Positions 1-64,000 of a DNA stretch of 64,000 bases are shown here, piece after piece. The position numbers and the translations under genes are program-made. Positions within the stretch are counted from its first letter, which is position 1. Each line of letters starts with the position of its first letter. The notes beneath the pieces are model-generated. The model saw nothing but the letters and a program-made list of their open reading frames with translations, did no database searches and was not told where the DNA came from. The stretch is from a virus, in the IMG/VR virus record IMGVR_UViG_3300007735_000803, positions 1-64,000 of that record, one strand, 5' to 3'.

Positions 1-1
1 A

Positions 2-286
2 GATTCCAATGGTTACTGGAAAAAGAAAAAATTCGATTCCAATGGAAATGAAATCTATTTTGAAAATTCCAATGGTTATTGGTGGAAGAGTGAATATGAT
101 TCCAATGGAAATGAAATCTATTTTGAATATTCCAATGGTTACTGGTGGAAGAGAGAATATGATTCCAATGGAAATGAAATCTATTTTGAAAATTCCTATG
201 GTTACATTGAAGACAACCGATCAAAGTATTGTGAAAATAAGATAGTAGAAATCGATGGTGTAAAGTATAAATTGGTAAAAGCCTAA
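2..286 (+). CDS. YD-type repeat protein, 3' fragment
   Basis: The open frame runs in from the left edge and ends at TAA 284-286; the start lies outside the window. It encodes near-identical 21-residue repeats (DSNGNEIYFENSNGYWWK type) with a 63-nt period (Asp codons at 35, 98, 161), then a unique tail ending in EIDGVKYKLVKA. The DSNGN..YFENSNGYW pattern resembles short YD/MORN-like repeats seen in phage hypothetical proteins. The frame is chosen because it keeps the repeat periodic and reaches a natural C-terminus; the alternative frame from ATG 9 is a repeat shadow. The function is unknown; binding or structural roles are only inference. Confidence 0.7.
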   Translation, partial: DSNGYWKKKKFDSNGNEIYFENSNGYWWKSEYDSNGNEIYFEYSNGYWWKREYDSNGNEIYFENSYGYIEDNRSKYCENKIVEIDGVKYKLVKA

Positions 287-296
287 CCTAGATCGA

Positions 297-518
297 ATGA
301 AAGAATCATTAATGCCCACACAAGAGGTATGCGATTGGCTGATACGTCGGCCGAATATGGGAATGGGAGCAGTCCTGATGATTGCTGCATGTCCCCATAA
401 TGTAATCCTGTCGGATGGTATCGAATATACCCCGGCCTATCGTATCAGTGAATGGCTTAAGCCGGACACCTACCGAGCATTGCAGTGTGAAGTCAGTACC
501 CTAATAGTAACCGAATAA
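297..518 (+). CDS. Small hypothetical protein
   Basis: Encodes 73 aa, beginning 10 nt after the upstream repeat gene and ending 11 nt before the VWA gene, which fits one transcript. An internal start (MPTQEVCDW, codon 6) is equally plausible. The protein is soluble, with no TM segment, and has two Cys and a WL..P..YRALQ C-terminal part. No family was recognised. Confidence 0.55.
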   Translation: MKESLMPTQEVCDWLIRRPNMGMGAVLMIAACPHNVILSDGIEYTPAYRISEWLKPDTYRALQCEVSTLIVTE

Positions 519-529
519 ACCAACCAAAC

Positions 530-2560
530 ATGGCAAAGAATTTCAAGCAATTGCACTCATCCTATTGGCTCGATATCGATCAGTTCGAGTATGATGTCGA
601 CCGTATGGAAGAGTCCGGACAGGATATCATCGGTCTTATCAAGTACCGTAATGTGATATCGAACTTCGTGAACATATTAACAGGTAAACAGATAACTGTA
701 CAGTTTGCTACCTCAGGTGATTCATATACTGATGGTGAACGGATCGTGATATCTGCTAACCGTGACGCGGGCAAGTTTGATATTAACGTAGGGTTAGCAT
801 TACACGAAGCATCCCATATTGTGCTGACGGACTTTAAGGTATTGCCCTATATCATGAGCATACACAATACGTATAATGGAACTACAGATCCCTATCCTGC
901 TATCCGTGAGGCATACAATCTATTGCCCGGGGAAGCTAAGCCGGAAAATGACCCATATGGTACAGCATGCAATATCAAGAACCTAATCAATATCATTGAA
1001 GACCGTCGCATCGATCGATATGTACGTAACACTGCACCTGGTTATTGTGGTTATTACGATGCATTATATGAGGAGTACTTTATCAATGCCACTACCACGA
1101 AGGCTATCCGCGATGTGCGATATCGTGGAGTAAAGGCGGAAAACTACCTCTTCCATATACTCAGTATGGTTAATCCGGACAGTGATCCAAAGGCATTACC
1201 GGGACTAGAACGTATCTTTAGTATGATCGATCTACAGAATATCGATCGCTTGAAGAGTAGCACAGATGTAGCAGTATTAGCAATACAGGTATGGGGAGAG
1301 ATTGTAGCTAATCTACCTGTACAGGAACCGGTCTTCGAGAAGGAAGCGGATGGTAAAGAGCAAGCGTCAGAAGCTGGTACGGGTGAGGGTGAACCTTCCG
1401 ATACCGGTGATGGATCTGAAGGAGAGGAAACCGAATCCGGCGAGTCGCTTTCTGAGGGTGAACAGTTCAGTCCTTCCATGGAAAAACGTATCGACAAAGC
1501 AGTAAGGGAGATGATGACCGCCCTACAGGGTGATATAAAGAAGTCGAAATTATCTAAGGGTGAGAGTAGGGCCATGCAGGCAATGACTGAGAACGTAGAC
1601 ATACTGTCGACAACAGATGCGGGAGGAACCTTTAAGGGAGTAACAGTACTGCTACTGGAAAACCTCACCCCTAGCAAATTATGGGATGAAAGTGGTAAGC
1701 GTCAATTGAATGGACTCCCGGACGGCCTTCGTGGTTTCTTCGCATTCCACCGAGACAACAATTGGAGAACGGATCTCTACACTGAGATCATCGATAGTGG
1801 ATTCGGATATGGTAGCCGCATAAGCAAACAGTTACGTACCCGAGCCGAAGAACGTACCCTAGAGTATAACCGATTGAATCGGGGAAAGATTGATCCACGC
1901 CGGATAGCGTACGCCAGTACAGTAGAAGATATCTTTTACCGTACCCGTATCGAACGATACCCCGACTCCTATATTCATATATCACTAGATGCATCCGGAT
2001 CAATGGATGGAACAAAATGGAGAGAGACACTACGATTCACCTCAGCATTAGCAAAGGGATGTGCACTAGCAAAGAATATACATCTCACTATCGATGTACG
2101 TATCGATGCCGGTAAATACCCAGCAGTGATTATCATGTACGATAGCAAGCGTCATACTCTAAACCATTTCCGTACAATGTTCTCAGCATTCGAACCTAAT
2201 TCAAGTACACCAGAAGGATTATGCTTTAATGCACTGAGTAATTGGATACAGAAACGTGCCCGGGGACGTAAGTCACTCTTCATTAACTTCTCGGATGGAG
2301 AACCCTGTTATAGTGTACAAGGCTTCCCTCACTATGGTGATGAATCTGCATGGCGTCATACTGCTCAGACAGTACGTGCTTTAAAGAGTAGTGGTATAAG
2401 TGTACTGAGTTACTATATCGCGGACCGTGATGAGATGCACCACGGCTTCGAAAGGATGTATGGTGACAGTGCCCATCTGATCCAACCCTCCGACATGGGA
2501 CATTTGGTTAGGACTATCAATGAAAACCAAATGGTGGACCAAATAGTGGAATGGGTGTAA
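530..2560 (+). CDS. VWA-domain protein, CobT/peptidase-like
   Basis: Encodes 676 aa. The N-terminal third carries HEASH at residues 92-96, an HExxH-like zinc/peptidase motif. The middle is an acidic low-complexity linker (about 265-315, rich in E/G/S/D). The C-terminal third is a von Willebrand A domain with a MIDAS motif DASGS at 487-491, followed by conserved T and D positions (FSDGEP). This order matches the CobT-like VWA proteins of large phages, which usually pair with a MoxR/CobS-type AAA+ ATPase; that partner would lie outside the window. A role as a metal-dependent adaptor or chaperone-like complex is inferred. The HExxH motif reads H-E-A-S-H, so it is an intact metallo-motif, but peptidase activity is not shown. 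Confidence 0.75.
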   Translation: MAKNFKQLHSSYWLDIDQFEYDVDRMEESGQDIIGLIKYRNVISNFVNILTGKQITVQFATSGDSYTDGERIVISANRDAGKFDINVGLALHEASHIVLTDFKVLPYIMSIHNTYNGTTDPYPAIREAYNLLPGEAKPENDPYGTACNIKNLINIIEDRRIDRYVRNTAPGYCGYYDALYEEYFINATTTKAIRDVRYRGVKAENYLFHILSMVNPDSDPKALPGLERIFSMIDLQNIDRLKSSTDVAVLAIQVWGEIVANLPVQEPVFEKEADGKEQASEAGTGEGEPSDTGDGSEGEETESGESLSEGEQFSPSMEKRIDKAVREMMTALQGDIKKSKLSKGESRAMQAMTENVDILSTTDAGGTFKGVTVLLLENLTPSKLWDESGKRQLNGLPDGLRGFFAFHRDNNWRTDLYTEIIDSGFGYGSRISKQLRTRAEERTLEYNRLNRGKIDPRRIAYASTVEDIFYRTRIERYPDSYIHISLDASGSMDGTKWRETLRFTSALAKGCALAKNIHLTIDVRIDAGKYPAVIIMYDSKRHTLNHFRTMFSAFEPNSSTPEGLCFNALSNWIQKRARGRKSLFINFSDGEPCYSVQGFPHYGDESAWRHTAQTVRALKSSGISVLSYYIADRDEMHHGFERMYGDSAHLIQPSDMGHLVRTINENQMVDQIVEWV

Positions 2561-2623
2561 CCTACCTATATAGGCACATGCCCCCGTATACCCCCGTATA
2601 CTACCCCAAAACTACCCAAAACA

Positions 2624-2650
2624 CCCCCTTAGGGGGAGTATACCCCTTTT
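2624..2650 (+). terminator. Probable terminator hairpins after VWA gene
   Basis: CCCCC-TTA-GGGGG (2624-2636) overlaps a second possible hairpin, GGGG-AGTATA-CCCC, followed by TTTT at 2647-2650. It lies 64 nt after the VWA stop. The two hairpins are mutually exclusive. The surrounding 2571-2700 is strongly C-rich, with a direct repeat of CCCCCGTATA at 2581-2600. Confidence 0.5.
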
Positions 2651-2747
2651 AGGGTACCTATACCCAGGTAGGGCTTGGGAGGGTGGCTATATGAGTCTGT
2701 ATATGAAACATCAACTTTCTTCTATAGAACCGGTACCTCCCAATATT

Positions 2748-2852
2748 GTTAATACCAATACTACCCAATACTACCCAAGTACAATACCACTCTAGAATAA
2801 TACCACCCAATACCAACACTACCCAATACCAATACCACCCAATACCACCAAA
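2748..2852 (+). repeat. ACCCAATAC iteron-like array
   Basis: About 105 nt of degenerate tandem repeats built from TACCACCCAATACC/TACTACCCAATAC units (at least five ACCCAA cores), almost free of G on the + strand. It sits in the largest gene-free stretch of the window (2561-2944), just upstream of a host-type promoter. It may be a protein-binding iteron array (replication origin or regulatory) or simple-sequence expansion. No gene was seen in this interval. Confidence 0.6.
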
Positions 2853-2880
2853 GAACAGTATAATAAAGATGAAAATAGTT

Positions 2881-2921
2881 ACAAATCGATTTGTTTATTG
2901 TGTGATTAATACCTAGATTTA
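2881..2921 (+). promoter_or_regulatory. Bacteroidota-type promoter with palindromic operator
   Basis: TTTG at 2890-2893, then exactly 20 nt, then TAGATTTA at 2914-2921, which fits the Bacteroidota -33/-7 consensus TTTG...TAnnTTTG. The -33 box is embedded in a perfect palindrome ACAAATCGATTTGT (2881-2894), a candidate operator. It would drive the small genes from 2945. Confidence 0.65.
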
Positions 2922-2944
2922 AGTATAATAAAGAGATAAAAGAT

Positions 2945-3130
2945 ATGCCAAAACAAGCTAAGATACGATTCGATGAATACCTTAATGAGAACCTTGATCG
3001 GGTTGCGGCTGCGTTTCGCCTTATGGAAAGCTATCGTGGGTTTCGATATATTGCTAAGGAGAAGTTCCTTATAGAGCGGTATGCATCGGTAGAAGGCAGT
3101 CCGGATGGCAAAAAGAGGGGGCATATATAA
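2945..3130 (+). CDS. Small hypothetical basic protein
   Basis: Encodes 61 aa, charged and probably helical (RFDEYLNENLDRVAAAF). It is the first gene after the promoter at 2881-2921, with its start 24 nt past the -7 box. It is followed after 3 nt by the next gene. No family recognised. Confidence 0.6.
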   Translation: MPKQAKIRFDEYLNENLDRVAAAFRLMESYRGFRYIAKEKFLIERYASVEGSPDGKKRGHI

Positions 3131-3133
3131 AGC

Positions 3134-3442
3134 ATGATACCAGGAACACAACCTAAAATATCCGTAACACAACGGTTGCACGGAACACTGACAAGAGAAC
3201 GGGACGGCTTGTCTCATACAGGTCGTATTGGCTTTGTAGAGTGGGATGAGAGCGGTGGAGAAATGGACTTACATCCCCTTCCTTCTATAGGCCACTCTAT
3301 TATAGTAGACCCGCATCGATTTGAATTTACATGGCTTACTACCGTTATTACTCAAATAGAACATTTCCCGGAACAGAACAAATACATATTTCATACCGAG
3401 AATTCGGTGTATACATTAATTTATCAAATAATTTTAGTATGA
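3134..3442 (+). CDS. Hypothetical protein
   Basis: Encodes 102 aa with an alternating beta-rich pattern (GRIGFVEWDESGG, HSIIVDPHRFEF, NKYIFHTENSVYTL), suggesting a small beta-barrel or sandwich. Its stop TGA overlaps the ATG of the next tiny gene (ATGA at 3439-3442), which indicates translational coupling. No family recognised. Confidence 0.6.
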   Translation: MIPGTQPKISVTQRLHGTLTRERDGLSHTGRIGFVEWDESGGEMDLHPLPSIGHSIIVDPHRFEFTWLTTVITQIEHFPEQNKYIFHTENSVYTLIYQIILV

Positions 3443-3531
3443 AACGGAATACGATCTATATCATTATCGGTACGGTAATCGTCGTTTGTTACTTAACGGT
3501 ATTAGTACATATATTAAGTACTAGAATTTAG
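3439..3531 (+). CDS. Single-TM micropeptide
   Basis: Encodes 30 aa: a short basic N-terminus (MKRN) followed by one strongly hydrophobic segment (TIYIIIGTVIVVCYLTVLVHIL). The start overlaps the upstream stop by ATGA. A longer in-frame start at 3331 is rejected because it would lie wholly inside the preceding gene. It is probably an inner-membrane micropeptide of unknown role. Confidence 0.5.
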   Translation: MKRNTIYIIIGTVIVVCYLTVLVHILSTRI

Positions 3532-3542
3532 TTGCATTTGCC

Positions 3543-3574
3543 TTTGTTAGTCACTAATTATTTACTTATCTTTA
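3543..3574 (+). promoter_or_regulatory. Bacteroidota-type promoter
   Basis: TTTG 3543-3546, a 20-nt spacer and TATCTTTA 3567-3574 match TTTG...TAnnTTTG with one mismatch at the last base. It lies 23 nt upstream of the gene at 3598. Confidence 0.65.
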
Positions 3575-3597
3575 AATAAACCAATTGATATAATATT

Positions 3598-3834
3598 ATG
3601 GCACGTTTTTATCCAGACATTGATTTAGAAATTTCTCCGGCCGAATTCGTAGGAGAATGTGACATGGAGGAGATAACTGAGTTGGTCGAATTACTGACCG
3701 CTATGGGTTTTGTTTTTCCTGCACGTGATAATGTTGATACGGAATGGGGCGAAGTGTTGGCCCGGTTAAACCGCCGTGATCGCTTAACTGTATCTGAAGA
3801 GGATATTATCCGTACAGTTGCTTCTCGATTTTAA
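3598..3834 (+). CDS. Small hypothetical acidic protein
   Basis: Encodes 78 aa, acidic, with predicted helices (DMEEITELVELLTAMGF, ARLNRRDRLTVSEEDIIRTVASRF). It directly follows a host-type promoter and has an A/T-rich leader without a Shine-Dalgarno sequence, as is usual in Bacteroidota. No family recognised. Confidence 0.65.
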   Translation: MARFYPDIDLEISPAEFVGECDMEEITELVELLTAMGFVFPARDNVDTEWGEVLARLNRRDRLTVSEEDIIRTVASRF

Positions 3835-3841
3835 CCTGTAA

Positions 3842-4018
3842 ATGTATAAAGAAATGGCATTGATACGTTTTGCAATTGCTTGTTGGATTTTAGGATCTGT
3901 TATTGTACTGGTTGGCTTGGTTACTATATTTGAAGGAGTGAAGTTCCTTCCCGTGTTTCTGAGTATGGTTTGGTCCTTAGGATTTGGTTGGGCACTATAT
4001 CATAACATAAACCGGTAG
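3842..4018 (+). CDS. Small two-TM membrane protein
   Basis: Encodes 58 aa starting MYKEMALIRF; a second possible start is Met5. Two hydrophobic stretches (about residues 8-29 and 36-54) suggest a hairpin membrane protein. It begins 7 nt after the upstream stop, so it is likely co-transcribed with the gene at 3598. A small membrane protein of this shape could be a holin-like or superinfection protein, but nothing specific supports that. Confidence 0.55.
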   Translation: MYKEMALIRFAIACWILGSVIVLVGLVTIFEGVKFLPVFLSMVWSLGFGWALYHNINR

Positions 4019-4025
4019 GTATCAA

Positions 4026-4104
4026 AGAACCCCGATATCAAAGCCGTTTAGAGTCCGCGGGTTTTGATATTCGGTAGTCCAGAATAAGGGCTTATCGGGG
4101 TTCT
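4026..4104 (+). ncRNA. Structured element A (AGAACCCCGATA-closed)
   Basis: AGAACCCCGATA (4026-4037) is the perfect reverse complement of TATCGGGGTTCT (4093-4104), a 12-bp stem closing about 55 nt. Inside, ATATCAAA/TTTTGATAT and AGTCC/GGGCT can form two further arms. There is no T-run after the stem, so it is not a plain terminator. A second copy with the same closing stem but a different interior lies at 16356-16434. It sits between the small membrane gene and the tRNA region. Confidence 0.5.
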
Positions 4105-4120
4105 ATAGGCGTAGTTAACC

Positions 4121-4167
4121 CATTGATTCTCAATAAGTTATAACGCATTGATTCTCAATAAGTTATA
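4121..4167 (+). repeat. Two-copy 25-bp tandem repeat
   Basis: CATTGATTCTCAATAAGTTATA occurs at 4121-4142 and again, perfectly, at 4146-4167 (period 25). Each copy contains the interrupted palindrome TTGA-TTC-TCAA. It lies in gene-free DNA between structured element A and the tRNAs, and may be a binding site. Confidence 0.6.
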
Positions 4168-4246
4168 GTACGATCAATCAAGGATTCTAGGGCATGTAAA
4201 AAAAGTTACCGGATTCCTTAGTTAGAAAGAAAAAAGTTCTTAATAT

Positions 4247-4348
4247 AGTCAGGTGGCGGAAACGGAAGACGCAATAATATCGTATGAAGGGCCTCTGCGA
4301 AGTATTATGTTAGCCTAAACACTACAGGTTCGAATCCTGTCCTGACTA
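4247..4348 (+). tRNA. Class II tRNA-like gene with expanded anticodon arm
   Basis: The acceptor stem AGTCAGG/CCTGACT (4247-4253 with 4341-4347), discriminator A 4348, Leu-like D arm (TGGCGGAAACGGAAGACGC) and T arm ACAGG-TTCGAAT-CCTGT are all intact. The anticodon stem ATAAT/ATTAT encloses about 25 nt instead of 7; an inner TCG/CGA pairing is possible. Total length is 102 nt without an encoded CCA. It could be an intron-bearing tRNA, a degenerate tRNA or a tRNA mimic, so no anticodon is assigned. Confidence 0.5.
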
Positions 4349-4424
4349 CAAATATGGTTATTTTATTTTGAAGAGGCCGTAAAATAGTTGTAAGTTTCAA
4401 CTGTTTTCGCTATATTAGTATAAT

Positions 4425-4510
4425 GCCTCGGTGGTGGAATTGGTAGACACGCCGGACTTAAAATCCTGTGGACATTGATGTCCGTGCCGGCTCGACTCCG
4501 GCCCGAGGTA
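4425..4510 (+). tRNA. tRNA-Leu (anticodon UAA)
   Basis: It is 86 nt with a complete class II cloverleaf. The acceptor is GCCTCGG/CCGAGGT (a G-U closing pair), the D arm is GTG-GAATTGGTAGA-CAC, the anticodon stem CCGGA/TCCTG holds the loop CTTAAAA (anticodon TAA at 4459-4461), there is a long variable arm GGACATTGATGTCC, and the T arm is GCCGG-CTCGACT-CCGGC. CCA is not encoded. It lies 76 nt after the tRNA-like gene. Confidence 0.93.
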
Positions 4511-4512
4511 CT

Positions 4513-4923
4513 AGGTAGGTTCTTTGACATAAACTTATAGGAGACAAATATATGAATATTTACTTTTTTGTTTTAGGTGTGCTCTCGATTATTTTCCTGG
4601 CAATGCTAAGTACAATTGTTTGGGGTGTGCTTAAGATTATGAAAATTTCAAAAACAGTTGATAGCCATGATTTATTAGTAGAAGAGTTTGAATTAGATGC
4701 AGTACGTACAGATTTAGAATCTTCCATTGCTGAGGTACATGAACGAATCGATACCGTTGACCGAAGCGTTTCTAGCGATTTCGATGATATACATAACCGT
4801 GTCGACAATCTCAACTCGTATATCGACCATCGCATCGATAAATTAATAGATGCGCAGAATGCAAATGTGAAGACGAAGAAAACTTCAAAATAATATTTAA
4901 AATAACCGTCAAAGAACCTACCT
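4513..4923 (+). repeat. 16-bp perfect inverted repeat bracketing a gene
   Basis: AGGTAGGTTCTTTGAC (4513-4528) is the exact reverse complement of GTCAAAGAACCTACCT (4908-4923). The arms are 379 nt apart and enclose the whole membrane-protein gene 4552-4893. The left arm begins 2 nt after tRNA-Leu; the right arm runs into a T-tract (4923-4928). In RNA it would form a long-range stem, possibly a terminator/processing structure. Confidence 0.7.
4552..4893 (+). CDS. Membrane-anchored coiled-coil protein
   Basis: Encodes 113 aa. The N-terminal TM segment (about residues 3-31, FFVLGVLSIIFLAMLSTIVW) is followed by a long charged coiled-coil (about 40-105, repeated ERIDTVDRSV/NRVDNLNSYIDHRIDKL heptads) and a Lys-rich tail. 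The topology resembles phage i-spanin-like or membrane-scaffold proteins, but the family is not recognised. The gene is entirely enclosed by the 16-bp inverted repeat and directly follows tRNA-Leu; TAGGAGA lies upstream of the start. Confidence 0.65.
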   Translation: MNIYFFVLGVLSIIFLAMLSTIVWGVLKIMKISKTVDSHDLLVEEFELDAVRTDLESSIAEVHERIDTVDRSVSSDFDDIHNRVDNLNSYIDHRIDKLIDAQNANVKTKKTSK

Positions 4924-4994
4924 TTTTTATTACCTTTTATATTTATTATTGTAGGTTATTCAGTTAACAATCAATCCAAATTTTATGTGCGATC

Positions 4995-5216
4995 ATGAAG
5001 ACGATACAGGAAATCAACGCATTGCTCGGGCAAATGGTCGCAATACAAACCGTAGATGGTGACACATATTTCGGCCGACTAAATAATACGATCGTACACA
5101 ACGAAAACGTAGAAGTTCACCTTTCAAGACACGTATTTCATGTTTCTGATTTGAATGACATAATGACATTGAAAGAGTGGGAACGTGCAAGGAAATCAAA
5201 AGAGGAATTACAATGA
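4995..5216 (+). CDS. Small Lsm/SH3-like hypothetical protein
   Basis: Encodes 73 aa. The core GQMVAIQTVDGDTYFGRLNN...NVEVHLSRHVFHVSDL has the strand pattern of an Sm/SH3-like small barrel. The resemblance is by pattern only. It is translationally coupled to the next micropeptide through ATGA at 5213-5216. It may bind RNA, but that is speculative. Confidence 0.55.
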   Translation: MKTIQEINALLGQMVAIQTVDGDTYFGRLNNTIVHNENVEVHLSRHVFHVSDLNDIMTLKEWERARKSKEELQ

Positions 5217-5308
5217 TTATAGATTTCATAATCGTAGCTGGTGCTATTATATTAGGTGTTATGTGGTGGTACGTTAAAGGATTACCTGAAGATGAAACTG
5301 AAAAATAG
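5213..5308 (+). CDS. Single-TM micropeptide
   Basis: Encodes 31 aa: one hydrophobic helix (IIDFIIVAGAIILGVMWWYV) followed by a short acidic tail (GLPEDETEK). The start overlaps the upstream stop (ATGA), and the 3' end overlaps the next gene's start at 5292. This overlap chain supports real translation. The function is unknown. Confidence 0.5.
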   Translation: MIIDFIIVAGAIILGVMWWYVKGLPEDETEK

Positions 5309-5447
5309 AATACGTAAACGTATACGTGAAGCAAAACGGGTTCTCAACGAATTTAAGCCGGAACGGCATGAACACAAAACAACTCAAGCCTTCAAAGATA
5401 AATCGAAATATTCCAGAAAACAGAAGCATCGAGAAGTATACAATTAA
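5292..5447 (+). CDS. Small highly basic protein
   Basis: Encodes 51 aa, very rich in Lys/Arg (MKLKNRIRKRIREAKRVLNEF...KYSRKQKHREVYN), so probably nucleic-acid binding. The start at 5292 lies inside the end of the upstream micropeptide gene. An in-frame upstream start at 5256 would overlap that gene more and is less likely. No family recognised. Confidence 0.5.
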   Translation: MKLKNRIRKRIREAKRVLNEFKPERHEHKTTQAFKDKSKYSRKQKHREVYN

Positions 5448-5469
5448 TTGTAACTTTTTTCGATTTGGC

Positions 5470-5501
5470 TTTGTATAAATTATACTGCTTACTTATATTA
5501 A
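5470..5501 (+). promoter_or_regulatory. Bacteroidota-type promoter
   Basis: TTTG 5470-5473, 20-nt spacer, TATATTAA 5494-5501 (TAnnTT). Downstream it shares TTATTAGTTAATCA with the leader of the gene at 11956. It drives the HTH gene at 5539. Confidence 0.6.
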
Positions 5502-5538
5502 GTAGTTATTAGTTAATCAATTTTAAACAAAAAGTGTT

Positions 5539-5817
5539 ATGCAAAAAACAAAAAGCAAATCTACGACAAATTATCGTAATGATTTTCCGGTGTATGTATC
5601 CGGTGTGCCTGGTTATAACAACTGGGTTCGAATTAATGAGTTCCACAACAAGTACAAGCGTGGTGATTACGCGAAAGTAGCAGAGAATACTGGCTATTCT
5701 GCTTCATACGTTTGGCGTGTATTAAATGGCGAGCGTGGCACAAACAGTACTATTCTCTCAGAAGCGCGCCGTGCGGTTACTCGTCGTAAGAGCGATTATC
5801 AGTTCAATTTAGCTTAA
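5539..5817 (+). CDS. Small HTH DNA-binding protein
   Basis: Encodes 92 aa. Residues about 35-80 (YAKVAENTGYSASYVWRVLNGERG) read as a helix-turn-helix of Cro/XRE type: helix 2 KVAENTG, turn YS, recognition helix ASYVWRVLNG. A basic tail (RRAVTRRKSDYQF) follows. It is monocistronic, with its own host-type promoter and a strong terminator 16 nt after the stop, which suits a regulator. It is a candidate ligand for the TACAAAT palindromes, but that is an inference. Confidence 0.75.
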   Translation: MQKTKSKSTTNYRNDFPVYVSGVPGYNNWVRINEFHNKYKRGDYAKVAENTGYSASYVWRVLNGERGTNSTILSEARRAVTRRKSDYQFNLA

Positions 5818-5833
5818 TTCATTAAGCGCTTCC

Positions 5834-5862
5834 AAGAACCCGCACCCCAGCGGGTTCTTTTC
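5834..5862 (+). terminator. Intrinsic terminator
   Basis: AAGAACCCGC (5834-5843), loop ACCCCA, GCGGGTTCTT (5850-5859), running into TTTTC. It is a perfect 10-bp stem directly after the HTH gene. The AAGAACCC arm resembles the arms of the larger structured elements at 4026 and 16356. Confidence 0.9.
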
Positions 5863-5874
5863 ATTACTATCAAT

Positions 5875-6111
5875 ATGAACATTCAAGAAATAGCAACGAA
5901 AACAAACGTTTCCCAAGAAGAAATGGAGTTTTTAATTTCGGAATATATTTATGAACGTAAGGGTTATCGACCGATGATTAATCTGTTACGTAATTTGCCC
6001 GTAAATCAGATTCCGGAACCAATGTTATCGATGATAATCCAACAACAATTACAATTACTCACAGTCGCCTTTAATGTTGCCTGTGAATATTATGCAAATA
6101 AAAATGACTAA
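5875..6111 (+). CDS. Hypothetical protein
   Basis: Encodes 78 aa, helical and slightly acidic (MNIQEIATKTNVSQEEMEFLISEYIYERKGY). The N-terminal EIATKTNVS pattern hints at an HTH-like helix pair, but it is short. It begins 13 nt after the terminator and overlaps the next gene by 8 nt. No family recognised. Confidence 0.6.
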   Translation: MNIQEIATKTNVSQEEMEFLISEYIYERKGYRPMINLLRNLPVNQIPEPMLSMIIQQQLQLLTVAFNVACEYYANKND

Positions 6112-6430
6112 AATGTTTAAATACCAAAATCAAATAATAATCGCAGGCGCGATTGCAGTACTTTTCACAGCCGGTCTTATCGGTAGAAGCACTAAGAAGT
6201 GCCCGCAGTATGAAAATACCGTTATTATTTATGAAGATAGTACACGAATTGATTCTTTGAAACGCGAATTATCGATTCGTATCGACCAAATTGATTCACT
6301 AGAAAATGTAGTGGATAACAGACAAATTGAAATAACAAAAATAAAGAAGCGTTATGAAAAAACTATTAACTCTATTAATTTTATTCCTGATAACGAACTC
6401 GTTGACTTTTTCTCAAACCGTTACGAGTGA
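6104..6430 (+). CDS. i-spanin-like TM/coiled-coil protein
   Basis: Encodes about 108 aa from Met 6104; Met 6113 is also possible. An N-terminal TM segment (IIIAGAIAVLFTAGLIG) is followed by a periplasm-type coiled-coil (DSLKRELSIRIDQIDSLENVVDNRQIEITKIKKRYEK written here in parts: RIDSLKREL, IRIDQIDSLENV). The C-terminal 77 nt overlap the next gene in another frame. This topology and overlap resemble Rz-type spanin pairs. The upstream in-frame Met at 6074 would lie inside the preceding gene and is rejected. Confidence 0.5.
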   Translation: MTKMFKYQNQIIIAGAIAVLFTAGLIGRSTKKCPQYENTVIIYEDSTRIDSLKRELSIRIDQIDSLENVVDNRQIEITKIKKRYEKTINSINFIPDNELVDFFSNRYE

Positions 6431-6776
6431 CTCGTTAGTTTGTATTAAACCTACTATTGCGAGACAGATTGCACAGGATTTAGTACGATATGATGAGTGT
6501 AAAGAAATCTCGGAAATTCAGGATTCTACCATATACGATCTTCAATCAATCGTATCTATTCAAAACGAAAGTATAGATATACTTACCGAGATGAATAAGA
6601 CATATGCATCACGTACGAGTATGTTGGAGAAAACAATCACATTAAAAGACATTGAAATCGCTAATACTAAAAACGACTTACGTAAATCAAACAACTGGAA
6701 GCGTTTTTATGGTATTGGATTTACAGTGACTCTTACTACTGCCGGCGCACTCGTGTTAATACATTACGTTCTATAA
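6354..6776 (+). CDS. Exported coiled-coil protein with C-terminal TM
   Basis: Encodes 140 aa. A clear signal peptide (MKKLLTLLILFLITNSLTFS, cleavage likely before QTVTS) precedes a coiled-coil region (about 45-105) and a C-terminal hydrophobic segment (FTVTLTTAGALVLIHYVL). It begins inside the upstream gene (77-nt overlap, +1 frame), like nested Rz1 genes, but lacks a lipobox Cys. A lysis/spanin role is inferred from architecture only. Confidence 0.55.
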   Translation: MKKLLTLLILFLITNSLTFSQTVTSDSLVCIKPTIARQIAQDLVRYDECKEISEIQDSTIYDLQSIVSIQNESIDILTEMNKTYASRTSMLEKTITLKDIEIANTKNDLRKSNNWKRFYGIGFTVTLTTAGALVLIHYVL

Positions 6777-6795
6777 TGTAAAGTTTATCGGGTAT

Positions 6796-6804
6796 ATATT
6801 TATA
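6796..6804 (+). promoter_or_regulatory. ATATTTATA late-type element
   Basis: ATATTTATA, 15 nt before the start at 6820; first clear copy in the window. Confidence 0.45.
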
Positions 6805-6819
6805 TAAAAAGATAAATAT

Positions 6820-7170
6820 ATGCCAGCACAGTCAGCAGCACAACAACGTTTTTTCGGTATTGTACGTGGAATTCAGAAGGGAGATGTTCCCAAATCGTAC
6901 TCTCCAGAAGCGGCAAAAGTCGCTAAGGAAATGACCCCGAAATCAGTAAAGAAATTAGCACAGACTAAGCACAAAGAACTCCCAGAAAAGGTGCGTGAAA
7001 TGATTCGCAATGAGGTTCGTGCGATAATGGCTGAAATGCGCGGTGAATTAGATGAAGTCGACACCATAGCAGCTAAGAAGAAAGCCGATAAAGAAGAACT
7101 GGACGCCTTAAAGGCCAAAAATGCTTATATAAAGGCCAGGATTGCTAAACTGAATAAGACTAGAATGTAA
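6820..7170 (+). CDS. DUF3008-like phage protein
   Basis: Encodes 116 aa. The N-terminus MPAQSAAQQRFFGIVRGIQKG...AKEMTPKSVKKLAQTKHKELPEKV matches the DUF3008-type pattern (PAxSxxQQRFFG ... TKHKxLPEKV) common in T4-like phages. It is followed by a basic coiled-coil tail. The molecular role is unknown; homologues are often reported near structural genes. It is spaced 1 nt from the next gene. Confidence 0.7.
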   Translation: MPAQSAAQQRFFGIVRGIQKGDVPKSYSPEAAKVAKEMTPKSVKKLAQTKHKELPEKVREMIRNEVRAIMAEMRGELDEVDTIAAKKKADKEELDALKAKNAYIKARIAKLNKTRM

Positions 7171-7171
7171 T

Positions 7172-7786
7172 ATGAAGTTACTACCATTTGCGCACGATAT
7201 CATATCAGAGTGTAGCTGTAATAATACACCAATTGTAGGCCCGTCTCTAGTTAAAGAATCCAACTCATTATCCAAGAATATGAAATTTCATATTGAGAAT
7301 GGAATTTCATTATACGATAATTACTTCCGTGCAGGAAGTTCAGCACATGCACATCTAATTCGCGAAGGTCGTGAATTGTGGGAAGCCGGTATTCTAAATG
7401 TTGCTGGTATGGACAAAGAACTGTTCGAAACCACAGATTTAGGAAAATTCGGCATGTACGAAGGAAAGGAAGTAATGTTAGACTTTCCGATGGTAGAAGC
7501 TGAATATCAGGGCAAAGAAGTACCGTTAGGGAAACCGAAACGCGGTGGTCCAAAAAAGTATTATGTATATGTAAAATCCGATTCTGGTAATGTAAAGAAG
7601 GTAACCTTTGGTGACACTACCGGACTTAAGGCAAAGATTAGTGACCCGAAAGCCCGTGCAGCGTTTGCAGCACGACACCAGTGTGATAAAAAGAAAGATC
7701 GCACTAAGGCCGGATATTGGGCCTGTCGTTTGACTCGTTATGGTAAACTGCTAGGATTTGGTAAAAATTATCCGGGATATTGGTAA
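7172..7786 (+). CDS. Conserved phage protein with KAGYWxCRL C-terminus
   Basis: Encodes 204 aa. The C-terminal half (about 125-204) holds a block familiar from many large phages: KKYYVYVKSDSGNVKKVTFGD, ARAAFAARHQCDKKKDRTKAGYWACRL. It has conserved Cys/His positions, but metal binding is unproven. The N-terminal half is variable. The stop overlaps the next start as TAATG. The function is unknown; a virion or DNA-associated role is plausible. Confidence 0.65.
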   Translation: MKLLPFAHDIISECSCNNTPIVGPSLVKESNSLSKNMKFHIENGISLYDNYFRAGSSAHAHLIREGRELWEAGILNVAGMDKELFETTDLGKFGMYEGKEVMLDFPMVEAEYQGKEVPLGKPKRGGPKKYYVYVKSDSGNVKKVTFGDTTGLKAKISDPKARAAFAARHQCDKKKDRTKAGYWACRLTRYGKLLGFGKNYPGYW

Positions 7787-8325
7787 TGAAAAAATTACGA
7801 GACATATTATTTGAAATTGAAAACAACAAAATCGAAGCATTAAAAGATGATTTCGAAGATGTTATCAGTGATTTAGAAAACGCTTCTGAAAAAATCGATT
7901 TTCCTACTGAAGAAGCGGTTGACCCACTATCGATACTAAGTTATATTTTAGCATCGACCACACTACTAAATCTTATAAGTGGTTGGGCAGGAAAAGTATT
8001 TAAAAAATACAATATACCCAGGGGCGAAGCTGGTGCTAAATGGATCGAACACAATACGCATAAGTTCGAGGAATCGATGAAAAAATCGATTGAGGGCTGG
8101 ATTGGATTATTTACGAACGACCCCAAGACGAAACGTATTACCGCAAATGGTATTTTTGTTTTACTGCTACTTGTATTAGGATATAAGGCAGGTATGCAGG
8201 CGTTAGAACACTTAAAACATGCTGAGGGTCTTGAGGGTGGTGTTAGTACACTAAAGGCAGTACTTAAGGGTAAAGACATACAAATCGCAGCCGGAGATAT
8301 TGCATCGGCTCTTAAAAACATTTAA
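7786..8325 (+). CDS. Hypothetical membrane protein
   Basis: Encodes 179 aa from Met 7786 (TAATG overlap with the upstream stop; the in-frame start 6 nt earlier is less likely). A charged N-terminal region (about 1-45) precedes a hydrophobic stretch (LSILSYILASTTLLNLISGWAG) and a stronger TM segment near residues 122-140 (NGIFVLLLLVLGYKAGMQAL). No family recognised. Confidence 0.6.
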   Translation: MKKLRDILFEIENNKIEALKDDFEDVISDLENASEKIDFPTEEAVDPLSILSYILASTTLLNLISGWAGKVFKKYNIPRGEAGAKWIEHNTHKFEESMKKSIEGWIGLFTNDPKTKRITANGIFVLLLLVLGYKAGMQALEHLKHAEGLEGGVSTLKAVLKGKDIQIAAGDIASALKNI

Positions 8326-8340
8326 ATATAGGATAATAGA

Positions 8341-8676
8341 ATGGCGTTTAGAAGGGTATTAATTAGTAGTGAAGATAAGATGTCTGAAATAAAAACGGCA
8401 TTGGATGATTTCATGAAGACTGCAAAATTTAAGTCTGAGTCTAAAGGAGTCAAAATAACATTTAAACCGAGTGTAAAGAAGGACACGTTGGTTATCGATG
8501 TGAATGGCGACGGCGGAGTTGCAGTTGCAATCAAATTAAAAGACGTTGCTAGAAAATACAAAGCAGATGTCAAGATTAAGAATGAAATTGGTTTAGTTAA
8601 GGCTGAAAGTATTATACGTAAACTTATACGTAAAGAAATCAATGAAACCATACAACGATATAGAAATAACCGATGA
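8341..8676 (+). CDS. Hypothetical protein
   Basis: Encodes 111 aa, mixed alpha/beta and basic (KGVKITFKPSVKKDTLVIDVNGDGGVAVAIKLKDVARKYKADVKIKN seen in strands VKITF, TLVIDV, VAVAIKL). The C-terminal helix ESIIRKLIRKEINETIQ resembles the regulatory helices of other proteins in this cluster. Its 3' end overlaps the next gene by 35 nt. No family recognised. Confidence 0.6.
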   Translation: MAFRRVLISSEDKMSEIKTALDDFMKTAKFKSESKGVKITFKPSVKKDTLVIDVNGDGGVAVAIKLKDVARKYKADVKIKNEIGLVKAESIIRKLIRKEINETIQRYRNNR

Positions 8677-8902
8677 GTACATCATCAGGGAATTCGATGA
8701 TACCGTAGATCCGGTTGAGCTTATGTGGCACCGAGACCGTGAAGATCGTAAAATCGTTTCCCTCGCCGAAACGGATTGGAAAATTCAATTGGATAACGAT
8801 TTGCCAGTTTCAATGGATTTACCTATATTCATTCCAAAGGGTGAATGGCATCGCCTAATAAAGGGGTCGGGTGTTCTCCGTTTAAAGATATTTCTATCTT
8901 AA
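8642..8902 (+). CDS. Cupin-like small conserved phage protein
   Basis: Encodes 86 aa. The block EFDDTVDPVELMWHRDREDR...WKIQLDNDLPV...IFIPKGEWHRLIKGSGVLRLKI resembles small cupin-like proteins of T4-type marine phages (VWHRDREDR and IPKGxxHRxIKG are typical). His residues fit a cupin metal site, but enzymatic function is unknown. The 35-nt overlap with the upstream gene supports the ATG at 8642. Confidence 0.6.
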   Translation: MKPYNDIEITDEYIIREFDDTVDPVELMWHRDREDRKIVSLAETDWKIQLDNDLPVSMDLPIFIPKGEWHRLIKGSGVLRLKIFLS

Positions 8903-8928
8903 AGCAAAACACTAAATTAAATTTTTTA

Positions 8929-8937
8929 ATATTTATC
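8929..8937 (+). promoter_or_regulatory. ATATTTAT late-type element
   Basis: ATATTTATC, 13 nt before the histone H1-like gene. Confidence 0.35.
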
Positions 8938-8950
8938 AAAAAGGATTATT

Positions 8951-9148
8951 ATGTCAGAAGTAAAAACAACAAAAGAGTTATTCGACGAAATGAAAGCCGC
9001 GTGGACCGCATTCGAAGAGAACCATTTAGCTTTCGAATCTAAAGGAAACAAATCTGCTGCATCACGTGCACGCAAATCATTGGGCGAATTAAAAAAATCG
9101 GTTACTGCATATCGTAAACAATCTGTTACAGAAGTAAAAGAATTGTAA
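8951..9148 (+). CDS. Histone H1-like (Hc1-type) protein
   Basis: Encodes 65 aa. The C-terminal motif SKGNKSAASRARKSLGELKKSVTAYRKQS matches the Bacteroidota Hc1/histone H1-like family (KGNKAAGTRARKxxLELxKLxKxFRK...SV). These small basic proteins bind DNA and are chromosomally common in Bacteroidota. In a phage it may help condense or mark viral DNA. The match is a strong pattern and also a host marker. Confidence 0.75.
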   Translation: MSEVKTTKELFDEMKAAWTAFEENHLAFESKGNKSAASRARKSLGELKKSVTAYRKQSVTEVKEL

Positions 9149-9163
9149 ATAGCAGGAACTTGA

Positions 9164-9790
9164 ATGGACATACTAGCTTGGTTGAATGCCAATATTGTTG
9201 AAGCAGTTGTGATACCGGTGACCGTTGTAGTATTAGGCGCATTTGGCCGTGAATACGTAGACCGTTTTTATAAGAAACGCGAACTTCGAGTTCGGAACAA
9301 GTATATACAAAGTTTCGGTGATACCGAGCTAGTTATCAATATCCTCAAAGAGAGTATACGTGATACAGAGGTAGAACGTGTACTTCTCTTTCGAGGTTCC
9401 AATAGTGGAGGTGAACCTAAACCGGGTGAACCTTATTATGCACAATTGATTTATGGTATTACAGAATCAATTGAAGAGGATTTAGAAATAGCAAAACGCT
9501 ATGATAAAATTCCAGTAGATACCAGGTATTATTCTATGTTAAAGACCATGATTATGGAGGGCAAATACAAATTTGTCACTGCAGATGAGGCTCCGGGTCT
9601 TTTAAAAGATATTTATGAAACAGATTTTGTAAAGACGAGCATAATATACTGTTTACATATGACGCCTAAAAATCTTTATTATGTTTCATTTGAAAATTGT
9701 TCCGCAGATACTTATAGTAAAGAAACACTAGTTAATTTAGATATTGAATATGTACCTAAATTAAAGACGATAATAAAACGATACCAATGA
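9164..9790 (+). CDS. N-terminally membrane-anchored GAF-like protein
   Basis: Encodes 208 aa. A TM segment (about 12-28, VEAVVIPVTVVVLGAFG) precedes a soluble domain whose VERVLLFRGSNSGGEPKPGEPYYAQLIYGIT block resembles GAF-domain-like phage proteins. The ligand is unknown. Its stop overlaps the next start (ATGA at 9787-9790). Confidence 0.55.
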   Translation: MDILAWLNANIVEAVVIPVTVVVLGAFGREYVDRFYKKRELRVRNKYIQSFGDTELVINILKESIRDTEVERVLLFRGSNSGGEPKPGEPYYAQLIYGITESIEEDLEIAKRYDKIPVDTRYYSMLKTMIMEGKYKFVTADEAPGLLKDIYETDFVKTSIIYCLHMTPKNLYYVSFENCSADTYSKETLVNLDIEYVPKLKTIIKRYQ

Positions 9791-10197
9791 ATCGAAACGA
9801 ACGTATTATTGAGGCCTTTAAAAAGGATGTTGAACGGATTGTTGAATCCGCAGAACAGCACGAACTTAAAGAAGCCGTTGGCATGTTAAAAGATCCTAAG
9901 AACTTTGATCCGGATGATCCGGAGATTATTGTTTCTGGATTTGGTACGTGGACACGTTCTGCATTACGTATGGGAATTGTTAATCGTTTAGAAGGTTTAG
10001 TACGTGCTGCAAAAACGGCCGCGAATACAGAAGGGCCTGCTGCATATAAAATGTATCAAAACCTTAGGAATTTGTTAGATCCAAAAAGCGGTGTTATATT
10101 TAGAATGATAGAAGCAGAATTAGATGCTGCAGATGAATTAGAAGCGATTCGTGTAAAGGGCGGTCGTAGAAATTTCGTTATCCCCAAACAGAAATAA
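9787..10197 (+). CDS. Hypothetical helical protein
   Basis: Encodes 136 aa, mostly helical and charged, with no TM. Notable segments are ALRMGIVNRLEGLVRAAKTAANTEGPAAYKMYQNLRNLL. It is coupled to the upstream gene by ATGA and is the last gene before the GroEL promoter. No family recognised. Confidence 0.6.
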   Translation: MNRNERIIEAFKKDVERIVESAEQHELKEAVGMLKDPKNFDPDDPEIIVSGFGTWTRSALRMGIVNRLEGLVRAAKTAANTEGPAAYKMYQNLRNLLDPKSGVIFRMIEAELDAADELEAIRVKGGRRNFVIPKQK

Positions 10198-10198
10198 T

Positions 10199-10241
10199 TA
10201 CAAATAGTATTTGTATTCTCCAGATATAGTATATATCTTAT
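10199..10241 (+). promoter_or_regulatory. Bacteroidota-type promoter with palindrome, groEL
   Basis: The perfect palindrome TACAAATAGTATTTGTA (10199-10215) covers the -33 box TTTG (10210-10213). After 20 nt comes TATCTTAT (10234-10241). It lies 34 nt before the groEL start. The same palindrome type and the same TATATATCTTA box recur at 11882-11924. Confidence 0.65.
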
Positions 10242-10263
10242 TGTTATTAAATGTTATAAATAA

Positions 10264-11874
<1,611 letters not shown>

Positions 11875-11881
11875 GAATAAT

Positions 11882-11924
11882 TACAAGTAACATTTGTATG
11901 TTACAAATATATTATATATCTTAG
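11882..11924 (+). promoter_or_regulatory. Bacteroidota-type promoter with inverted repeats
   Basis: TTTG 11893-11896, 20 nt, TATCTTAG 11917-11924. ATTTGTA-TGT-TACAAAT (11892-11908) is a perfect interrupted palindrome over the -33 region, and TACAA/TTGTA arms lie at 11882-11898. It precedes the DUF4494-like gene and starts 8 nt after the groEL stop. Confidence 0.65.
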
Positions 11925-11955
11925 TATTATTAGTTAATCATTAAAACAAATTGTT

Positions 11956-12153
11956 ATGTATTTCACAGTAAAGGTAAAGATTGCAACAGATACTCCGAAG
12001 GGTGTCAAATGGAACTCAGAATTGTATTTGGTGAGTGCTACGTCTGTAACTGAAGCAGAGCAGATTACGGCATCAGAAATCTCTGAAGAGACGCCAGGTT
12101 TAGAGTATGAAATCACTGCAGTAGCTCACAGCAAAATTTGCAAAGTACTATGA
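11956..12153 (+). CDS. DUF4494-like small protein
   Basis: Encodes 65 aa. The order VKVKIATDTPKG...ELYLVSATSVTEAEQITASEI...YEITAVAHSKICKVL follows the DUF4494 pattern (YLVDAxSFTEAE ... I..I..SKI.EV) that is largely restricted to Bacteroidota and their phages. The function is unknown. It has its own promoter and is coupled to the next gene by ATGA (12150-12153). Confidence 0.65.
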   Translation: MYFTVKVKIATDTPKGVKWNSELYLVSATSVTEAEQITASEISEETPGLEYEITAVAHSKICKVL

Positions 12154-12461
12154 GTTTTCAAGTAGGACAAAAGATTATTTACAGTATACAGACAGGTGAT
12201 ACTGCTGCTGACCGGACAAAACGTTTGGGTATTGTAGAGAATGTTTGGCGTTTCCGTAAAAAAGCCAAAGAGTATGATATCCGTGGCGAAGATGGTAAGG
12301 CGTATATATCAGTCCCGAGTGATGATTTCAATCGTAGGCTTTGTATTGATACATATGCTAGCAATAAAATTGCAAACTCGATTAAAACTAATCTTACAAT
12401 TAATTTAGGCGCAAACCTTTCAGATGAGCTTATCCAAATTTCAAAAGTCAGTACAATCTAA
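12150..12461 (+). CDS. Hypothetical small beta-rich protein
   Basis: Encodes 103 aa from ATG 12150 (MSFQVGQKIIYSIQTGD), overlapping the upstream stop. An in-frame Met 12 nt earlier lies inside the upstream gene and is less likely. The N-terminal part (VGQKIIYS...RLGIVENVWRF..KAKEYDIRGEDGKAYISVP) looks like an SH3/KOW-like barrel. It overlaps the next gene by 38 nt. No family recognised. Confidence 0.55.
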   Translation: MSFQVGQKIIYSIQTGDTAADRTKRLGIVENVWRFRKKAKEYDIRGEDGKAYISVPSDDFNRRLCIDTYASNKIANSIKTNLTINLGANLSDELIQISKVSTI

Positions 12462-12729
12462 ATATCCGAATGCATATTGTGAGTTCGATGACGAAAACAA
12501 TGCGTTCATAGTCATTCCTGAAATGGGTGAAAATTATCGACCTGCAGAAGAGTATTTATTTCCATTAACTGAAAGTGTGGAAACCGCTTGGAAGTATGCG
12601 GCTGATAGTTTAAAAATAACGCAGCACTTTAATCGTACACATCCTGAACGTATGCAATTGGAAGACTTAGAATCAAGAATGGTAAGGATGCAAAAGAAAC
12701 AACGAAAAATACGAAAAGATGAAATTTAA
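12424..12729 (+). CDS. Hypothetical protein
   Basis: Encodes 101 aa: an N-terminal alpha/beta part (AYCEFDDENNAFIVIPE) and a basic helical C-terminus (LEDLESRMVRMQKKQRKIRKDEI). It overlaps both neighbours (38 nt upstream, 11 nt downstream), so it belongs to one operon with the methyltransferase. No family recognised. Confidence 0.6.
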   Translation: MSLSKFQKSVQSKYPNAYCEFDDENNAFIVIPEMGENYRPAEEYLFPLTESVETAWKYAADSLKITQHFNRTHPERMQLEDLESRMVRMQKKQRKIRKDEI

Positions 12730-13348
12730 TCTATTCCGAAAACGAAAGAAGGAAAAACAAGAGGAAGACCCGGTACAACTCACAAGTGAAAATCAGTATA
12801 TGATTGATGATCCGTTATTTGTCGGGTTTCCTGATGTTGAAACTCAGTATGAGATGTATAATTTCATGATGCGTTATACGATGCCAGGAGAATCAATTAT
12901 TGATTTTGGTGCAGGCCGCGGAGATTTATATGGTTGGCTGACAACCCAAGGCCGTGGTGCTGATAAGTATACCGGTATCGAGATGAATCCGGTGATGATT
13001 TCTGCAGGTAAACTTAAATATCCAGGAATCGATTTACGTCTATCCAATTGGAAAGATGCTGTATTTATCGGTAAACACGATTGGGGCATTAACGCATTCT
13101 CAATTACAGCTAACTACGAACCGGGAATCGAACTCACACCCATTGAACGGCTGGCAGAAACGATAGAAAACATGATGCGGTTTGTTAACTATGGTGTATG
13201 TATCGGATTGCTTCTGATTGAGGAGGAAGGCTACATTAATTATAGTGTAAAAGATGTTATAGAGTTTTGTGAAGCGAATAATTTTTCTTATATTTTGGAT
13301 AAGTCATTTAATGACTCTATAATAAATTTAGTAATTCTTAAAAAGTAA
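12719..13348 (+). CDS. SAM-dependent methyltransferase (class I)
   Basis: Encodes 209 aa. After a Lys-rich N-terminus, residues 60-70 form motif I (IIDFGAGRGDL), followed by YTGIEMNPVMISAGK (acidic ribose-binding Glu after beta2) and a third block around DWGINAFSITANYE. This is a Rossmann-fold methyltransferase. The substrate is unknown; there is no DPPY/NPPY DNA-MTase motif, so a small-molecule, RNA or protein target is more likely. Confidence 0.75.
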   Translation: MKFNLFRKRKKEKQEEDPVQLTSENQYMIDDPLFVGFPDVETQYEMYNFMMRYTMPGESIIDFGAGRGDLYGWLTTQGRGADKYTGIEMNPVMISAGKLKYPGIDLRLSNWKDAVFIGKHDWGINAFSITANYEPGIELTPIERLAETIENMMRFVNYGVCIGLLLIEEEGYINYSVKDVIEFCEANNFSYILDKSFNDSIINLVILKK

Positions 13349-13354
13349 ACGATT

Positions 13355-13612
13355 ATGAGTATTAATGCAAGGAACGCAATTACCAAAACTAAACCTTCAT
13401 TGGGCCGTTTTTGGAATTCAATCGATTTTGAGTACACTGACTATAATCAAGAGGCCTTTAAAGAAAACTACAAGGGAGTAGTTATCGGTCACTTTATTAT
13501 CGGAAATTCTAGATTTCCAGTTACGTATTCAGAATTAGGTCGAATTATCGAGACATGTGCCGATGCGCAGGATAATTTGAGTACGCGTATGCGGTTAGGT
13601 ATTACTAAGTAA
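13355..13612 (+). CDS. Hypothetical protein
   Basis: Encodes 85 aa, soluble (FEYTDYNQEAFKENYKGVVIGHFIIGNSRFPVTYSELGRIIETCADA). It begins 6 nt after the methyltransferase stop, in the same operon. No family recognised. Confidence 0.6.
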   Translation: MSINARNAITKTKPSLGRFWNSIDFEYTDYNQEAFKENYKGVVIGHFIIGNSRFPVTYSELGRIIETCADAQDNLSTRMRLGITK

Positions 13613-13628
13613 AAGTAATACTTTCAAG

Positions 13629-13637
13629 ATATTTATT
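13629..13637 (+). promoter_or_regulatory. ATATTTATT late-type element
   Basis: ATATTTATT four nt before the ATG at 13642 (ATATTTATTAGTAATG), tight-spacing class. Confidence 0.45.
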
Positions 13638-13641
13638 AGTA

Positions 13642-14094
13642 ATGCAAGACTTTGATAATATGGAAAACGAGTCTTTAGAATCTCCTATTAATATTGAGGA
13701 AGAGGTATATGAAACCTACCTCGGAATACGGTCCAAAAAAGATAAAATATCATTTGTATATGATGTTTTAAATTTAGGAATGGAGGATGCATTGGATGTG
13801 TATTATGCTAATGAATTTAACCAAGAGGATGTTGATGCCGGAACTCCATTACTCTCGACAACATTTGTTGATATAGAGTATGGAGCGGCTCACACCGTAT
13901 TGTTTAAAAATAACATTTTACATATCTCCTCCGATAGACGTAAAATAATTAACCTGTGTGTGAAGTTTTTGGTTGAACAGGGACATATATTGCTTAAGTA
14001 CAATGGCACAAAATACCGTTATAAATTTAACGGATTACGTTATAATAAGACGTTTGAATTAGTAGGATTAGGTCCATTTATTTCTTATAATTAA
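13642..14094 (+). CDS. Hypothetical protein
   Basis: Encodes 150 aa: an acidic N-terminus (MQDFDNMENESLESPINIEEE) then an alpha/beta domain ending FNGLRYNKTFELVGLGPF. No motif recognised. It is preceded by a late-type element and followed after 11 nt by the lysin gene, so it could be part of a lysis transcript. Confidence 0.6.
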   Translation: MQDFDNMENESLESPINIEEEVYETYLGIRSKKDKISFVYDVLNLGMEDALDVYYANEFNQEDVDAGTPLLSTTFVDIEYGAAHTVLFKNNILHISSDRRKIINLCVKFLVEQGHILLKYNGTKYRYKFNGLRYNKTFELVGLGPFISYN

Positions 14095-14105
14095 AAACTT
14101 TAAAC

Positions 14106-14708
14106 ATGCGAAAATTTTATTTGTACAACTACTGTACTAGGAAGTTGCGATTTAACAACATCACTAAGTATGTTATTGTAGGAATTGCCGGCTTGTTAAT
14201 AGGTTCTAACCTAGTAACATATAACCTAGCAAAAAATGTAAATGCTGAAAGGTATGTACAGTCACTTTCACCTGAAGAAAGATTGATAATTCTTAGTTCC
14301 AGTGATGAATTTTCTGAAGAAAAGTTTATTCATTACCTTAAGGAATTGAATGTTAAATTTCCTTATATTGTATATGCCCAGGCAATGTTAGAGACGGGTA
14401 ATTTTAAGAGTAAAGTTTTTCGCGAAAACAATAACCTGTTTGGTATGAAGTGTGCAACCAGTCGCGCCACTACAAACAAGGGAGAACAGTACAACCACGC
14501 TATGTTTGATACATGGAGAGAATCTATTATGGATTATGCTCTCTACCAATCTAGGTATCTAAATAGTATCCGCTCCGAAGAACAGTATTATTCCTATCTC
14601 TCCTCAAGTTATGCTGAGGATTCTGGCTACGTGAATAAGTTACGTGCTATTGTCGATAAAGAGAATTTAAAGGAAAAATTTGATAAGGTACAACTATCTT
14701 ATAGATAA
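14106..14708 (+). CDS. Glucosaminidase endolysin with N-terminal anchor
   Basis: Encodes 200 aa. A hydrophobic N-terminal segment (about 20-38, YVIVGIAGLLIGSNLV) acts as a signal anchor or SAR-type segment. A GH73-like (FlgJ/Acm) glucosaminidase domain follows: YAQAMLETGNFKSKVFRENNNLFGMK, with the catalytic Glu at residue 96, then the conserved NHAMFDTWRESIMDYALYQSRYL. It would cleave the peptidoglycan glycan strand. Downstream is a glycoside hydrolase, so this is a cell-envelope degradation cluster. Confidence 0.85.
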   Translation: MRKFYLYNYCTRKLRFNNITKYVIVGIAGLLIGSNLVTYNLAKNVNAERYVQSLSPEERLIILSSSDEFSEEKFIHYLKELNVKFPYIVYAQAMLETGNFKSKVFRENNNLFGMKCATSRATTNKGEQYNHAMFDTWRESIMDYALYQSRYLNSIRSEEQYYSYLSSSYAEDSGYVNKLRAIVDKENLKEKFDKVQLSYR

Positions 14709-14712
14709 GAAC

Positions 14713-14721
14713 ATATTTATA
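14713..14721 (+). promoter_or_regulatory. ATATTTATA late-type element
   Basis: ATATTTATA, 13 nt before the start at 14735; an AAAGGAG run lies between and could be a Shine-Dalgarno site. Confidence 0.45.
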
Positions 14722-14734
14722 AAAAAAGGAGTTT

Positions 14735-16324
14735 ATGGTACATTTAGGATTTAATGGATCAGGATTTTTTGAAAATTACGATTCTGATTCCAAAAAACAC
14801 TTTTTAGAACTGATTAAACCTGGTACGGAGATTACTCTACGAGTTCCTGGTGGTTCTATAAGTAGGTTTACTGAGCCTTATTCCGTTCGTAAGGGATGGG
14901 GCATGACAGAGGCATTTGTCAATAGGTTTTTTGATCAATATGAAAATCTGCAACCGGATGAGGATGATCCGGAAGGTGGTCGTGATAAATGGCTGCGTAA
15001 GGTTAGTGAACAACCGAATTACAGTTATTTAGATTCACTGAAAGAATTACAAGCAGAAGTTGCTTCTTTAGGTGGTAAACTGAATGTAATTTGGGTTTCT
15101 AACATCATTAATAGTAGCATTGATGAGCAGTTCAATACCATTAAATGGTTAATTGACAATAACATTAATCTACATGCAGTAGAATTAGGAAATGAGGTAT
15201 ATGGTAAGTATAACTTCGACCCGGCTGCATATATCCGCGATTATTTAGCACTGCGTACTGCTGTTCATGCTCAGTATCCGGATGTTAAATTTAGTATCGT
15301 TAGCGGTAACTTTAGGGGTCGTAAGGACCACGCAATGTGGAATGAAACACTACGCCGTGAGTTGAAGATTTCCGAGTATGAATTTGTTACAATTCACTTC
15401 TATATAGTACAGGCCGAATATCCGACTCCGTACAGCAAGTTACCTAAAACCAAAATCGCTATTGATTATACCAAAGGTAATCAGTCATTGGAAGATGCTT
15501 CGAAAGCATATGTTTCTGAGATATTCGAGGGTACTAGATTCTTCCAAGAAATCACAGACGCGGCTGATTTTTATAGAAAACCGTTACTTATCACGGAATT
15601 TAATTCTAAACCATCTAATAGTTTCGGTAATTTCCTGGTAAATGGCGCCTGGATTATGAAGCAGTTATCTGATGTAGTTTCACCCGTAACTGTTGATTCT
15701 ATCTGTTTACATAACGGAATTGCGCCGGATATTTACGGTGTAATTACACTGAATCAAAAACAGGATGCTATTCGTGAAACGATGACAAAACGTATCGGTT
15801 GGTATTCAATGTTTTTTGCACTACAACCGTATGTGAATGATGGATTTACCAAAATCGATGCATCAGTGTATAATCTTTCTGCTGAACCTAAAACGATTAC
15901 CTTATCTGAATTGTTCATCAATGACTATATAAATTACGAGGTATCCGGCTATCGAGTTTTATACGTAGCAGGTAAATATCTCTATTCTTCTTGTGGGTAT
16001 ATCGGTCATATGAACAAGTCTCAGACTCCTACATATGAAATAAGTAATTACACTGAATTGCAATTGGATCCGACAACGAAAACGGTAACATTACCTCCCA
16101 ATTCGTACGGTACAATCATTATGCAATTATCATATGTGCCTAGGACAACTCCCGAAGAACCGGAAGAACCGGAAGAAGAGGTAGAAACACCTACCGATTC
16201 AACAGATGTACCTACCGATAATGTAGATACAAATACAGATACTGGGGATACGGAAACGGATAAACCAGTAGCCGGAATACGTTATATTAAGAAATTAGTT
16301 AAACGTTTATTTAAAGGGTCGTAA
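14735..16324 (+). CDS. Clan GH-A-type glycoside hydrolase
   Basis: Encodes 529 aa. A (beta/alpha)8-type catalytic domain (about 1-360) contains AVELGNEVYGK with putative acid/base Glu154 and PLLITEFNSK with putative nucleophile Glu288, the two-glutamate arrangement of clan GH-A families such as GH39/51/79. A beta domain (about 375-465) and an acidic Pro/Thr/Glu repeat linker (EEPEEPEEPEEE, DSTDVPTDN) follow, then a basic C-terminus (IKKLVKRLFKGS). No signal peptide is evident. It may be a virion depolymerase of capsule/exopolysaccharide or act at lysis; the substrate is unknown. Confidence 0.75.
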   Translation: MVHLGFNGSGFFENYDSDSKKHFLELIKPGTEITLRVPGGSISRFTEPYSVRKGWGMTEAFVNRFFDQYENLQPDEDDPEGGRDKWLRKVSEQPNYSYLDSLKELQAEVASLGGKLNVIWVSNIINSSIDEQFNTIKWLIDNNINLHAVELGNEVYGKYNFDPAAYIRDYLALRTAVHAQYPDVKFSIVSGNFRGRKDHAMWNETLRRELKISEYEFVTIHFYIVQAEYPTPYSKLPKTKIAIDYTKGNQSLEDASKAYVSEIFEGTRFFQEITDAADFYRKPLLITEFNSKPSNSFGNFLVNGAWIMKQLSDVVSPVTVDSICLHNGIAPDIYGVITLNQKQDAIRETMTKRIGWYSMFFALQPYVNDGFTKIDASVYNLSAEPKTITLSELFINDYINYEVSGYRVLYVAGKYLYSSCGYIGHMNKSQTPTYEISNYTELQLDPTTKTVTLPPNSYGTIIMQLSYVPRTTPEEPEEPEEEVETPTDSTDVPTDNVDTNTDTGDTETDKPVAGIRYIKKLVKRLFKGS

Positions 16325-16335
16325 GACCCTTTTTT
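16313..16335 (+). terminator. Intrinsic terminator overlapping a stop codon
   Basis: AAAGGGTC (16313-16320), loop GTAA, GACCCTTT (16325-16332), T-run to 16335. The loop includes the TAA stop of the glycoside hydrolase, so the stem lies partly within coding sequence. Confidence 0.9.
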
Positions 16336-16355
16336 AACATAGCCTAGTTCTTTAT

Positions 16356-16434
16356 AAGAACCCCGATATCATTAGATTTTTAAGACGGAATATCTTATAC
16401 CGTGAAACCTTAAGGATTTAATATCGGGGTTCTT
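16356..16434 (+). ncRNA. Structured element B (AAGAACCCCGATAT-closed)
   Basis: AAGAACCCCGATAT (16356-16369) is the perfect reverse complement of ATATCGGGGTTCTT (16421-16434). The 51-nt interior can form TTAAG/CTTAA and ACGG/CCGT helices. The closing stem matches element A at 4026-4104, while the interior differs. It lies in a gene-free stretch between a terminator and the uvdE promoter, and no long T-run follows. Confidence 0.55.
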
Positions 16435-16471
16435 AGGCTATAATCTAGCAGTATATTCTTTTACATATTAA

Positions 16472-16503
16472 TTTGTTATCTACATTTACTTTATTTACTT
16501 TTA
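16472..16503 (+). promoter_or_regulatory. Bacteroidota-type promoter, UV endonuclease
   Basis: TTTG 16472-16475, 20 nt, TACTTTTA 16496-16503. The ATG follows at 16508, so the transcript leader would be nearly absent unless another start site is used. Confidence 0.55.
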
Positions 16504-16507
16504 TTAA

Positions 16508-17470
16508 ATGAATCGAATTGGATATGCCTGTATTTGTTTGACATTAGGTAATCCTCCGAAAGGATCTGGATTACCTAAAATCACTACAAATCGTACAGCA
16601 CGAAAAGCGACCTGGCAACGTGAAGGCCTGGTTTACTTAGGTCAACTAGCATTAGAAAATGCGAAGGACCTGAAGCGAATTTTGGAATGGAATGAAAAAC
16701 AAGGAATACGTTTTTTCCGTGTGAGTTCTGAATTGATACCGTGGCATGATAAGTATGAATTGACTGAATTGCCACAGTACAAAGAAATCGCAAACGCTTT
16801 GTTTGAAGCTGGTGAATTTGCTAGGAAGCATAATCATCGGCTAACAACACATCCGGGACCGTTTCATATTCTGGGTACGGTTAAATCTAATGTAGTAGAT
16901 AATACTATTATAGGATTAGAACGACATTCAGAAATGTTTGATCTAATGGGGTTCACTCCTAGTTATCAGAATAAGATTAATATTCATATCGGTACTAAGG
17001 CAGATGGCAAAGAAGTAATTGCTAAACGATGGATAGAGAATTACTATCGTCTTTCCGAAAACTGTAGAGCTCGATTGACTATCGAAAATGATGACAAAGC
17101 AAGTATGTATTCAGTTAAAGAATTGTACGAATTGTTTCATTTAGAAATTGGAATTCCAATTACATTTGATTATTGGCACCATACATTTTGTACTGGTGGA
17201 TTGACTGAAGAGGAAGCGCTTCGACTCGCTGTAAGTACCTGGCCAAAAGATATTGTTCCTGTAGTACACTATTCTGAGAGTAGAAAGGAAGAGTATAAAT
17301 TCTTAGCAGAAGCCAGTAAAATTAAAGAGCAGGCTCATGCAGACTATGTATATAAACCTATTAATACGTATGGTTTACAGGTAGATGTGATGCTTGAAGC
17401 TAAGGCGAAGGATTTAGCACTTCTTCGATATTTAGAATTGCATCCTGAAAGAAAGTTACATATCGTGTAA
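16508..17470 (+). CDS. uvdE: UV-damage endonuclease UvdE/UvsE
   Basis: Encodes 320 aa, the usual length. It is a TIM-barrel metal-dependent endonuclease that nicks DNA 5' of UV photoproducts. The N-terminus MNRIGYACICLTLG is characteristic. Metal-ligand segments in order are FFRVSSELIPW, LTTHPGPFHIL, INIHIGTKADGKE, RLTIENDD, ITFDYWHH and PVVHYSES. It gives the phage excision-type repair independent of light. It has its own host-type promoter and is isolated upstream by a terminator, so it is probably expressed early. Confidence 0.93.
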   Translation: MNRIGYACICLTLGNPPKGSGLPKITTNRTARKATWQREGLVYLGQLALENAKDLKRILEWNEKQGIRFFRVSSELIPWHDKYELTELPQYKEIANALFEAGEFARKHNHRLTTHPGPFHILGTVKSNVVDNTIIGLERHSEMFDLMGFTPSYQNKINIHIGTKADGKEVIAKRWIENYYRLSENCRARLTIENDDKASMYSVKELYELFHLEIGIPITFDYWHHTFCTGGLTEEEALRLAVSTWPKDIVPVVHYSESRKEEYKFLAEASKIKEQAHADYVYKPINTYGLQVDVMLEAKAKDLALLRYLELHPERKLHIV

Positions 17471-17499
17471 AAATAAATTTGGAAATGCGGGAAAAATTT

Positions 17500-17599
17500 A
17501 ATATAATTATTATTTTATAATAATATTAATAATAAATAATATAATAATATTAATATAATAAATAAGTAATAATATAATAATATATAAAACAATAAATAT
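17500..17599 (+). repeat. AT-only microsatellite-like tract
   Basis: About 100 nt of almost pure A/T made of TAATA/ATAATAAT units with one AAGTAA interruption. It fills the gap between uvdE and the next small gene; no gene is present and no clear promoter could be separated from the repeats. Confidence 0.6.
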
Positions 17600-17773
17600 A
17601 TGATGCGATACAAAGAACAAACAGACAGGTTACTGGATGAATCAAAGAACATCCTCGAAATCCTCATTCGTCAAATTGAATCCAGGGCTATCACTGATAA
17701 GGAAGCCATGTTTAAACTTAAGATTCTCGAAGAGAAACTGACTAAGGCAATGGAATACGTTTCAATGAATTAA
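17600..17773 (+). CDS. Small coiled-coil protein
   Basis: Encodes 57 aa (MMRYKEQTDRLLDESKNILEILIRQIESR written in part: RLLDESKNILEIL, FKLKILEEKLTKAMEYV). It is an all-helical, heptad-rich protein. A second Met directly follows the first. It ends 9 nt before the next gene. Short helical proteins like this are common between phage genes; the function is unknown. Confidence 0.6.
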   Translation: MMRYKEQTDRLLDESKNILEILIRQIESRAITDKEAMFKLKILEEKLTKAMEYVSMN

Positions 17774-17782
17774 TTCTAAGAT

Positions 17783-18301
17783 ATGCATGTATACGACAAA
17801 ACTACTTTTGGTGGTAAACCGTATATACGGTGTCAGAATTCAATTCTAGAAAGCAAGTATTCACGTGGTGAGATTTGCAACGTATGGGTCGATATATCAG
17901 GTAACCCAAACGTAATTGCCAAGTTATGTAAACGCTGTACAGCATTAATTGCTGAATGGCCCGAAGCAGCCTCTAGAAAGAAACCCGCCGTTACTAAACC
18001 TAAGGGTTGGGTAAAGATGAAAGAGTATGTGGATCCGGAAGGCAATGTCTATTTCCGCGGAGTCCTCCAACCAGAATTGAAGGGAACAAAGAATCCTACA
18101 GTAATCGCACCTAAGCCGGCAAAATCTAAAAAGGTTAAGTTGCGTAAAAAACAGAAGAGCACTCTTCGAAACGCATTGCTGTGTGAACTGCACGATATCA
18201 GGAATCGATTGGCATCTGGAGAAGAGATTGACTTTGCTGTACAGATGAAGTTGGATAAACGACGCTTAGAAATTGAAAAAGAATTAGATAGTTTGAAATA
18301 A
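17783..18301 (+). CDS. Hypothetical Cys-containing basic protein
   Basis: Encodes 172 aa. The N-terminal part has Cys at YIRCQNS, GEICNVW and LCKRCTALI, compatible with a zinc-binding fold. The middle is Pro/Lys-rich (KKPAVTKPKGW, APKPAKSKKVKLRKKQK), and the C-terminal part is helical. Nucleic-acid binding is plausible. The family is not recognised. Confidence 0.6.
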   Translation: MHVYDKTTFGGKPYIRCQNSILESKYSRGEICNVWVDISGNPNVIAKLCKRCTALIAEWPEAASRKKPAVTKPKGWVKMKEYVDPEGNVYFRGVLQPELKGTKNPTVIAPKPAKSKKVKLRKKQKSTLRNALLCELHDIRNRLASGEEIDFAVQMKLDKRRLEIEKELDSLK

Positions 18302-18318
18302 ATTTCTTATATTTAGTT

Positions 18319-18738
18319 ATGGATTTATATAACGAATACGCTTCAAAAGTAAACTATTCATCGGCTGGTAAGTATTCTGATTCAGAATCAATTATGCTGG
18401 TATTACAGTACAATATTGATTTGAACGATCGTATTTGTTATTATGATTCCATTAATGGATTAGCAAGATTCATCCAACAGATACGAATACTGACTAACCA
18501 ATCAAACGAATCAATTGCAATCTTCCTGGTCAATGATACTATGGACCCGAAACTATTGGAGCCTAGTATTACATATCTCAAAGAAATAGTTGAAACGGGA
18601 GTGCAATTGGTTCTGCGATACCGTTATACAGTTGCAGATGAGACGGTTAACAAATTTATCGAATTGTTTCCGGGAGAAAAGTTTGTACCTGAAAACGTAC
18701 ATGTAATTAAAACACCGACGAAAAAACAAGTTATATGA
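18319..18738 (+). CDS. Hypothetical protein
   Basis: Encodes 139 aa, an alpha/beta soluble protein (SIMLVLQYNIDLNDRICYYDS, SIAIFLVNDTM, VQLVLRYRYTVADETV). It overlaps the HD gene start by 4 nt (ATGA), so it is translationally coupled to it and may be a partner. No family recognised. Confidence 0.6.
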   Translation: MDLYNEYASKVNYSSAGKYSDSESIMLVLQYNIDLNDRICYYDSINGLARFIQQIRILTNQSNESIAIFLVNDTMDPKLLEPSITYLKEIVETGVQLVLRYRYTVADETVNKFIELFPGEKFVPENVHVIKTPTKKQVI

Positions 18739-19478
18739 GATTAACAGATAAAGAAATAGTTAGTAATTGGGAACAGTTTAAGCGCAAACTGCAAGAGGAA
18801 TTTCCTACTAGGTATGAAGCATTAGATAAGCTTTATACTGAATTAGAAGAACGTATCAGTATGATGCCTGCTTCTGGAGTTGAGTATTATCATAATGCTT
18901 TTCCGGGAGGGTATGTTGCACATATCCTAAATGTAGCGAATTGTGCTAAATATCAATATGATATGTGGAAACATGCCGGTGCTGATTTATCCGGATTCAC
19001 ATACGAAGAATTGATGTTTGCTGCATTTCATCATGATTTAGGAAAGGTAGGATTTCCTGGTGAAGGAAATGAAGTATACATTATTAATGAGAGTGAATGG
19101 CATCGCAAGAACCAGGGTAAAATTTATACCCACAACCCTAGGAATCCATTTACTATGGTTCCTGACCTCTCATTGTATTTATTACAATACTATAATATTC
19201 CAGTAAGTTGGAATGAATACTTAGGAATTCGTATACATGATGGTTTGTATGATGAAGCTAATCGTCCTTATTTCATTTCACGCAGTGAGGATTCAAAGAT
19301 GCGAAATCCAATGCCATTAATCCTGCACCACGCGGATCATATGGCAGCTACGATTGAGTATCAAAACTGGAAAAATAGTACAGAAACAAAAATTAAAGAA
19401 GCACCGAAGCAAAAGACAGTTACTCCTGCAAAGCAAGTGACTGATTTATCGGCTGCATTAAATGACTTATTCGCATGA
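18735..19478 (+). CDS. HD-domain phosphohydrolase
   Basis: Encodes 247 aa. It carries the H...HD...H...D arrangement of HD enzymes: GGYVAHILNVANCA, AAFHHDLGKVG (the HD doublet), GIRIHDGLYDE and ILHHADHMAATIEYQ. Similar HD proteins occur in T4-type marine phages. The substrate (nucleotide or cyclic nucleotide) cannot be read. The C-terminal 40 residues are a Lys/Thr-rich linker ending in a short helix (DLSAALNDLF), perhaps a peptide for protein contact. It is coupled by ATGA to both neighbours. Confidence 0.8.
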   Translation: MRLTDKEIVSNWEQFKRKLQEEFPTRYEALDKLYTELEERISMMPASGVEYYHNAFPGGYVAHILNVANCAKYQYDMWKHAGADLSGFTYEELMFAAFHHDLGKVGFPGEGNEVYIINESEWHRKNQGKIYTHNPRNPFTMVPDLSLYLLQYYNIPVSWNEYLGIRIHDGLYDEANRPYFISRSEDSKMRNPMPLILHHADHMAATIEYQNWKNSTETKIKEAPKQKTVTPAKQVTDLSAALNDLFA

Positions 19479-19816
19479 TATTTGTATCAGTAATATTATT
19501 TATCGGATTCACCGCATCACTGTTCGTGATTCGAAATTTACTTCTTAAACTTGAGGTTGAAGAGGAAAATAATTCGGTTTATAAGGAATCATTATACCGT
19601 TACGACTTATTCGTTGTTAAATTGCGTAGAAAAGTTATAGAAAGCTATAACCGCATTACAGAATTGGATCGTATAGGTGCTTTTGAATCTGACGATGAGA
19701 CAGGTATTGTTTTCGAAAACTTGAAATCGATGATTACTGATTTAAATGGAGACTTTGAATGGCTAAACCAAGAACCGGAAAATACTACTTCACAGAAGAA
19801 ACAGAGCAAGCAATAA
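19475..19816 (+). CDS. Membrane-anchored phage protein
   Basis: Encodes 113 aa. One N-terminal TM helix (MIFVSVILFIGFTASLFVI) is followed by a cytoplasmic coiled-coil-like segment and an acidic domain (IGAFESDDETGIVFENLKSMI). This arrangement, directly upstream of the gp55-like gene, recurs in T4-type phages of other hosts, but the role is unknown. Its 3' end overlaps the sigma gene by 58 nt. Confidence 0.65.
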   Translation: MIFVSVILFIGFTASLFVIRNLLLKLEVEEENNSVYKESLYRYDLFVVKLRRKVIESYNRITELDRIGAFESDDETGIVFENLKSMITDLNGDFEWLNQEPENTTSQKKQSKQ

Positions 19817-20466
19817 TACGGTATAATGCTAGTACTGACTTAATAGAAAGGAACCGTATTTATGATGCACATATTCGACCGGCTTTCGATAAGTTGGTAG
19901 AGAATATGATACATACCTTTAAATTTTATCACTTCGATGTTCCCTATGAAGATGTAAAACATGAAGTGATTGCTTTCCTCAATGAGAAGATGTCGAAGTT
20001 TACAGCAGGCAAGGGAAAGGCATTTTCTTATTTTTCTATAGTAGCGAAGAATTATCTCATCGTTCATAACAATAATAACTTTAAGAAGTCCAAAAATAAG
20101 GAGGAGTTAGAGATTATTGATGAACGCCGTAATTTAACTAATGAAGTACACCGTGCAGATTTCAAAGATACGTTGCACGATTTTGTTGAACAATTCATTG
20201 CACACTATGATACGAATCTAAATCGTATATTCTCTACACCCGCAGACATACAGGTTGCGGACAGTGTGATTGAAATCTTTAAGATTCGAGAAAATATAGA
20301 ATTGTTTAATAAGAAAGCACTCTACATTCTTATCCGTGAACGTTGCGGATACAAGACCAACCACATTACAAAGATAGTGAACTTTATGCGTGATGACTTT
20401 AAACGGAAGTACACTGAGTATATAGCTACTGGTAGGTTTATATCAGAATTCGACCGTACTCTATAA
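19759..20466 (+). CDS. gp55-like late sigma factor
   Basis: Encodes 235 aa. The start MAKPRTGKYYFTEETEQAIIRYN, the helical IYDAHIRPAFDKLVENMIHTFKF block and GKAFSYFSIVAKNYLI (sigma region 2-like) match the gp55 family of T4-type phages, which redirects host RNA polymerase to late promoters. The C-terminal helices (EIFKIRENIELFNKKALYILIRERCG) would form the remaining sigma contacts. No gp33-like co-activator was recognised. The 58-nt overlap with the upstream gene is accepted because homologous starts begin MxKPRxGKxYF. Confidence 0.75.
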   Translation: MAKPRTGKYYFTEETEQAIIRYNASTDLIERNRIYDAHIRPAFDKLVENMIHTFKFYHFDVPYEDVKHEVIAFLNEKMSKFTAGKGKAFSYFSIVAKNYLIVHNNNNFKKSKNKEELEIIDERRNLTNEVHRADFKDTLHDFVEQFIAHYDTNLNRIFSTPADIQVADSVIEIFKIRENIELFNKKALYILIRERCGYKTNHITKIVNFMRDDFKRKYTEYIATGRFISEFDRTL

Positions 20467-20474
20467 TTATAGAT

Positions 20475-20843
20475 ATGATACCACAGGTTGAATTGTTTTC
20501 TGGTACAACGTTAACATCATTGATGGAAGACATCTACAAGAATTCAAAAAAGAAAGATAAACAAATCAATGATTTAATCAAAACTATTTCTCCCTTAATT
20601 TCCAATGCGGCAGATGCTGCATTACTAGTACCCATCATTAAAGAATTTCTGGATGTAAGCGTAAAGAACGATGAACAATTAATTAAATTGGCTACTATTG
20701 TTCAACGTCTATTATCTATGCAAACAAATATTTCTAATTCCAATAGTGGTGGGGAATTTGGATTTTCTGAGGAAGAAAAACAAGCCCTTATACGTGAAGC
20801 CCAGAACGCCTTAAAAGAAATTAAGGAAGGGACGGTTAGCTAA
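20475..20843 (+). CDS. Hypothetical helical protein
   Basis: Encodes 122 aa, helical, with a Ser/Asn/Gly linker (NISNSNSGGEFGF) before a C-terminal helix (EEEKQALIREAQNALKEIKEG). It lies between the sigma factor and the baseplate spike gene, and its stop overlaps the next start by one base. No family recognised. Confidence 0.6.
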   Translation: MIPQVELFSGTTLTSLMEDIYKNSKKKDKQINDLIKTISPLISNAADAALLVPIIKEFLDVSVKNDEQLIKLATIVQRLLSMQTNISNSNSGGEFGFSEEEKQALIREAQNALKEIKEGTVS

Positions 20844-21838
20844 TGCTTGCAGAAGTAGTTGAGGTTTTTTACAACGGTACCACAGTAGATGATATTTCAT
20901 ATCCAGTAGGGACTGTACGTGCAGTACTGGTACCGGGAAATTCACCAATCAATATATTTTTAGAGATATATGCAAAGCCAGCAGGTAGCATTAAACGTAT
21001 TCCGTTGGTGGGTGAATTTATTAATGTGTTTCAGGCACCATCATACCTCTCAACACTAGTACGCGATAATTCATCCTATTACTACTCTGATGTTATCAAT
21101 ATTAATGATAGTCCTAATCTAAATTCTAAACCGTTAACCTATATTAAGACGGTTGAATCTTCAGGAACTAAAACCGCCGATTATCGTTTTTCAGTAGGTA
21201 ATCCTAAAGTAACAGGCGTTTCAGATACAAAAGTACCGGAGCCGGGTAAGGATTTCAAATCTACAAATACATCGTATCTTCCTCCGTATGAGGGTGATAC
21301 CATTATAGAGGGCCGTTTCGGAAATACCATCCGGATGGGAGGTACTTTCGGTGCTACTACTACTGAGAGATACAATGCACGACCCACTTGGTCAGGTAAG
21401 GGAAGTGGTTCTCCCATAACAATATTGAGTAATGGTGGCAGCGTAGAAGATCCTAATTCAAATATTAGTACTCTATTCCTATCATCGGATCAGAAATTCA
21501 CTACATTTGCCGGAGCACAACGTAGATTAGCTTTGGGTGTATTGCCATTACAAACATTCAATAAAAATCAAATAATATTAGGTTCTGAAAGGATTGTTCT
21601 CAATTCTTCTACCGACAGTATTATTTTAAATGCAAGCAAAACTGTTTCTATTTCTACACCCAATTGGGCGGCTGATATGGATACGATGTTTACACAATTA
21701 GATGCGTTGGTAATTCAGGTTACAACATTAGTTTCGGCTATATCAACGGCACTACCACCCGTAGGAGCAGCATTGGCTCCGATTACCGTACAATTAGGAA
21801 CGATAACGGCGCAATTACAAACCATGAAACAAACCTAA
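20843..21838 (+). CDS. gp5-like baseplate central spike protein
   Basis: Encodes 331 aa. The block PPYEGDTIIEGRFGNTIRMGGTF...GSGSPITILSNGG...EDPNSNISTLFLSSDQKF matches the C-terminal part of gp5-type baseplate hub/spike proteins of T4-like marine phages. The N-terminal part (RAVLVPGNSPINIFLEIYAKP...RIPLVGEFINVF) fits an OB-fold. There is no lysozyme domain. The C-terminal 70 residues are hydrophobic/Thr-rich and helical (VIQVTTLVSAISTALPPVGAAL). It starts the baseplate cluster. Confidence 0.75.
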   Translation: MLAEVVEVFYNGTTVDDISYPVGTVRAVLVPGNSPINIFLEIYAKPAGSIKRIPLVGEFINVFQAPSYLSTLVRDNSSYYYSDVININDSPNLNSKPLTYIKTVESSGTKTADYRFSVGNPKVTGVSDTKVPEPGKDFKSTNTSYLPPYEGDTIIEGRFGNTIRMGGTFGATTTERYNARPTWSGKGSGSPITILSNGGSVEDPNSNISTLFLSSDQKFTTFAGAQRRLALGVLPLQTFNKNQIILGSERIVLNSSTDSIILNASKTVSISTPNWAADMDTMFTQLDALVIQVTTLVSAISTALPPVGAALAPITVQLGTITAQLQTMKQT

Positions 21839-21841
21839 CTA

Positions 21842-21850
21842 ATATTTATA
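21842..21850 (+). promoter_or_regulatory. ATATTTATA late-type element
   Basis: ATATTTATA, 18 nt before the start at 21869, immediately after the spike gene. Confidence 0.4.
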
Positions 21851-21868
21851 ATAAATAAAACTAAAACT

Positions 21869-22318
21869 ATGAGTTCAATTTCAAAACTAGAAATGATTAT
21901 CGAACGTGTTGTTCGTAGAGTTGTTCGTGAGGAATTGGCAAAGGGTACAATTGCAGAATCTAGGGAAGTATCTGAACCTAAGGTACAACCTAAATTGCAT
22001 AAAAAACGACCGCCAACGAATACCACAACGAAGCAGTATACAAAGAATGCTATGTTAAATGACATTCTTAATGAAACAGTACAGAGTGCAGAGGTAGATG
22101 AATGGCCTACGATGACATTTGATAGTTCTAGAGTAGCAATGGATGGTGCATTTGGAATGTCTGCAAGAGTTCCGGATATGCCAGTGACCATACCCGCCGT
22201 TGACCTGGATGGTAAACGAGTTGATATGAATAAACCAGAAATGGAATCTGTAGTTGGTGCATTGACTCGAGATTATAGTGCATTAATGAAAGCCATTAAT
22301 AAGAAGAAAGGTTCGTAA
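21869..22318 (+). CDS. Hypothetical structural-cluster protein
   Basis: Encodes 149 aa: an N-terminal basic helix (MIIERVVRRVVREELAKG), a Pro/Thr/Lys linker, then MTFDSSRVAMDGAFGMSARVPDMPVT and a terminal helix (GALTRDYSALMKAINKKK). Similar helix-linker proteins sit beside gp5/gp25 in other T4-type phages, but the role is unknown. It directly abuts the gp25 gene. Confidence 0.6.
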   Translation: MSSISKLEMIIERVVRRVVREELAKGTIAESREVSEPKVQPKLHKKRPPTNTTTKQYTKNAMLNDILNETVQSAEVDEWPTMTFDSSRVAMDGAFGMSARVPDMPVTIPAVDLDGKRVDMNKPEMESVVGALTRDYSALMKAINKKKGS

Positions 22319-22822
22319 TTGCCTATTGAATATAGATATAATCCATTAGATTTAGAACCGGATAAGGCTATTGGTATCCGTTTACCATTCAATGCAGCCG
22401 CTGCCGGTAAGGGATATAATACTTCCTATACATCAGTAACTAATGGAGGATCGATATTCCCATTATCATATACTACAGAAGAACAGGCAGTTTCTAATTT
22501 TAAAAATCTTCTATTGACCCGTAAGGGAGAACGAGTATATCATCCTACCTTTGGTACGGATTTACAGAATATATTGTTTGAGAATATTAATGATGATGAG
22601 GAATTCACAACACGGGTTGAAGATTCTTTACGTTCAGATATTAATTTCTGGTTACCGTACATAACTATATTAGAATTAACAGCGAATGTATTGCCGTATA
22701 GGAATATTAGTGATGTGACGAACGGAGTTAATATATTTATACGTTTTAGGGTGGGTCAGAATGGTGCGAATAGGCAGATAGAAATACAGTTTGATGTTAA
22801 TAGTTTGAATCTAATAGGATAA
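22319..22822 (+). CDS. gp25-like baseplate wedge protein
   Basis: Encodes 167 aa. It shows the conserved gp25 pattern: AVSNFKNLLLTRKGERVYHPTFGTDLQNILFEN...FTTRVEDSLRSDINFWLPYI, with the EPR/ERxxxPxFG core. It is a wedge component that nucleates sheath assembly. The start is TTG at 22319, directly after the upstream TAA (TAATTG). No ATG in frame fits the N-terminus (PIEYRYNPLD), so a TTG start is chosen. Confidence 0.85.
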   Translation: MPIEYRYNPLDLEPDKAIGIRLPFNAAAAGKGYNTSYTSVTNGGSIFPLSYTTEEQAVSNFKNLLLTRKGERVYHPTFGTDLQNILFENINDDEEFTTRVEDSLRSDINFWLPYITILELTANVLPYRNISDVTNGVNIFIRFRVGQNGANRQIEIQFDVNSLNLIG

Positions 22823-22823
22823 T

Positions 22824-24692
22824 ATGGCAGAGTTAGTTAAAAAGGAAGTAAAATATCTAAATAAAGATTTCGGACAGTTTCGTTCGAATCTAATCTCGTT
22901 TGCGAAGAATTACTTCCCGAATACATATAACGATTTTAATGAATCATCTCCCGGTATGATGTTCATTGAAATGTCTGCGTATGTGGGAGATGTATTATCC
23001 TTTTATGCAGATACACAATTACGTGAAGGATTTTTAGCCGAGGCACGTGAACGTTCTAATCTATACAATTTAGCCAATTCACTTTCATATAAAGCAAAAA
23101 CAAATACCCCTGCATACGTTAAATTGGATATATTCCAACTATTACCTGCAGTCGGTTCTGGAGCAAATACATCGCCGGATTGGAGATATGCACTGACTGT
23201 TCAGCCCAATGCATTATTGAGTTCAACTAGCACTGTAAAGTTTAGAACATTAGATTATGTAGATTTTTCTTTCAGTAGTAGTTTCGATCCTACTGAGGTT
23301 ACAGTATATGAAATTGATAATACCGGCCAAGTTACCTATTACCTTTTAAAGAAGCAGGTAAATGCTGTATCCGGTGAGATTAAAACCAGTACATTTACTT
23401 TCGGTAATGCAAAGATATATGACAAAATAACGTTACCAGAAAATAACGTATTAGAAATTATAGATATCGTAGATTCCGATGGAAATACTTGGTATGAAGT
23501 GCCTTATTTAGCACAGGATACGGTTCCATTATCGATACAAAATATTCCGTTTAATGATCCTACCCTATCAGCAAATAGAAGTTCCGCTCCATTTATCCTG
23601 AAATATAAAAAGACAGCGAAACGATTTGTAACCAGGTTACGTGGAGATAATAGAACCGAAATACAATTCGGTGCTGGTGTTAGTAGTGAGGCGGATGAAG
23701 ACTTAATACCTAACCCAACCGCAGTAGGGTTTGGATTACCGTATTTCAAAAGAACTGCAGATTTAAGTATTGATCCTTCGAACTTCCTATATACGCAGAC
23801 ATATGGTCAGGCACCAAGTAGCACTACATTGACTGTACGTTATACTATTGGTGGTGGGGTTTCTGATAACGTAGGAATTAATACTATCTCTACAATAAAT
23901 TCAATAACATATAATTCATTTAATGCTTCGTTAGACTCTGCAGTAATTACATTTGTAAAAAATTCAGTTGCAGTGAATAACCCCGAGCCTGCTCGTGGCG
24001 GCCAAGCATTACGTGATTTAGAATCTATACGCCAGGATGCTATTGCGAATTTTGCAGCACAAAACCGAGCAGTAACACGTGAAGATTATATTGTACGTTG
24101 TTATGCAATGCCAGCAAAATTCGGTTCGATTGCTAAGGCCTTTATTATTCAGGACGATCAAATGTCTACCGATGGCGATAGAATTCCGAATCCGTTAGCG
24201 TTGAATTTATATGCTTTGGGATACGATTCAAATAAGAATTTTACTCCACTATCCAATGCGGTAAATGAAAATTTAAGAAATTACCTTTCTCAGTATAGGA
24301 TGCTTACTGATGCAATCAATATTAAGACACCATATATCATTAATATCGGTATTGAATTTGAGATAATTGCAAGGCCCGGCTTCAATGGTAATGAGGTAGT
24401 ATTACGTTGTATTGAATCATTAAAACGTAGCTTTGATAATGATAAGATGGGTATCAATATGCCTATCATAGTGAATCAATTTGTATCTGAATTAGATAGG
24501 ATTGAGGGAGTTCAAACCGTATCATCGTTTAAAATAACCAACCTGTATGATACTATTCTTGGATATTCCGGAAACCTATATGATATAGATGGTGCAACGA
24601 AGAATGGAATCATTTATCCGTCTCTCGATCCTAGCATTTTCGAGGTAAAGTATCCTAACAGTGATATTAAGGGAAGAATAGTAACTTACTAA
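22824..24692 (+). CDS. gp6-like baseplate wedge protein
   Basis: Encodes 622 aa, about the usual gp6 length. The N-terminus KYLNKDFGQFRSNLISFAKNYFP...SSPGMMFIEMSAYVGDVLSFYADTQLREGFLAEA is diagnostic of T4 gp6/baseplate J-like proteins. Later GGQALRDLESIRQDAIANFAAQNRAVTREDYIVRC is the conserved J-like core. It forms the ring of the wedge. It starts 1 nt after gp25. Confidence 0.9.
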   Translation: MAELVKKEVKYLNKDFGQFRSNLISFAKNYFPNTYNDFNESSPGMMFIEMSAYVGDVLSFYADTQLREGFLAEARERSNLYNLANSLSYKAKTNTPAYVKLDIFQLLPAVGSGANTSPDWRYALTVQPNALLSSTSTVKFRTLDYVDFSFSSSFDPTEVTVYEIDNTGQVTYYLLKKQVNAVSGEIKTSTFTFGNAKIYDKITLPENNVLEIIDIVDSDGNTWYEVPYLAQDTVPLSIQNIPFNDPTLSANRSSAPFILKYKKTAKRFVTRLRGDNRTEIQFGAGVSSEADEDLIPNPTAVGFGLPYFKRTADLSIDPSNFLYTQTYGQAPSSTTLTVRYTIGGGVSDNVGINTISTINSITYNSFNASLDSAVITFVKNSVAVNNPEPARGGQALRDLESIRQDAIANFAAQNRAVTREDYIVRCYAMPAKFGSIAKAFIIQDDQMSTDGDRIPNPLALNLYALGYDSNKNFTPLSNAVNENLRNYLSQYRMLTDAINIKTPYIINIGIEFEIIARPGFNGNEVVLRCIESLKRSFDNDKMGINMPIIVNQFVSELDRIEGVQTVSSFKITNLYDTILGYSGNLYDIDGATKNGIIYPSLDPSIFEVKYPNSDIKGRIVTY

Positions 24693-24705
24693 ATAATTAT
24701 AGTAA

Positions 24706-25818
24706 ATGATCTATTCTGTATACCCAAATATAGATGCAACTATATACGAGTATTTTCCTAACCGAAATACCGGTATCGATCCCATACTTGAAATAACGAA
24801 GTATACTGCAAACAGTAAAGCTCCGAACGGAGATATTTTCACTTCTAATTACAACTCTAGGGTATTGATAAAATTTCCGTTAGCTGATATATCCTCTTCA
24901 ATTGTAGCGGGTACAATTACTAATCCTAGATTTTATTTGAAATTATCGGCAATCGATTCTACTGATTTGCCTATTGATTATACATTATACGCCTATCCAG
25001 TAAGTCAGTCATGGCAGAATGGTAATGGTAATTTTAATGATTCGCCGGAGATTAGAAACGGCGTAAGTTGGAATTACAAGACTAGTTATGACTTAGCAGA
25101 CCGTTGGGCAACGGGTTCATATAACGCAAATACAACCGCAAGTTGGTATACTAATCCCGGCGGCACAACTTGGTATTTTGGGTCCGGTTATGAAGCATCA
25201 CAATCATTTTCATATGAATCACCTGATGTTCGGATGGATGTTACTGATATTGTCAACAAATGGTTAAGTGGTACAGTAACAAATAATGGCTTTATTGTTA
25301 AGCGTTCAACGGCAGATGAGAGTTCTTCAGACATTTTTGGACAGTTGAAGTTTTTCGGAAGAGATACTCATACAATATACGTTCCTAGATTAGAAGCAGT
25401 ATGGAGTGATAGTGATTTAAGTGGAACGGGTTCATTCTCGCAGATTGCTGATGATCGTTATGTAGTCTATCTAAAGAATATTCGTGATTCATATAAAGAA
25501 GCTAGTAAAATTAGGTTTAGGGTTGGTGTCCGTCCAGAATTTCCTGTATTGACTTATGCCACATCATCAAATTATTTGACACAGTATAGATTACCGTTAT
25601 CTGCATCGTATGCAGTCAAGGATGCAGCGACGGAAGAGTATCTAATAGATTTTGATGATAACTATACTAAATTAAGTTGTGATACGAACGGCAATTATTT
25701 TGATTTATGGTTGAATGAATTCCTTCCGGAACGATTCTATAAAATATTGATCAAAGCAGTTCATACCGACCAAACAGTTATTCATGATAATGGATTTTAC
25801 TTTAAAGTAACTAGATAA
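24706..25818 (+). CDS. DNRLRE-like tail/baseplate protein
   Basis: Encodes 370 aa. The pattern NSRVLIKFPLADI..., YPVSQSWQNGNGNFND...GVSWNYKTS and VRMDVTDIVNKWLSG...NGFIVKRS matches DNRLRE-type beta-sandwich modules. These usually act as structural or carbohydrate-contact domains. The C-terminal third is a separate beta domain (KIRFRVGVRPEFP...FYKILIKAVHTD). Its start is preceded by AATTATAGTAAATG, a variant of the late-type element. It sits between gp6 and the larger tail proteins. Confidence 0.65.
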   Translation: MIYSVYPNIDATIYEYFPNRNTGIDPILEITKYTANSKAPNGDIFTSNYNSRVLIKFPLADISSSIVAGTITNPRFYLKLSAIDSTDLPIDYTLYAYPVSQSWQNGNGNFNDSPEIRNGVSWNYKTSYDLADRWATGSYNANTTASWYTNPGGTTWYFGSGYEASQSFSYESPDVRMDVTDIVNKWLSGTVTNNGFIVKRSTADESSSDIFGQLKFFGRDTHTIYVPRLEAVWSDSDLSGTGSFSQIADDRYVVYLKNIRDSYKEASKIRFRVGVRPEFPVLTYATSSNYLTQYRLPLSASYAVKDAATEEYLIDFDDNYTKLSCDTNGNYFDLWLNEFLPERFYKILIKAVHTDQTVIHDNGFYFKVTR

Positions 25819-25837
25819 TACTGTTATTTATTGATAT

Positions 25838-26755
25838 ATGGCATTAGATATTAAACATACAAAAACATATACCCCTTTCGATCCTAAAGATTATATTTCT
25901 TACGTGGGTCGGGAATTGAACGAAGCATCTACTTTAGAAGCAAATGCTAGTTTGGATGTGTTGCCTAATTTTGTTGAAAGTAACGTTCAAGGATATTATG
26001 AGATTGATTTGGCGAAGCCGGATAGTTACGTTTTATTTCCTGGTCAGCGTACTGCAATCTATAATTTGAATTCGATAAATAAAATCCGCGATTCTGCTTT
26101 TAATTATTTTGTTGTTACTAGAGAGATAGAACAACTTCCGGTAGAAGAGGTTGTCAATATCATTCCTACCGTTACGTTGGTTTCGGATATTGGATACGCA
26201 AACGCTACTAATAGTAATACTAAAGATGACAATTTTAGGAAATATTCATATTATGCGATACAGATTACTGACATAAATCGCCCTATTGATTTATATGTTA
26301 TACCCACGGAACCCGGTATTAATATGTACGTTAAAGTGTTTGATAATTTAATTGAAGTTGATGATTTTTTAACGAACACCAATGTTAAAAAAGCGAACTA
26401 TGGAGGCGGTGGAAAAGAAGGCGACTATTTAGAAGAGCGGGACTTTATAAGAAAAGCAACGGGTATAGCGTTTAGTTCGCTTTATAAATTCAGAGTAAGC
26501 AATAATCAATTTATTATTTTCGCTGTCGATTCAGACTCCACGAATGATATACCGGCATCGCCCACTTATATTGTGAATGATACGTATTTGGTTGATAATG
26601 GTATAACATTCTCTGACTCTATACGGGATTTTATAACAGGAGATACATTACCGGAAATAACGGCCTTTATTTCCGCTGCAGGTACTACTGCCGATATTAT
26701 CATTGCTGAATCCAAAATTGATGAATTTAATACTGTCTTTTATTATAAAAAATAA
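25838..26755 (+). CDS. Hypothetical tail/baseplate protein
   Basis: Encodes 305 aa, beta-rich and acidic (KTYTPFDPKDYISYVGRELNEAS, PDSYVLFPGQRTAIYNLNS). It could correspond to a gp7/gp53-type wedge component by position, but no diagnostic motif was recognised. A TTATTTATT sequence precedes the start. Confidence 0.6.
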   Translation: MALDIKHTKTYTPFDPKDYISYVGRELNEASTLEANASLDVLPNFVESNVQGYYEIDLAKPDSYVLFPGQRTAIYNLNSINKIRDSAFNYFVVTREIEQLPVEEVVNIIPTVTLVSDIGYANATNSNTKDDNFRKYSYYAIQITDINRPIDLYVIPTEPGINMYVKVFDNLIEVDDFLTNTNVKKANYGGGGKEGDYLEERDFIRKATGIAFSSLYKFRVSNNQFIIFAVDSDSTNDIPASPTYIVNDTYLVDNGITFSDSIRDFITGDTLPEITAFISAAGTTADIIIAESKIDEFNTVFYYKK

Positions 26756-26763
26756 AGAATAAC

Positions 26764-29700
26764 ATGTCATTACAGCGTTTTGCAAATATAAATAATCTAT
26801 TGATTCCGGCCACGGAGCAGTATGGTACAGAATATTCAAACGCTTTTCTAAATGCAGTGCCTAATAGGATTGAGTATTCAATACAGGATCCTAGCGACAT
26901 GCTTTCAGGTGTTTCTTTAGAAATGCACCTATTAGCATCCAATAATAACGGCGATGTTATTGATTCGGCATACGATATACAGAGTGCAGTTGAAACTGCT
27001 ATATATGGCAATGATTTATCGATTAACTTGAACCAAGCATTTGGTTTATTTGGTAGGTCAGCAGGTACCTCAGGTTTTATACTTAATGTACATCAAAATA
27101 AGATTGGAAACTACAGTTTAAACGGGTTAATCATTAATGAAGTTTCTCCGGATCGTACTGAGGTGTCTGTTAGGATTAATCCTAATTTAGATCCAGAAAC
27201 CATTGCTGCACTAATTAATGATATTAAGAGTTTCTACCTTAACGAGGGTAGCGATACTCAAAAGAAATTGAATCCGTTAGTGAACGTTTCATTAACATTT
27301 AATGATTCTAAAAATCTTAATGAAGTCACTAGGTTAGATACTGTTAAGTATGATCCTAGAACACAGAATAACAGCGAATATTTTGATTCCTATGCACTGA
27401 ACTTCGGAAACAATAATATTTACAAAATAATCAATACCTACATAGATACAATTAATCTTTCTTCCGTGACCGTTTCAGAAGATACATTAATGTATTTTAA
27501 GCTAAGTAGGCCGTTAGATTTTAACGTAGATGTTCTTTCACCATTATGGATCGTCGATGAATTAACGGATTCGTTCGTTAGTTATGCAAAATTCCTGCAG
27601 GTACCATTTGTTCCTTCTTACAACCAAATACGTGGTCCTAATTTTGATATTGACGTACAAAATAATAGAAGCCGTGAAACTGGTTTTAAGACGTGGAATG
27701 ATTTATTAGCAGCAACGACAGATGTTAAGAATAAAGTAATCAATTCAATATTTTCCGGATCAATACAGGGAATCGACCTAAACTTAGACTATACTGGGTT
27801 TGATAATTTTGTATTTTACGGTTCCGCTAAAGAACGTATTGACACCTTTTATTATAAATTACAATTAGTAGAATACTATGATTCACAGATAGCATTGTTG
27901 TCCGGCGCTTCGGGTAGCGATGCTATAGGTAAAGCAGGGAATATTGAAATCAACCGTGAACGTAAATATTCAGTTCTAGGTTCATTTGATGATTTCGAGA
28001 AATGGCTGTACAATTCAGCCACATCGAGCCTGTTTACACATGGTGCTATCGGATCTTTTATTGGCGCAGACGGTTATACCATTACTCCATATCCGAAATA
28101 TTTAAGTAGCGGTTCATATGTATTACATCATACCACAAGTAGTTTAGGTTTAAGTTGGTATAATGGATTGTCTGCTACCGGTTCACTGTATGACGAGCAG
28201 AATCCGAACTCATTAGTAAATACAATACCACTACATATACGTGAAGATGCGTTAAATGATCAGTATGTTCTATTCGTGAATATGATTGGTCACTATTATG
28301 ATATCGTTTGGTCATATGTAGATGCGATGAATAAACGTTATTCAACCGAGCAACATCCTAAATTAGGAATACCAAAAGAATTACTTCCTAGAATAGCAAA
28401 CTCGATGGGATGGGAGTTGATTAATGGTAAAGAATCAAAAGACTTATGGAGTTATAAATTAGGAACATCTGTTTCTGGTTCATACCAATCAACCGGCTCA
28501 ATATTCACAAAAGCATATGAAGACGATACGAGTGAAATATGGCGTAGGATTATAAACAATTTGCCATATGTACTAAAAACAAAAGGTACCGGTAGGTCTG
28601 TAAATGCTTTAATGAATGCTTATGGTATTCCTCAAACATTAGTACCTATTAGAGAGTATGGTGGTCCTCCGGTAAGTTCCCGAGACGCAGCATTGGTTGA
28701 TGATAGGTTTAACTATGCACTTGCATTTGATACCGAATCTAATGTTCGTTATGACAGAGTAACATTGAATATAAATCTATCGGCGGATATAATAGATACG
28801 CCGCCAAAAACAATAATGTTCCGTTTTAAACCTACGCCTACCGTATCCGGTTCGTTGAGCATGTTATTGCACTCAGCCGTACCGACAGGTACTTCGGGAT
28901 TTTGGGGTTTAATTTTAGAATCTACAGGAAGTTTTAGTGGTTCAGGACAGTATGCAAGAATACGTTTTAGTATGTGTACTGGATCGTTAAATAAACAGAT
29001 AAACGCATATACTCCCTATTTACCGATATATGATAATGATTGGTGGAATGTAATGTTATCTACCGATACAGTTATTACTTCTAGCACATATCCATATTCA
29101 GCTAATATTACAGTACGTGTACAGAAAGCCAGCGATTATATAACAGGAAAAATAATTCATTCGGGCAGTGCCACATTAAATTATACATTTAATTCAGACA
29201 CGGACGTAAATTTCTGGTGTATACCTAAGTCAACTTGGCCCGGTACTGATGCATGTATATTAATCGGGGGATATAAAAATATAACGGCAGGTGTTTCCGG
29301 ATCCGGTAAATTCGAAGGAAATATTCAAGCATATAAAGAATACATGGAGGAGATAACTCAAGAAATATTTGATTATCATACTCTAAACCCGGCAGCATAT
29401 CGAGCAAATAACCCTACCGGTTCATATACTCAATTAGTTAGATATTATCCGTTTGGTGTCGATGGGCTTCGATACAACCATTCTACGAACACTTCAATAA
29501 CATCATCACATCCTAGATATGGCACTGATTTTTCATCACTAGGTACTGGAACGTATGGATTGGCAGAATCATTCCCAAATCCAACAAGCGGTTACAATTA
29601 CGATGATAATATTGAAACCTTCTATACATATACTCCGGATACATTTGGATCAAGTCCACGTTCAGTAAAAATACGTTTGGAATCGAGTGACCTATATGGT

Positions 29701-30648
29701 AGATTAGATCCTACCACTCGAGCTGAGGTAAGTAGATTCGACAATGCACCGGCAGATTCCAATAAATTGGTAATTGCATTTTCTCCCACAGATTATATAA
29801 ACAAAGACATTTATAATCATGTAGGATATGTTAGTTTAGACGATTATTTCGGATTACCTGCAGAACAGTATAAAGATTCGTATGAAACATTACATAAATT
29901 CACGAATGAATATTGGAAAAAGTATACTCAGAAGAATGACATAAATACATATATACGAATCTTTACCCTATTTGATTTCGCGTTCTTCGAATCGTTAAAA
30001 CAGTTAGTACCTGCTAGGGCTAATCTAGTATCCGGGTTATTGATCGAACCGAGCGTTCTAGAACGTTCAAAGGCAGTGTCATATAAAGAACCATCATTCA
30101 CCCAGGACAATTACGAAGCGAATTATAAACTTGATACAGAGTTATCACTTGAAGCGGAATTAACAGATTACTCTGCAAGTCTTAATGTTAAGGATGATAG
30201 GTTTGAAGGCGCTAAATATTCCTATACTGGAGTTATATTCTCAGGTTCAGGTTATATAACAGCGTCGACTCATCCATTAGAAGCCTCCCCTACCGGATCA
30301 TATATAGATGGTTACCGCACATCAACAGTGTATAAAGCAGTTGAATATCATTACCGTAGTTTTGCTTCTTGGGCAACGACTCCATACTTGATTGGATATG
30401 ATATTGCAGTGAGTCAATCACGCGGACTCTATTATTCCAGGTCTCTAGTTGAAACTTCATATAGAGATGATAACCCTACAGATATTACTAATCTATATTA
30501 TGATGGTTGTAGATTGACCGGTCCGGATTTCAATGTACCTACGACAGCAACTCCCGATAATGGACCTGTAGTGGAATATTTTGAAGTTTCATCGTTAGCG
30601 TTGCGTTCAGCCGAGGATTCAGGTAACTCCACGTTGAGTGTACTTTAA
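26764..30648 (+). CDS. Large tail/baseplate protein with LamG-like region
   Basis: Encodes 1294 aa. The N-terminal third is unique. A block near residue 600 (IWRRIINNLPYVLKTKGTGRSVNALMNAYGIPQTLVPIREYGGPP) is a recurrent phage tail signature. It is followed by a concanavalin/LamG-like beta-sandwich (TIMFRFKPTPTVSGSLSMLLHS...NVMLSTDT...CILIGGYKNITAG). The C-terminal part includes a helical segment (TLFDFAFFESLKQLVPARANLVSGLLIEPSVLERSKAV) and Ser/Thr/Tyr-rich beta sequence. It is probably a baseplate-to-fibre connector; the exact T4 counterpart is uncertain. Confidence 0.7.
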   Translation: MSLQRFANINNLLIPATEQYGTEYSNAFLNAVPNRIEYSIQDPSDMLSGVSLEMHLLASNNNGDVIDSAYDIQSAVETAIYGNDLSINLNQAFGLFGRSAGTSGFILNVHQNKIGNYSLNGLIINEVSPDRTEVSVRINPNLDPETIAALINDIKSFYLNEGSDTQKKLNPLVNVSLTFNDSKNLNEVTRLDTVKYDPRTQNNSEYFDSYALNFGNNNIYKIINTYIDTINLSSVTVSEDTLMYFKLSRPLDFNVDVLSPLWIVDELTDSFVSYAKFLQVPFVPSYNQIRGPNFDIDVQNNRSRETGFKTWNDLLAATTDVKNKVINSIFSGSIQGIDLNLDYTGFDNFVFYGSAKERIDTFYYKLQLVEYYDSQIALLSGASGSDAIGKAGNIEINRERKYSVLGSFDDFEKWLYNSATSSLFTHGAIGSFIGADGYTITPYPKYLSSGSYVLHHTTSSLGLSWYNGLSATGSLYDEQNPNSLVNTIPLHIREDALNDQYVLFVNMIGHYYDIVWSYVDAMNKRYSTEQHPKLGIPKELLPRIANSMGWELINGKESKDLWSYKLGTSVSGSYQSTGSIFTKAYEDDTSEIWRRIINNLPYVLKTKGTGRSVNALMNAYGIPQTLVPIREYGGPPVSSRDAALVDDRFNYALAFDTESNVRYDRVTLNINLSADIIDTPPKTIMFRFKPTPTVSGSLSMLLHSAVPTGTSGFWGLILESTGSFSGSGQYARIRFSMCTGSLNKQINAYTPYLPIYDNDWWNVMLSTDTVITSSTYPYSANITVRVQKASDYITGKIIHSGSATLNYTFNSDTDVNFWCIPKSTWPGTDACILIGGYKNITAGVSGSGKFEGNIQAYKEYMEEITQEIFDYHTLNPAAYRANNPTGSYTQLVRYYPFGVDGLRYNHSTNTSITSSHPRYGTDFSSLGTGTYGLAESFPNPTSGYNYDDNIETFYTYTPDTFGSSPRSVKIRLESSDLYGRLDPTTRAEVSRFDNAPADSNKLVIAFSPTDYINKDIYNHVGYVSLDDYFGLPAEQYKDSYETLHKFTNEYWKKYTQKNDINTYIRIFTLFDFAFFESLKQLVPARANLVSGLLIEPSVLERSKAVSYKEPSFTQDNYEANYKLDTELSLEAELTDYSASLNVKDDRFEGAKYSYTGVIFSGSGYITASTHPLEASPTGSYIDGYRTSTVYKAVEYHYRSFASWATTPYLIGYDIAVSQSRGLYYSRSLVETSYRDDNPTDITNLYYDGCRLTGPDFNVPTTATPDNGPVVEYFEVSSLALRSAEDSGNSTLSVL

Positions 30649-30662
30649 TTTTCTCTAACGAT

Positions 30663-30671
30663 ATATTTATA
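30663..30671 (+). promoter_or_regulatory. ATATTTATA late-type element
   Basis: ATATTTATA, 17 nt before the start at 30689. Confidence 0.4.
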
Positions 30672-30688
30672 ATAAAATATAAGGTATC

Positions 30689-31357
30689 ATGGGATATTTA
30701 AACAATTCTAGTATAACGGTTGATGCAATATTAACCAAAAAGGGCCGTGAATTATTAGCCCGCGGGCAGAATGAATTCAATATTACGCAGTTTGCACTTG
30801 CAGATGATGAGATTGATTATTCATTATGGAATCCTAACCATCCGTTAGGTTCTGCGTATTATGGTATTGCAATCGAAAATCTACCGTTAATTGAGGCGTT
30901 GCCGGATGAAACACAAATGCTTAAATATAAGTTGGTTTCATTACCTAAGAACACGGTTCGTATACCGGTAGTAAAGGTTGGCCAAACTTCAATTACATTG
31001 ACAACGGGTGGTAATTCTACGATTACTCCGTATACGGCTAATTTAACTAATGGTAATTCTAACTTCGGATACACTGCAATTCTTTCAGATTCAAGTGTAG
31101 CGACTATTGAAGTTGTTACCGTAGCCCCGCAAGCAGCCGCAGCATCAATACCTGCATTTATTGGAGATAATGAAGCCGCACAGAGTGTTGCTGTTACTGG
31201 TTTAGAATTTAGAATTACTGCTAAATCACAACCAATATCCACTAAAACGGCTACAATTACAATCGTAGGAAATGAAACCGGTGGATTTGTAACAATTAAT
31301 TTAACAGTACAGAAACAAACTTTAGCTACTACTTCAGGAGTAGGATTAACTTTATAA
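30689..31357 (+). CDS. Phage structural protein with Ig-like C-terminus
   Basis: Encodes 222 aa. The N-terminus YLNNSSITVDAILTKKGRELLARGQNEFNITQFALADDEIDYSLWN is a conserved segment found in structural proteins of Bacteroidota and marine phages. Residues about 100-222 are Thr/Val-rich and read as a bacterial Ig-like (BIG) domain. It begins a run of three fibre/adhesin-type genes. Confidence 0.65.
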   Translation: MGYLNNSSITVDAILTKKGRELLARGQNEFNITQFALADDEIDYSLWNPNHPLGSAYYGIAIENLPLIEALPDETQMLKYKLVSLPKNTVRIPVVKVGQTSITLTTGGNSTITPYTANLTNGNSNFGYTAILSDSSVATIEVVTVAPQAAAASIPAFIGDNEAAQSVAVTGLEFRITAKSQPISTKTATITIVGNETGGFVTINLTVQKQTLATTSGVGLTL

Positions 31358-31368
31358 GATAAAAAAAT

Positions 31369-32544
31369 ATGGCGTTACCAGGAATAGCAACTACAACCAC
31401 CGTAGCAGGAACCGGCGGATTGACTACAAATAGGCCGTTAGCGAATGGTATATTCGCAAATAATGTAGGCCGTGCCGGAGTGGGTGCTGCAATTAGAAAT
31501 GCAGCTTCATTTACTGGCTTATATACTCCTTTCGTTGATGGTGATGTAATCGCCAATCAGCAGGAAGAGGTTACTAAAGGGTTATGGTCAAACAATGTTG
31601 GTACATTGACTACATTCTTTACCTCTTCTACCGAAACGGCAACACAAAAAACATATTATTACGAAGTATTTCAAAGTGCAAGTACCACAGAAACCGCAGC
31701 CCCCCAATTCTCTGTTGCCTATGGCCATATTAATGGTTCAGGTTCTGCAGAGTCTGGTACTAGTTACAGTGACTATCCGACCAAAGCAATCTATTCACAG
31801 TATCGTCAGTTATTACTTGAACCTAATGATTCTAAGTTTACATTTAATGGTACCGATTCGAATCATATATATGTAATTAATATTAATCGTGCTAGGATGC
31901 GTGAACGTATTGATGAGGGTAACTTTGAACTTTCATTGGCAGCATTAACCGGCTCTACCAATCCGGTTGTGAGTGCTTCCAGCACGCCAATCAAGTTGAT
32001 TGATGATAGTACATTGAATACGGCTACTGTAAATTCTGCAGGTAAAGTTTATAATCTAGTTTCGGGAACGATAGCAGACGGTGTGTATAATTCATCTGCA
32101 CCGCACTACTATGGTTTATTTTATCCGCAGCACGGTATTGCAGTATTAAATGCAGATACATTAAACTTGAGTGCTTCATTTAGTACGAATGTAAGTTCAA
32201 ATACTGCGGGTGATAATGCATTTAGGATTTTCACTTCAATATCTGGAGCAGCTTCGAATTTCTCATTAGGATTTAAGGCACGTTCTGCTGAGCAGGTTAA
32301 GTCTACATACTATTTTGTTAGGGTAAAGAACTTAGAGTATAACTACTCAAATAATCCTAGTTATGTAACTGGATCTGAAGGTGAATTAGCACAAGCAACA
32401 TTTGTCACTGATCCTAAAGTATATATTACTAGTGTAGGTCTATATAATGACCGTCAGGAATTATTAGCAGTAGCGAAATTAAGTAAACCGTTGATGAAGT
32501 CGTTTACACGTGAAGCTAATATTAAGGTTAAATTAGATTTCTAA
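31369..32544 (+). CDS. Tail fibre/adhesin-type structural protein
   Basis: Encodes 391 aa, Ser/Thr/Ala-rich. The C-terminal 45 residues (KVYITSVGLYNDRQELLAVAKLSKPL) are clearly homologous to the C-terminus of the next protein (YISTIGLYNDKNEMVAVAKMAQPI), so the two genes are partial paralogues or share a docking domain. Internal NHIYVININRARMRERIDEGNFELSLA also recurs in phage structural proteins. The function is inferred from context. Confidence 0.65.
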   Translation: MALPGIATTTTVAGTGGLTTNRPLANGIFANNVGRAGVGAAIRNAASFTGLYTPFVDGDVIANQQEEVTKGLWSNNVGTLTTFFTSSTETATQKTYYYEVFQSASTTETAAPQFSVAYGHINGSGSAESGTSYSDYPTKAIYSQYRQLLLEPNDSKFTFNGTDSNHIYVININRARMRERIDEGNFELSLAALTGSTNPVVSASSTPIKLIDDSTLNTATVNSAGKVYNLVSGTIADGVYNSSAPHYYGLFYPQHGIAVLNADTLNLSASFSTNVSSNTAGDNAFRIFTSISGAASNFSLGFKARSAEQVKSTYYFVRVKNLEYNYSNNPSYVTGSEGELAQATFVTDPKVYITSVGLYNDRQELLAVAKLSKPLMKSFTREANIKVKLDF

Positions 32545-32560
32545 AATAAAAAATAAATGA

Positions 32561-34207
32561 ATGCCGGGATTGTTAACATTTCGACCTATACGTGGAGGAG
32601 ATTATCAGAGACGAGCCCGTACTGCCCACCCATCCTTTGTTGCAACTAATATCAGTGCAACGACTTCGAGTGGTTATTCTGTATACAAAGCAGTATTCAA
32701 CTATGCTGCACCGGAAATCAGTTCATCTAACTATTTAACCAATTCTGATGGTACTTTTCAACCATTAATTTGGAATTCAATCAATCAACTATACTATGAA
32801 TTGCCGTATGAACCATATGGAACTATGGAGCATTATGTTCCGAGCCGCACTACGAAAACATTATTCTACTCCGCTAGTTTAATATCTGTACCATACCTGT
32901 TGATGGGTGAAAAGATAAAGAGTGAGAGCGTTGTGATAACCGGATCTACTAGTGCAGGTACGCAGTTCTATCTACAAGATGATAAATACGGTAACCTCGA
33001 AGATTCCGCAATCAGTATCACTAATTTTGCTCCGAGTAGTAATTTATTGGGATATTGGTCATTCAATAACGAATACCGTTATATAAAGACAGTAACCGGT
33101 ACTCCCGTAAAAAATACTTTAGAGTATCAAAGTAATGTATTTGATCCGTTAGTGCCAGCGACAGTAAAGGATATTATATATACTACTGGATTGACTTCAA
33201 GTGGGACTACCGGATCGTATCACGGATTGGTTGCAAACTTTAACGGTTCTACTAGTTATATTGCAACAGATAATAATGATAATTTTAAGTGGGCAAAAGA
33301 TAAAAACTGGGCAATATCATTTTGGGCTAAAATATCCAATGATTCAATTCCAAATCGAATGTATATGGTTTCCAAGCAGGGCACGGAAACAGTAACTGAA
33401 TTGGGATTAAAACGAGATATTATTAAGACTTCTAAGAAAAATATCTTTAGAAATAGATACCCGTTCTTTATTGGTATGAGTAATAGTACCAGTAAACGCT
33501 TATTAGTAGAAAGGTCAGATGGTTCGAATACAGTGGCTATTTCTTCATCAATGTTTGTAGATGACAATACCTATAGGCATTACGTAGTACAGAAAACCGG
33601 AAGTAATATTGAGTTGTACGTAAACGGTGCTTTAGATAAGACAATAACTGATTCTACTGTGCACCAAACATATAACAATTCCGATATAATATTCGGCGCA
33701 TTAAATATAAGCGGTTCTAACGGATTTAGTGGATCGATGGCAGAAATTAGGATGTACAATACCGCACTAACCACGGACCAAGTTAGTTCATTAGCCAATG
33801 CACATTACCTGTCTGGATCGTTATTTCAAACTAACGTTGTAGGAAATGTTTTCTACCGTTCAGGAAATATAGTTATTTCTAGCCCGCATGCGAAATATTC
33901 AAATACAGATGTTTTAAATAATACATGGACCTTAAACTATAATGGATCCCAGCGTATTTATGAACATGAAATCTTAGTACGCGTGCCTAAAGATACATTT
34001 AATTTATCATTTAATCCTACAGTATTGCAGTCACCAGATTCTGATTTGATTTCTGGCGATTTTAGGACCGGGTCATTGAAACCATATATAAGTACAATTG
34101 GATTATATAATGATAAGAATGAAATGGTAGCCGTTGCGAAAATGGCACAACCGATACAAAAACGTGATGATATTGATTTAAACTTTATCGTCAGATTTGA
34201 TACATAA
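32561..34207 (+). CDS. LamG-domain tail fibre protein
   Basis: Encodes 548 aa. An N-terminal region (TFRPIRGGDYQRRARTAHPSF) leads to a concanavalin-A/LamG-like domain about 160-420 (LLGYWSFNNEY, GLVANFNGSTSYIA, NWAISFWAKIS, NIELYVNGALDKTI, GSMAEIRMYNTALTTDQV). The C-terminus ISTIGLYNDKNEMVAVAKMA is shared with the upstream protein. LamG modules usually bind glycans, so a receptor-binding or decoration role is likely. Confidence 0.75.
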   Translation: MPGLLTFRPIRGGDYQRRARTAHPSFVATNISATTSSGYSVYKAVFNYAAPEISSSNYLTNSDGTFQPLIWNSINQLYYELPYEPYGTMEHYVPSRTTKTLFYSASLISVPYLLMGEKIKSESVVITGSTSAGTQFYLQDDKYGNLEDSAISITNFAPSSNLLGYWSFNNEYRYIKTVTGTPVKNTLEYQSNVFDPLVPATVKDIIYTTGLTSSGTTGSYHGLVANFNGSTSYIATDNNDNFKWAKDKNWAISFWAKISNDSIPNRMYMVSKQGTETVTELGLKRDIIKTSKKNIFRNRYPFFIGMSNSTSKRLLVERSDGSNTVAISSSMFVDDNTYRHYVVQKTGSNIELYVNGALDKTITDSTVHQTYNNSDIIFGALNISGSNGFSGSMAEIRMYNTALTTDQVSSLANAHYLSGSLFQTNVVGNVFYRSGNIVISSPHAKYSNTDVLNNTWTLNYNGSQRIYEHEILVRVPKDTFNLSFNPTVLQSPDSDLISGDFRTGSLKPYISTIGLYNDKNEMVAVAKMAQPIQKRDDIDLNFIVRFDT

Positions 34208-34224
34208 AAACAAAAGAAGGTTAT

Positions 34225-34638
34225 ATGGGCGGATGGAATTCTCGATCCAAAGTAAGAAAAAAAGCAATACGGGAAGGCTTTAAGAGTGGTTTTGAATCTA
34301 AAATAGCAAAACAATTAGTTGAGCATAAAATTCCTGCTTCTGAAATTTATGAAATAACAACAATTCCTTATATTGTTCCGGAAAGTAAACACAATTATAG
34401 AGTTGATTTTACTTTACCGAACGGAATTCTTATTGAAAGTAAGGGACGTTGGGAAGCAGAGGACAGGAAGAAACACCTACTCATTAAAGAACAGCATCCT
34501 GAATTGGATATTAGAATTGTTTTCGTTTCTGCAAAAACACGGATATCAAAAAATAGTAAGACCACATATGGGCAGTTCTGCGATAAGCATGGAATTGTTT
34601 GGGCTGAGAAAGAAATACCCAAAGAGTGGTTAAAATAA
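34225..34638 (+). CDS. Endonuclease I (T7 gp3-like resolvase)
   Basis: Encodes 137 aa, the usual length. Catalytic residues of the T7 endonuclease I family are present: Glu in SGFESKIAKQL, Asp in YRVDFTLPNG, and Glu/Lys in ILIESKGRWEAEDRKKHLL. The C-terminal SKTTYGQFCDKHGIVWAEKEIPKEWL is also typical. It cleaves branched DNA (Holliday junctions) during recombination and packaging clean-up. It is followed by primase and SbcCD genes. Confidence 0.88.
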   Translation: MGGWNSRSKVRKKAIREGFKSGFESKIAKQLVEHKIPASEIYEITTIPYIVPESKHNYRVDFTLPNGILIESKGRWEAEDRKKHLLIKEQHPELDIRIVFVSAKTRISKNSKTTYGQFCDKHGIVWAEKEIPKEWLK

Positions 34639-34674
34639 TTTTGATGTTACAAGTGTTTTTATTATACTTCATAT

Positions 34675-35610
34675 ATGTTGGATAATACCCAAGAGATTGT
34701 ATCGTTACTCGAACGAGTTCTAGGAGATGCTTCAACTGTAAGTAAAACGGATGTTAGTTTCTATTGTCCGTTCTGCACTCACCATAAAAAGAAGTTGCAA
34801 GTGCATATCCAATTACAGCATTGGCGCTGTTGGGTATGTAATACTTCCGGTAAAAGTTTATATACATTACTGTCTAAAGCAAAGGCTCCGAAAGAAATAC
34901 GTAAGGAGTTAACAAAAATACTCAGTAATGGTGTCTATGTAGAGGCAGCAGATGATACTAAAGAAACTGCAATTCTTCCATATGAATATGAACCATTGTG
35001 GGTTCCGAATATGGCATCACCGCATTATAGGAATGCAGTACATTACATGTTGAATCGAGGAATAACTCCCGAAGAGATTGTTAGGTATAGAATAGGATAC
35101 TGCACAGAAGGCCCGTATTCAGGAAAAATTATTATTCCGAGTTATGATTCACGCGGTAGACTGAATTTCTTTGTATCCAGGGCCTTTTATAAAGATGATA
35201 AACACAAACATAAAAATCCTAAAATAAGTAAGGATATTATCGGGTTCGAATCATTCATAAATTGGTCACTCCCGATAGTTTTGGTTGAGGGAGCATTTGA
35301 TGCGATTGCAGTTCGAAGGAATGCAATTCCGTTATTCGGTAAAACAGTACCCGATGCACTTCGGTTTAAGATCCTAGAAGAGGATGTAAATGAAATCTAT
35401 ATTTGCCTTGATTTAGATGCGAGAGCAGATGCGTTGGAATTCGCTGAAGAATTTATGGCTATGGGAAAGAATGTTTATTTTGTTGATTTGCATCAAAAGG
35501 ACCCGTCTGAGATAGGATTTGAGGGCATGGTAAAATATATTAGGGACGCTAAAATAATGGACCGTAGCGACCTATTTAGTAAACAAATTTTAGAAATGTT
35601 TAATTCATGA
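34675..35610 (+). CDS. DNA primase (gp61/DnaG-like)
   Basis: Encodes 311 aa. The N-terminal zinc ribbon has Cys31/Cys34 (CPFC) and Cys52/Cys55 (CWVC). The catalytic core follows, with YRIGYCTEGPYSGKIIIPSYD and a TOPRIM domain (VLVEGAFDAIAV with Glu205; ICLDLDARAD). It makes RNA primers for lagging-strand synthesis. No helicase gene is adjacent in the window. The stop overlaps the next start (ATGA). Confidence 0.85.
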   Translation: MLDNTQEIVSLLERVLGDASTVSKTDVSFYCPFCTHHKKKLQVHIQLQHWRCWVCNTSGKSLYTLLSKAKAPKEIRKELTKILSNGVYVEAADDTKETAILPYEYEPLWVPNMASPHYRNAVHYMLNRGITPEEIVRYRIGYCTEGPYSGKIIIPSYDSRGRLNFFVSRAFYKDDKHKHKNPKISKDIIGFESFINWSLPIVLVEGAFDAIAVRRNAIPLFGKTVPDALRFKILEEDVNEIYICLDLDARADALEFAEEFMAMGKNVYFVDLHQKDPSEIGFEGMVKYIRDAKIMDRSDLFSKQILEMFNS

Positions 35611-38600
35611 AAGACATTACGATAGAGTGTGGTATAGAAAAGATTTCGCATATATTCCATATTGGTGATATCCATGTTAGAAATCTAAAACGCCACAAAG
35701 AGTATGAACAGGTATTCAATCGTTTATACACATATATCCAAAAGAAAAAGACAGATTCGTCCGTTATCTATGTAGCGGGAGACATCGTGCATTCTAAGAC
35801 AGATATTTCCCCAGAATTAGTATCGGTGGTGTCTGAATTCTTTAGATCACTCGCAGCAATCGCGCCTACAATTGTTATACCAGGAAACCACGATTGTAAT
35901 CTAAATAATACAAATCGATTAGATGCACTCACTCCTATAATTAATGCCTTACAATTACCGAATTTATATTATTGGATTGATACTGGTATATACCGAATGG
36001 GTGGGATAGCATTTAATGTGATGTCTGTTTTTGATTCTCCGAAAGATTTTATTCTGGCAGATAAGTTTGATGCGGAGTATAAAATTGCATTACATCACGG
36101 GGCATTACATCAAGCCCAAACAGATCTGGGTATTGAATTGTCTAATCTAAATGTAACTAAAGAATTATTTGATGGACACGATTTAGTACTTTTAGGAGAT
36201 ATACACAAAAGGCAGTTCCTTCAATTATACTCTGAAACTCCCAAAGCGCCTTCTATTGCATATTGTGGATCATTAATTCAACAGTCACATGGGGAAACGC
36301 TGGATGCGCATGGATTGATGGTGTGGGACTTAGAGAAACATTCACAACTGTCAGTTGATATAAAAAATGATTATGGTTATTATACTCTGGATGTTGTGGA
36401 TGGTGTATTGACCAATTGGTCAGATACAATTCCTAAACGTCCCAGACTTCGTGTACGGGTAACAAATACAGACGCATCTGTACTTTCCTCTATCATCGCT
36501 GAAATAAAAACAAAACGTAAAGTAGAAGAGATATCCATACAGAAGATTCGTGTTTCGAATGACGCTTCGAATATCAATAAAAACGATGCAATAAATATCC
36601 GCGATGTCGAGGTTCAGAATAAACTTATCACTTCGTACTTGAGCGATAAATACGTTTTAGGTAGTGAAATATTAGACGGTATCCGTCACATCAACCGAGT
36701 GACTAATTCTAAATTGACTGATTTACAGATATCAAGGAATATTGTATGGATACCGAAACGATTTGAATTTAGTAATATGTTTTCATATGGAGAAGACAAT
36801 TATATAGACTTTCAAAATATGTCTGGTATGTATGGATTGTTTGCCGCCAATGCAAGCGGCAAGAGTTCATTATTAGATGCACTATCATTCTGTTGTTTTG
36901 ATAAATGTTCGAGAACATCTAAATCTATTCATGTATTAAACAATAAAAAGAATTGGTTTACATGTCAATTATCGTTTGAGATAGATGGGATCGATTATAT
37001 AATCGAGCGTAGGGGAAAACGTAATGCACAGGGTAAAGTTCCGGTAATGGTTAACTTCTATCAGGTAGAAGATAACGGTGATTTAAAGATATTAAATGGT
37101 TCGGAACGTGATGAGACCAATAAGATAATACGTCAATATATCGGTGAGTATGAAGATTTTGTGATTACGGCATACTCAGTACAAAATAATAACTCCGGAT
37201 TTATTGATAAGAGTCAACGTGAACGTAAAGAATTATTGGCTTCTTTCCTTGATATCAATATATTTGAAAATCTCTATTCTGTTGCGAATGAAGAGATAAA
37301 AGATACGGCGACTCTTTTAAAACAGGCAAACCTACAAAATTATTCATCTAAGATCAAAGACTTAGAAGTATTAATACGTCAATATTCTGCAGCATTGGAT
37401 GATAAGCGTGAAGAACGTTCTGATGCTGAGTCGTTATTAAATGAATTGAATGATTTATTGTTAGACACTACGTCTAAACTAAAATCAATTGACAACACAC
37501 TAAAAAAGCCGGAATTGATACGTAATGAGATTGCTGCAATAGTTTCAAAGATTGAAGCAATCAACTCAGATATAGAAACGGCTAATGTAGTACTTTCTGG
37601 ATTTCAAACGGATTATGATTCCTTAAAGGAAAAGATCGGATCAATAAATTTTGATGCGTTGGTGACAGAAGAAAATCAATTAAATAGCGCCAAAACGGAG
37701 ATAAATCGTTTAGAGAAACAATCGTTGCAATTATCCTCTAAAATAAAACATTGTAATGATTTAATCGATACTCTTAAGAATCATGAATATGATCCTGAAT
37801 GCGAGTATTGTATTCGAAATACGTTTGTGCAACAGGCAAATGATGCTAAAAATCAATTACCTGATTTATCAAATGATTTACGACGGATTGAGGATGAATT
37901 GGTTACTTTACGTGATGTGGTTTCTAGTTCAAGAGTGGCAGAGAAACGTAAATTGGTTACTGAGTTAGAGAATACCATTCGTTCATTAGAATTCTCGATA
38001 CATAAAAAGGAGTCAGAAATTAAACATTTAAATTCTGACCGTGAAAAAGAAAATATCCAATTGAACGTTTTAAACGAACGCTTACAAAAATCTATTCAGC
38101 AGGAATCTTCAATAGTCTGGAACGATGATATAAACCGTCAATTGGTAGAATTGCGTGATGAACGTAATAAAGCACAGACTGATTATGATTTATTAAATGA
38201 AGCAGTTAATCGTCTTGGTATACAGATGGCAGTCACTGAGAAAGAATTAGCAGCTGCCAATGCAGGTATGGAGGAACTGCAACGTTTAGAAATCCTGCAC
38301 ACTGCATATCAATACTATTTAGAATGTGTGAGTAGGGATGGTATTCCATATCAGTTGATTGAGAAGGCATTACCTAAATTAGAATTTGAAATCAATAACA
38401 TTTTAAGTGAGATAGTAGATTTCAATATCCTTCTCAATACGGATGGAAAGAATATCAACGGGTATATTGTTTATGATGATGATAATGTATGGCCGATAGA
38501 ATTGGTTTCCGGTATGGAACGGTTTATTTCATCTCTTGCAATACGAACCTCACTAATAAACATATCCGCATTACCCAGAACCAACTTCTTAGTGATTGAT

Positions 38601-38783
38601 GAAGGTTTAGGTAATTTAGATAGTACGATGTTAACTACAATCGGAATAATGTTCGAATATTTAAAGACACAATTTCAGTTTATAATGATGATTTCTCACA
38701 TAGATTCATCTAGAGACATGGCAGATAAGCACATCGAATTACATAAAGAAAATGGATACTCTAAATTGATGTTCGAACCATAA
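35607..38783 (+). CDS. Fused SbcD-SbcC (gp47-gp46) recombination nuclease
   Basis: Encodes 1058 aa joining two normally separate subunits. Residues 1-about 260 are the Mre11/SbcD phosphoesterase: GDIH (20-23), GDIVH (58-62), GNHD (93-96), LHHGALHQ and LLGDIHK. From about 390 comes the Rad50/SbcC ATPase: Walker A ANASGKSS with Lys419, long coiled-coils around a zinc hook CEYC (Cys732, Cys735), the signature ELVSGMERF and Walker B VIDEGLGNLD (Asp998-Glu999). The first Gly of Walker A is replaced by Ala. It resects DNA ends for recombination-dependent replication. There is no stop or frameshift between the halves. Confidence 0.92.
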   Translation: MKDITIECGIEKISHIFHIGDIHVRNLKRHKEYEQVFNRLYTYIQKKKTDSSVIYVAGDIVHSKTDISPELVSVVSEFFRSLAAIAPTIVIPGNHDCNLNNTNRLDALTPIINALQLPNLYYWIDTGIYRMGGIAFNVMSVFDSPKDFILADKFDAEYKIALHHGALHQAQTDLGIELSNLNVTKELFDGHDLVLLGDIHKRQFLQLYSETPKAPSIAYCGSLIQQSHGETLDAHGLMVWDLEKHSQLSVDIKNDYGYYTLDVVDGVLTNWSDTIPKRPRLRVRVTNTDASVLSSIIAEIKTKRKVEEISIQKIRVSNDASNINKNDAINIRDVEVQNKLITSYLSDKYVLGSEILDGIRHINRVTNSKLTDLQISRNIVWIPKRFEFSNMFSYGEDNYIDFQNMSGMYGLFAANASGKSSLLDALSFCCFDKCSRTSKSIHVLNNKKNWFTCQLSFEIDGIDYIIERRGKRNAQGKVPVMVNFYQVEDNGDLKILNGSERDETNKIIRQYIGEYEDFVITAYSVQNNNSGFIDKSQRERKELLASFLDINIFENLYSVANEEIKDTATLLKQANLQNYSSKIKDLEVLIRQYSAALDDKREERSDAESLLNELNDLLLDTTSKLKSIDNTLKKPELIRNEIAAIVSKIEAINSDIETANVVLSGFQTDYDSLKEKIGSINFDALVTEENQLNSAKTEINRLEKQSLQLSSKIKHCNDLIDTLKNHEYDPECEYCIRNTFVQQANDAKNQLPDLSNDLRRIEDELVTLRDVVSSSRVAEKRKLVTELENTIRSLEFSIHKKESEIKHLNSDREKENIQLNVLNERLQKSIQQESSIVWNDDINRQLVELRDERNKAQTDYDLLNEAVNRLGIQMAVTEKELAAANAGMEELQRLEILHTAYQYYLECVSRDGIPYQLIEKALPKLEFEINNILSEIVDFNILLNTDGKNINGYIVYDDDNVWPIELVSGMERFISSLAIRTSLINISALPRTNFLVIDEGLGNLDSTMLTTIGIMFEYLKTQFQFIMMISHIDSSRDMADKHIELHKENGYSKLMFEP

Positions 38784-38793
38784 TTATAGATAT

Positions 38794-41700
38794 ATGGTTA
38801 AACAGCAACTTAATCCGTTATATCTATCTAATCTAATCCAAACCGCAGATGTAGTTGATACTAGTGATTTATCACCAAAGTATTTCAACATCGTCTCGTT
38901 GCCGAAGCTGTTAACCTCCGGTAAAAATCTGTTAAAGCTAGCTCCCAAATCAGGAACGTTGGTGACAGGTGCGCCCGTTCTAGTTGAGCTAATTGATGCT
39001 GCCGGGAACACGATATATCACGAAGTACTCAATTATGTAGGCAGTGATAAATCACGCTCGATTTCTATCCATATTTACCCAGATTCAGCTCCGGGCCCGG
39101 CCCGTATATACCTGGCTTCAGTTGCACGCGAAGGGCTTAACGGGGAGATCTTGAGTCCTCAGAGCAACGAATTAAATGTGGTCTGGTACGCAGATTTGGA
39201 AGTTTCTCCCGTTACAAAGAACAGTACCGAAATCATATTTACCCAGCGCCCTACGGTTACAATTCGTGAAAGAACCGTACCGTATGTTGTGCCTGCATCT
39301 GGAAGTTCAATTGACGCTACTGTAACCGGATCTGGAACGGCTACATTTCAATTACAATCATACATACGTTCAGAAAATGTATTGTCTGGTAATCGTCGTT
39401 CTAACGAGTTTATTGAGGCACAGTTAGATACTACATATAAACGTAATATACAGGCACGACCTACCGTTGCTGGTGCATTGGCTACTAGTGGCGAGTATAT
39501 TACCGTTAGTGGTTTGGGAAGCAATTCTATAAAATCTTCTGGATTCACTTTCACTAAAGATATGGTGGGCGGAAAGGTTATTGTTAGAAACGCAAAGGTA
39601 ACAAAATATTTACCGGGCGATATTGCAAATCCTGCATTACATGATCCGGCTACAATTGTATACTCTGCATCAATTATAGATGTAGTGAATTCATCTACCA
39701 TAAATGTAGATAATCCATTTAAGTACACGTTTTCATACGTAGCAACTGATGGTACAACGAAGACCACAACTATCAATTCATTTGAAGCGAGTACCAACAT
39801 TACTGCTAGTTATATTAAGTTGCGCACCAACGCCACTGCAAGTAGTTACACCGCATCATTTGTGGATTGTGAATTTACTGATTTAGCTCCTGGAGGTGGT
39901 TCAATCTATAAGATACGAACTTATTATAAGCCCACGGGTCTTTTCGGTGATTTTATTGATAATGGAGAAACTGTTTTAGTCCCGTATAATATTCTACGCG
40001 ACAAAAACAGAATTACTGCCAGTATCGCTTCAGGTATTCAAGAGGTTGAACTATCTAATATATACACTGGAAGTATCGATACATATTTTTCAAGCAGTTA
40101 TTATAACGTAGATGGTACGTTCACCGTTCGAGTTAGGGCAGTAGACGATAATATAATTGACGGGATTCGTATTGGTGGCACGGGTGGATTAGGATTTGCA
40201 TACTATAACAATTCATATGTCGAATTTGCTCCTAAAGTAGAATACACTCCCACAATCTATCGAGATACACAATATAGTTTGCGTTTTGGTGCATATGCTG
40301 AAGCTAGTGCCGATATGGTTTCTTCAAGATATCCGACGCCTAGGGTTGATGTTTTCTTAAGTGGAAGTAAAAATATTTTACTTGGGCCTAGCAAATATCG
40401 AACCGGAATACTCGATACGGAGAATTTAACTTCTCAGTATGGTGTATATGTCGGTAGTTTGGAAGGAACGGATGCGAAGTTTGATGATGCGATTTTTGAT
40501 TTTAAGGCACTAGGTAACGGACAAATACGACCGGTATTTGTAATACGTTCAGGTCGCTGGGCGTTCAATCGAATTCAAATAATAGTTCCGGTAGAAAACG
40601 GGTTTTCACCTAATTATGCTAGATTACTGACTAAGATAGATCCGATATACGATAATACAGAACAGATTTTTAAGTTTCAATATTTCGATTATCAATCCAA
40701 CCAGGCAGCGTTAGAGACCATAGTATACGGACCTAATTTTTCTGGTGGTAACACCAAACTTCTCGGTAAGACTACCGGCACCGGAATCACGATACGTGAT
40801 GATGTGGGAAATCCGGCAGAGTTGACTGGTGGTGGTGTAGTAGATATAACTCCCGGTTTAATAGAAATTAGGAATGATACTGAAGGACCTCTAAAATTAG
40901 GTCCTGGTACTATTGAGCTCTCTGGTAGTTTAGCTGATACATATACTAAAATAGAGCCGGGCGTAATACGAATTACTTCTGGATCTGGTACTACCTCAAT
41001 ATATCGGGAACCGAACGGAGTTTCAGATAACATATATTTACCATCCGGTTCCGGTATTTGGGGTACTTTCTTGCAGAATGACGGTACTGGTCATTTACAT
41101 TGGTCGTTAATAGCGGTATCCGCTTCATACGCATTGACTGCATCCTATGTAAATCCATTGCATCAGACAGTTATCATTAGTGGTGCTATAGATTTTAAAC
41201 CCACACAAGATCCAGACCCGAATGGTTTAGATGCACAAAATACTTTCCTATTTGTTAGTTCTTCTAATACATCATTGGGACGGGACCTATATATACGACA
41301 GGATGGAAATCTAGTCAAATGGAAATGGTTTGAGGGAATGTTAAACACGGGCATATTATATGGTGGTGTATTATCATACAGTGGATCCACAAACCAATTC
41401 TCAGTTTCATCTGGATCCGGCTTAATCGTAAATCATAATGCTACTAGTGGTTCTGAAATAGGCCCGACGGTTATATATGTAACATGGCCCACACAAACCG
41501 TGCCCGTAACGAATATTGCCACGACACAAAATACGTATGTATATGTAGGTAGCAATGGCAGTATTAATCAGCAATCTACATTCTTTACGCCGGAAGAGTA
41601 TCATAATTATATTCCGTTAGGTCGCGTATCGCATTATAACAGCTCTACTATTAATGGTGTTTCCGCTAACATAACTACAAATTATGATATAGATGCTCAG

Positions 41701-43374
41701 CAGAATGTCTTAATTAGGGCACTGGGCCCATTAAAGATTTCAGGATTTGAGATTTCGGGTCAGACGGGTACTTTAAGATTAAACGTATCTAACGGTGAAG
41801 CGTTTAATATGGGTGGATACTACCAATATACGCCTGATTTTCCGAGTACTTATACGCAAAACTCATCGTTCCCCACTGCAAGTATTATTAGGATATACCG
41901 TAGTGGTTCTGGATATAAATTTGATAATAACGCCGGCGCATATTACACAGAAATCGACCCGGTCAATTATGATAACGGTTCTGGTATTTTACAGACTGTA
42001 GGAAATAATAACTGGAGTATACAACGAGTTACTGTAAATCCGATATCGGGAAGAGCTCACGTATACTACGGGCAGTCTGTATATAGTACATTAAATGAAG
42101 CTATTTCTGGTTTAGCATCAGATCCATTTACGGAGGATGTATCAACTAAAAATGCTTATGTTCTTTCGGCGTACTTACTAGTTCGTGGGAACACAACAGA
42201 CTTATTAGATACTGGTAATAATAAGATAGTACAGGCGCCTCTATTCCGAGCAGCGACTGGTGTTGGCGGAGGCGGTACCGGAGGTACTTCAACCACACTA
42301 TCAGCACTAACCGATGTAGCAGTCGCTTCTATACTTGATGGTGATCTTCTTATTTATGATAATGCGTCCGGTAAATGGGTCAATAAAAAGATATTAACCG
42401 GGAATTACCAAATAACCGGCTCGTTAGGAATAACGGGAGGAGTAACCGGATCATTATTAGGAACTTCAAGTTTCGCTGTTACCTCATCATATGCAATAAT
42501 GTCAGCAGAGTCGTTGATAACATCACAGAATACCGGCAATGGTCCATACCTTCCTGTATTTGTAGATGGTGCTGGTTCTAGGCCATTATATGTAGATTCC
42601 GGATTGAGGTACAATGCTACACAGAATGCAGTGACTGCTTCATATTTTAAGGGAGATTTGGTAGGAACCGCAGACTTTGCAGTGACTGCATCATATGCAA
42701 ATCTTGCAAAAGAATCGGAGATTGGATCGCAAGAGTCTAGCCCCAACCAATTCTACGTAGTGCTATCTGCCGGATCTGGATCACGACCGTTAGGCATAGA
42801 TACTGGATTGCAGTATAATCCAACACAGAATGCGTTAACGGCTTCGTATTTCGTCGGTGCTCTAGTAGGAACTGCAAGTTATGCATCCAACTTTCCAGGC
42901 CCTAGACTTATAGGCGCGTTTCCGGGTACCGGATCAAATGTGACCGGCGGAACGGCCGCTACTAGTAGTGTTTCAATATTAGTACCAGCAAATACTCTAC
43001 GCACAAATTCAACCATCGAGATTGTATGGTCAGCATTACGGGTTGCGGGTACCAGCGGTTCTATAGCGTATAGAGCACACATAAATACAACCGATTCATT
43101 GACCGGAGCAACACAATTAGGAATACAGTCATTGACTGCCGGCCAAGGCTCTCTCAAACTAGCTCGTGATATGCAAAAGATGGGCACTGTCGGTCTAATT
43201 GCGAGCACCACGACGACACTTACGTCAGATTATAATGTCCTGGGTGGTGTCAATCCCAATACGACGGTTACGGTTGATGATTCTTCAGATTTATATTTTC
43301 TATTTTCTGCACAAAATGCTAGTGCTCTAGATATATCATGTGTATATAAAGTGAGGATAACGGAATATGCTTAA
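38794..43374 (+). CDS. Giant tail fibre protein
   Basis: Encodes 1526 aa. The N-terminal 650 residues are beta-rich with repeated Ig-like/FN3-like strands (PAPARIYLASVAREG type). A middle part holds beta-helix-like Gly/Ser repeats (GTIELSGSLADTYTKIEPGVIRITSGSG). The last 300 residues carry TASY repeats (LGTSSFAVTSSYA, VGTADFAVTASYANLAKESEIG, VGALVGTASYASN), a hallmark of Bacteroidota/marine phage fibres, also present in the 49617 fibre. It presumably is the long distal fibre. ATAATTATAGATATATG, a late-type variant, precedes the start. Confidence 0.75.
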   Translation: MVKQQLNPLYLSNLIQTADVVDTSDLSPKYFNIVSLPKLLTSGKNLLKLAPKSGTLVTGAPVLVELIDAAGNTIYHEVLNYVGSDKSRSISIHIYPDSAPGPARIYLASVAREGLNGEILSPQSNELNVVWYADLEVSPVTKNSTEIIFTQRPTVTIRERTVPYVVPASGSSIDATVTGSGTATFQLQSYIRSENVLSGNRRSNEFIEAQLDTTYKRNIQARPTVAGALATSGEYITVSGLGSNSIKSSGFTFTKDMVGGKVIVRNAKVTKYLPGDIANPALHDPATIVYSASIIDVVNSSTINVDNPFKYTFSYVATDGTTKTTTINSFEASTNITASYIKLRTNATASSYTASFVDCEFTDLAPGGGSIYKIRTYYKPTGLFGDFIDNGETVLVPYNILRDKNRITASIASGIQEVELSNIYTGSIDTYFSSSYYNVDGTFTVRVRAVDDNIIDGIRIGGTGGLGFAYYNNSYVEFAPKVEYTPTIYRDTQYSLRFGAYAEASADMVSSRYPTPRVDVFLSGSKNILLGPSKYRTGILDTENLTSQYGVYVGSLEGTDAKFDDAIFDFKALGNGQIRPVFVIRSGRWAFNRIQIIVPVENGFSPNYARLLTKIDPIYDNTEQIFKFQYFDYQSNQAALETIVYGPNFSGGNTKLLGKTTGTGITIRDDVGNPAELTGGGVVDITPGLIEIRNDTEGPLKLGPGTIELSGSLADTYTKIEPGVIRITSGSGTTSIYREPNGVSDNIYLPSGSGIWGTFLQNDGTGHLHWSLIAVSASYALTASYVNPLHQTVIISGAIDFKPTQDPDPNGLDAQNTFLFVSSSNTSLGRDLYIRQDGNLVKWKWFEGMLNTGILYGGVLSYSGSTNQFSVSSGSGLIVNHNATSGSEIGPTVIYVTWPTQTVPVTNIATTQNTYVYVGSNGSINQQSTFFTPEEYHNYIPLGRVSHYNSSTINGVSANITTNYDIDAQQNVLIRALGPLKISGFEISGQTGTLRLNVSNGEAFNMGGYYQYTPDFPSTYTQNSSFPTASIIRIYRSGSGYKFDNNAGAYYTEIDPVNYDNGSGILQTVGNNNWSIQRVTVNPISGRAHVYYGQSVYSTLNEAISGLASDPFTEDVSTKNAYVLSAYLLVRGNTTDLLDTGNNKIVQAPLFRAATGVGGGGTGGTSTTLSALTDVAVASILDGDLLIYDNASGKWVNKKILTGNYQITGSLGITGGVTGSLLGTSSFAVTSSYAIMSAESLITSQNTGNGPYLPVFVDGAGSRPLYVDSGLRYNATQNAVTASYFKGDLVGTADFAVTASYANLAKESEIGSQESSPNQFYVVLSAGSGSRPLGIDTGLQYNPTQNALTASYFVGALVGTASYASNFPGPRLIGAFPGTGSNVTGGTAATSSVSILVPANTLRTNSTIEIVWSALRVAGTSGSIAYRAHINTTDSLTGATQLGIQSLTAGQGSLKLARDMQKMGTVGLIASTTTTLTSDYNVLGGVNPNTTVTVDDSSDLYFLFSAQNASALDISCVYKVRITEYA

Positions 43375-43573
43375 CATAGAAAAGATCGATGGCGGATTTT
43401 TGATGCGTGGTTTAGAATATTATTTCGATGGTAATTCATATGAGATTATATCGGACTCACAAGTATCGATACCTACGGACCGAGGATTTATTTGGTTAGA
43501 CCTGTCTGTAACGATAGACGGTGGGAGTTCATACACTAACTTAAACGACCTTATATATAATTTGTATAATTAA
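43367..43573 (+). CDS. Small hypothetical fibre-associated protein
   Basis: Encodes 68 aa (MLNIEKIDGGFLMRGLEYYFDGNSYEII...DRGFIWLDLSVTIDGGSSYTNL). It overlaps the end of the giant fibre by 8 nt, so translation is coupled. It could be a small fibre cap or chaperone, but there is no direct evidence. Confidence 0.6.
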   Translation: MLNIEKIDGGFLMRGLEYYFDGNSYEIISDSQVSIPTDRGFIWLDLSVTIDGGSSYTNLNDLIYNLYN

Positions 43574-43582
43574 ATGTTAAAT

Positions 43583-43591
43583 ATATTTATA
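43583..43591 (+). promoter_or_regulatory. ATATTTATA late-type element
   Basis: ATATTTATAGTATATG with the built-in start codon at 43596; identical to the element at 54922. Confidence 0.5.
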
Positions 43592-43595
43592 GTAT

Positions 43596-43658
43596 ATGCC
43601 TCGAATAGTAGCGATATACCCAGGTGAATTACTACCTCCACCGAGTGAAGAGGTTTAA
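43596..43658 (+). CDS. 20-aa mini-ORF copying the start of the 54935 gene
   Basis: Encodes MPRIVAIYPGELLPPPSEEV. Its first ten codons match MPRIVAIYPG of the nucleotidyltransferase at 54935, and the match continues upstream through ATATTTATAGTATATG. The only two differences in the ten codons are synonymous (CCT/CCC and GCG/GCA). After the Gly codon the sequences diverge and a stop follows. It may be a recombination scar, a gene remnant or a real micropeptide. Confidence 0.5.
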   Translation: MPRIVAIYPGELLPPPSEEV

Positions 43659-43689
43659 TTGGATATTGTTGATAATACTGCATATACCG

Positions 43690-43698
43690 ATATTTATA
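43690..43698 (+). promoter_or_regulatory. ATATTTATA late-type element
   Basis: ATATTTATA, 9 nt before the start of the neck gene at 43708. Confidence 0.45.
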
Positions 43699-43707
43699 TA
43701 AAATAGT

Positions 43708-44865
43708 ATGTCAGTATACGTCCCAATATATCCAGGCTCATCATCATTCTTTCCGGGGGATACTCCCTTTGGATTTTATGATTATGAAATCAAATTCCAA
43801 GAGGATGCCGATAAGGTAGTAGATTTCGTAGCTACTAGGCTTGGTTATCCTATTAATGATGTCGAATTACAGGCAGATAATATCTATACCTGCTTTGAGG
43901 AAGCAATCACCGAGTACGGAAATCAGATTAATACATTTAATGCACGTGATAATTTAATTAATGTATTAGGATTGAGTACCGGTTCATCCTTTACCGGTAG
44001 GTTATTAGATAATTCATTCGAAGGTATATTTCATATAGCATCTACATATGGCACTGAAGCCGAAGCTGAGGGTACATTAACGTTATATACCGGATCGATT
44101 ACAATTACTGAAGGAAAACAGGTATATGATTTAACTGATAGTTCAATTGTAACTTTAGAAACCGGCTCAGTAGCTGCAGACGTATTTGAAATTCGTGAGA
44201 TATTCCACCAAAATCCTCCTGCGATTGTTAAGTATTTCGATCCATTCGTAGGTACCGGTTTAGGTTCACAGCAGTTATTAGATACCTTTGGTTGGGGTAA
44301 TTATTCTCCCGGTGTATCTTATCTCTTGATGCCGTTATATGCTGACGTACTTCGACTGCAAGGTATTGAGTTTAATGATATGATCCGTAAGAGTGCTTAT
44401 GGATTCCAATTATCGAATACTAGATTTAGGATATTCCCGGTTCCTACATATGACTTCACTGTATATTTCAACTATTATCTGAAATCAGAAAAACGAAATG
44501 TACTTCGTAGAGGACCTGGATTAGTATCAGATGCAAGTAATATCCCGTACGGCAACTTAAAGTATACATTGATAAATGATATCGGTAAACAATGGATACG
44601 TAAATATACATTGGCACTCTGCAAAGAAGTGTTAGGTTTGATTCGCGGCAAGTATTCATCGTTACCAATTCCTAATTCAGAAATAACTTTGAACGGTGCT
44701 GATTTAGTATCTCAAGGCGCTACTGAAAAGGAAGCATTGATTACTGAATTGCGTGAAACGTTAGATTCAATGTCAAAGCAGGCACAGTTAGAAAGGAAAC
44801 AGGCAGAAGCGGAAGCATTACAAAATCAAATGGTGAAGATGCCGCTATTCATCTATACAGGATAA
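43708..44865 (+). CDS. gp13-like neck protein
   Basis: Encodes 385 aa. The N-terminus TPFGFYDYEIKFQEDADKVVDFVATRLGYPINDVELQADNIYTCFEEAITEYG is typical of head-completion/neck proteins of T4-type phages from Bacteroidota and marine hosts. A beta-rich middle part follows, then a helical C-terminus (QAQLERKQAEAEALQNQMVKM). The gene order neck-neck-tail terminator-sheath supports gp13. Confidence 0.6.
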   Translation: MSVYVPIYPGSSSFFPGDTPFGFYDYEIKFQEDADKVVDFVATRLGYPINDVELQADNIYTCFEEAITEYGNQINTFNARDNLINVLGLSTGSSFTGRLLDNSFEGIFHIASTYGTEAEAEGTLTLYTGSITITEGKQVYDLTDSSIVTLETGSVAADVFEIREIFHQNPPAIVKYFDPFVGTGLGSQQLLDTFGWGNYSPGVSYLLMPLYADVLRLQGIEFNDMIRKSAYGFQLSNTRFRIFPVPTYDFTVYFNYYLKSEKRNVLRRGPGLVSDASNIPYGNLKYTLINDIGKQWIRKYTLALCKEVLGLIRGKYSSLPIPNSEITLNGADLVSQGATEKEALITELRETLDSMSKQAQLERKQAEAEALQNQMVKMPLFIYTG

Positions 44866-44868
44866 TAT

Positions 44869-45405
44869 ATGGCATTATTTGGATCGGGCCGCGATGCGAG
44901 TTTAATTAGAAGTCTCTCAAAGGAGTTGATCAACCGGTATGTAGATACTGAGGTTGAATACTTTAAACTGTCCTTAGAAAATACCAATGAAAATTTATAC
45001 GGGGAAAGTTCTGAGAAAGTATTTTTTAGACCTGTACGGCTATCCTGTTTAGTACAGAGAGATGAGAAGGTAACGAGTGCTGATGATTTGGGTGTGGATT
45101 ATAACAGGACTGCATTGTTCTCATTTTTACGTGATTCATTGGTTGAAATTAATGTATACATGTCCCCGGGAGATATAATTCGTTGGAACATGGAATACTT
45201 TGAAATCGATCAGGTTGAGAATAACCAATATTGGGCCGGAAAGAATCCAGATACACATTTAGGTACTATTTATGCAGAAACGCCTGAATTTGGTTATAAT
45301 ACATCAGTTCTGGTTCAGGCACATAAGACACGATTAAGTAAACTCAATATACAAGAATTTAGAACCGGGAATAATATTAACAGGTATGTTCCTAAAAACT
45401 TATAA
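44869..45405 (+). CDS. gp14-like neck protein
   Basis: Encodes 178 aa. The pattern SLIRSLSKELINRYVDTEVEYFKLSLENTNENLYGES...FFRPVRLSCLVQRDEKVT and VYMSPGDIIRWNMEYFEIDQVENNQY follows gp14-type neck proteins. It starts 3 nt after the gp13-like gene and overlaps the next by one base. It closes the head and joins it to the tail. Confidence 0.65.
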   Translation: MALFGSGRDASLIRSLSKELINRYVDTEVEYFKLSLENTNENLYGESSEKVFFRPVRLSCLVQRDEKVTSADDLGVDYNRTALFSFLRDSLVEINVYMSPGDIIRWNMEYFEIDQVENNQYWAGKNPDTHLGTIYAETPEFGYNTSVLVQAHKTRLSKLNIQEFRTGNNINRYVPKNL

Positions 45406-46289
45406 TGTCAAAACCGTTATTAAATAGAACCCTTTCAAGTACATCCTTAGATCCTAAGATTAGTAGGGCTACTGAGATACGTAGAGATACGGATACTATA
45501 AAAACGCCTAAAGTTGGATTGTATGATATAGATTATGCAATCTATTGGTTTATCCGTGAACGTATCCGTCCCTATATAGTTGATAACGGAAATATTGTTG
45601 AGGTTCCGGTAATATTCAGTAACGGAGAAACCTGGGCTCAAGTACAAAAACATGGATACTTGCGTGATAAGGAGGGAAAGCAGATTACTCCACTTATTAC
45701 TATACGTAGAACGGGTATGGCTGAACGCGATGACTTGCGTAAATTAGATGTTAACCTTCCTCAGTTCCGAAAAGAACAAAACATGAATGTAATGTTCTTA
45801 CAGTCTAAATACACTAAGAATAATACATACGATCGTTTCTCAATATTAAATAATGTAAAACCCACGAAAGAATTCTATACATTAGCAATTCCTGAATATG
45901 TATTAGTATCATACGAGATATACATATGGGCAGAATACACCGAACAATTGAATAATATTGTAGAGATGCTAATACCTGCAGGTGGATATGCTTGGGGCGA
46001 TACTTGGAAATTTATTACTCATATACGAGATTTCTCCTATGAAGTGACGAATACGGCCGCTGAAGATAGGATAGTGCGCGCTACCTCCGCGTTGGAAGTT
46101 AAGGGACAGATATTAATACCATACGAGTATAGAGTTTCTAACTTACAAAAATCATTCTCTGTTAAACGAGTAGTGTTTGGAAATGAATTCGAGACAGATA
46201 ACTCTCAAGTAGATTATCCGCCCCCGGGAGGTTATCCGAATAATACCGGAGATAACTTTAAAAAAATTCACAGAAGATTTGATCAATAG
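45405..46289 (+). CDS. gp15-like tail terminator / sheath stabiliser
   Basis: Encodes 294 aa. The core TPLITIRRTGMAERDDLRKLDVNLPQ and IPEYVLVSYEIYIWAEYTEQLNNIVEMLIP...WKFITHIRDFSYEVTN...EVKGQILIPYE matches the gp15/gp3-type tail-completion fold. In T4, gp15 caps the sheath at the neck. The order gp13-gp14-gp15 before sheath gp18 is that of T4. A Pro/Gly-rich tail follows. Confidence 0.6.
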   Translation: MSKPLLNRTLSSTSLDPKISRATEIRRDTDTIKTPKVGLYDIDYAIYWFIRERIRPYIVDNGNIVEVPVIFSNGETWAQVQKHGYLRDKEGKQITPLITIRRTGMAERDDLRKLDVNLPQFRKEQNMNVMFLQSKYTKNNTYDRFSILNNVKPTKEFYTLAIPEYVLVSYEIYIWAEYTEQLNNIVEMLIPAGGYAWGDTWKFITHIRDFSYEVTNTAAEDRIVRATSALEVKGQILIPYEYRVSNLQKSFSVKRVVFGNEFETDNSQVDYPPPGGYPNNTGDNFKKIHRRFDQ

Positions 46290-46328
46290 ATCAAAATTTG
46301 TTATATTACAAACAAATAAAAGGATGTT

Positions 46329-46604
46329 ATGTCAGAACCAGTAAAATTAACTACAGAAGAATTACAGCGCTTGGAAGATTTGCGCAGACAGAGTGATGAA
46401 TTAGTATTCACTGCCGGTCAACTTCAAATTCAAAGGATTGATTTAGAAAAACGTTTACGTTTAGTTATGGATGAGATTGCAAAATTAGATGCGAGATATG
46501 ATGCAATCTTAGATAATGAAACTAAATACAATACCGAATTATTCGAAAAGTACGGCCCAGTTTCAATTGATATTGGTTCTGGAACAGTTACACCAACTAA
46601 ATAA
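46329..46604 (+). CDS. Small coiled-coil protein
   Basis: Encodes 91 aa, mostly one heptad-rich helix (TEELQRLEDLRRQSDELVFTAGQLQIQRIDLEKRLRLVMDEIAKL in part), with a C-terminal GPVSIDIGSG strand. Such short coiled-coil proteins lie upstream of the sheath in other phages. The 46295-46320 leader carries an imperfect TTTGT...TACAAA inverted repeat. Confidence 0.6.
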   Translation: MSEPVKLTTEELQRLEDLRRQSDELVFTAGQLQIQRIDLEKRLRLVMDEIAKLDARYDAILDNETKYNTELFEKYGPVSIDIGSGTVTPTK

Positions 46605-46622
46605 TTTTGGTGATTATCCTAC

Positions 46623-46631
46623 ATATTTATA
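46623..46631 (+). promoter_or_regulatory. ATATTTATA late-type element
   Basis: ATATTTATA, 22 nt before the sheath start at 46654. Confidence 0.4.
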
Positions 46632-46653
46632 AGAAAAAAAAGGATAAATCGTA

Positions 46654-48450
46654 ATGGCAGAAAAAATTGTATCGCCTGGTGTGTTTACCAATGAGATCGA
46701 CCAGTCGTTTTTACCTGCAGGTGTTGCTAATATCGGTGCCGCAATCATCGGCCCTACCGTAAAAGGTCCTGCATTTGTACCTACAGTTGTAGGTTCTTAT
46801 TCCGAATATATACAGAAATTCGGTAATGTGTTTACTAGTGGTTCTGGCGCTACTAAGCGTTCATACAAGTACCTTACTAGTTATGCAGTTGAACAGTATT
46901 TAAAGAATGCTACTAGTGTAACGGTAGTGCGCGTAATGGGAGCAGGATATGCAAAAGCATATAGTAATGTTGCTTCATCCGGATCTGTTACAAATCCGGC
47001 AACATATGGTTCAGCTTCAGATGGTGCTTCGTTTACATTGTATACCCTAGCAGATGGCACTATTTTAAATTCTGGACAACAGGGTGCATCCACGCGTGGT
47101 ACCGGTTCAGGTGCCGATCAAAGTACCAATGGTATTTTAGTTTCAGGTTCTACCGATAATTTACGTTGGGAAATTTCCAATGTGAATGAAGCTAAAGGTA
47201 CATTTACCTTAGTTATTCGTCGTGGAGATGATACTAATACTAGCAAAACTATTTTAGAAACGTGGTCAAATCTTTCATTAGATCCTAATTCACCCTCATA
47301 CATTGCACGTAGAATTGGTGACCAAGTATACACTTTAGCAGATGTAGGAACAGATCAACCTTATCTGCAATTAAGTGGTTCATATCCCAATAAGAGTGCA
47401 TATGTTCGCGTTGCAGTAAATAAAACCACGTATAACTTCTTAGATAATAACGGTAATGTATCTGATGCTACCTATTTAGCTTCATTACCTGCAGCAGTTT
47501 CTGGAACGTTTGCGTTTGGTGCTGATGGTGCATTGAGCCATCCGGCTAAATATTTTGAAACGATAGACAGTACAAACACTCAGGGTGTTGCTGCTACCGT
47601 ATATGCAGACGCAGTTAACCTGTTAGCTAACCAGGATGAATATGATATTAACCTGTTAGTTACTCCGGGTTTATTAGATGATATCACTGCACATGCAACA
47701 CAAATTACCACAGCATTGAATATGGTTCAAAACCGCGGTGATGCATTTTATGTAATTGATCCGGTTCAATACGGAAGCACGATTACCTCAGCAACACAAG
47801 AAGCAGATGACCGTGATACTAGCTATGCTGCTATGTATTGGCCATGGATCCAAATACCTGATCCTGATTTAGGAAGGAACGTTTGGGTGCCGGCTTCAAC
47901 TCTGATTCCTGGTATCTATGCATTCAATGACCGAGTGTCCGCTGAATGGTTTGCTCCTGCAGGTTTAAATCGTGGCGGTATTGATATCGCCATCCAGGCC
48001 GAGAGGAAATTGACTCAAAACAACCGTGACACATTATATGATGCAAATGTGAATCCAATTGCTACTTTCCCTGGTTCAGGTGTTGTAGTGTATGGTCAGA
48101 AGACCTTGCAGAAGAAATCATCTGCATTAGACAGGATTAATGTTCGTAGGTTGCTGATTGCGGCTAAGAAATTTGTTGCAAGTACAAGTCGCTTCCTGGT
48201 ATTCGAGAACAATACTGCTGCAACTCGTAATAGGTTCCTTTCTATTGTGAATCCTTATTTCGAGAGCGTTCAGCAGCGTCAGGGTTTATATGCATTCAAA
48301 GTTATTATGGATGAAACCAATAATACTCCGGATGTAGTTGACCGTAATGAATTGCGTGGAGCGATTTATTTACAGCCTGCCAAGACCGCTGAATTCATCA
48401 TTGTGGACTTCATAGTTCAACCGACTGGTGCAACCTTCCCAGGCGAATAA
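46654..48450 (+). CDS. gp18: Tail sheath protein (gp18-like)
   Basis: Encodes 598 aa. The N-terminus KIVSPGVFTNEIDQSFLPAGVANIGAAIIGPTVKGPAFVPTVVGSYSEYIQKFG is diagnostic of contractile sheath proteins. The C-terminal GVVVYGQKTLQKKSSALDRINVRRLLIAAKKFVASTSRFLVFENN and GAIYLQPAKTAEFIIVDFIVQPTG complete the conserved core. It proves a contractile (myovirus) tail. A strong terminator follows, so it is probably a high-level late transcript. A tail tube (gp19) gene was not recognised in the window. Confidence 0.95.
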   Translation: MAEKIVSPGVFTNEIDQSFLPAGVANIGAAIIGPTVKGPAFVPTVVGSYSEYIQKFGNVFTSGSGATKRSYKYLTSYAVEQYLKNATSVTVVRVMGAGYAKAYSNVASSGSVTNPATYGSASDGASFTLYTLADGTILNSGQQGASTRGTGSGADQSTNGILVSGSTDNLRWEISNVNEAKGTFTLVIRRGDDTNTSKTILETWSNLSLDPNSPSYIARRIGDQVYTLADVGTDQPYLQLSGSYPNKSAYVRVAVNKTTYNFLDNNGNVSDATYLASLPAAVSGTFAFGADGALSHPAKYFETIDSTNTQGVAATVYADAVNLLANQDEYDINLLVTPGLLDDITAHATQITTALNMVQNRGDAFYVIDPVQYGSTITSATQEADDRDTSYAAMYWPWIQIPDPDLGRNVWVPASTLIPGIYAFNDRVSAEWFAPAGLNRGGIDIAIQAERKLTQNNRDTLYDANVNPIATFPGSGVVVYGQKTLQKKSSALDRINVRRLLIAAKKFVASTSRFLVFENNTAATRNRFLSIVNPYFESVQQRQGLYAFKVIMDETNNTPDVVDRNELRGAIYLQPAKTAEFIIVDFIVQPTGATFPGE

Positions 48451-48468
48451 TTACCTATAGAAACATAA

Positions 48469-48496
48469 AAAGGGGAGTAGAAATACTCCCTTTTTT
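48469..48496 (+). terminator. Intrinsic terminator after sheath gene
   Basis: AAAGGGGAGTA (48469-48479), loop GAAA, TACTCCC then TTTTTT (48484-48496). GNRA-type tetraloop and long T-run. Confidence 0.92.
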
Positions 48497-48541
48497 CATA
48501 CCCTATACTTCAAGTATATCAAGAAAACTCCGTATTATTAG

Positions 48542-48550
48542 ATATTTATT
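48542..48550 (+). promoter_or_regulatory. ATATTTATT late-type element
   Basis: ATATTTATT, 5 nt before the phoH ATG (ATATTTATTGATGTATG). Confidence 0.45.
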
Positions 48551-48555
48551 GATGT

Positions 48556-49215
48556 ATGGAGAATAAGGAGAAACGGATCCCTAAGGGTCCTGTGAAGCTC
48601 TCAGTTACCTTGAGCGAAGAGCAAAAAGTTGCGAAGGAAATTATATTAAGGCATCCTATCAGCTTCGTATTGGGGAAGGCAGGTAGTGGTAAGACGCTTT
48701 TAGCGTGTGCCATCGCATTGGATCTTTTCTTTAAACGGGAAATCAATAAAATTGTAATTACTAGACCAACTGTTGCTACCGAAGATAACGGATTTTTGCC
48801 AGGTACTGAGAAAGAGAAAATGGAACCATGGCTAGTTCCGATACGAGACAATATGCGTAAGGTATATAATGTGCCTCCAATATTGGAAAAGATGGAAACG
48901 GAACAATCAATCGAGCTGGTTTCACTTACACACTTCCGAGGTCGTACTTTCGAGAATGCTGTTTGTATTATTGATGAGTTTCAGAACTTAACAAAGCAAC
49001 AATTCGCAATGGCAGTATCGAGGTTAGGTAAAGGAAGTATGATGATTTTCTGCGGTGACCTAGAACAGATTGATTTGAAATACGATAATGATTCTGCAAT
49101 TCACGAAATACCGAAATTGCGAAGTAGCGAGTATTGTTCGGAAATCATTCTAAAAGACAATCACAGGCATCCTGCATTGGATGATATATTCAGGCTGTTG
49201 AGCAATAAATATTAA
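48556..49215 (+). CDS. phoH: PhoH-like ATPase
   Basis: Encodes 219 aa. PhoH family P-loop ATPase: Walker A GKAGSGKT (40-47), VITRPTVATEDNGFLPGT, Walker B CIIDEFQN, then the arginine/sensor region FCGDLEQIDLK. PhoH-like genes are very common in phages; an RNA-helicase-like or phosphate-stress role has been suggested but is not settled. It is flanked by structural genes and lies directly after a terminator. Confidence 0.92.
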   Translation: MENKEKRIPKGPVKLSVTLSEEQKVAKEIILRHPISFVLGKAGSGKTLLACAIALDLFFKREINKIVITRPTVATEDNGFLPGTEKEKMEPWLVPIRDNMRKVYNVPPILEKMETEQSIELVSLTHFRGRTFENAVCIIDEFQNLTKQQFAMAVSRLGKGSMMIFCGDLEQIDLKYDNDSAIHEIPKLRSSEYCSEIILKDNHRHPALDDIFRLLSNKY

Positions 49216-49221
49216 TTACAA

Positions 49222-49230
49222 ATATTTATA
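49222..49230 (+). promoter_or_regulatory. ATATTTATA late-type element
   Basis: ATATTTATAGTAAATG, 4 nt between the element and the ATG at 49235. Confidence 0.5.
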
Positions 49231-49234
49231 GTAA

Positions 49235-49615
49235 ATGGCAGCGGGAAAATACTCTTTTTTAATTGAGCAGGGTGCGACTTTAAGTTTTGAGTTGCAGTAT
49301 AAAGATTCTGCAGGTACTCCAATTGATTTGACTGGATATACTGCGAGGATGCAGATCCGTTCTAGTGTAGATTCTACTACAACAATTGCATCATTGACTT
49401 CAACCTTAACTGCAGATGGGACCGGATTAAACTTGAGTGGTTCTTCTGGAACTAAACCATTATCATCCGGTTCAATTGGAGTATATATTTCTGCCACCAC
49501 TTCATCACTGTTTACATTCAATGAAGGTGTATATGATTTAGAGTTAGTTTCGGGTAGTACAGTAACCAGGTTAATTGAGGGAAAAGTAAAACTCAGCAAA
49601 GAGGTAACTAGATAA
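49235..49615 (+). CDS. Conserved phage structural protein (BppU-like N-terminal fold)
   Basis: Encodes 126 aa. The core FLIEQGATLSFELQYKDSAGTPIDLTGYTARMQIRSSVDSTT...YDLELVSGSTVTRLIEGKVKLSKEVTR is a recurrent small beta-sandwich of T4-type marine phages, similar to the N-terminus of baseplate upper proteins. It is adjacent to the collagen-motif fibre and probably anchors it. Confidence 0.65.
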   Translation: MAAGKYSFLIEQGATLSFELQYKDSAGTPIDLTGYTARMQIRSSVDSTTTIASLTSTLTADGTGLNLSGSSGTKPLSSGSIGVYISATTSSLFTFNEGVYDLELVSGSTVTRLIEGKVKLSKEVTR

Positions 49616-49616
49616 A

Positions 49617-51413
49617 ATGTCTAATTACGTTAACGTAAACCAAACTTCCAATACGGTACAGTTACAGAATACAGACCGTCAGGTTATTATTACTGGAACT
49701 CCCGAACAACGTGATGTTACAGTAGTGCAGCCGGAAGTATCCGTAGTTACTGTTTCTACTATTGGTCCGCAGGGTCCGCGTGGGGAACGTGGACAGGATG
49801 GTGTTAGTGTTGATACCGGGTCGTTTGCAATTACTGGATCTAATACTTTTATCGGTAACCAAATAATATCCGGGACATTAAATGTCACCGGCGGTGTTAC
49901 TAGTAGTTTATTTGGGACTAGCAGTTGGTCGAATTATTCAGTGACCGCTTCTTATATAACTTTAGCACAGACTGCTAGTTATGTATTGAATGCGGTAAGC
50001 GCATCTTATTCAACCAATGCCGATGCCGCATCGTCTGCATTGACTGCTTCATATGTCAACCCATTAAATCAAACCGTAATAATTACGGGTTCGCTGATTG
50101 TAAGCAGTTCTAATACATTTACTAATATTGGTCTTGCTATATTTAGTGGTAGTGTTGTTGGTACTAACGGGTTTACCGGAAGTCTGCAGGGAACATCGAG
50201 TTGGTCAAGTAATGCAGTATCAGCTTCATATATACAATATGCGAATATTGCCAATCGACCTACCCTACTAAGCAGTTCTGCGCAGATTGCAACCGATATA
50301 ACTGGTGCATTTTCTAGTGTTAGCGGTAGTTTAAGTTCACGTATAACCGTGACAGAAGGATCGTTAGTATCGATAACTGCTGCCACGGCATCATATATTT
50401 TAGCATCACAGACATCGAGCATGTCCGTATTATCAGCTTCACTGGCAACGACCGCATCCTATATTTTATATTCAAATGTTAGCAACAAACCGACACTAAT
50501 CAGTAGTTCAGCCCAAATAGCAACTGATATAAGCGGGGCAATAAATGCAACGAGTAGCAGTTTAAGTTCTAGGATTACATCTGTTGAAGCGTCGATTGTA
50601 ACATTGAATGCCGCCACTGCATCATATATTTTAGCATCACAAACCGGTAGTATGCGAGTGTTGTCGGCGTCATTCGCAACTACTGCCTCGTATATATTAA
50701 ATGCAGTTAGTAGTTCATTTGCATTGACTGCGAGTTATGCGTTAAATGCATCGACTGCTACGGTAGACACTGGAAGTTTATTGATTACCGCATCAGTATC
50801 AAATGCAACTATAACATTTACGAAAGGAAATAACAGTACGTTTCCGATTACCGTAAATAATGTTACTAATGCAACGAGCGCATCATATGTGCTGTATTCA
50901 AACATTGCTAATCAACCAACCCTATTAAGTAGTTCAGCCCAGATAGCAACTGATATTAGCGGCGCCTTTACTTCAGTGAGTGGTGGATTCAGTAACAGAA
51001 TCACGACAGTTGAATCGTCAATTATAGCATTGAATGCTGCCACCTCTTCATATGTTCTAACGTCCCAGACTTCGAGTATGCAGGTGTTATCGGCATCGTT
51101 TGCAACCACGGCCTCATATGCATTGAATGGCGGAGTAACACAAATAATACCCGGTACTAATATTTCAATATCGCCAGTTAGTGGCGTTGGTGCCGTTACT
51201 ATAAATTCTACGGGAGGTACTGGTACTGCATTTCCGTACACCGGAAGTGCAATTATATCTGGTAGTTTAATTGTGACCGGATCCATTAGTGCTACGGGAG
51301 GATACTCCGGGTCATTTAGCGGTTCATTCTTTGGAAATGGTTCCGGTTTAACGGGAATAACTGCAACTGCAGACACGACAGTAGTGGAAGCTTATACTTG
51401 GTTCTTAATATAG
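49617..51413 (+). CDS. Collagen-motif / TASY-repeat tail fibre
   Basis: Encodes 598 aa. Near residue 45 lies a short collagen-like segment (GPQGPRGERGQDG). The bulk is made of TASY repeats (VTASYITLAQTASYVLNAVSASY) and at least three copies of a ~75-residue unit containing (R/K/Q)PTLLSSSAQIATDI-GA...LSSRIT.VE.S...ATASYIL. The C-terminal Gly/Ser-rich part resembles trimeric fibre tips. The LTASYVNPLNQTVII segment is shared with the giant fibre at 38794. It is a trimeric fibre candidate. Confidence 0.75.
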   Translation: MSNYVNVNQTSNTVQLQNTDRQVIITGTPEQRDVTVVQPEVSVVTVSTIGPQGPRGERGQDGVSVDTGSFAITGSNTFIGNQIISGTLNVTGGVTSSLFGTSSWSNYSVTASYITLAQTASYVLNAVSASYSTNADAASSALTASYVNPLNQTVIITGSLIVSSSNTFTNIGLAIFSGSVVGTNGFTGSLQGTSSWSSNAVSASYIQYANIANRPTLLSSSAQIATDITGAFSSVSGSLSSRITVTEGSLVSITAATASYILASQTSSMSVLSASLATTASYILYSNVSNKPTLISSSAQIATDISGAINATSSSLSSRITSVEASIVTLNAATASYILASQTGSMRVLSASFATTASYILNAVSSSFALTASYALNASTATVDTGSLLITASVSNATITFTKGNNSTFPITVNNVTNATSASYVLYSNIANQPTLLSSSAQIATDISGAFTSVSGGFSNRITTVESSIIALNAATSSYVLTSQTSSMQVLSASFATTASYALNGGVTQIIPGTNISISPVSGVGAVTINSTGGTGTAFPYTGSAIISGSLIVTGSISATGGYSGSFSGSFFGNGSGLTGITATADTTVVEAYTWFLI

Positions 51414-51426
51414 GAAATTTTGTTAT

Positions 51427-54345
51427 ATGGCAAGACGTCAAAATAATGGATATATAGGTAAAAATCGTTGGGATGATACCAACGGAGTGATAGGATTACA
51501 ACAACATAGCCTAATACGTGCATACAATAAAGATGATATATATGCACAGCCGAATAATTTTGTAAGTACACCAGCACCAGTAACACCCAATCTACCAGCT
51601 ACCGGCTCTTCAGGAAACGGTTCAGGATCTCTTGCAACTGCTGCGTTGTCAAATGGTAGTGTAGTATCATTAATTTTATATTCAGGTGGTGGCGGTTATA
51701 CAACGGCGCCTACTTTAAGTTTTTCGGGAGGTGGTGGCACCGGCGCTAACGGGTATGTATCATCTATTACTGCTCAATCGGTCATATCTGTAGAACCACT
51801 CTACTATATTAAGTCAACATATATATCACATCCAGGATTTGGATATCAGACTGTACCTTCCGTGTCTTTTTCTGCCCCCATAACCGCAAACGGCGTTACC
51901 GGCGTTACTGCGATCGGTTCTGCATCAATAGCGGGAGGACAAGTTACCGGAATAACTATTCATAATACGGGTAGTAATTACAGAGGTGGTAGTAACTACC
52001 CCACCATCACATTTACCGGAGGAAATCCGGTAATTACTGCACTAGCTATTCCTATACTTGAATCTGGATATGGATATATTAGCGCGCCTACTATCGCCGT
52101 AACGGGAGGTGGTGGATCCGGATCGATAATATCAGCCTCAATAGCAGCAGGATTAAGTTCAATAACAATAACGAATTCGGGAAGCGGATACACGAGACCT
52201 CCAGATATTACGGTTGATGGATTATATTACGATGCATCGGTTACTGCTTCGTTAGTGGGTACTCAGGTAGGCTCAATAAGTGTTATTAATTCTGGATCTA
52301 CGAGATATTCTACTGCACCGGATGTAACGATAGCAGGATTGCCAGATTTACCACCGGTCAATCCGGGAGATCAAAAGATAGTTGGGTGGTATGCTGTATA
52401 CAATAACAATTCGAATTTTGCCACCATTCAGGTACAAGGAGCATTTACTGTTGATTGGGGCGACGGTACTGTGAGTAATCACGCATCCAACGCAGTGGCA
52501 CAAAGGCAATACACCACTTCATCCTTTAATGCATTATCTAGTTCAGTCACGCCGGAAGGATATAAACCAGTGCTAATTACAGTTACACCTTCTGGATCTG
52601 GAGTAAATCTTACATCAGTAACCTTCAATACCGCAAGGCCGACCCTACCGACCGGTTCATTACCGTTAGTAAACACACTAACTAATGGATGGATTGATAT
52701 TCGCATGGCCGGTTCGAATATTAGTACGTTGAGTGTTTGTGATAGCGCTACCAGCGGATACAATTCATTTATGTTAAAGCGTTTTGAGTTTGTAGGTACG
52801 AACGCAGTTAGTTCTTATGTTAGTAGATTCCGCGGGGCATCTAATTTAATAGAAGTAGTACAGCTACCAACTACTTCCGCAACATCGTTTTCTGGAACGT
52901 TCCAAAACTGTACTAACTTACGACGCGTACCTGCATTAGATTGTACTAATGTTACTAACGTAACGAGTATGTTTAGTGGGTGTAATGACTTAGAAACGGT
53001 AACACTGCTTAATTCTAATAATGTAAGTACCTGGCAGGCTGCATTTGGTAATTGTTTCAATCTGCGCAGTGTACGTGCTCAAATACGACCGGTTGATGGT
53101 AGCACCATGTTTAGTAGTTGTCGGTCTTTAATTGATTTACCGCCTATCGATGTTAGTAGGTGTACTACGTTAGCTTCCGCGTTTGGCTCATGTACCCAGC
53201 TAAAATCGATTCGATTTGTGGGTAACACATCGTTAGTTACTTCGTTTAGTGCTACATTCAGCAATTGTTATTCCCTAGTCGATTTGCCTGAAACGCTGGA
53301 TTTATCATCATGCACAACATTGGGATCTGCGTTTGGTTCATGTTATTCTATAGAAAAACTACCTTTACTCACTAATTCATTTAGGGTTACATCCTTGAGT
53401 AATACGTTTCAGAACTGTTATAGTTTAAGACAGATACCGTTATTTGATACATCTGCAGTTACTGATTGGTCAAATGCGTTTAGTTCTGCCGTTTCGATAA
53501 AATCCTTACCAAAATTTGATACTTCTCGAGGTACGACGTTTACTACGACGTTTTCTACTATGCATTCGTTGCGGACAATACCTGCATTTAATTTTAGCAG
53601 TGCCACATCACTCGCATCAGCATTCATAAATTGTCAATCATTGATACGTGTTCCGGCACTAAGAACACCTAAAGTTACTAACTTTACTTCAATGTTTAGT
53701 GGGTGCAGTTCATTGAAAACATTAGAATTATTTGATACATCCGCGGGGACTAACTTTAGTTCTATGTTCAATACCTGCAGTGGATTACAATCAATTCCAC
53801 CATTTAATACCTCACAGGGAACTAACTTTTCATCGATGTTTAGTGGGTGTTCTTCACTGCAAACAACACCTATGTTAGATTTAGGTAATGCTACGACCGT
53901 AGACCAAATGTTTCTTAATTGTACATCATTGGCGTATGTTCCAAAATTTAATACCGCGAAATGCACGTTGTTTAGTTCTATGTTTAGTGGTTGTTCGTCG
54001 TTGACGTATATACCGGCATTTAATACAGCTGCTGGTACGAATTTTTCTCTTATGTTTAATGGCTGTCGGTCGATATCAGAGATTCCTGCGTTGAATGTAT
54101 CTGCGGGTACTACATTTACAAATATGTTTTTTACGGTATCTTCCCTTAAACGTTCACGTATAACGGGAACTGCAGCTGCGATTTCATACGCTAACCTTTC
54201 ATTAGGTCCAGATCAATTAAATGAAATATATACAAATTTAGCTACCGTTACGGGATCACCTATTATTACAGTGACAGGTAACTGGGGTACTGCCAATGAC
54301 AATCCTGCTATTGCTACGGGCAAAGGATGGAATGTATCGGGATAA
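51427..54345 (+). CDS. BspA/DUF285-type repeat adhesin (tail tip)
   Basis: Encodes 972 aa. The N-terminal domain (about 60-310) holds several repeats of the GxGYTxxPTxxxxGGGGSGA type (SGGGGYTTAPTLSFSGGGG, SGSGYTRPPDITVDG). The C-terminal domain (about 440-930) consists of ~24-residue BspA/DUF285-like leucine-rich repeats: TNFSSMFSGCSSLQTTPML, LFSSMFSGCSSLTYIPAFN and others, about 18 copies with regular Cys. BspA-like repeats mediate attachment in Bacteroidota and other bacteria, so this is a likely receptor-binding protein. Confidence 0.8.
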   Translation: MARRQNNGYIGKNRWDDTNGVIGLQQHSLIRAYNKDDIYAQPNNFVSTPAPVTPNLPATGSSGNGSGSLATAALSNGSVVSLILYSGGGGYTTAPTLSFSGGGGTGANGYVSSITAQSVISVEPLYYIKSTYISHPGFGYQTVPSVSFSAPITANGVTGVTAIGSASIAGGQVTGITIHNTGSNYRGGSNYPTITFTGGNPVITALAIPILESGYGYISAPTIAVTGGGGSGSIISASIAAGLSSITITNSGSGYTRPPDITVDGLYYDASVTASLVGTQVGSISVINSGSTRYSTAPDVTIAGLPDLPPVNPGDQKIVGWYAVYNNNSNFATIQVQGAFTVDWGDGTVSNHASNAVAQRQYTTSSFNALSSSVTPEGYKPVLITVTPSGSGVNLTSVTFNTARPTLPTGSLPLVNTLTNGWIDIRMAGSNISTLSVCDSATSGYNSFMLKRFEFVGTNAVSSYVSRFRGASNLIEVVQLPTTSATSFSGTFQNCTNLRRVPALDCTNVTNVTSMFSGCNDLETVTLLNSNNVSTWQAAFGNCFNLRSVRAQIRPVDGSTMFSSCRSLIDLPPIDVSRCTTLASAFGSCTQLKSIRFVGNTSLVTSFSATFSNCYSLVDLPETLDLSSCTTLGSAFGSCYSIEKLPLLTNSFRVTSLSNTFQNCYSLRQIPLFDTSAVTDWSNAFSSAVSIKSLPKFDTSRGTTFTTTFSTMHSLRTIPAFNFSSATSLASAFINCQSLIRVPALRTPKVTNFTSMFSGCSSLKTLELFDTSAGTNFSSMFNTCSGLQSIPPFNTSQGTNFSSMFSGCSSLQTTPMLDLGNATTVDQMFLNCTSLAYVPKFNTAKCTLFSSMFSGCSSLTYIPAFNTAAGTNFSLMFNGCRSISEIPALNVSAGTTFTNMFFTVSSLKRSRITGTAAAISYANLSLGPDQLNEIYTNLATVTGSPIITVTGNWGTANDNPAIATGKGWNVSG

Positions 54346-54353
54346 TATTTATA
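54345..54353 (+). promoter_or_regulatory. ATATTTATA late-type element
   Basis: ATATTTATAGTATATG, 4 nt to the ATG at 54358; overlaps the TAA stop of the adhesin. Confidence 0.5.
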
Positions 54354-54357
54354 GTAT

Positions 54358-54588
54358 ATGAATACAGCAGGTTTTTATAAATATATAAATGATGAATTGT
54401 TCTGTGGACATAACTTTGTTTACGGAGCATACGATGCTTTTAGATTATTTAGGGAAGAACGTAACACCTATACATATCCAGTAGACGGCTGGTATTGGTT
54501 TGATTCCGAAGAGGAAGCCCGTATATTTTTCAATATCCCATTGCCAGATCCGAATCCTAACAACTACACCGAAACTATAGAAGGTTAA
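54358..54588 (+). CDS. Small hypothetical fibre-cluster protein
   Basis: Encodes 76 aa, aromatic-rich (FYKYINDELFCGHNFVYGAYDAF, YPVDGWYWFDSEEEARIFF). It may be a fibre-tip accessory. Small aromatic proteins of this type often follow the adhesin gene in phages. No family recognised. Confidence 0.6.
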   Translation: MNTAGFYKYINDELFCGHNFVYGAYDAFRLFREERNTYTYPVDGWYWFDSEEEARIFFNIPLPDPNPNNYTETIEG

Positions 54589-54592
54589 CAAT

Positions 54593-54922
54593 ATGCCAAA
54601 TACATATAAATTATCAGCAAATAAAATTATTAGTGTAGGAGCGACTACACTATATACGGCACCGATAAGTACTACTACATTACTTAAGAGCTTATATATT
54701 TCAAACGTGACCACTAGTAGTATGGTATATACGGATGTAGTGATAAACAAAAGCGGTTCCCCTACGGACTACTTCTTAATTGAAAGTGCATCTATACCAT
54801 TACAATCAACCTTCCAACCTATCTCAGATACCCTAGTATTACAGACTGGCGATTCTATAAAGATTTCTACTACATTCTCGGCTTCATTCGATACCTTATT
54901 ATCGTATTTAGAAATCACGTAA
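54593..54922 (+). CDS. Conserved structural protein
   Basis: Encodes 109 aa, a beta-sandwich-like protein (NKIISVGATTLYTAPISTTTLLKSLYISNVTTSSMVYTDVVI, LQTGDSIKISTTFSASFDTLLSYLEI). The pattern recurs in structural proteins of T4-type marine phages. It could be a decoration or fibre-associated protein. Confidence 0.65.
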   Translation: MPNTYKLSANKIISVGATTLYTAPISTTTLLKSLYISNVTTSSMVYTDVVINKSGSPTDYFLIESASIPLQSTFQPISDTLVLQTGDSIKISTTFSASFDTLLSYLEIT

Positions 54923-54930
54923 TATTTATA
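54922..54930 (+). promoter_or_regulatory. ATATTTATA late-type element
   Basis: ATATTTATAGTATATG, 4 nt to the ATG at 54935; same as the copy at 43583. Confidence 0.5.
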
Positions 54931-54934
54931 GTAT

Positions 54935-56728
54935 ATGCCCCGAATAGTAGCAATATACCCAGGTCGATTCCAGCCAATGGGTCGACATCATTATAACTCA
55001 TATCTTGATTTAGTCGATCAGTTTGGTAAAAATAACGTATATGTTGTAACTTCCGGTAAAGTTGAACCGGGACGTTCTCCATTAACATTTGCAGAGAAAC
55101 GTAAAGTAGCCGTAGCACACGGTATCCCCTCAAATCGATTTATCCAGGTAAAGAATCCGTATAAAGCAGAAGAATTAACTGCTACATTTCCTGAAGATAC
55201 TTCAGTGGTATTTGCAGTCGGTGATAAGGATATGCGTGAAGATCCTAGATTCCGTACCGGAATGTTGAAATCCGGTAAATCGAGTTATTTTCAACCGTTA
55301 AAGGGAAATGAGAATAATCTTAAAGGTTATCAGGAACATGGGTATCTATATGTACTTCCACACGTTAGTATTGCTATACCAGGATATGGAGAGATGAGTG
55401 GTACTGAGTTGCGTAATGTATTAGCGACTGCTTCTCCTAAGCAATTCAAACAAATAATGGGATGGTATGATTCGGGTATAGCGAATATGTTAGCCGATAA
55501 GTTCTCTGTCCGTGAATCCATAATGGAGGGTGGCGCCGCCGGCCATCTCAATCACCCGTTTGATAAGAACGACTTAACCTTCGGTGATATGAAGGAGATG
55601 ATACGTAGAGCCTTGGCAGGTGAATTGAATATTGAGAAGGATGTAGTTGAAAAGACTGATGGACAGAACCTGCAGATTACATTTAAGGACGGTCAGGTAC
55701 TAGCAGCAAGAAACAAAACACAAATAAAAGATCCAATAAGTGCTGATGATATAAAGATGAAATTTGCAGGACGTGGTTCAATTGAACGTGCTTTTGGATT
55801 TGCAATGGATGATTTAGAATCTGCATTAAATCGTTTGCCGAAAAGGGAATTGGATGAGATATTCCAGAACGGAAAACGGTTCATGAATTTAGAAATCATT
55901 TTTCCTGAAACTAAGAATATTATCAATTATGGTACAGATGCATATTTACAGTTTCACGGATTGGTTGAGTATGATGAAACGGGAAAAGTAGTCGATACCT
56001 ATCCAGAATACGGAAAGAAGTTACAGCGTATGATTGCAAAGGTAAATGCAGACACACAAAAGCAGTTTAAGATAATTCCTCCCAAAGTAGTACAGATAGA
56101 AAAATCCAAATCTTTCGATAAACGTTTACCCTATTACTTAAATAAGATAGACAAGTTACAAAAGGTATATGGATTGACTGATAATGATGAGGTTATTGAG
56201 TGGAGCGATAGATGGTGGGACGATTATATCGATAAAAATTACCCAGATATTTCCCAGGAAAGTAAAGAAGCATTAATTTCCCGTTGGTCACGTGGAGACA
56301 GGTCATTCAGATTAGACAAAAATATTACTTCTGATACAGATGAGTTGAATGATATGAAGCAGGTAGATAAAGAATTTGCAGAAAATCAGATGAAACGTAA
56401 TGTGGGTCAATTTGAAGATATATTTTTAGAGTTGGGTGCTGAGGTATTGAGTAATATATCTGATGTGCTTTCAGCCGTACCTAATGATGCGGTAAAAGAA
56501 ATGCGTAAAGGTATAGCAGATACTATAAAGCAGATACAAGCATCAGGGGATATCGCTATCTTAGATAAATTACGTGACCAATTGAAACGTATCAATAAGT
56601 TAGGTGGTTTAGATAAATTAGTTCCGTTAGAGGGAATAGTATTTACATATAAAGGCGATACATATAAATTGACAGGCGCATTTGCTCCTGCAAATCAAAT
56701 TTTAGGTATGTTAAAGTATATTAGGTAA
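54935..56728 (+). CDS. Nucleotidyltransferase (NMNAT-like) fused to ligase-like domain
   Basis: Encodes 597 aa with two enzymes. Residues 1-185 are a Rossmann nucleotidyltransferase of the NMNAT/cytidylyltransferase class: IYPGRFQPMGRHH (7-19, GxFxPxxxGH-type), VFAVGDKDMR, and MSGTELRN (ISSTxxR-type). After a linker, residues about 205-400 resemble the RNA/DNA ligase nucleotidyltransferase fold: EKTDGQNLQIT with the motif I Lys240 (KxDG), RNKTQIK, NLEIIFPETKN (motif IV-like) and a later FTYKGDTYKLTG. The C-terminus is helical. It may couple NAD synthesis or RNA-end chemistry to ligation; the substrate is unknown. The start is fixed by the ATATTTATAGTATATG leader. Confidence 0.75.
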   Translation: MPRIVAIYPGRFQPMGRHHYNSYLDLVDQFGKNNVYVVTSGKVEPGRSPLTFAEKRKVAVAHGIPSNRFIQVKNPYKAEELTATFPEDTSVVFAVGDKDMREDPRFRTGMLKSGKSSYFQPLKGNENNLKGYQEHGYLYVLPHVSIAIPGYGEMSGTELRNVLATASPKQFKQIMGWYDSGIANMLADKFSVRESIMEGGAAGHLNHPFDKNDLTFGDMKEMIRRALAGELNIEKDVVEKTDGQNLQITFKDGQVLAARNKTQIKDPISADDIKMKFAGRGSIERAFGFAMDDLESALNRLPKRELDEIFQNGKRFMNLEIIFPETKNIINYGTDAYLQFHGLVEYDETGKVVDTYPEYGKKLQRMIAKVNADTQKQFKIIPPKVVQIEKSKSFDKRLPYYLNKIDKLQKVYGLTDNDEVIEWSDRWWDDYIDKNYPDISQESKEALISRWSRGDRSFRLDKNITSDTDELNDMKQVDKEFAENQMKRNVGQFEDIFLELGAEVLSNISDVLSAVPNDAVKEMRKGIADTIKQIQASGDIAILDKLRDQLKRINKLGGLDKLVPLEGIVFTYKGDTYKLTGAFAPANQILGMLKYIR

Positions 56729-56736
56729 TATTTATA
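56728..56736 (+). promoter_or_regulatory. ATATTTATA late-type element
   Basis: ATATTTATA, 15 nt before the start at 56752; overlaps the upstream TAA. Confidence 0.4.
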
Positions 56737-56751
56737 TAAAAGAATAATAGA

Positions 56752-57072
56752 ATGAAACGATCAGACTTAGAACAAATAATTAGAGAAGAGATTGAAGCAG
56801 CATTGCAGGAAGCATTGCCTGTCCGTGGTGATCTCACTCCAGGTGAACCTATGAAAGCTAAATCTCCTGTAGAAAAGCAGGTTGAAAAGATTGGTTCACT
56901 GTCACAGATTAAACAATTAGTTCGCCGTTTACCTTCAAGGCCCGCTAAAGATATGGCTGATATCATTATGACAATGATTGATATTATGGATGAAAAGACT
57001 GGCGATGTTAAATCGAAATTAGTGACTCGCGAATTAATCTACAAATTACGCGAAAAATTAAGAAATCAATAA
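56752..57072 (+). CDS. Small hypothetical helical protein
   Basis: Encodes 106 aa, helical (MKRSDLEQIIREEIEAALQEALP and LVRRLPSRPAKDMADIIMTMIDIMDEK). The N-terminal LxxIIREEI pattern is common in small phage head-region proteins. No family recognised. It ends 6 nt before the next gene. Confidence 0.6.
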   Translation: MKRSDLEQIIREEIEAALQEALPVRGDLTPGEPMKAKSPVEKQVEKIGSLSQIKQLVRRLPSRPAKDMADIIMTMIDIMDEKTGDVKSKLVTRELIYKLREKLRNQ

Positions 57073-57078
57073 AATAAT

Positions 57079-57726
57079 ATGACAAGGTTACGTAATACTG
57101 AAGCGTTGCGTCAGATGCTAGATGGCACGCATAGAACTCAAACTAAGAAGAGTTTTTTCATGTCCGATACAAAATCGGAAAACGACCCAAACGTAATTTC
57201 TAGAAAAACGGGAGATGTCTGGACTGAAACAGATCCGGTGACCGGTGAAGAAACGCATTGGAAACAAGAAAAGGGATTCAAGCGTAAAATCGGTGTAATG
57301 GAAGCAATACGGCACGAGAGTCCGGAATTGTTTTCAGATATGCAGATGCCAAGCCACTGTCCACACTGTGATAAAAACATGAGTGGGGTTGCAGACACTA
57401 GGATGTGGTCATTGTATAAGATGTGTATTGACTGTGTTGCTAAGCGTGATACGAAACTCATGTATGAAGGCAAATTCGGCGATTTTCAAATGCAAAAGAT
57501 GCAAGAGAATGTTAAGGCCTGGATACGTGATACTGACCAGGAATTTGAAGACATGATTGCTAACATTAAAAAAGATCCTTCATATGTCAATGCAGACGGT
57601 ACACTTGAAAAGTGGGACTTAGGATCTAATGTAGAGGAACAAGAGGCACAACTCCGTGCTGATTATGCAGACTTCAGGAATCGTATATTACAATATTATG
57701 GCATTCAGGAAAATGAAACTGCCTAA
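57079..57726 (+). CDS. Zinc-ribbon hypothetical protein
   Basis: Encodes 215 aa. The middle has CPHC...CIDC (SHCPHCDKNMSG..., MCIDCVAKRD), a four-Cys zinc site with about 20 residues between pairs. The N-terminal half has GDVWTETDPVTGEETHWKQEKGFKRK, and the C-terminal half is helical and acidic. Similar zinc-ribbon proteins lie near gp17 in other T4-like phages. A DNA or protein binding role is inferred. Confidence 0.65.
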   Translation: MTRLRNTEALRQMLDGTHRTQTKKSFFMSDTKSENDPNVISRKTGDVWTETDPVTGEETHWKQEKGFKRKIGVMEAIRHESPELFSDMQMPSHCPHCDKNMSGVADTRMWSLYKMCIDCVAKRDTKLMYEGKFGDFQMQKMQENVKAWIRDTDQEFEDMIANIKKDPSYVNADGTLEKWDLGSNVEEQEAQLRADYADFRNRILQYYGIQENETA

Positions 57727-57734
57727 TATTTATT
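57726..57734 (+). promoter_or_regulatory. ATATTTATT late-type element
   Basis: ATATTTATTGTATATG, 4 nt to the ATG at 57739; overlaps the upstream TAA. Confidence 0.45.
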
Positions 57735-57738
57735 GTAT

Positions 57739-58122
57739 ATGATTAAGTTAAAATCAATGTTAGGTCTAAAAGTTTTAGAAGCTTTAGATCCAGTAGGAAA
57801 AGAAGACGCAGACATCGACAATGATGGCGATGTTGATGCATCAGACGAATATCTCAAAAACCGTCGCGATGTTGTCAGTAAAAAGGTAGAAGAAGCTACC
57901 GATGAAGACGATTCATTAGACTGGGATCAAGAGGGTGGCTTTGATACTTCATATAACAAATTGAATGATCAATTATTGAAAGTTCAGCGTGGTATGGATA
58001 TGTTATTTAAGAAATTCAAAGCGGGTACTATCAATAAAGAAGAATATGTAGCAGACCGTATGAAATTGCAAAAACATCGCGATAGATTAGAGAAGCAGCT
58101 TCTTGGAAGTATGGAAGATTAA
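57739..58122 (+). CDS. Small EF-hand-type protein
   Basis: Encodes 127 aa from ATG 57739; an in-frame TTG at 57733 is less likely because the late-type element abuts the ATG. Residues about 23-40 contain DADIDNDGDVDASDEYLKNR, an EF-hand-like calcium loop (DxDxDGDxDxxDEYL) also known from small phage proteins in the head region. The rest is a helical hairpin. A structural or scaffold role is plausible. Confidence 0.65.
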   Translation: MIKLKSMLGLKVLEALDPVGKEDADIDNDGDVDASDEYLKNRRDVVSKKVEEATDEDDSLDWDQEGGFDTSYNKLNDQLLKVQRGMDMLFKKFKAGTINKEEYVADRMKLQKHRDRLEKQLLGSMED

Positions 58123-58143
58123 TCTTATATTGCGAATGGTTAT

Positions 58144-60141
58144 ATGGCTGAGAACAAATCGCTAAAACAAATTATTGCTGAAGAATACATGAAGTGTGCC
58201 GTTAATCCGGTATATTTCATGAAAAAGTATTGTATTATCCAACACCCTACCAAAGGAAAGGTATTCTTCCAGTTATATAACTTCCAAGAGAACACACTAC
58301 AAGAATTAGCAGATAATCGTTACAATGTCATTCTGAAATCAAGGCAAATGGGTATCTCTACCCTAGTTGCTGGATATTCACTTTGGTGCATGTTATTCAA
58401 GAATGATTTCAACGTATTAGTAATCGCCACTACACAAGAGGTAGCAAAAAACTTAGTAACTAAAGTGAGAGTAATGCACGAAAACCTACCTACCTGGTTA
58501 CGTGGTATTACTATTGAAGATAACAAATTATCGCTTAAGTTTAAGAACGGCTCACAAATAAAGGCCGTTTCTAGTGCAGGTCATTCGGGTCGTTCTGAAG
58601 CACTCTCACTTCTTATAATCGATGAGGCTGCCTTTATCACAAAGATTGATGAGATATGGGCAGCAGCACAACAAACATTAGCGACGGGTGGTGGTGCAAT
58701 TGTACTGAGTACACCGAACGGTACTGGTAACTTCTTCCATAGGACATGGGTAGATGCCGAATCCGGCGGACAGTTCCATCCAATACGTTTACATTGGTCA
58801 CTGCATCCGGAAAGGGATGAGAGTTGGCGTCAGCTTCAAACTGAATTATTAGGTGAAAGATTGGCGGCACAGGAGTGTGTTTCCGGCAATAGTTTGGTGA
58901 ATATAGTAAATAATATAACTGGTGACGAGGAAGAAATTACTATAAACGAATTATATGAACGACTTGCAGAAGAGAATAAAAATACCAAATATAGTGTTTT
59001 AACTCCAAACGGTTATCAATTTTTTACCGGCATCCGCCGAGTACAGAAATCCGACAGGTTGCGTATTTTACTTGAAGGCGGAATAGACTTAGAATGCTCC
59101 AAAAATCATAGATTTATTATCGAAGGTTCTGAGGTATATGCAGATACTTTACATGTAGGAGATGCAATTGAATCAACGCATGGTAAGTTGTGCATATTGG
59201 AAATTGAAACAATAACGGAACCGATCGACTTATTTGATTTGGTTGATGTTGCTAATGGCAATGTATATTTTACTAACGGGTTATTAAGTCACAACTGCGA
59301 CACCGACTTCATTTCATCCGGACACACCGTAGTTGCAGGTGAATTGATAGAATGGTATCGAGAAACCTATACACAGGAACCTATAGAAAAACGTGGAATG
59401 GGTGGTGAATTGTGGCTATGGGAGTACCCGGATTATACAAAAGATTATATAGTAGCGGCCGACGTTGCCCGCGGTGATGGCGGGGACTATTCAGCATTCC
59501 ATATTATTGAATTAAAGAGTTTACGACAGGTAGCTGAATTTAGAGGAAAGATAGGAACGACTGAATACGGTCACATGTTAGTATCAATGGCTACGGAATA
59601 TAACAATGCAATATTGGCGATTGAAAATGCTAATATTGGTTGGGCAGTTATACAGGTAGCAATAGATAAAGGATACCCAAATCTTTATTACAGCTACCGA
59701 CAGGATGGTTATTTGGATGAGAATATTCATTTGTCTAAAGGATATGATCTTAAAGATAAGAGTGCAATGGTTCCTGGCTTCACTACCTCATCCAAGACCA
59801 GACCACTAATGATTGCGAAATTAGAAACCTATTTCCGTGAAAAGGCACCAATCATACATAGTAAACGGTTAATTGATGAATTGCTAGTATTTATTTGGAT
59901 TGGTAACCGAGCAGAAGCGCAGCATGGCTATAATGATGACTTAATTATGTCATTATGTATTGCATTGTGGATACGTGATACTGCATTAAAATTGAAACAA
60001 CAGGGTTTAGATCTAACATTAAAGGCTGTAACACATATAGGAAAGCATTCCGGTATATATACAGTCAATGATCCAAGTAATTCTCCCTGGACAAGTAAAC
60101 TACCAGATGGTTCTTCTGAATCATTAAAATGGTTATTGTAA
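58144..60141 (+). CDS. terL: Terminase large subunit (gp17-like) with mini-intein
   Basis: Encodes 665 aa; after intein removal 525 aa, the usual TerL size. ATPase motifs: SRQMGIST (66-73, a Walker A variant without the usual Lys), IIDE (158-161) and STPNGTGN. After the intein the RNase H-like nuclease begins with VAADVARGDGGDYSAF (Asp440) and ends GYNDDLIMSLCIALWI. Residues 245-384 are an inserted intein. It packages DNA through the portal. The gene is followed by the portal gene, in the T4 order 17-20 with small genes between missing. Confidence 0.93.
   Translation: MAENKSLKQIIAEEYMKCAVNPVYFMKKYCIIQHPTKGKVFFQLYNFQENTLQELADNRYNVILKSRQMGISTLVAGYSLWCMLFKNDFNVLVIATTQEVAKNLVTKVRVMHENLPTWLRGITIEDNKLSLKFKNGSQIKAVSSAGHSGRSEALSLLIIDEAAFITKIDEIWAAAQQTLATGGGAIVLSTPNGTGNFFHRTWVDAESGGQFHPIRLHWSLHPERDESWRQLQTELLGERLAAQECVSGNSLVNIVNNITGDEEEITINELYERLAEENKNTKYSVLTPNGYQFFTGIRRVQKSDRLRILLEGGIDLECSKNHRFIIEGSEVYADTLHVGDAIESTHGKLCILEIETITEPIDLFDLVDVANGNVYFTNGLLSHNCDTDFISSGHTVVAGELIEWYRETYTQEPIEKRGMGGELWLWEYPDYTKDYIVAADVARGDGGDYSAFHIIELKSLRQVAEFRGKIGTTEYGHMLVSMATEYNNAILAIENANIGWAVIQVAIDKGYPNLYYSYRQDGYLDENIHLSKGYDLKDKSAMVPGFTTSSKTRPLMIAKLETYFREKAPIIHSKRLIDELLVFIWIGNRAEAQHGYNDDLIMSLCIALWIRDTALKLKQQGLDLTLKAVTHIGKHSGIYTVNDPSNSPWTSKLPDGSSESLKWLL
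58876..59295 (+). mobile_element. Mini-intein in terminase large subunit
   Basis: 140 aa, residues 245-384 of the precursor. It begins CVSGNSLVNI (block A, Cys1), has SKNHRFI (block B-type His), and ends VYFTNGLLSHN followed by Cys (+1) in HNCDTDF. No homing endonuclease domain is present, so it can splice but not home by itself. Joining the flanks gives LAAQE-CDTDF, which restores a continuous TerL reading. Confidence 0.9.
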
Positions 60142-60149
60142 TATTTATT
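60141..60149 (+). promoter_or_regulatory. ATATTTATT late-type element
   Basis: ATATTTATT, 12 nt before the portal start; overlaps the terminase TAA. Confidence 0.35.
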
Positions 60150-60161
60150 AATAAATAAGGT

Positions 60162-63100
60162 ATGATAGATACATCAATACGTGCTAGGTTAAGGCGTTTA
60201 TTCAGTACTCAAGTTATAGTACGGAAGGTAGGCGCCAATAAGATTAAAGTAACTGATACGAGTAAACTCCAAGCGGGAGGTAACCCATATGGAAGTACAT
60301 ACGTAGATCGTTTTGCTGGTCTGCATACAAATCGTACTATGGGAGTTACTGGTATTGGTAACGCTTACAGTTTCCATGCGGTAAAGACTCAATTGTATAC
60401 TGATTATGAAGCAATGGACTTAGATCCGATCATTTCATCTGCGCTTGATATTTATGCAGATGAATCTACTACATATTCAGAAAACAATATTGTATTAGAG
60501 ATTAAGACTGAGGATGCACGTATTCAAAAGATACTTCATAACTTATTTTATGATGTATTGAATGTCGAGTATAATTTATGGCCGTGGGTTCGTAATATGT
60601 GTAAATACGGAGATTTTTATCTGTATTTAGATATTAATGAAGAATTGGGTGTTGTTAACGTAATGCCCATATCAGCCTATGAATTAGAAAGACAAGAGGG
60701 ATACGATCCTGAAAATCCGTACAGTGTACGTTTCACATTTATCGGTAAAAACTCTGTGTATAGTTCCAATGAAAAGAATACACATTTTGAATATTATGAA
60801 ATAGCACACTTTAGAATGCTATCCGATACGAATTTCTTACCGTACGGAAAATCAATGATCGAAGGTGCTCGTAAATTATTTAAGCAGTTAGTACTGATGG
60901 AAGATGCGATGTTACTGCAACGTATTATGCGTGCGCCGGAACGTCGTATATTTAAGATAGATGTAGGTAATATCCCACCGATTGAGGTAGATTCTCATAT
61001 CCAGAATATTATTACTAAGGTAAAGAAAGTTCCATATATGGATCCGCAAACCGGGGAGTATAATTTGAAATTCAACATGCAAAACATGTTAGAGGATTTC
61101 TATTTACCTGTACGAGGATCGGAAAGTGGTACTTCAATTGAAACGTTGCCTGGATTATCAAGCGACGGTCAGATAGAGGATATAGAATATTTAAGGAACA
61201 AGATGATGGCTGCGCTGAAGATACCCAAAGCATTCTTAGGGTATGATGAGGGCATCCAAGGTAAATGTATCAGTCCGCTAACTATGATTCCGTTGATTGA
61301 CGGGAGAGTATTAACCGTTTCGGATTTAATTGATGAATTTAATGCGGGTAAACAAAATTATGTATATTCATTAGATACAGATACAAATAGTATCGTGCCC
61401 GGCGAAATTGAGTGGGCAGGTTATACTAGGTTAAATACTCAGATAGTACGCGTTAATTTGGATAACGGGAAATATATCGAATGTACGCCAGACCATAAGT
61501 TTTTAACTAGAAACGGTGAATGGATAGAGGCTCAAGATTTGAATACTGGTCAAGCTCTAATGCCGTTGTATTTAGGAAATGGTGGATACAAAAAACACTA
61601 TACTACAGTATATAATCCAAGCACCGAGAAGTATACTTTAGTACATAGATTGGTTGCTGATCACTATAATATTAAAGAAGACGGTAAAGTTATACACCAT
61701 AAAGATTATAATTCTAGGAATAACAATCCAGATAATTTAGATGGATCAATGACATTTTTCGAACATAGAGAATTTCATCAGAAAAATGCACATGAGTGGA
61801 ACAAATCACCTGCTATGGTCCAATATAGAAATTCACCGCAGTTTTTAATTAATTCTAGTAACGGGGGTAAGAAGGGTGGTGCTAAATCTGCCAAGCAGTT
61901 AGGTGAATATGCTAGAACCCACGCACCTGTAAATAAGTTGCCTAGGTATGATTATACTTGTGAGATATGTGGATGTAAACTTGTTGGTAGGTTAGGTGTA
62001 CCTAACAATAAAACATGCGCGGCTGGAGGATGTATTTCTGCTATAGCAAGAAATAGAAAGATAGGAAATACATATAACTGCAAATTTAACAAAGTCCCGT
62101 ATGATATTTTATTGGAGACTGCTAAAGTATCGAATTCGTTTAAAGACTTAGAATCTAAATTAGGAATTACTAGAGCTACGTTAAATCGTGTATTCGAATT
62201 ATATGATATCAACAAAGAAGATTTTGTTTTTGCACACATGCCTCTAGCGTTATCCAATAAAGGATTTATGCAAAATTATAGGCAATACGAGTCACACTAT
62301 GCCAATCATACGGTGCTGAATGTTGAATGGTTGTCTGAGAATATAGATACCTGCGATTTAACGATTAATAGATATCATAATTTTGGTACGGATGCTGGCG
62401 TGATTATACATAATAGTACTCTGGCCGCTGAAGATGTTCGTTTTGCTAGGACCATTGAACGTATCCAACGAATAGTAATTAGTGAGTTATATAAGATTGC
62501 CGTTGTTCACTTATATACACAGGGATTTGAAGATGCCGATTTAGTTAACTTCGAATTGAATTTAACCTCTCCCTCAATCATATATGAGCGTCAGAAGGTC
62601 GAATTAATGAAGGAAAAGATTGATTTGGCAAATACGTTAATTGAAAGTAAGTTATTCAGCCGTAAATTTATCTATGAAAACATTTTTGATATGGATCAAA
62701 ACGGTTGGCAAAATGAACAGGAATTAGTGGTAGAAGATACCAAGCAAGAATTCCGTTTAGAGCAGATAAAGAGTGAAGGAAATGATCCGAAATTGACTAA
62801 ACAGAGCTATGGTACTCCTCATGATATTGCATCAATGCACGTATCAAGTAAGTATGAAGATCCTAGATTACGTGAATATGTTCCCGGGCCCGGACGCCCT
62901 AAAGCTAAAACGAATTTTGAGAGTGATCGCGATGTAGATGGGCCGGATCCGCTCGGAATGAAAGATGTATCAGATACATTTAAAGTTGATACTGGTATGT
63001 CTAAAACTCCTAAAACTAGCAGTGCATTCGGTGAAAATACGAAATATATCGGTTCTATATTACATTCAATGAAACAAAATAAATTAGCAAAATCAACGAG

Positions 63101-63188
63101 CGTTGCTCAAACATTAAACGAACATGTCGAACCTAGTGATACGGGGACACTTTTAGATGAAAGTAGATTGGATTCTTTTAATGTTTAA
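60162..63188 (+). CDS. Portal protein (gp20-like) with HNH intein
   Basis: Encodes 1008 aa; after intein removal 625 aa. N-terminal AVKTQLYTDYEAMDLDPIISSALDIYADESTTYSENN, middle KLFKQLVLMEDAMLLQRIMRAPERRIFKIDVGN and GTSIETLPGLSSDGQIEDIEYLRNKMMAALKIPKAFLGYDEG are diagnostic for T4-type portal proteins. Residues 369-751 are an intein. The portal forms the dodecameric DNA channel at the head vertex. The C-terminal tail is Lys/Asp-rich and disordered. Confidence 0.93.
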   Translation: MIDTSIRARLRRLFSTQVIVRKVGANKIKVTDTSKLQAGGNPYGSTYVDRFAGLHTNRTMGVTGIGNAYSFHAVKTQLYTDYEAMDLDPIISSALDIYADESTTYSENNIVLEIKTEDARIQKILHNLFYDVLNVEYNLWPWVRNMCKYGDFYLYLDINEELGVVNVMPISAYELERQEGYDPENPYSVRFTFIGKNSVYSSNEKNTHFEYYEIAHFRMLSDTNFLPYGKSMIEGARKLFKQLVLMEDAMLLQRIMRAPERRIFKIDVGNIPPIEVDSHIQNIITKVKKVPYMDPQTGEYNLKFNMQNMLEDFYLPVRGSESGTSIETLPGLSSDGQIEDIEYLRNKMMAALKIPKAFLGYDEGIQGKCISPLTMIPLIDGRVLTVSDLIDEFNAGKQNYVYSLDTDTNSIVPGEIEWAGYTRLNTQIVRVNLDNGKYIECTPDHKFLTRNGEWIEAQDLNTGQALMPLYLGNGGYKKHYTTVYNPSTEKYTLVHRLVADHYNIKEDGKVIHHKDYNSRNNNPDNLDGSMTFFEHREFHQKNAHEWNKSPAMVQYRNSPQFLINSSNGGKKGGAKSAKQLGEYARTHAPVNKLPRYDYTCEICGCKLVGRLGVPNNKTCAAGGCISAIARNRKIGNTYNCKFNKVPYDILLETAKVSNSFKDLESKLGITRATLNRVFELYDINKEDFVFAHMPLALSNKGFMQNYRQYESHYANHTVLNVEWLSENIDTCDLTINRYHNFGTDAGVIIHNSTLAAEDVRFARTIERIQRIVISELYKIAVVHLYTQGFEDADLVNFELNLTSPSIIYERQKVELMKEKIDLANTLIESKLFSRKFIYENIFDMDQNGWQNEQELVVEDTKQEFRLEQIKSEGNDPKLTKQSYGTPHDIASMHVSSKYEDPRLREYVPGPGRPKAKTNFESDRDVDGPDPLGMKDVSDTFKVDTGMSKTPKTSSAFGENTKYIGSILHSMKQNKLAKSTSVAQTLNEHVEPSDTGTLLDESRLDSFNV
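61266..62414 (+). mobile_element. Intein with HNH homing endonuclease in portal gene
   Basis: 383 aa, residues 369-751. It starts CISPLTMIPLIDGRVLTV (Cys1), has ECTPDHKFLTRNGEWIEA (block B TPDH), and ends NFGTDAGVIIHN followed by Ser (+1) in STLAAEDVRF. Inside is an HNH nuclease (VIHHKDYNSRNNNPDNLD, with HREFH downstream) and a zinc-finger-like stretch (CEICGC...CAAGGC). Removing it restores GYDEGIQGK-STLAAEDVRFARTI of the portal. Confidence 0.92.
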
Positions 63189-63200
63189 TTTAATATCTAC

Positions 63201-63209
63201 ATATTTATA
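63201..63209 (+). promoter_or_regulatory. ATATTTATA late-type element
   Basis: ATATTTATA, 15 nt before the start at 63225. Confidence 0.4.
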
Positions 63210-63224
63210 TATGAAAGAAACTAT

Positions 63225-64000
63225 ATGAAACCATTAAAGCATTCTAAATTCAAAAACACAGGTATTCTATTCGAATTACTTGTTAGACAGGTAGCTTCGG
63301 ATATTATGAATTCCAAGACTAGTCCTTCCGTTGGATTAATTAAGAAGTACTTTAGGGAAGGTACTGAATTGAATAAGGAATTGGTACTGTATAAAGGAAT
63401 ACTTGAAGAGAAGTTTAAGACTGAATCCACAGCAAAAGATTATATTCAAACAATCATTGCATCACGTAAAACGTTAAATGAAACTAACTTACGTAAGGAG
63501 AAGTTTAAACTCATTCGTGATATCAATGCTAAGTATGTGATGGAATCTTTCTTCAATGCGAAGATTCAAAATTACGCAGTGTTAGCTGCTATTTACAAAC
63601 TTTTCGAATATACGGATTTAGATAATCCTGCTGATATGGTTAGGTCTAAATCTAAATTAGTTGAATTCATTTGTACACCGAAACAGGAACTTGTTGAAGT
63701 AAAGGATGACTTTAGCAAATTAGACCGTGATGTTCGTCTATTATCTTATAAATTGTTAGTAGACAAATTCAACGAAAAATACAATAACCTATTACCTGAA
63801 CAGAAAGAATTACTTCGTATATATGTAAATGGTGTCGAAGATACAGTTCAATTAAAAGAATTTGTAGGAAAGAATGCTGCTTCATTGCGCAAATCTATAG
63901 AAACCAATTCTAAAAAGCTTTCAGACAAAGCCACTAAAATTAAAGTACAAGGAATTTTAGATTTGTTAGAAAACATTGAACACAGTAAAAAGGTTCAAGA
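63225..64000 (+). CDS. Head-region protein, 5' part (runs off right edge)
   Basis: The reading frame is open from ATG 63225 (MKPLKHSKFKNTGILFELLVRQVASDIMN) to the end of the window, at least 258 aa. The KxxNTGxLFELLVRQ start is a conserved segment found next to the portal gene in T4-type phages. The protein is helical and charged, with no recognised enzyme motif; a prohead core/scaffold role is suggested only by position. A nearby ATG at 63211 leads to a stop after five codons and is not used. Confidence 0.75.
   Translation, partial: MKPLKHSKFKNTGILFELLVRQVASDIMNSKTSPSVGLIKKYFREGTELNKELVLYKGILEEKFKTESTAKDYIQTIIASRKTLNETNLRKEKFKLIRDINAKYVMESFFNAKIQNYAVLAAIYKLFEYTDLDNPADMVRSKSKLVEFICTPKQELVEVKDDFSKLDRDVRLLSYKLLVDKFNEKYNNLLPEQKELLRIYVNGVEDTVQLKEFVGKNAASLRKSIETNSKKLSDKATKIKVQGILDLLENIEHSKKVQ

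Follow-up and report, generated by a model that had tools for sequence, protein, structure and literature searches.

A directional AT-rich box as a likely variant T4-type late promoter, with a predicted leaderless subset, in a clade of large tailed phages

The element ATATTTATA recurs, mainly in a single direction, upstream of genes in a large tailed phage, is conserved among its relatives and stands at two classes of distance from the start codon; from this sequence evidence we consider it likely to be a variant T4-type late promoter of the phage clade, with a leaderless subset. A sequence-only reading of the same DNA had proposed a leaderless late promoter, of which the directional, late promoter-like behaviour of the element stands, and leaderlessness would be confined to a subset. 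The window that we analysed comprises 64,000 nt (bases 1–64000 of a 157,151-base virus record, a 157-kb tailed phage). Genes were called by a simple script, so that short genes and start positions carry error, and all 173 of those called in the 157-kb record lie on the + strand.

Among named phages, it is closest to Flavobacterium phage immuto and to Mel-JY01, a phage reported from Microcystis, and the relatives used for comparison are IMG/VR contigs without hosts; the phage is probably a large virus infecting Bacteroidota bacteria. Its virion module includes a bS21 ribosomal protein gene (G000:67534–67683, outside the window), as found in 7/8 records searched (this phage and six of seven relatives), immuto being without it. 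In bS21-encoding Bacteroidetes phages, structural genes and bS21 were co-expressed in late infection according to metatranscriptome data, in a paper whose text does not mention promoters (PMC9723584). Because the virion module with bS21 is a shared trait, our phage probably belongs to the same wider group. The window also carries a full-length phage GroEL chaperonin gene (10276–11874), with a local GC of 0.46 that is above that of its surroundings.

Enrichment, direction and genes behind the box

Motif discovery over gene upstream regions, which the sequence-only reading had suggested, returned ATATTTAT as the leading 8-mer, present within 45 nt 5' of the start of 30 of the 173 genes (1.1–1.8 expected), with its reverse complement in the same regions of only 2 genes. 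As a positive control, the identical script returned the known late boxes of T4 (TATAAATA) and of a cyanophage (ATAAATAA). Within the window ATATTTAT occurs 22 times on the + strand and 5 times on the − strand, and ATATTTATA has 14 copies (13 on the + strand), whereas shuffled sequence gave 4.8 and did not reach 14 in any of 100 trials; ATATTTATA is its own mirror image, so that the pattern read backwards is uninformative as a control. Over the whole 157-kb record, intergenic DNA contains 31 complete + and 2 − copies of ATATTTAT, versus 2.6 in Markov simulations. The motif is far from equally frequent inside genes, since 36 of 43 + strand copies are centred in intergenic DNA, which makes up <10% of the genome; copies at 5945, 9609, 22733 and 60448 are located within genes. 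Moreover, when five large relatives were analysed one by one, ATATTTAT ranked first among upstream 8-mers every time, and it preceded 292/743 genes in 80 pooled tail-sheath loci (8.9 expected; reverse complement, 1) and 97/1221 genes in 80 pooled sigma loci (7.0 expected; reverse complement, 5). A literature search limited to open papers found no published description of the box.

The instances in the window are collected in Table 1. At least 17 copies had been claimed at 4–22 nt from gene starts, and we counted exactly 17 on the + strand when distance is taken from the 9-mer to the ATG, with the positions of all 17 named boxes confirmed. Seven had been placed at 4–5 nt; we find six there (13629, 43583, 49222, 54345, 54922 and 57726), the one at 48542 lying one nt further, and the ATG after 43583 opens only a 20-codon ORF. 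The overlap with the preceding stop codon could be seen at 54345, 54922, 56728, 57726 and 60141, and the variants that had been described ahead of 20475, 24706 and 38794 are present, the gaps being 4, 5 and 6 nt. The segments 43583–43625 and 54922–54964 form a 43-nt partial duplication, 95% identical, that spans the late box and the opening ten codons of gene 54935; the copy at 43583–43625 is now the 20-codon ORF.

Table 1. Putative late-promoter boxes in the window and the candidate sigma factor gene; leadered and leaderless are predicted classes
Feature	Position	Strand	Comment
Box ATATTTATA, leadered, before gene 6820	6796–6804	+	
Box ATATTTAT, leadered, before gene 8951	8929–8936	+	
Box and ATG at 5 nt, leaderless class, gene 13642	13629–13644	+	
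Box, leadered, before gene 14735	14713–14721	+	
Probable sigma factor (235 aa), candidate for recognising the box	19759–20466	+	Conserved in clade; sigma-like predicted fold
Variant box ATAATTATAG and ATG at 4 nt, leaderless class, gene 20475	20463–20477	+	ATATTTAT at 4-nt gap in several orthologues
Box, leadered, before gene 21869	21842–21850	+	
Variant box ATAATTATAG and ATG at 5 nt, leaderless class, gene 24706	24693–24708	+	
Box, leadered, before gene 30689	30663–30671	+	
Variant box ATAATTATAG and ATG at 6 nt, leaderless class, gene 38794 (1526 aa)	38780–38796	+	
ATATTTATAGTATATG before 20-codon ORF	43583–43598	+	Partial copy of 54922 element and gene start
Box 10 nt before gene 43708	43690–43698	+	Head-completion homologue
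Putative tail-sheath promoter, sheath gene 46654	46606–46631	+	TTTG of GTTTGG-like element 17 nt 5' of box
Box and ATG at 6 nt, gene 48556	48542–48558	+	PhoH homologue
ATATTTATAG and ATG at 5 nt, leaderless class, gene 49235	49222–49237	+	Start codon common to orthologues, whose leaders are longer
ATATTTATAGTATATG, leaderless class, gene 54358	54345–54360	+	Overlaps previous stop codon
ATATTTATAGTATATG, leaderless class, gene 54935 (597 aa)	54922–54937	+	Overlaps previous stop codon
Box, leadered, before gene 56752	56728–56736	+	Overlaps previous stop codon
Box ATATTTATT and ATG at 5 nt, leaderless class, gene 57739	57726–57741	+	Overlaps previous stop codon
Box ATATTTATT, leadered, gene 60162	60141–60149	+	Portal (gp20) homologue; overlaps previous stop codon
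Box, leadered, before gene 63225	63201–63209	+	

In the virion and lysis module, 22 of 75 genes have the box within 45 nt, as against 9 of 98 genes elsewhere (p = 0.001), a bias towards that module. With the immuto annotation as guide, boxes precede homologues of sheath, tube, hub, portal, head-completion and PhoH genes. In immuto itself it is the terminase, portal, sheath, tube, hub and tape-measure genes that have the box upstream, and none was found before DNA polymerase, recA, helicase or nrd genes; in the tail-sheath relatives, too, the genes behind it are mostly virion genes. Motif genes have longer upstream gaps (median 36 versus 11 nt), and the box occurs at just one of the 63 genes having <8 nt upstream. 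No exact box was found within 100 nt of the major capsid gene, which would thus depend on an upstream or variant promoter, and the nine boxes that precede genes outside the virion module imply that timing would not be strictly virion-only.

Promoter anatomy and the two spacing classes

A logo built from 310 distinct instances displays a weak AT-rich stretch 11–16 nt 5' of the box, the box itself and then A/T-rich DNA, with a purine at offset 12 in 97% and A at offset 13. These signals persist, though weaker, when gene families are weighted equally, and no −35 hexamer is seen under that weighting. In tail-sheath promoters (loci L018–L096), TTTG, within GTTTGG, lies exactly 17 nt 5' of the box in 52/70 cases despite a box–ATG distance that ranges from 23 to 78 nt, so the box keeps register with upstream DNA and not with the start codon. 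This GTTTGG-like element is perhaps the site for an activator or for the sigma C-terminal domain; it was rejected as a general −35 element, being concentrated in sheath promoters and gone when families are weighted equally.

The distance from the 8-mer to the ATG falls into two classes, 4–5 nt or at least 13 nt, with 33 instances at 4–5 nt, 18 at 6–12 nt and then ~13–22 per nt from 13 to 36 nt. Counted as gene families, there are 22 at 4–5 nt versus 12 at 6–12 nt (p = 1e-7). The reading frame offers an independent test. An ATG at gap 2, present in 69 promoters because TATATG is common, is in frame with the gene in 28%, which is chance level, as compared with 86% at gaps of 4–5 nt, 45% at 6–9 nt and 84% at 13–18 nt. 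That an ATG is unused at gap 2 and used at gap 4 would place the RNA start at about offset 11–12 from the start of the box, or ~3–4 nt past it, in agreement with the conserved purine. With such a start, genes whose ATG lies 4–5 nt past the box should have a leader of 0–2 nt and be leaderless. The proposal that mRNAs start at or near the AUG would apply only to copies 4–6 nt from the ATG, and most boxes would give leaders of at least 9 nt.

Copies at 4–6 nt account for about one third of this phage's boxes, a share that is far smaller in relatives, although immuto has two clear genes with a 5-nt gap (lectin, 10527; hyp48, 142474); gaps of 4–7 nt were found for 11/31 scored boxes here versus 28/432 elsewhere (p = 9e-6). 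The short class here usually reads ATAWTTATAG-N2-4-ATG, a pattern with 14 boxes on the + strand (ten of them followed by a gene after 4–6 nt and two followed by 20-codon ORFs) and one on the − strand. The G at offset 9, directly 3' of the 9-nt box, marks this class (8/10 versus 1/19), more weakly so in relatives (6/26 of the short class versus 20/393). Start codons of the short-gap genes 49235, 78893 and 20475 are common to orthologues, and several relatives of the 20475 gene keep the 4-nt gap with different spacer letters. For gene 54935, similarity to relatives begins at residue 3–4, so that a later start would cut the conserved part.

In having an RNA predicted to begin at the AUG and a −10 element at a fixed short distance, the short class resembles leaderless genes of bacteria and phages, among which lambda cI and P2 gene V are other phage examples; here, instead, it forms a recurring class of a phage-specific late promoter. 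Counted against it is that leaderless mRNAs are a minority in Flavobacterium, amounting to 5.5% in F. psychrophilum (PMC9723704), and in F. johnsoniae 87% of transcripts have leaders >10 nt (PMC6847099).

Relation to T4 and host promoters, and a candidate sigma factor

Like the late promoters of T4 (TATAAATA; gp55, gp33 and the clamp gp45), those proposed here have a single, conserved 8-bp TATA-like box, TATTTATA, in the sense direction at the −10 position, no −35 element, AT-rich DNA downstream and virion genes behind them. Both boxes fit TATWWATA and are identical at 6/8 positions in the same direction, differing in the middle, which is AA in T4 and TT here; unlike in T4, the start would be closer to the ATG in a subset of this phage's promoters. 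The exact TATAAATA consensus is not enriched upstream of genes in the sense direction (3 intergenic copies). The sequence-only reading had left the orientation in doubt, as TATTTATA is the reverse complement of the T4 box. That doubt is resolved by the copies lying in the sense direction of the genes and by the 6/8 agreement, because of which the box need not be read backwards; the reverse-complement relation is incidental.

The candidate reader of the box is a 235-aa protein that, on the strength of structure prediction, is a probable sigma factor. Conserved across the clade, with gp118 as its counterpart in immuto, it is predicted to be all-helical (pLDDT 82), and its best-matching structures, whether from the PDB or from viral models, were mostly sigma factors, the leading ones aligned over the whole length, with values below strong significance (best PDB E = 0.013; best viral E = 7.6e-4). 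The gp55-like sigma factor of the sequence-only reading holds up as regards a sigma-like predicted fold. The match to gp55 was not established: profile comparison with cyanophage gp55 and a search of this genome with the gp55 family profile gave no match, so that homology found no support at the sequence level; for the immuto homologue the value was E = 0.008. Unlike T4 gp55, moreover, the protein has an extra C-terminal domain (residues 127–235; pLDDT 90, pTM 0.80), which had no match among solved structures in the PDB and whose assignment as sigma-4 found no support. A search for a gp45-type clamp (PF02916) found none here and none in the control genomes either.

In our model, ATATTTATA would be the −10-type element of late promoters in the clade, with the sense strand as its reading direction. 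It would be melted by host core RNA polymerase together with a phage sigma factor, for which the 235-aa product is the likeliest candidate. RNA would start ~3–4 nt past the box, at a purine. An ATG at least 13 nt past the 8-mer would yield an mRNA with an ordinary leader, and one 4–6 nt past it an RNA whose 5' end is at the AUG or within ~2 nt, a leaderless late mRNA.

Alternative readings and implications

Recognition of the promoter by a phage sigma factor has to be weighed against recognition by the host primary sigma factor, with the box as a variant of the −7 element TAnnTTTG. When the two are aligned, they share A-11 and TTT at −8 to −6 (PMC6847099), and Bacteroidota primary-sigma promoters (TTTG/TAnnTTTG) accordingly resemble it in where A and TTT lie with respect to the start. 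Unlike them, the box has neither T-12 nor G-5 and is generally without the −33 element. Relative G003 (L185–L192) has host-like TTTG-N16-21-TAHHTTTG promoters before a separate set of eight genes, 0/8 with a late box, which suggests a Bacteroidota host for this relative and fits a division between early/host and late/phage promoters in G003 only; host-like promoters are not enriched in the genome studied here (7 forward, 12 reverse). Host-sigma recognition therefore appears decidedly unlikely. Hardly credible is a T4 late promoter on the opposite strand driving antisense RNA, a reading that takes the reverse complement of TATAAATA, namely TATTTATA, at face value. We rejected it on orientation, given the strong one-directionality relative to genes (292 versus 1 in relatives), the same-direction agreement of the two boxes, and an ATG spacing and downstream purine that belong to the sense direction.

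An element just 5' of ATGs, in Bacteroidota, which make no use of Shine–Dalgarno (SD) sequences, might also act in translation initiation as a substitute for the SD in a host that ignores it. This is very improbable and was rejected: the box–ATG distance varies from 4 to >70 nt, the majority of genes lack the element, it co-occurs with SD-like AGGAG in relatives, and the sheath promoters hold a fixed spacing to the upstream GTTTGG element. Position −3 in the short class, moreover, is usually T and not the A favoured in F. johnsoniae (PMC6847099). It is quite unlikely, too, that the promoter is real and its short class an artefact of start-codon annotation, with true starts downstream. AT-rich boxes do yield ATGs by chance, 69 times at gap 2, and a few ATGs of the short-gap kind plainly begin no gene, among them that at 90647, a box rejected as a gene promoter of the short class since its ATG at 5 nt opens a frame that closes after 20 codons. 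Against this stand the difference between 86% in frame at gaps of 4–5 nt and 28% at gap 2, the start codons shared by orthologues, and the 4-nt gap retained across differing spacers in relatives of the 20475 gene.

Our preferred reading remains a T4-type late promoter of variant form, a subset of whose copies would give leaderless mRNAs. A review of T4 asks why a fused late sigma factor has never been found (PMC2988020). As a speculative and, in our estimate, unlikely extension, one two-domain sigma factor may have replaced the split late sigma of T4 (gp55 and gp33), and the ATAWTTATAG-N2-4-ATG module may make truly leaderless late mRNAs, translated without an SD by late-infection ribosomes that may carry the phage bS21. 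The proposed box would provide a late-promoter consensus for a widespread metagenomic phage group in which most genes have no known function, so that sequence by itself would suffice to propose late genes and operons. The predicted leaderless subset would be a natural gene set in which to test translation start by ribosomes that hide their anti-SD, and the phage sigma factor would offer a compact counterpart, possibly one that is not split, to the late system of T4.

What the first reader, a model, noticed from the sequence alone, without database searches (positions are those of the whole stretch)
54935..56728. NMNAT-like domain fused to a KxDG ligase-like domain
One ORF joins a class I nucleotidyltransferase (GRFQPMGRHH, MSGTELR) to a domain with an RNA/DNA-ligase adenylation motif (KTDG, Lys240). 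Such a fusion could link NAD or CDP/AMP transfer chemistry with nucleic-acid ligation or capping, perhaps as a counter-defence against NAD depletion or tRNA cleavage. The specific substrate is unknown.
Basis: partly seen in the sequence, partly recalled or inferred. Interest (0 to 1): 0.65.

Follow-up and report, generated by a model that had tools for sequence, protein, structure and literature searches.

The report
Phage-packaged NAD-enzyme and RNA-ligase fusion
A large, unnamed family of aquatic T4-like phages encodes an NAD-making-type enzyme joined to an RNA-ligase-type enzyme, and the sequences suggest that both are loaded into the phage head, cut apart by the phage's maturation protease and injected into the host, probably to undo damage done by early bacterial defences.

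Summary
Window 54935-56728 (+) is one 597-aa ORF with an NMNAT-type HIGH nucleotidyltransferase (residues 1-190) followed by a covalent RNA-ligase-type nucleotidyltransferase (199-597; K240, R259, E320, E566, K578). AlphaFold2 (mean pLDDT 93) and Foldseek give both folds, and the ligase motifs are invariant in relatives.

It belongs to a virus-only family: at least 570 IMG/VR stretches, 3 of 50,697 phage records, 9 MAG contigs, no Pfam or PHROG model. Of 149 ligase ORFs with enough flank, 146 carry an NMNAT domain in the same protein (118) or a nearby ORF (28), through several rearrangements.

New here: the ligase domain is preceded by [LI]xE|GG, the T4 gp21 prohead-protease consensus, in 54 of 58 non-redundant sequences (background about 0.6% per position). 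It lies in the model's only disordered stretch. Many relatives have T4-like capsid-targeting N-termini. A homologous NMNAT was found by published mass spectrometry in cyanophage S-CREM2 virions. Some relatives also fuse CCA tRNA nucleotidyltransferase or a P-loop kinase.

Best reading: a head-packaged, protease-processed, injected RNA-repair plus NAD module. Folds are well supported, packaging is strongly inferred (though the window copy lacks the N-terminal targeting peptide), and substrates are inferred.

The parts
54935..56728 (+). 597-aa ORF: NMNAT-like nucleotidyltransferase fused to RNA-ligase-like covalent nucleotidyltransferase
   Evidence: AF2 mean pLDDT 93
54935..55504 (+). NMNAT-type (HIGH superfamily) domain, residues 1-190
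   Evidence: family profile vs PDB 1f9a E 2.3e-9; Foldseek 2qjt, 3pxu
54962..54991 (+). GRFQPMGRHH, nucleotide-binding motif in the GxHH variant (His19 invariant in the family)
55394..55414 (+). MSGTELR, second NMNAT motif (Ser155 and Arg160 invariant)
55505..55528 (+). SVRE-SIME linker: predicted prohead-protease site(s); scissile bond after Glu198 (IME|GG), possible second site VRE|S
   Evidence: [LI]xE|GG in 54/58 non-redundant relatives; residues 195-197 are the only segment below pLDDT 50
55529..56725 (+). RNA-ligase-like domain, residues 199-597
   Evidence: invariant motifs; Foldseek to archaeal RNA ligase, T4 Rnl1, T4 Rnl2
55652..55663 (+). motif I KTDG, predicted adenylated Lys240
   Evidence: invariant in 52 relatives
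55706..55717 (+). ARNK, motif Ia-like (Arg259)
   Evidence: R invariant
55886..55903 (+). NLEIIF, motif III (Glu320)
   Evidence: E invariant
56114..56599 (+). all-helical insert between motifs III and IV (residues 394-555)
   Evidence: DSSP of the AF2 models
56630..56644 (+). EGIVF, motif IV (Glu566)
   Evidence: EG invariant
56663..56677 (+). YKLTG, motif V (Lys578)
   Evidence: K invariant
57079..57726 (+). conserved unknown gene between the fusion gene and terminase; homologue in 84 of 95 related loci
   Evidence: no PHROG
58144..60141 (+). terminase large subunit (with intein-like insert), downstream of the fusion gene in 77 of 95 loci: head-module context

Best explanation
The gene encodes a two-enzyme precursor: an NMNAT-type adenylyltransferase and an ATP-dependent RNA-ligase-type enzyme. 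In the phage family the precursor, or its pieces when encoded apart, is built into the prohead core, cut after Glu in [L/I]xE sites by the gp21-type prohead protease (here after Glu198), kept in the mature head and ejected with the DNA. In the new host the ligase would adenylate itself on Lys240 and reseal broken RNA, most likely tRNA cut by host defence nucleases. The NMNAT domain would remake NAD(+)-type dinucleotides from NMN and ATP. Both would act before any phage gene is expressed. Shown here: folds, intact catalytic motifs, obligate pairing, position, protease-site-like boundaries. Inferred: packaging and cleavage (about 0.75 for the family, about 0.6 for this copy), RNA/tRNA as ligase substrate (about 0.55), NMN as NMNAT substrate (about 0.6).
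For: Both folds: AF2 and Foldseek, NMNAT profile match, invariant ligase residues. Pairing: 118 fused plus 28 neighbouring ORFs out of 149 assessable, mirror-tree r 0.58 against a permuted maximum of 0.10. Processing: [LI]xE|GG in 54/58 and 96/107. The site is in the only disordered segment. A natural stand-alone copy starts exactly at Met-GG (L107), so the LxE is not needed for the fold. [LI]xE is depleted inside the ligase (0.59 of expected) and NMNAT (0.74) domains but not in TerL, portal or a neighbour. N-terminal extensions before the NMNAT hold an LxE in 23/26, and T4-like peptides such as MKLFTYQEFLNE precede solo ligases. The phage has a gp21-type protease and a gp23-type capsid protein whose propeptide boundary (QLVTE|A; QLISE|A in Mel-JY01) fits. 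T4 gp21 cuts after L/I-x-E and 10 CTS residues suffice for packaging (PMC9026906). Homologous NMNAT S-CREM2 gp154 (profile E 3.4e-6) starts MKNFSSFLTE|A and was found in virions by mass spectrometry (PMC10665884). RNA-repair domains are fused in relatives: CCA tRNA nucleotidyltransferase, P-loop kinase, Nudix.
Against: The window protein has no N-terminal targeting peptide: an in-frame stop lies just upstream and it starts directly at MPRIVAIYPGRF. The GGFKP-type relatives mostly lack one too. No virion of this exact family has been analysed. [LI]xE is short and gp21-like proteases are permissive. About 7% of boundaries have Met, Cys or another residue instead of Glu. Ligase hits are weak by sequence (Pfam RNA_ligase best E 0.015, PHROG RNA ligase 9e-4) and Foldseek TM-scores are low. 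The window NMNAT motif is GxHH, so its activity is not certain. Fused repair domains are present in only a few relatives.
Confidence: 0.5

Rival explanations
1. An ordinary intracellular auxiliary enzyme: a two-domain RNA-repair/NAD-salvage protein made during infection, not packaged. The LxE before GG is merely a conserved N-terminal feature of the ligase domain.
For: The window copy has no N-terminal CTS. T4-like phages carry intracellular RNA ligases and NAD salvage enzymes (PMC7824862).
Against: The gene lies in the head/packaging module in 77 of 95 loci. The boundary motif is in a disordered stretch, is dispensable in L107 and recurs at other domain boundaries and at N-termini. A homologous NMNAT is virion-borne.
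Confidence: 0.22
2. The pair forms one NAD-coupled ligase: the ligase domain takes AMP from NAD+ and releases NMN, which the fused NMNAT turns back into NAD+ with ATP.
For: Nearly obligate pairing despite changed domain order. LigA-type ligases do use NAD+ (established knowledge; PMC9503650).
Against: No domain similar to the NAD-binding Ia domain of LigA was detected. Foldseek hits are ATP-dependent RNA ligases. Predicted cleavage would separate the two domains.
Confidence: 0.1
3. The ligase-like domain is a nick-sealing DNA ligase that repairs the incoming phage genome, with NMNAT as a side activity.
For: No Pfam DNA_ligase_A_M or RNA_ligase match was found in the 157-kb record. An injected ligase would meet the phage DNA first.
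Against: The closest folds are RNA ligases (T4 Rnl1, Rnl2, archaeal Rnl). No OB-fold or motif VI: the chain ends about 20 residues after motif V. tRNA-processing domains are fused in relatives. The record may be incomplete, and NAD-dependent ligase was not searched.
Confidence: 0.13
4. One or both domains are catalytically dead structural or scaffold components of the head.
For: Head-module position. The first His of HxGH is missing in the window NMNAT. A degenerate ligase-like domain exists in another clade.
Against: Catalytic residues of the ligase are invariant over 52 diverse sequences, and His19, Ser155 and Arg160 of the NMNAT are invariant.
Confidence: 0.1

Closest known systems
ATP-dependent RNA ligases (T4 Rnl1/Rnl2, archaeal Rnl of Palaeococcus/Pyrococcus; Pfam PF09414)
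   Same: Same fold by Foldseek (8uci, 2vug, 2c5u, 2hvr) and motifs I, III, IV, V present and invariant
   Different: Sequence below family thresholds; all-helical insert between motifs III and IV; no C-terminal domain after motif V; fused to NMNAT; LxE|GG N-terminus
NMN adenylyltransferase (M. jannaschii MJ0541 1f9a; NadM-Nudix 2qjt; phage NadM/NatV)
   Same: Fold, nucleotide-binding and SGTxxR motifs; best profile and fold hits
   Different: GxHH in place of HxGH in the window clade; fused to ligase instead of Nudix
T4 internal proteins and Alt: head-packaged, gp21-processed, ejected proteins
   Same: CTS-like N-termini with LxE sites in relatives, gp21-type protease, head gene module
   Different: Cargo is an NMNAT and an RNA ligase; cut site lies between two enzyme domains; window copy lacks the N-terminal CTS
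Polyvalent proteins (Iyer et al. 2017, PMC5512222)
   Same: Multi-enzyme injected proteins near late genes; relatives also hold metallopeptidase and ParB-like domains
   Different: A text search of that paper found no NMN/cytidylyl term and no ligase-NMNAT combination in the passages shown
Virion-associated NMNAT/cytidylyltransferase of cyanomyoviruses (S-CREM2 gp154, S-SCSM1 ORF91)
   Same: S-CREM2 gp154 has a homologous NMNAT domain with CTS-like start and LTE|A site; both were detected in virions
   Different: No ligase domain found in the S-CREM2 region examined

Membership tests
Covalent nucleotidyltransferase / RNA ligase superfamily | Motif I KxDG with nucleophilic Lys, motif III Glu, motif IV EG, motif V Lys | tested here: met
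   Invariant in 52 sequences; window K240, E320, E566, K578
Covalent nucleotidyltransferase / RNA ligase superfamily | Ligase catalytic fold | tested here: met
   AF2 pLDDT 90.7; the top 26 Foldseek hits are ligases, E 5e-3 to 0.23, probabilities up to 0.97; weak but consistent
Pfam RNA_ligase PF09414 | Score above curated cut-off | tested here: not met
   Best E 0.015 in 8 of 52 members; window itself no match
RNA ligase (activity) | ATP-dependent enzyme-AMP formation and RNA sealing | not testable with these tools
   Needs purified protein
HIGH-superfamily NMN adenylyltransferase | NMNAT fold and (H/T)xGH plus SxTxxR motifs | tested here: inconclusive
   Fold and second motif met; first motif is GxHH in the window, HxGH or TxGH in other members
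HIGH-superfamily NMN adenylyltransferase | NMN as substrate | not testable with these tools
   Inferred from closest relatives only
T4-type head-packaged internal protein | N-terminal capsid targeting sequence ending in (L/I)xE | tested here: not met
   Absent in the window copy; present in 23/26 relatives with an N-terminal extension before the NMNAT
T4-type head-packaged internal protein | (L/I)xE prohead-protease sites at mature boundaries | tested here: met
   IME|GG in the window; 54/58 in the family
T4-type head-packaged internal protein | Presence in virions | not testable with these tools
   Only a homologous cyanophage NMNAT has been shown in virions (PMC10665884)
Polyvalent proteins | Two or more unrelated enzyme domains in one late/head-module protein | tested here: met

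The most novel reading that the evidence does not exclude
NMNAT and ligase act in one pathway, not as two separate repair tools: for example an NAD-coupled ligase whose NMN product is recycled by the NMNAT, or a virion-delivered system that makes or repairs nucleotide-linked 5' RNA ends. The near-obligate pairing through fusion, permutation and splitting fits this, and it is not explained by two independent defences.
Probability: 0.15. Interest if true: 0.85.

Novelty: new variant of a known kind. Interest (0 to 1): 0.62.

Why it matters
RNA repair and NAD rebuilding by phages are usually thought of as enzymes made after infection starts, when host NADases and anticodon nucleases may already have acted. 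A virion-borne, protease-released NMNAT plus RNA ligase would act at time zero. It would explain why NMNAT-like proteins keep turning up in cyanophage virions. It also gives an abundant, unnamed aquatic phage family a concrete function that can be tested with one isolate.

Tried and rejected
Single-sequence searches of the window protein gave nothing useful (Pfam best 0.15, PHROG cytidyltransferase 0.049, PDB none), so family profiles were needed. PF01467 found nothing in the own record because this copy is divergent. A hit to phage P1 DarA in the helical region (E 0.03-0.2) was judged coiled-coil chance. Capping enzyme: no capping fold among the best structural hits. NAD salvage partner: no NAPRTase-family match (PF04095) in the 157-kb record, which may be incomplete. 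Cellular origin: only 9 contigs, read as viral contamination or prophage. The single-sequence scan of viral contigs with L106 found no relatives. The literature searches found no paper describing the fusion. The tandem LxE signal alone is modest (26 observed against 17 expected) and is not relied on.

Full report
The finding. Window 54935-56728 (+) is a complete 597-aa ORF. Alone, the sequence matches no family with confidence, so the case rests on relatives.

Family size and distribution. Only three of 50,697 phage records hold it: Microcystis phage Mel-JY01, where it is annotated 'cytidylyltransferase like protein', and two unannotated metagenomic jumbo phages. In 84,980 prokaryote species genomes only nine contigs match, nearly all labelled MAG. 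The family is therefore essentially viral. It has no Pfam or PHROG model; the best weak hits are to RNA ligases (Pfam RNA_ligase E 0.015; PHROG RNA ligases 9e-4).

Folds. The full-length AlphaFold2 model has mean pLDDT 93, and the only segment below 50 is residues 195-197. Foldseek against the PDB returns NMNAT/PPAT structures (2qjt E 2.3e-4; 3pxu TM 0.65 by target) and ATP-dependent RNA ligases (Palaeococcus, T4 Rnl1, archaeal homodimeric ligase; probabilities 0.85-0.97). The ligase domain alone gives ligases as its first 26 hits, with modest E-values (from 5e-3) and low TM-scores. The profile of 43 NMNAT domains matches M. jannaschii NMNAT at 2.3e-9, and single relatives pass PF01467 above its cut-off. 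In 52 ligase domains the motif I Lys, Asp and Gly, the motif Ia Arg, the motif III Glu, the motif IV Glu-Gly and the motif V Lys are invariant. An all-helical stretch of about 160 residues sits between motifs III and IV, and the chain ends about 20 residues after motif V.

Pairing. Of 184 ligase ORFs (partly redundant between scans), 35 are truncated or lack flank. Of the other 149, 118 are fused to an NMNAT domain (110 NMNAT first, 8 ligase first), 28 have an NMNAT ORF close by, and 3 have none in the locus. In the ligase tree the ligase-first clade and nearly all split cases form single clades, and NMNAT and ligase trees correlate (r 0.58; permuted maximum 0.10). The two activities have therefore been kept together through changes of architecture, which points to a shared task.

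Position. A terminase large subunit follows in 77 of 95 loci and a conserved unknown gene lies between them in 84. In the own record a gp21-type protease (PHROG head maturation protease, E 8e-53), an acidic scaffold-like protein and a gp23-type capsid protein (E 1e-73) follow. The gene is part of the head module.

Protease-site signature. The residues just before the conserved GGxxGH start of the ligase domain are [LI]xE in 54 of 58 non-redundant sequences; elsewhere in the same proteins [LI]xE occurs at 0.5-0.6% of positions. In the larger set it is 96 of 107. T4 gp21 cuts after L/I-x-E and the first ten residues of IPIII suffice for packaging (PMC9026906). The site lies in the disordered stretch, and one stand-alone member (L107) simply begins Met-Gly-Gly at this place, so the motif is not a fold requirement. 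Inside the ligase and NMNAT domains [LI]xE is depleted (0.59 and 0.74 of shuffled expectation) while terminase, portal and a neighbour show no depletion; sequences are related, so these ratios are indicative only. Of 26 distinct N-terminal extensions before the NMNAT, 23 hold [LI]xE (shuffled expectation 12.8), and solo ligases begin with peptides such as MKLFTYQEFLNE or MLLTYEQFLVE. Capsid-protein propeptide boundaries in the same phages fit the rule (QLISE|A in Mel-JY01, QLVTE|A in the window phage).

Independent support for packaging. S-CREM2 gp154, called cytidylyltransferase, was detected in virions by mass spectrometry, and NMNAT-like proteins are reported from virions of three other cyanomyoviruses (PMC10665884, PMC9602691). 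It matches the NMNAT profile here (E 3.4e-6) and begins MKNFSSFLTE|A; a second cyanophage homologue (E 1.1e-16) begins MAMRSFLTFLTE|A.

Function. Extra domains in relatives include CCA tRNA nucleotidyltransferase (best E 6.9e-54), a P-loop kinase (AAA_33, 7.7e-10), Nudix (2.3e-15), metallopeptidase and ParB-like domains. Together with a ligase this favours RNA, probably tRNA, repair, in the style of injected polyvalent proteins (PMC5512222). The NMNAT part most resembles NadM-type enzymes, so remaking NAD is the simplest reading, but substrates are untested.

Caveats. The window copy lacks an N-terminal targeting peptide, so how it would enter the prohead is open. Its NMNAT motif is GxHH. No member has been assayed. 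Confidence is high for folds and pairing, moderate for packaging and cleavage, and lower for substrates.

Noticed in passing
window 58144-60141 and 60162-63188: Both the terminase and the portal ORF carry intein-like insertions (Cys start, HN-C or HN-S end); judged from the translation only.
   Followed up: no
L160:6260-7525, L015:6253-7671, L118:6289-7539 and relatives: In the clade where ligase and NMNAT are separate ORFs, the NMNAT ORF carries a second, degenerate ligase-like N-terminal domain (SEKxxASSF or SEQMDGSRF; EGIVF in L160), followed by [LI]NE|AL before the NMNAT: a possible pseudo-ligase.
   Followed up: partly
L111, L101, L092: CCA tRNA nucleotidyltransferase-type domains (PolyA_pol head, RNA-binding and/or HD) fused in one polypeptide with NMNAT and ligase.
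   Followed up: partly
L155:1854-6263, L142:3-4352: P-loop kinase (AAA_33/zeta-toxin type) fused ahead of NMNAT and ligase; L155 begins with a CTS-like peptide MDKLTEFLVKPFLTE.
   Followed up: partly
window 57079-57726: Unknown gene conserved between the fusion gene and terminase in 84 of 95 loci, without a PHROG; a candidate small terminase or head factor.
   Followed up: no
family-wide: Three NMNAT motif classes (HxGH or TxGH, GxHH, GGFKPxTGAH) follow the ligase tree fairly closely; the GxHH swap recurs and may mark a changed substrate.
   Followed up: partly
L096:6570-8084 (record 70570-72084): 504-aa ORF just after the capsid gene that looks like a homing endonuclease; judged by eye.
   Followed up: no
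L108:15001-15621 (Prevotella phage Lak-B5): Lak megaphages encode an NMNAT-like domain of this family, but no ligase domain was found within 15 kb (read with TAG as Gln).
   Followed up: partly
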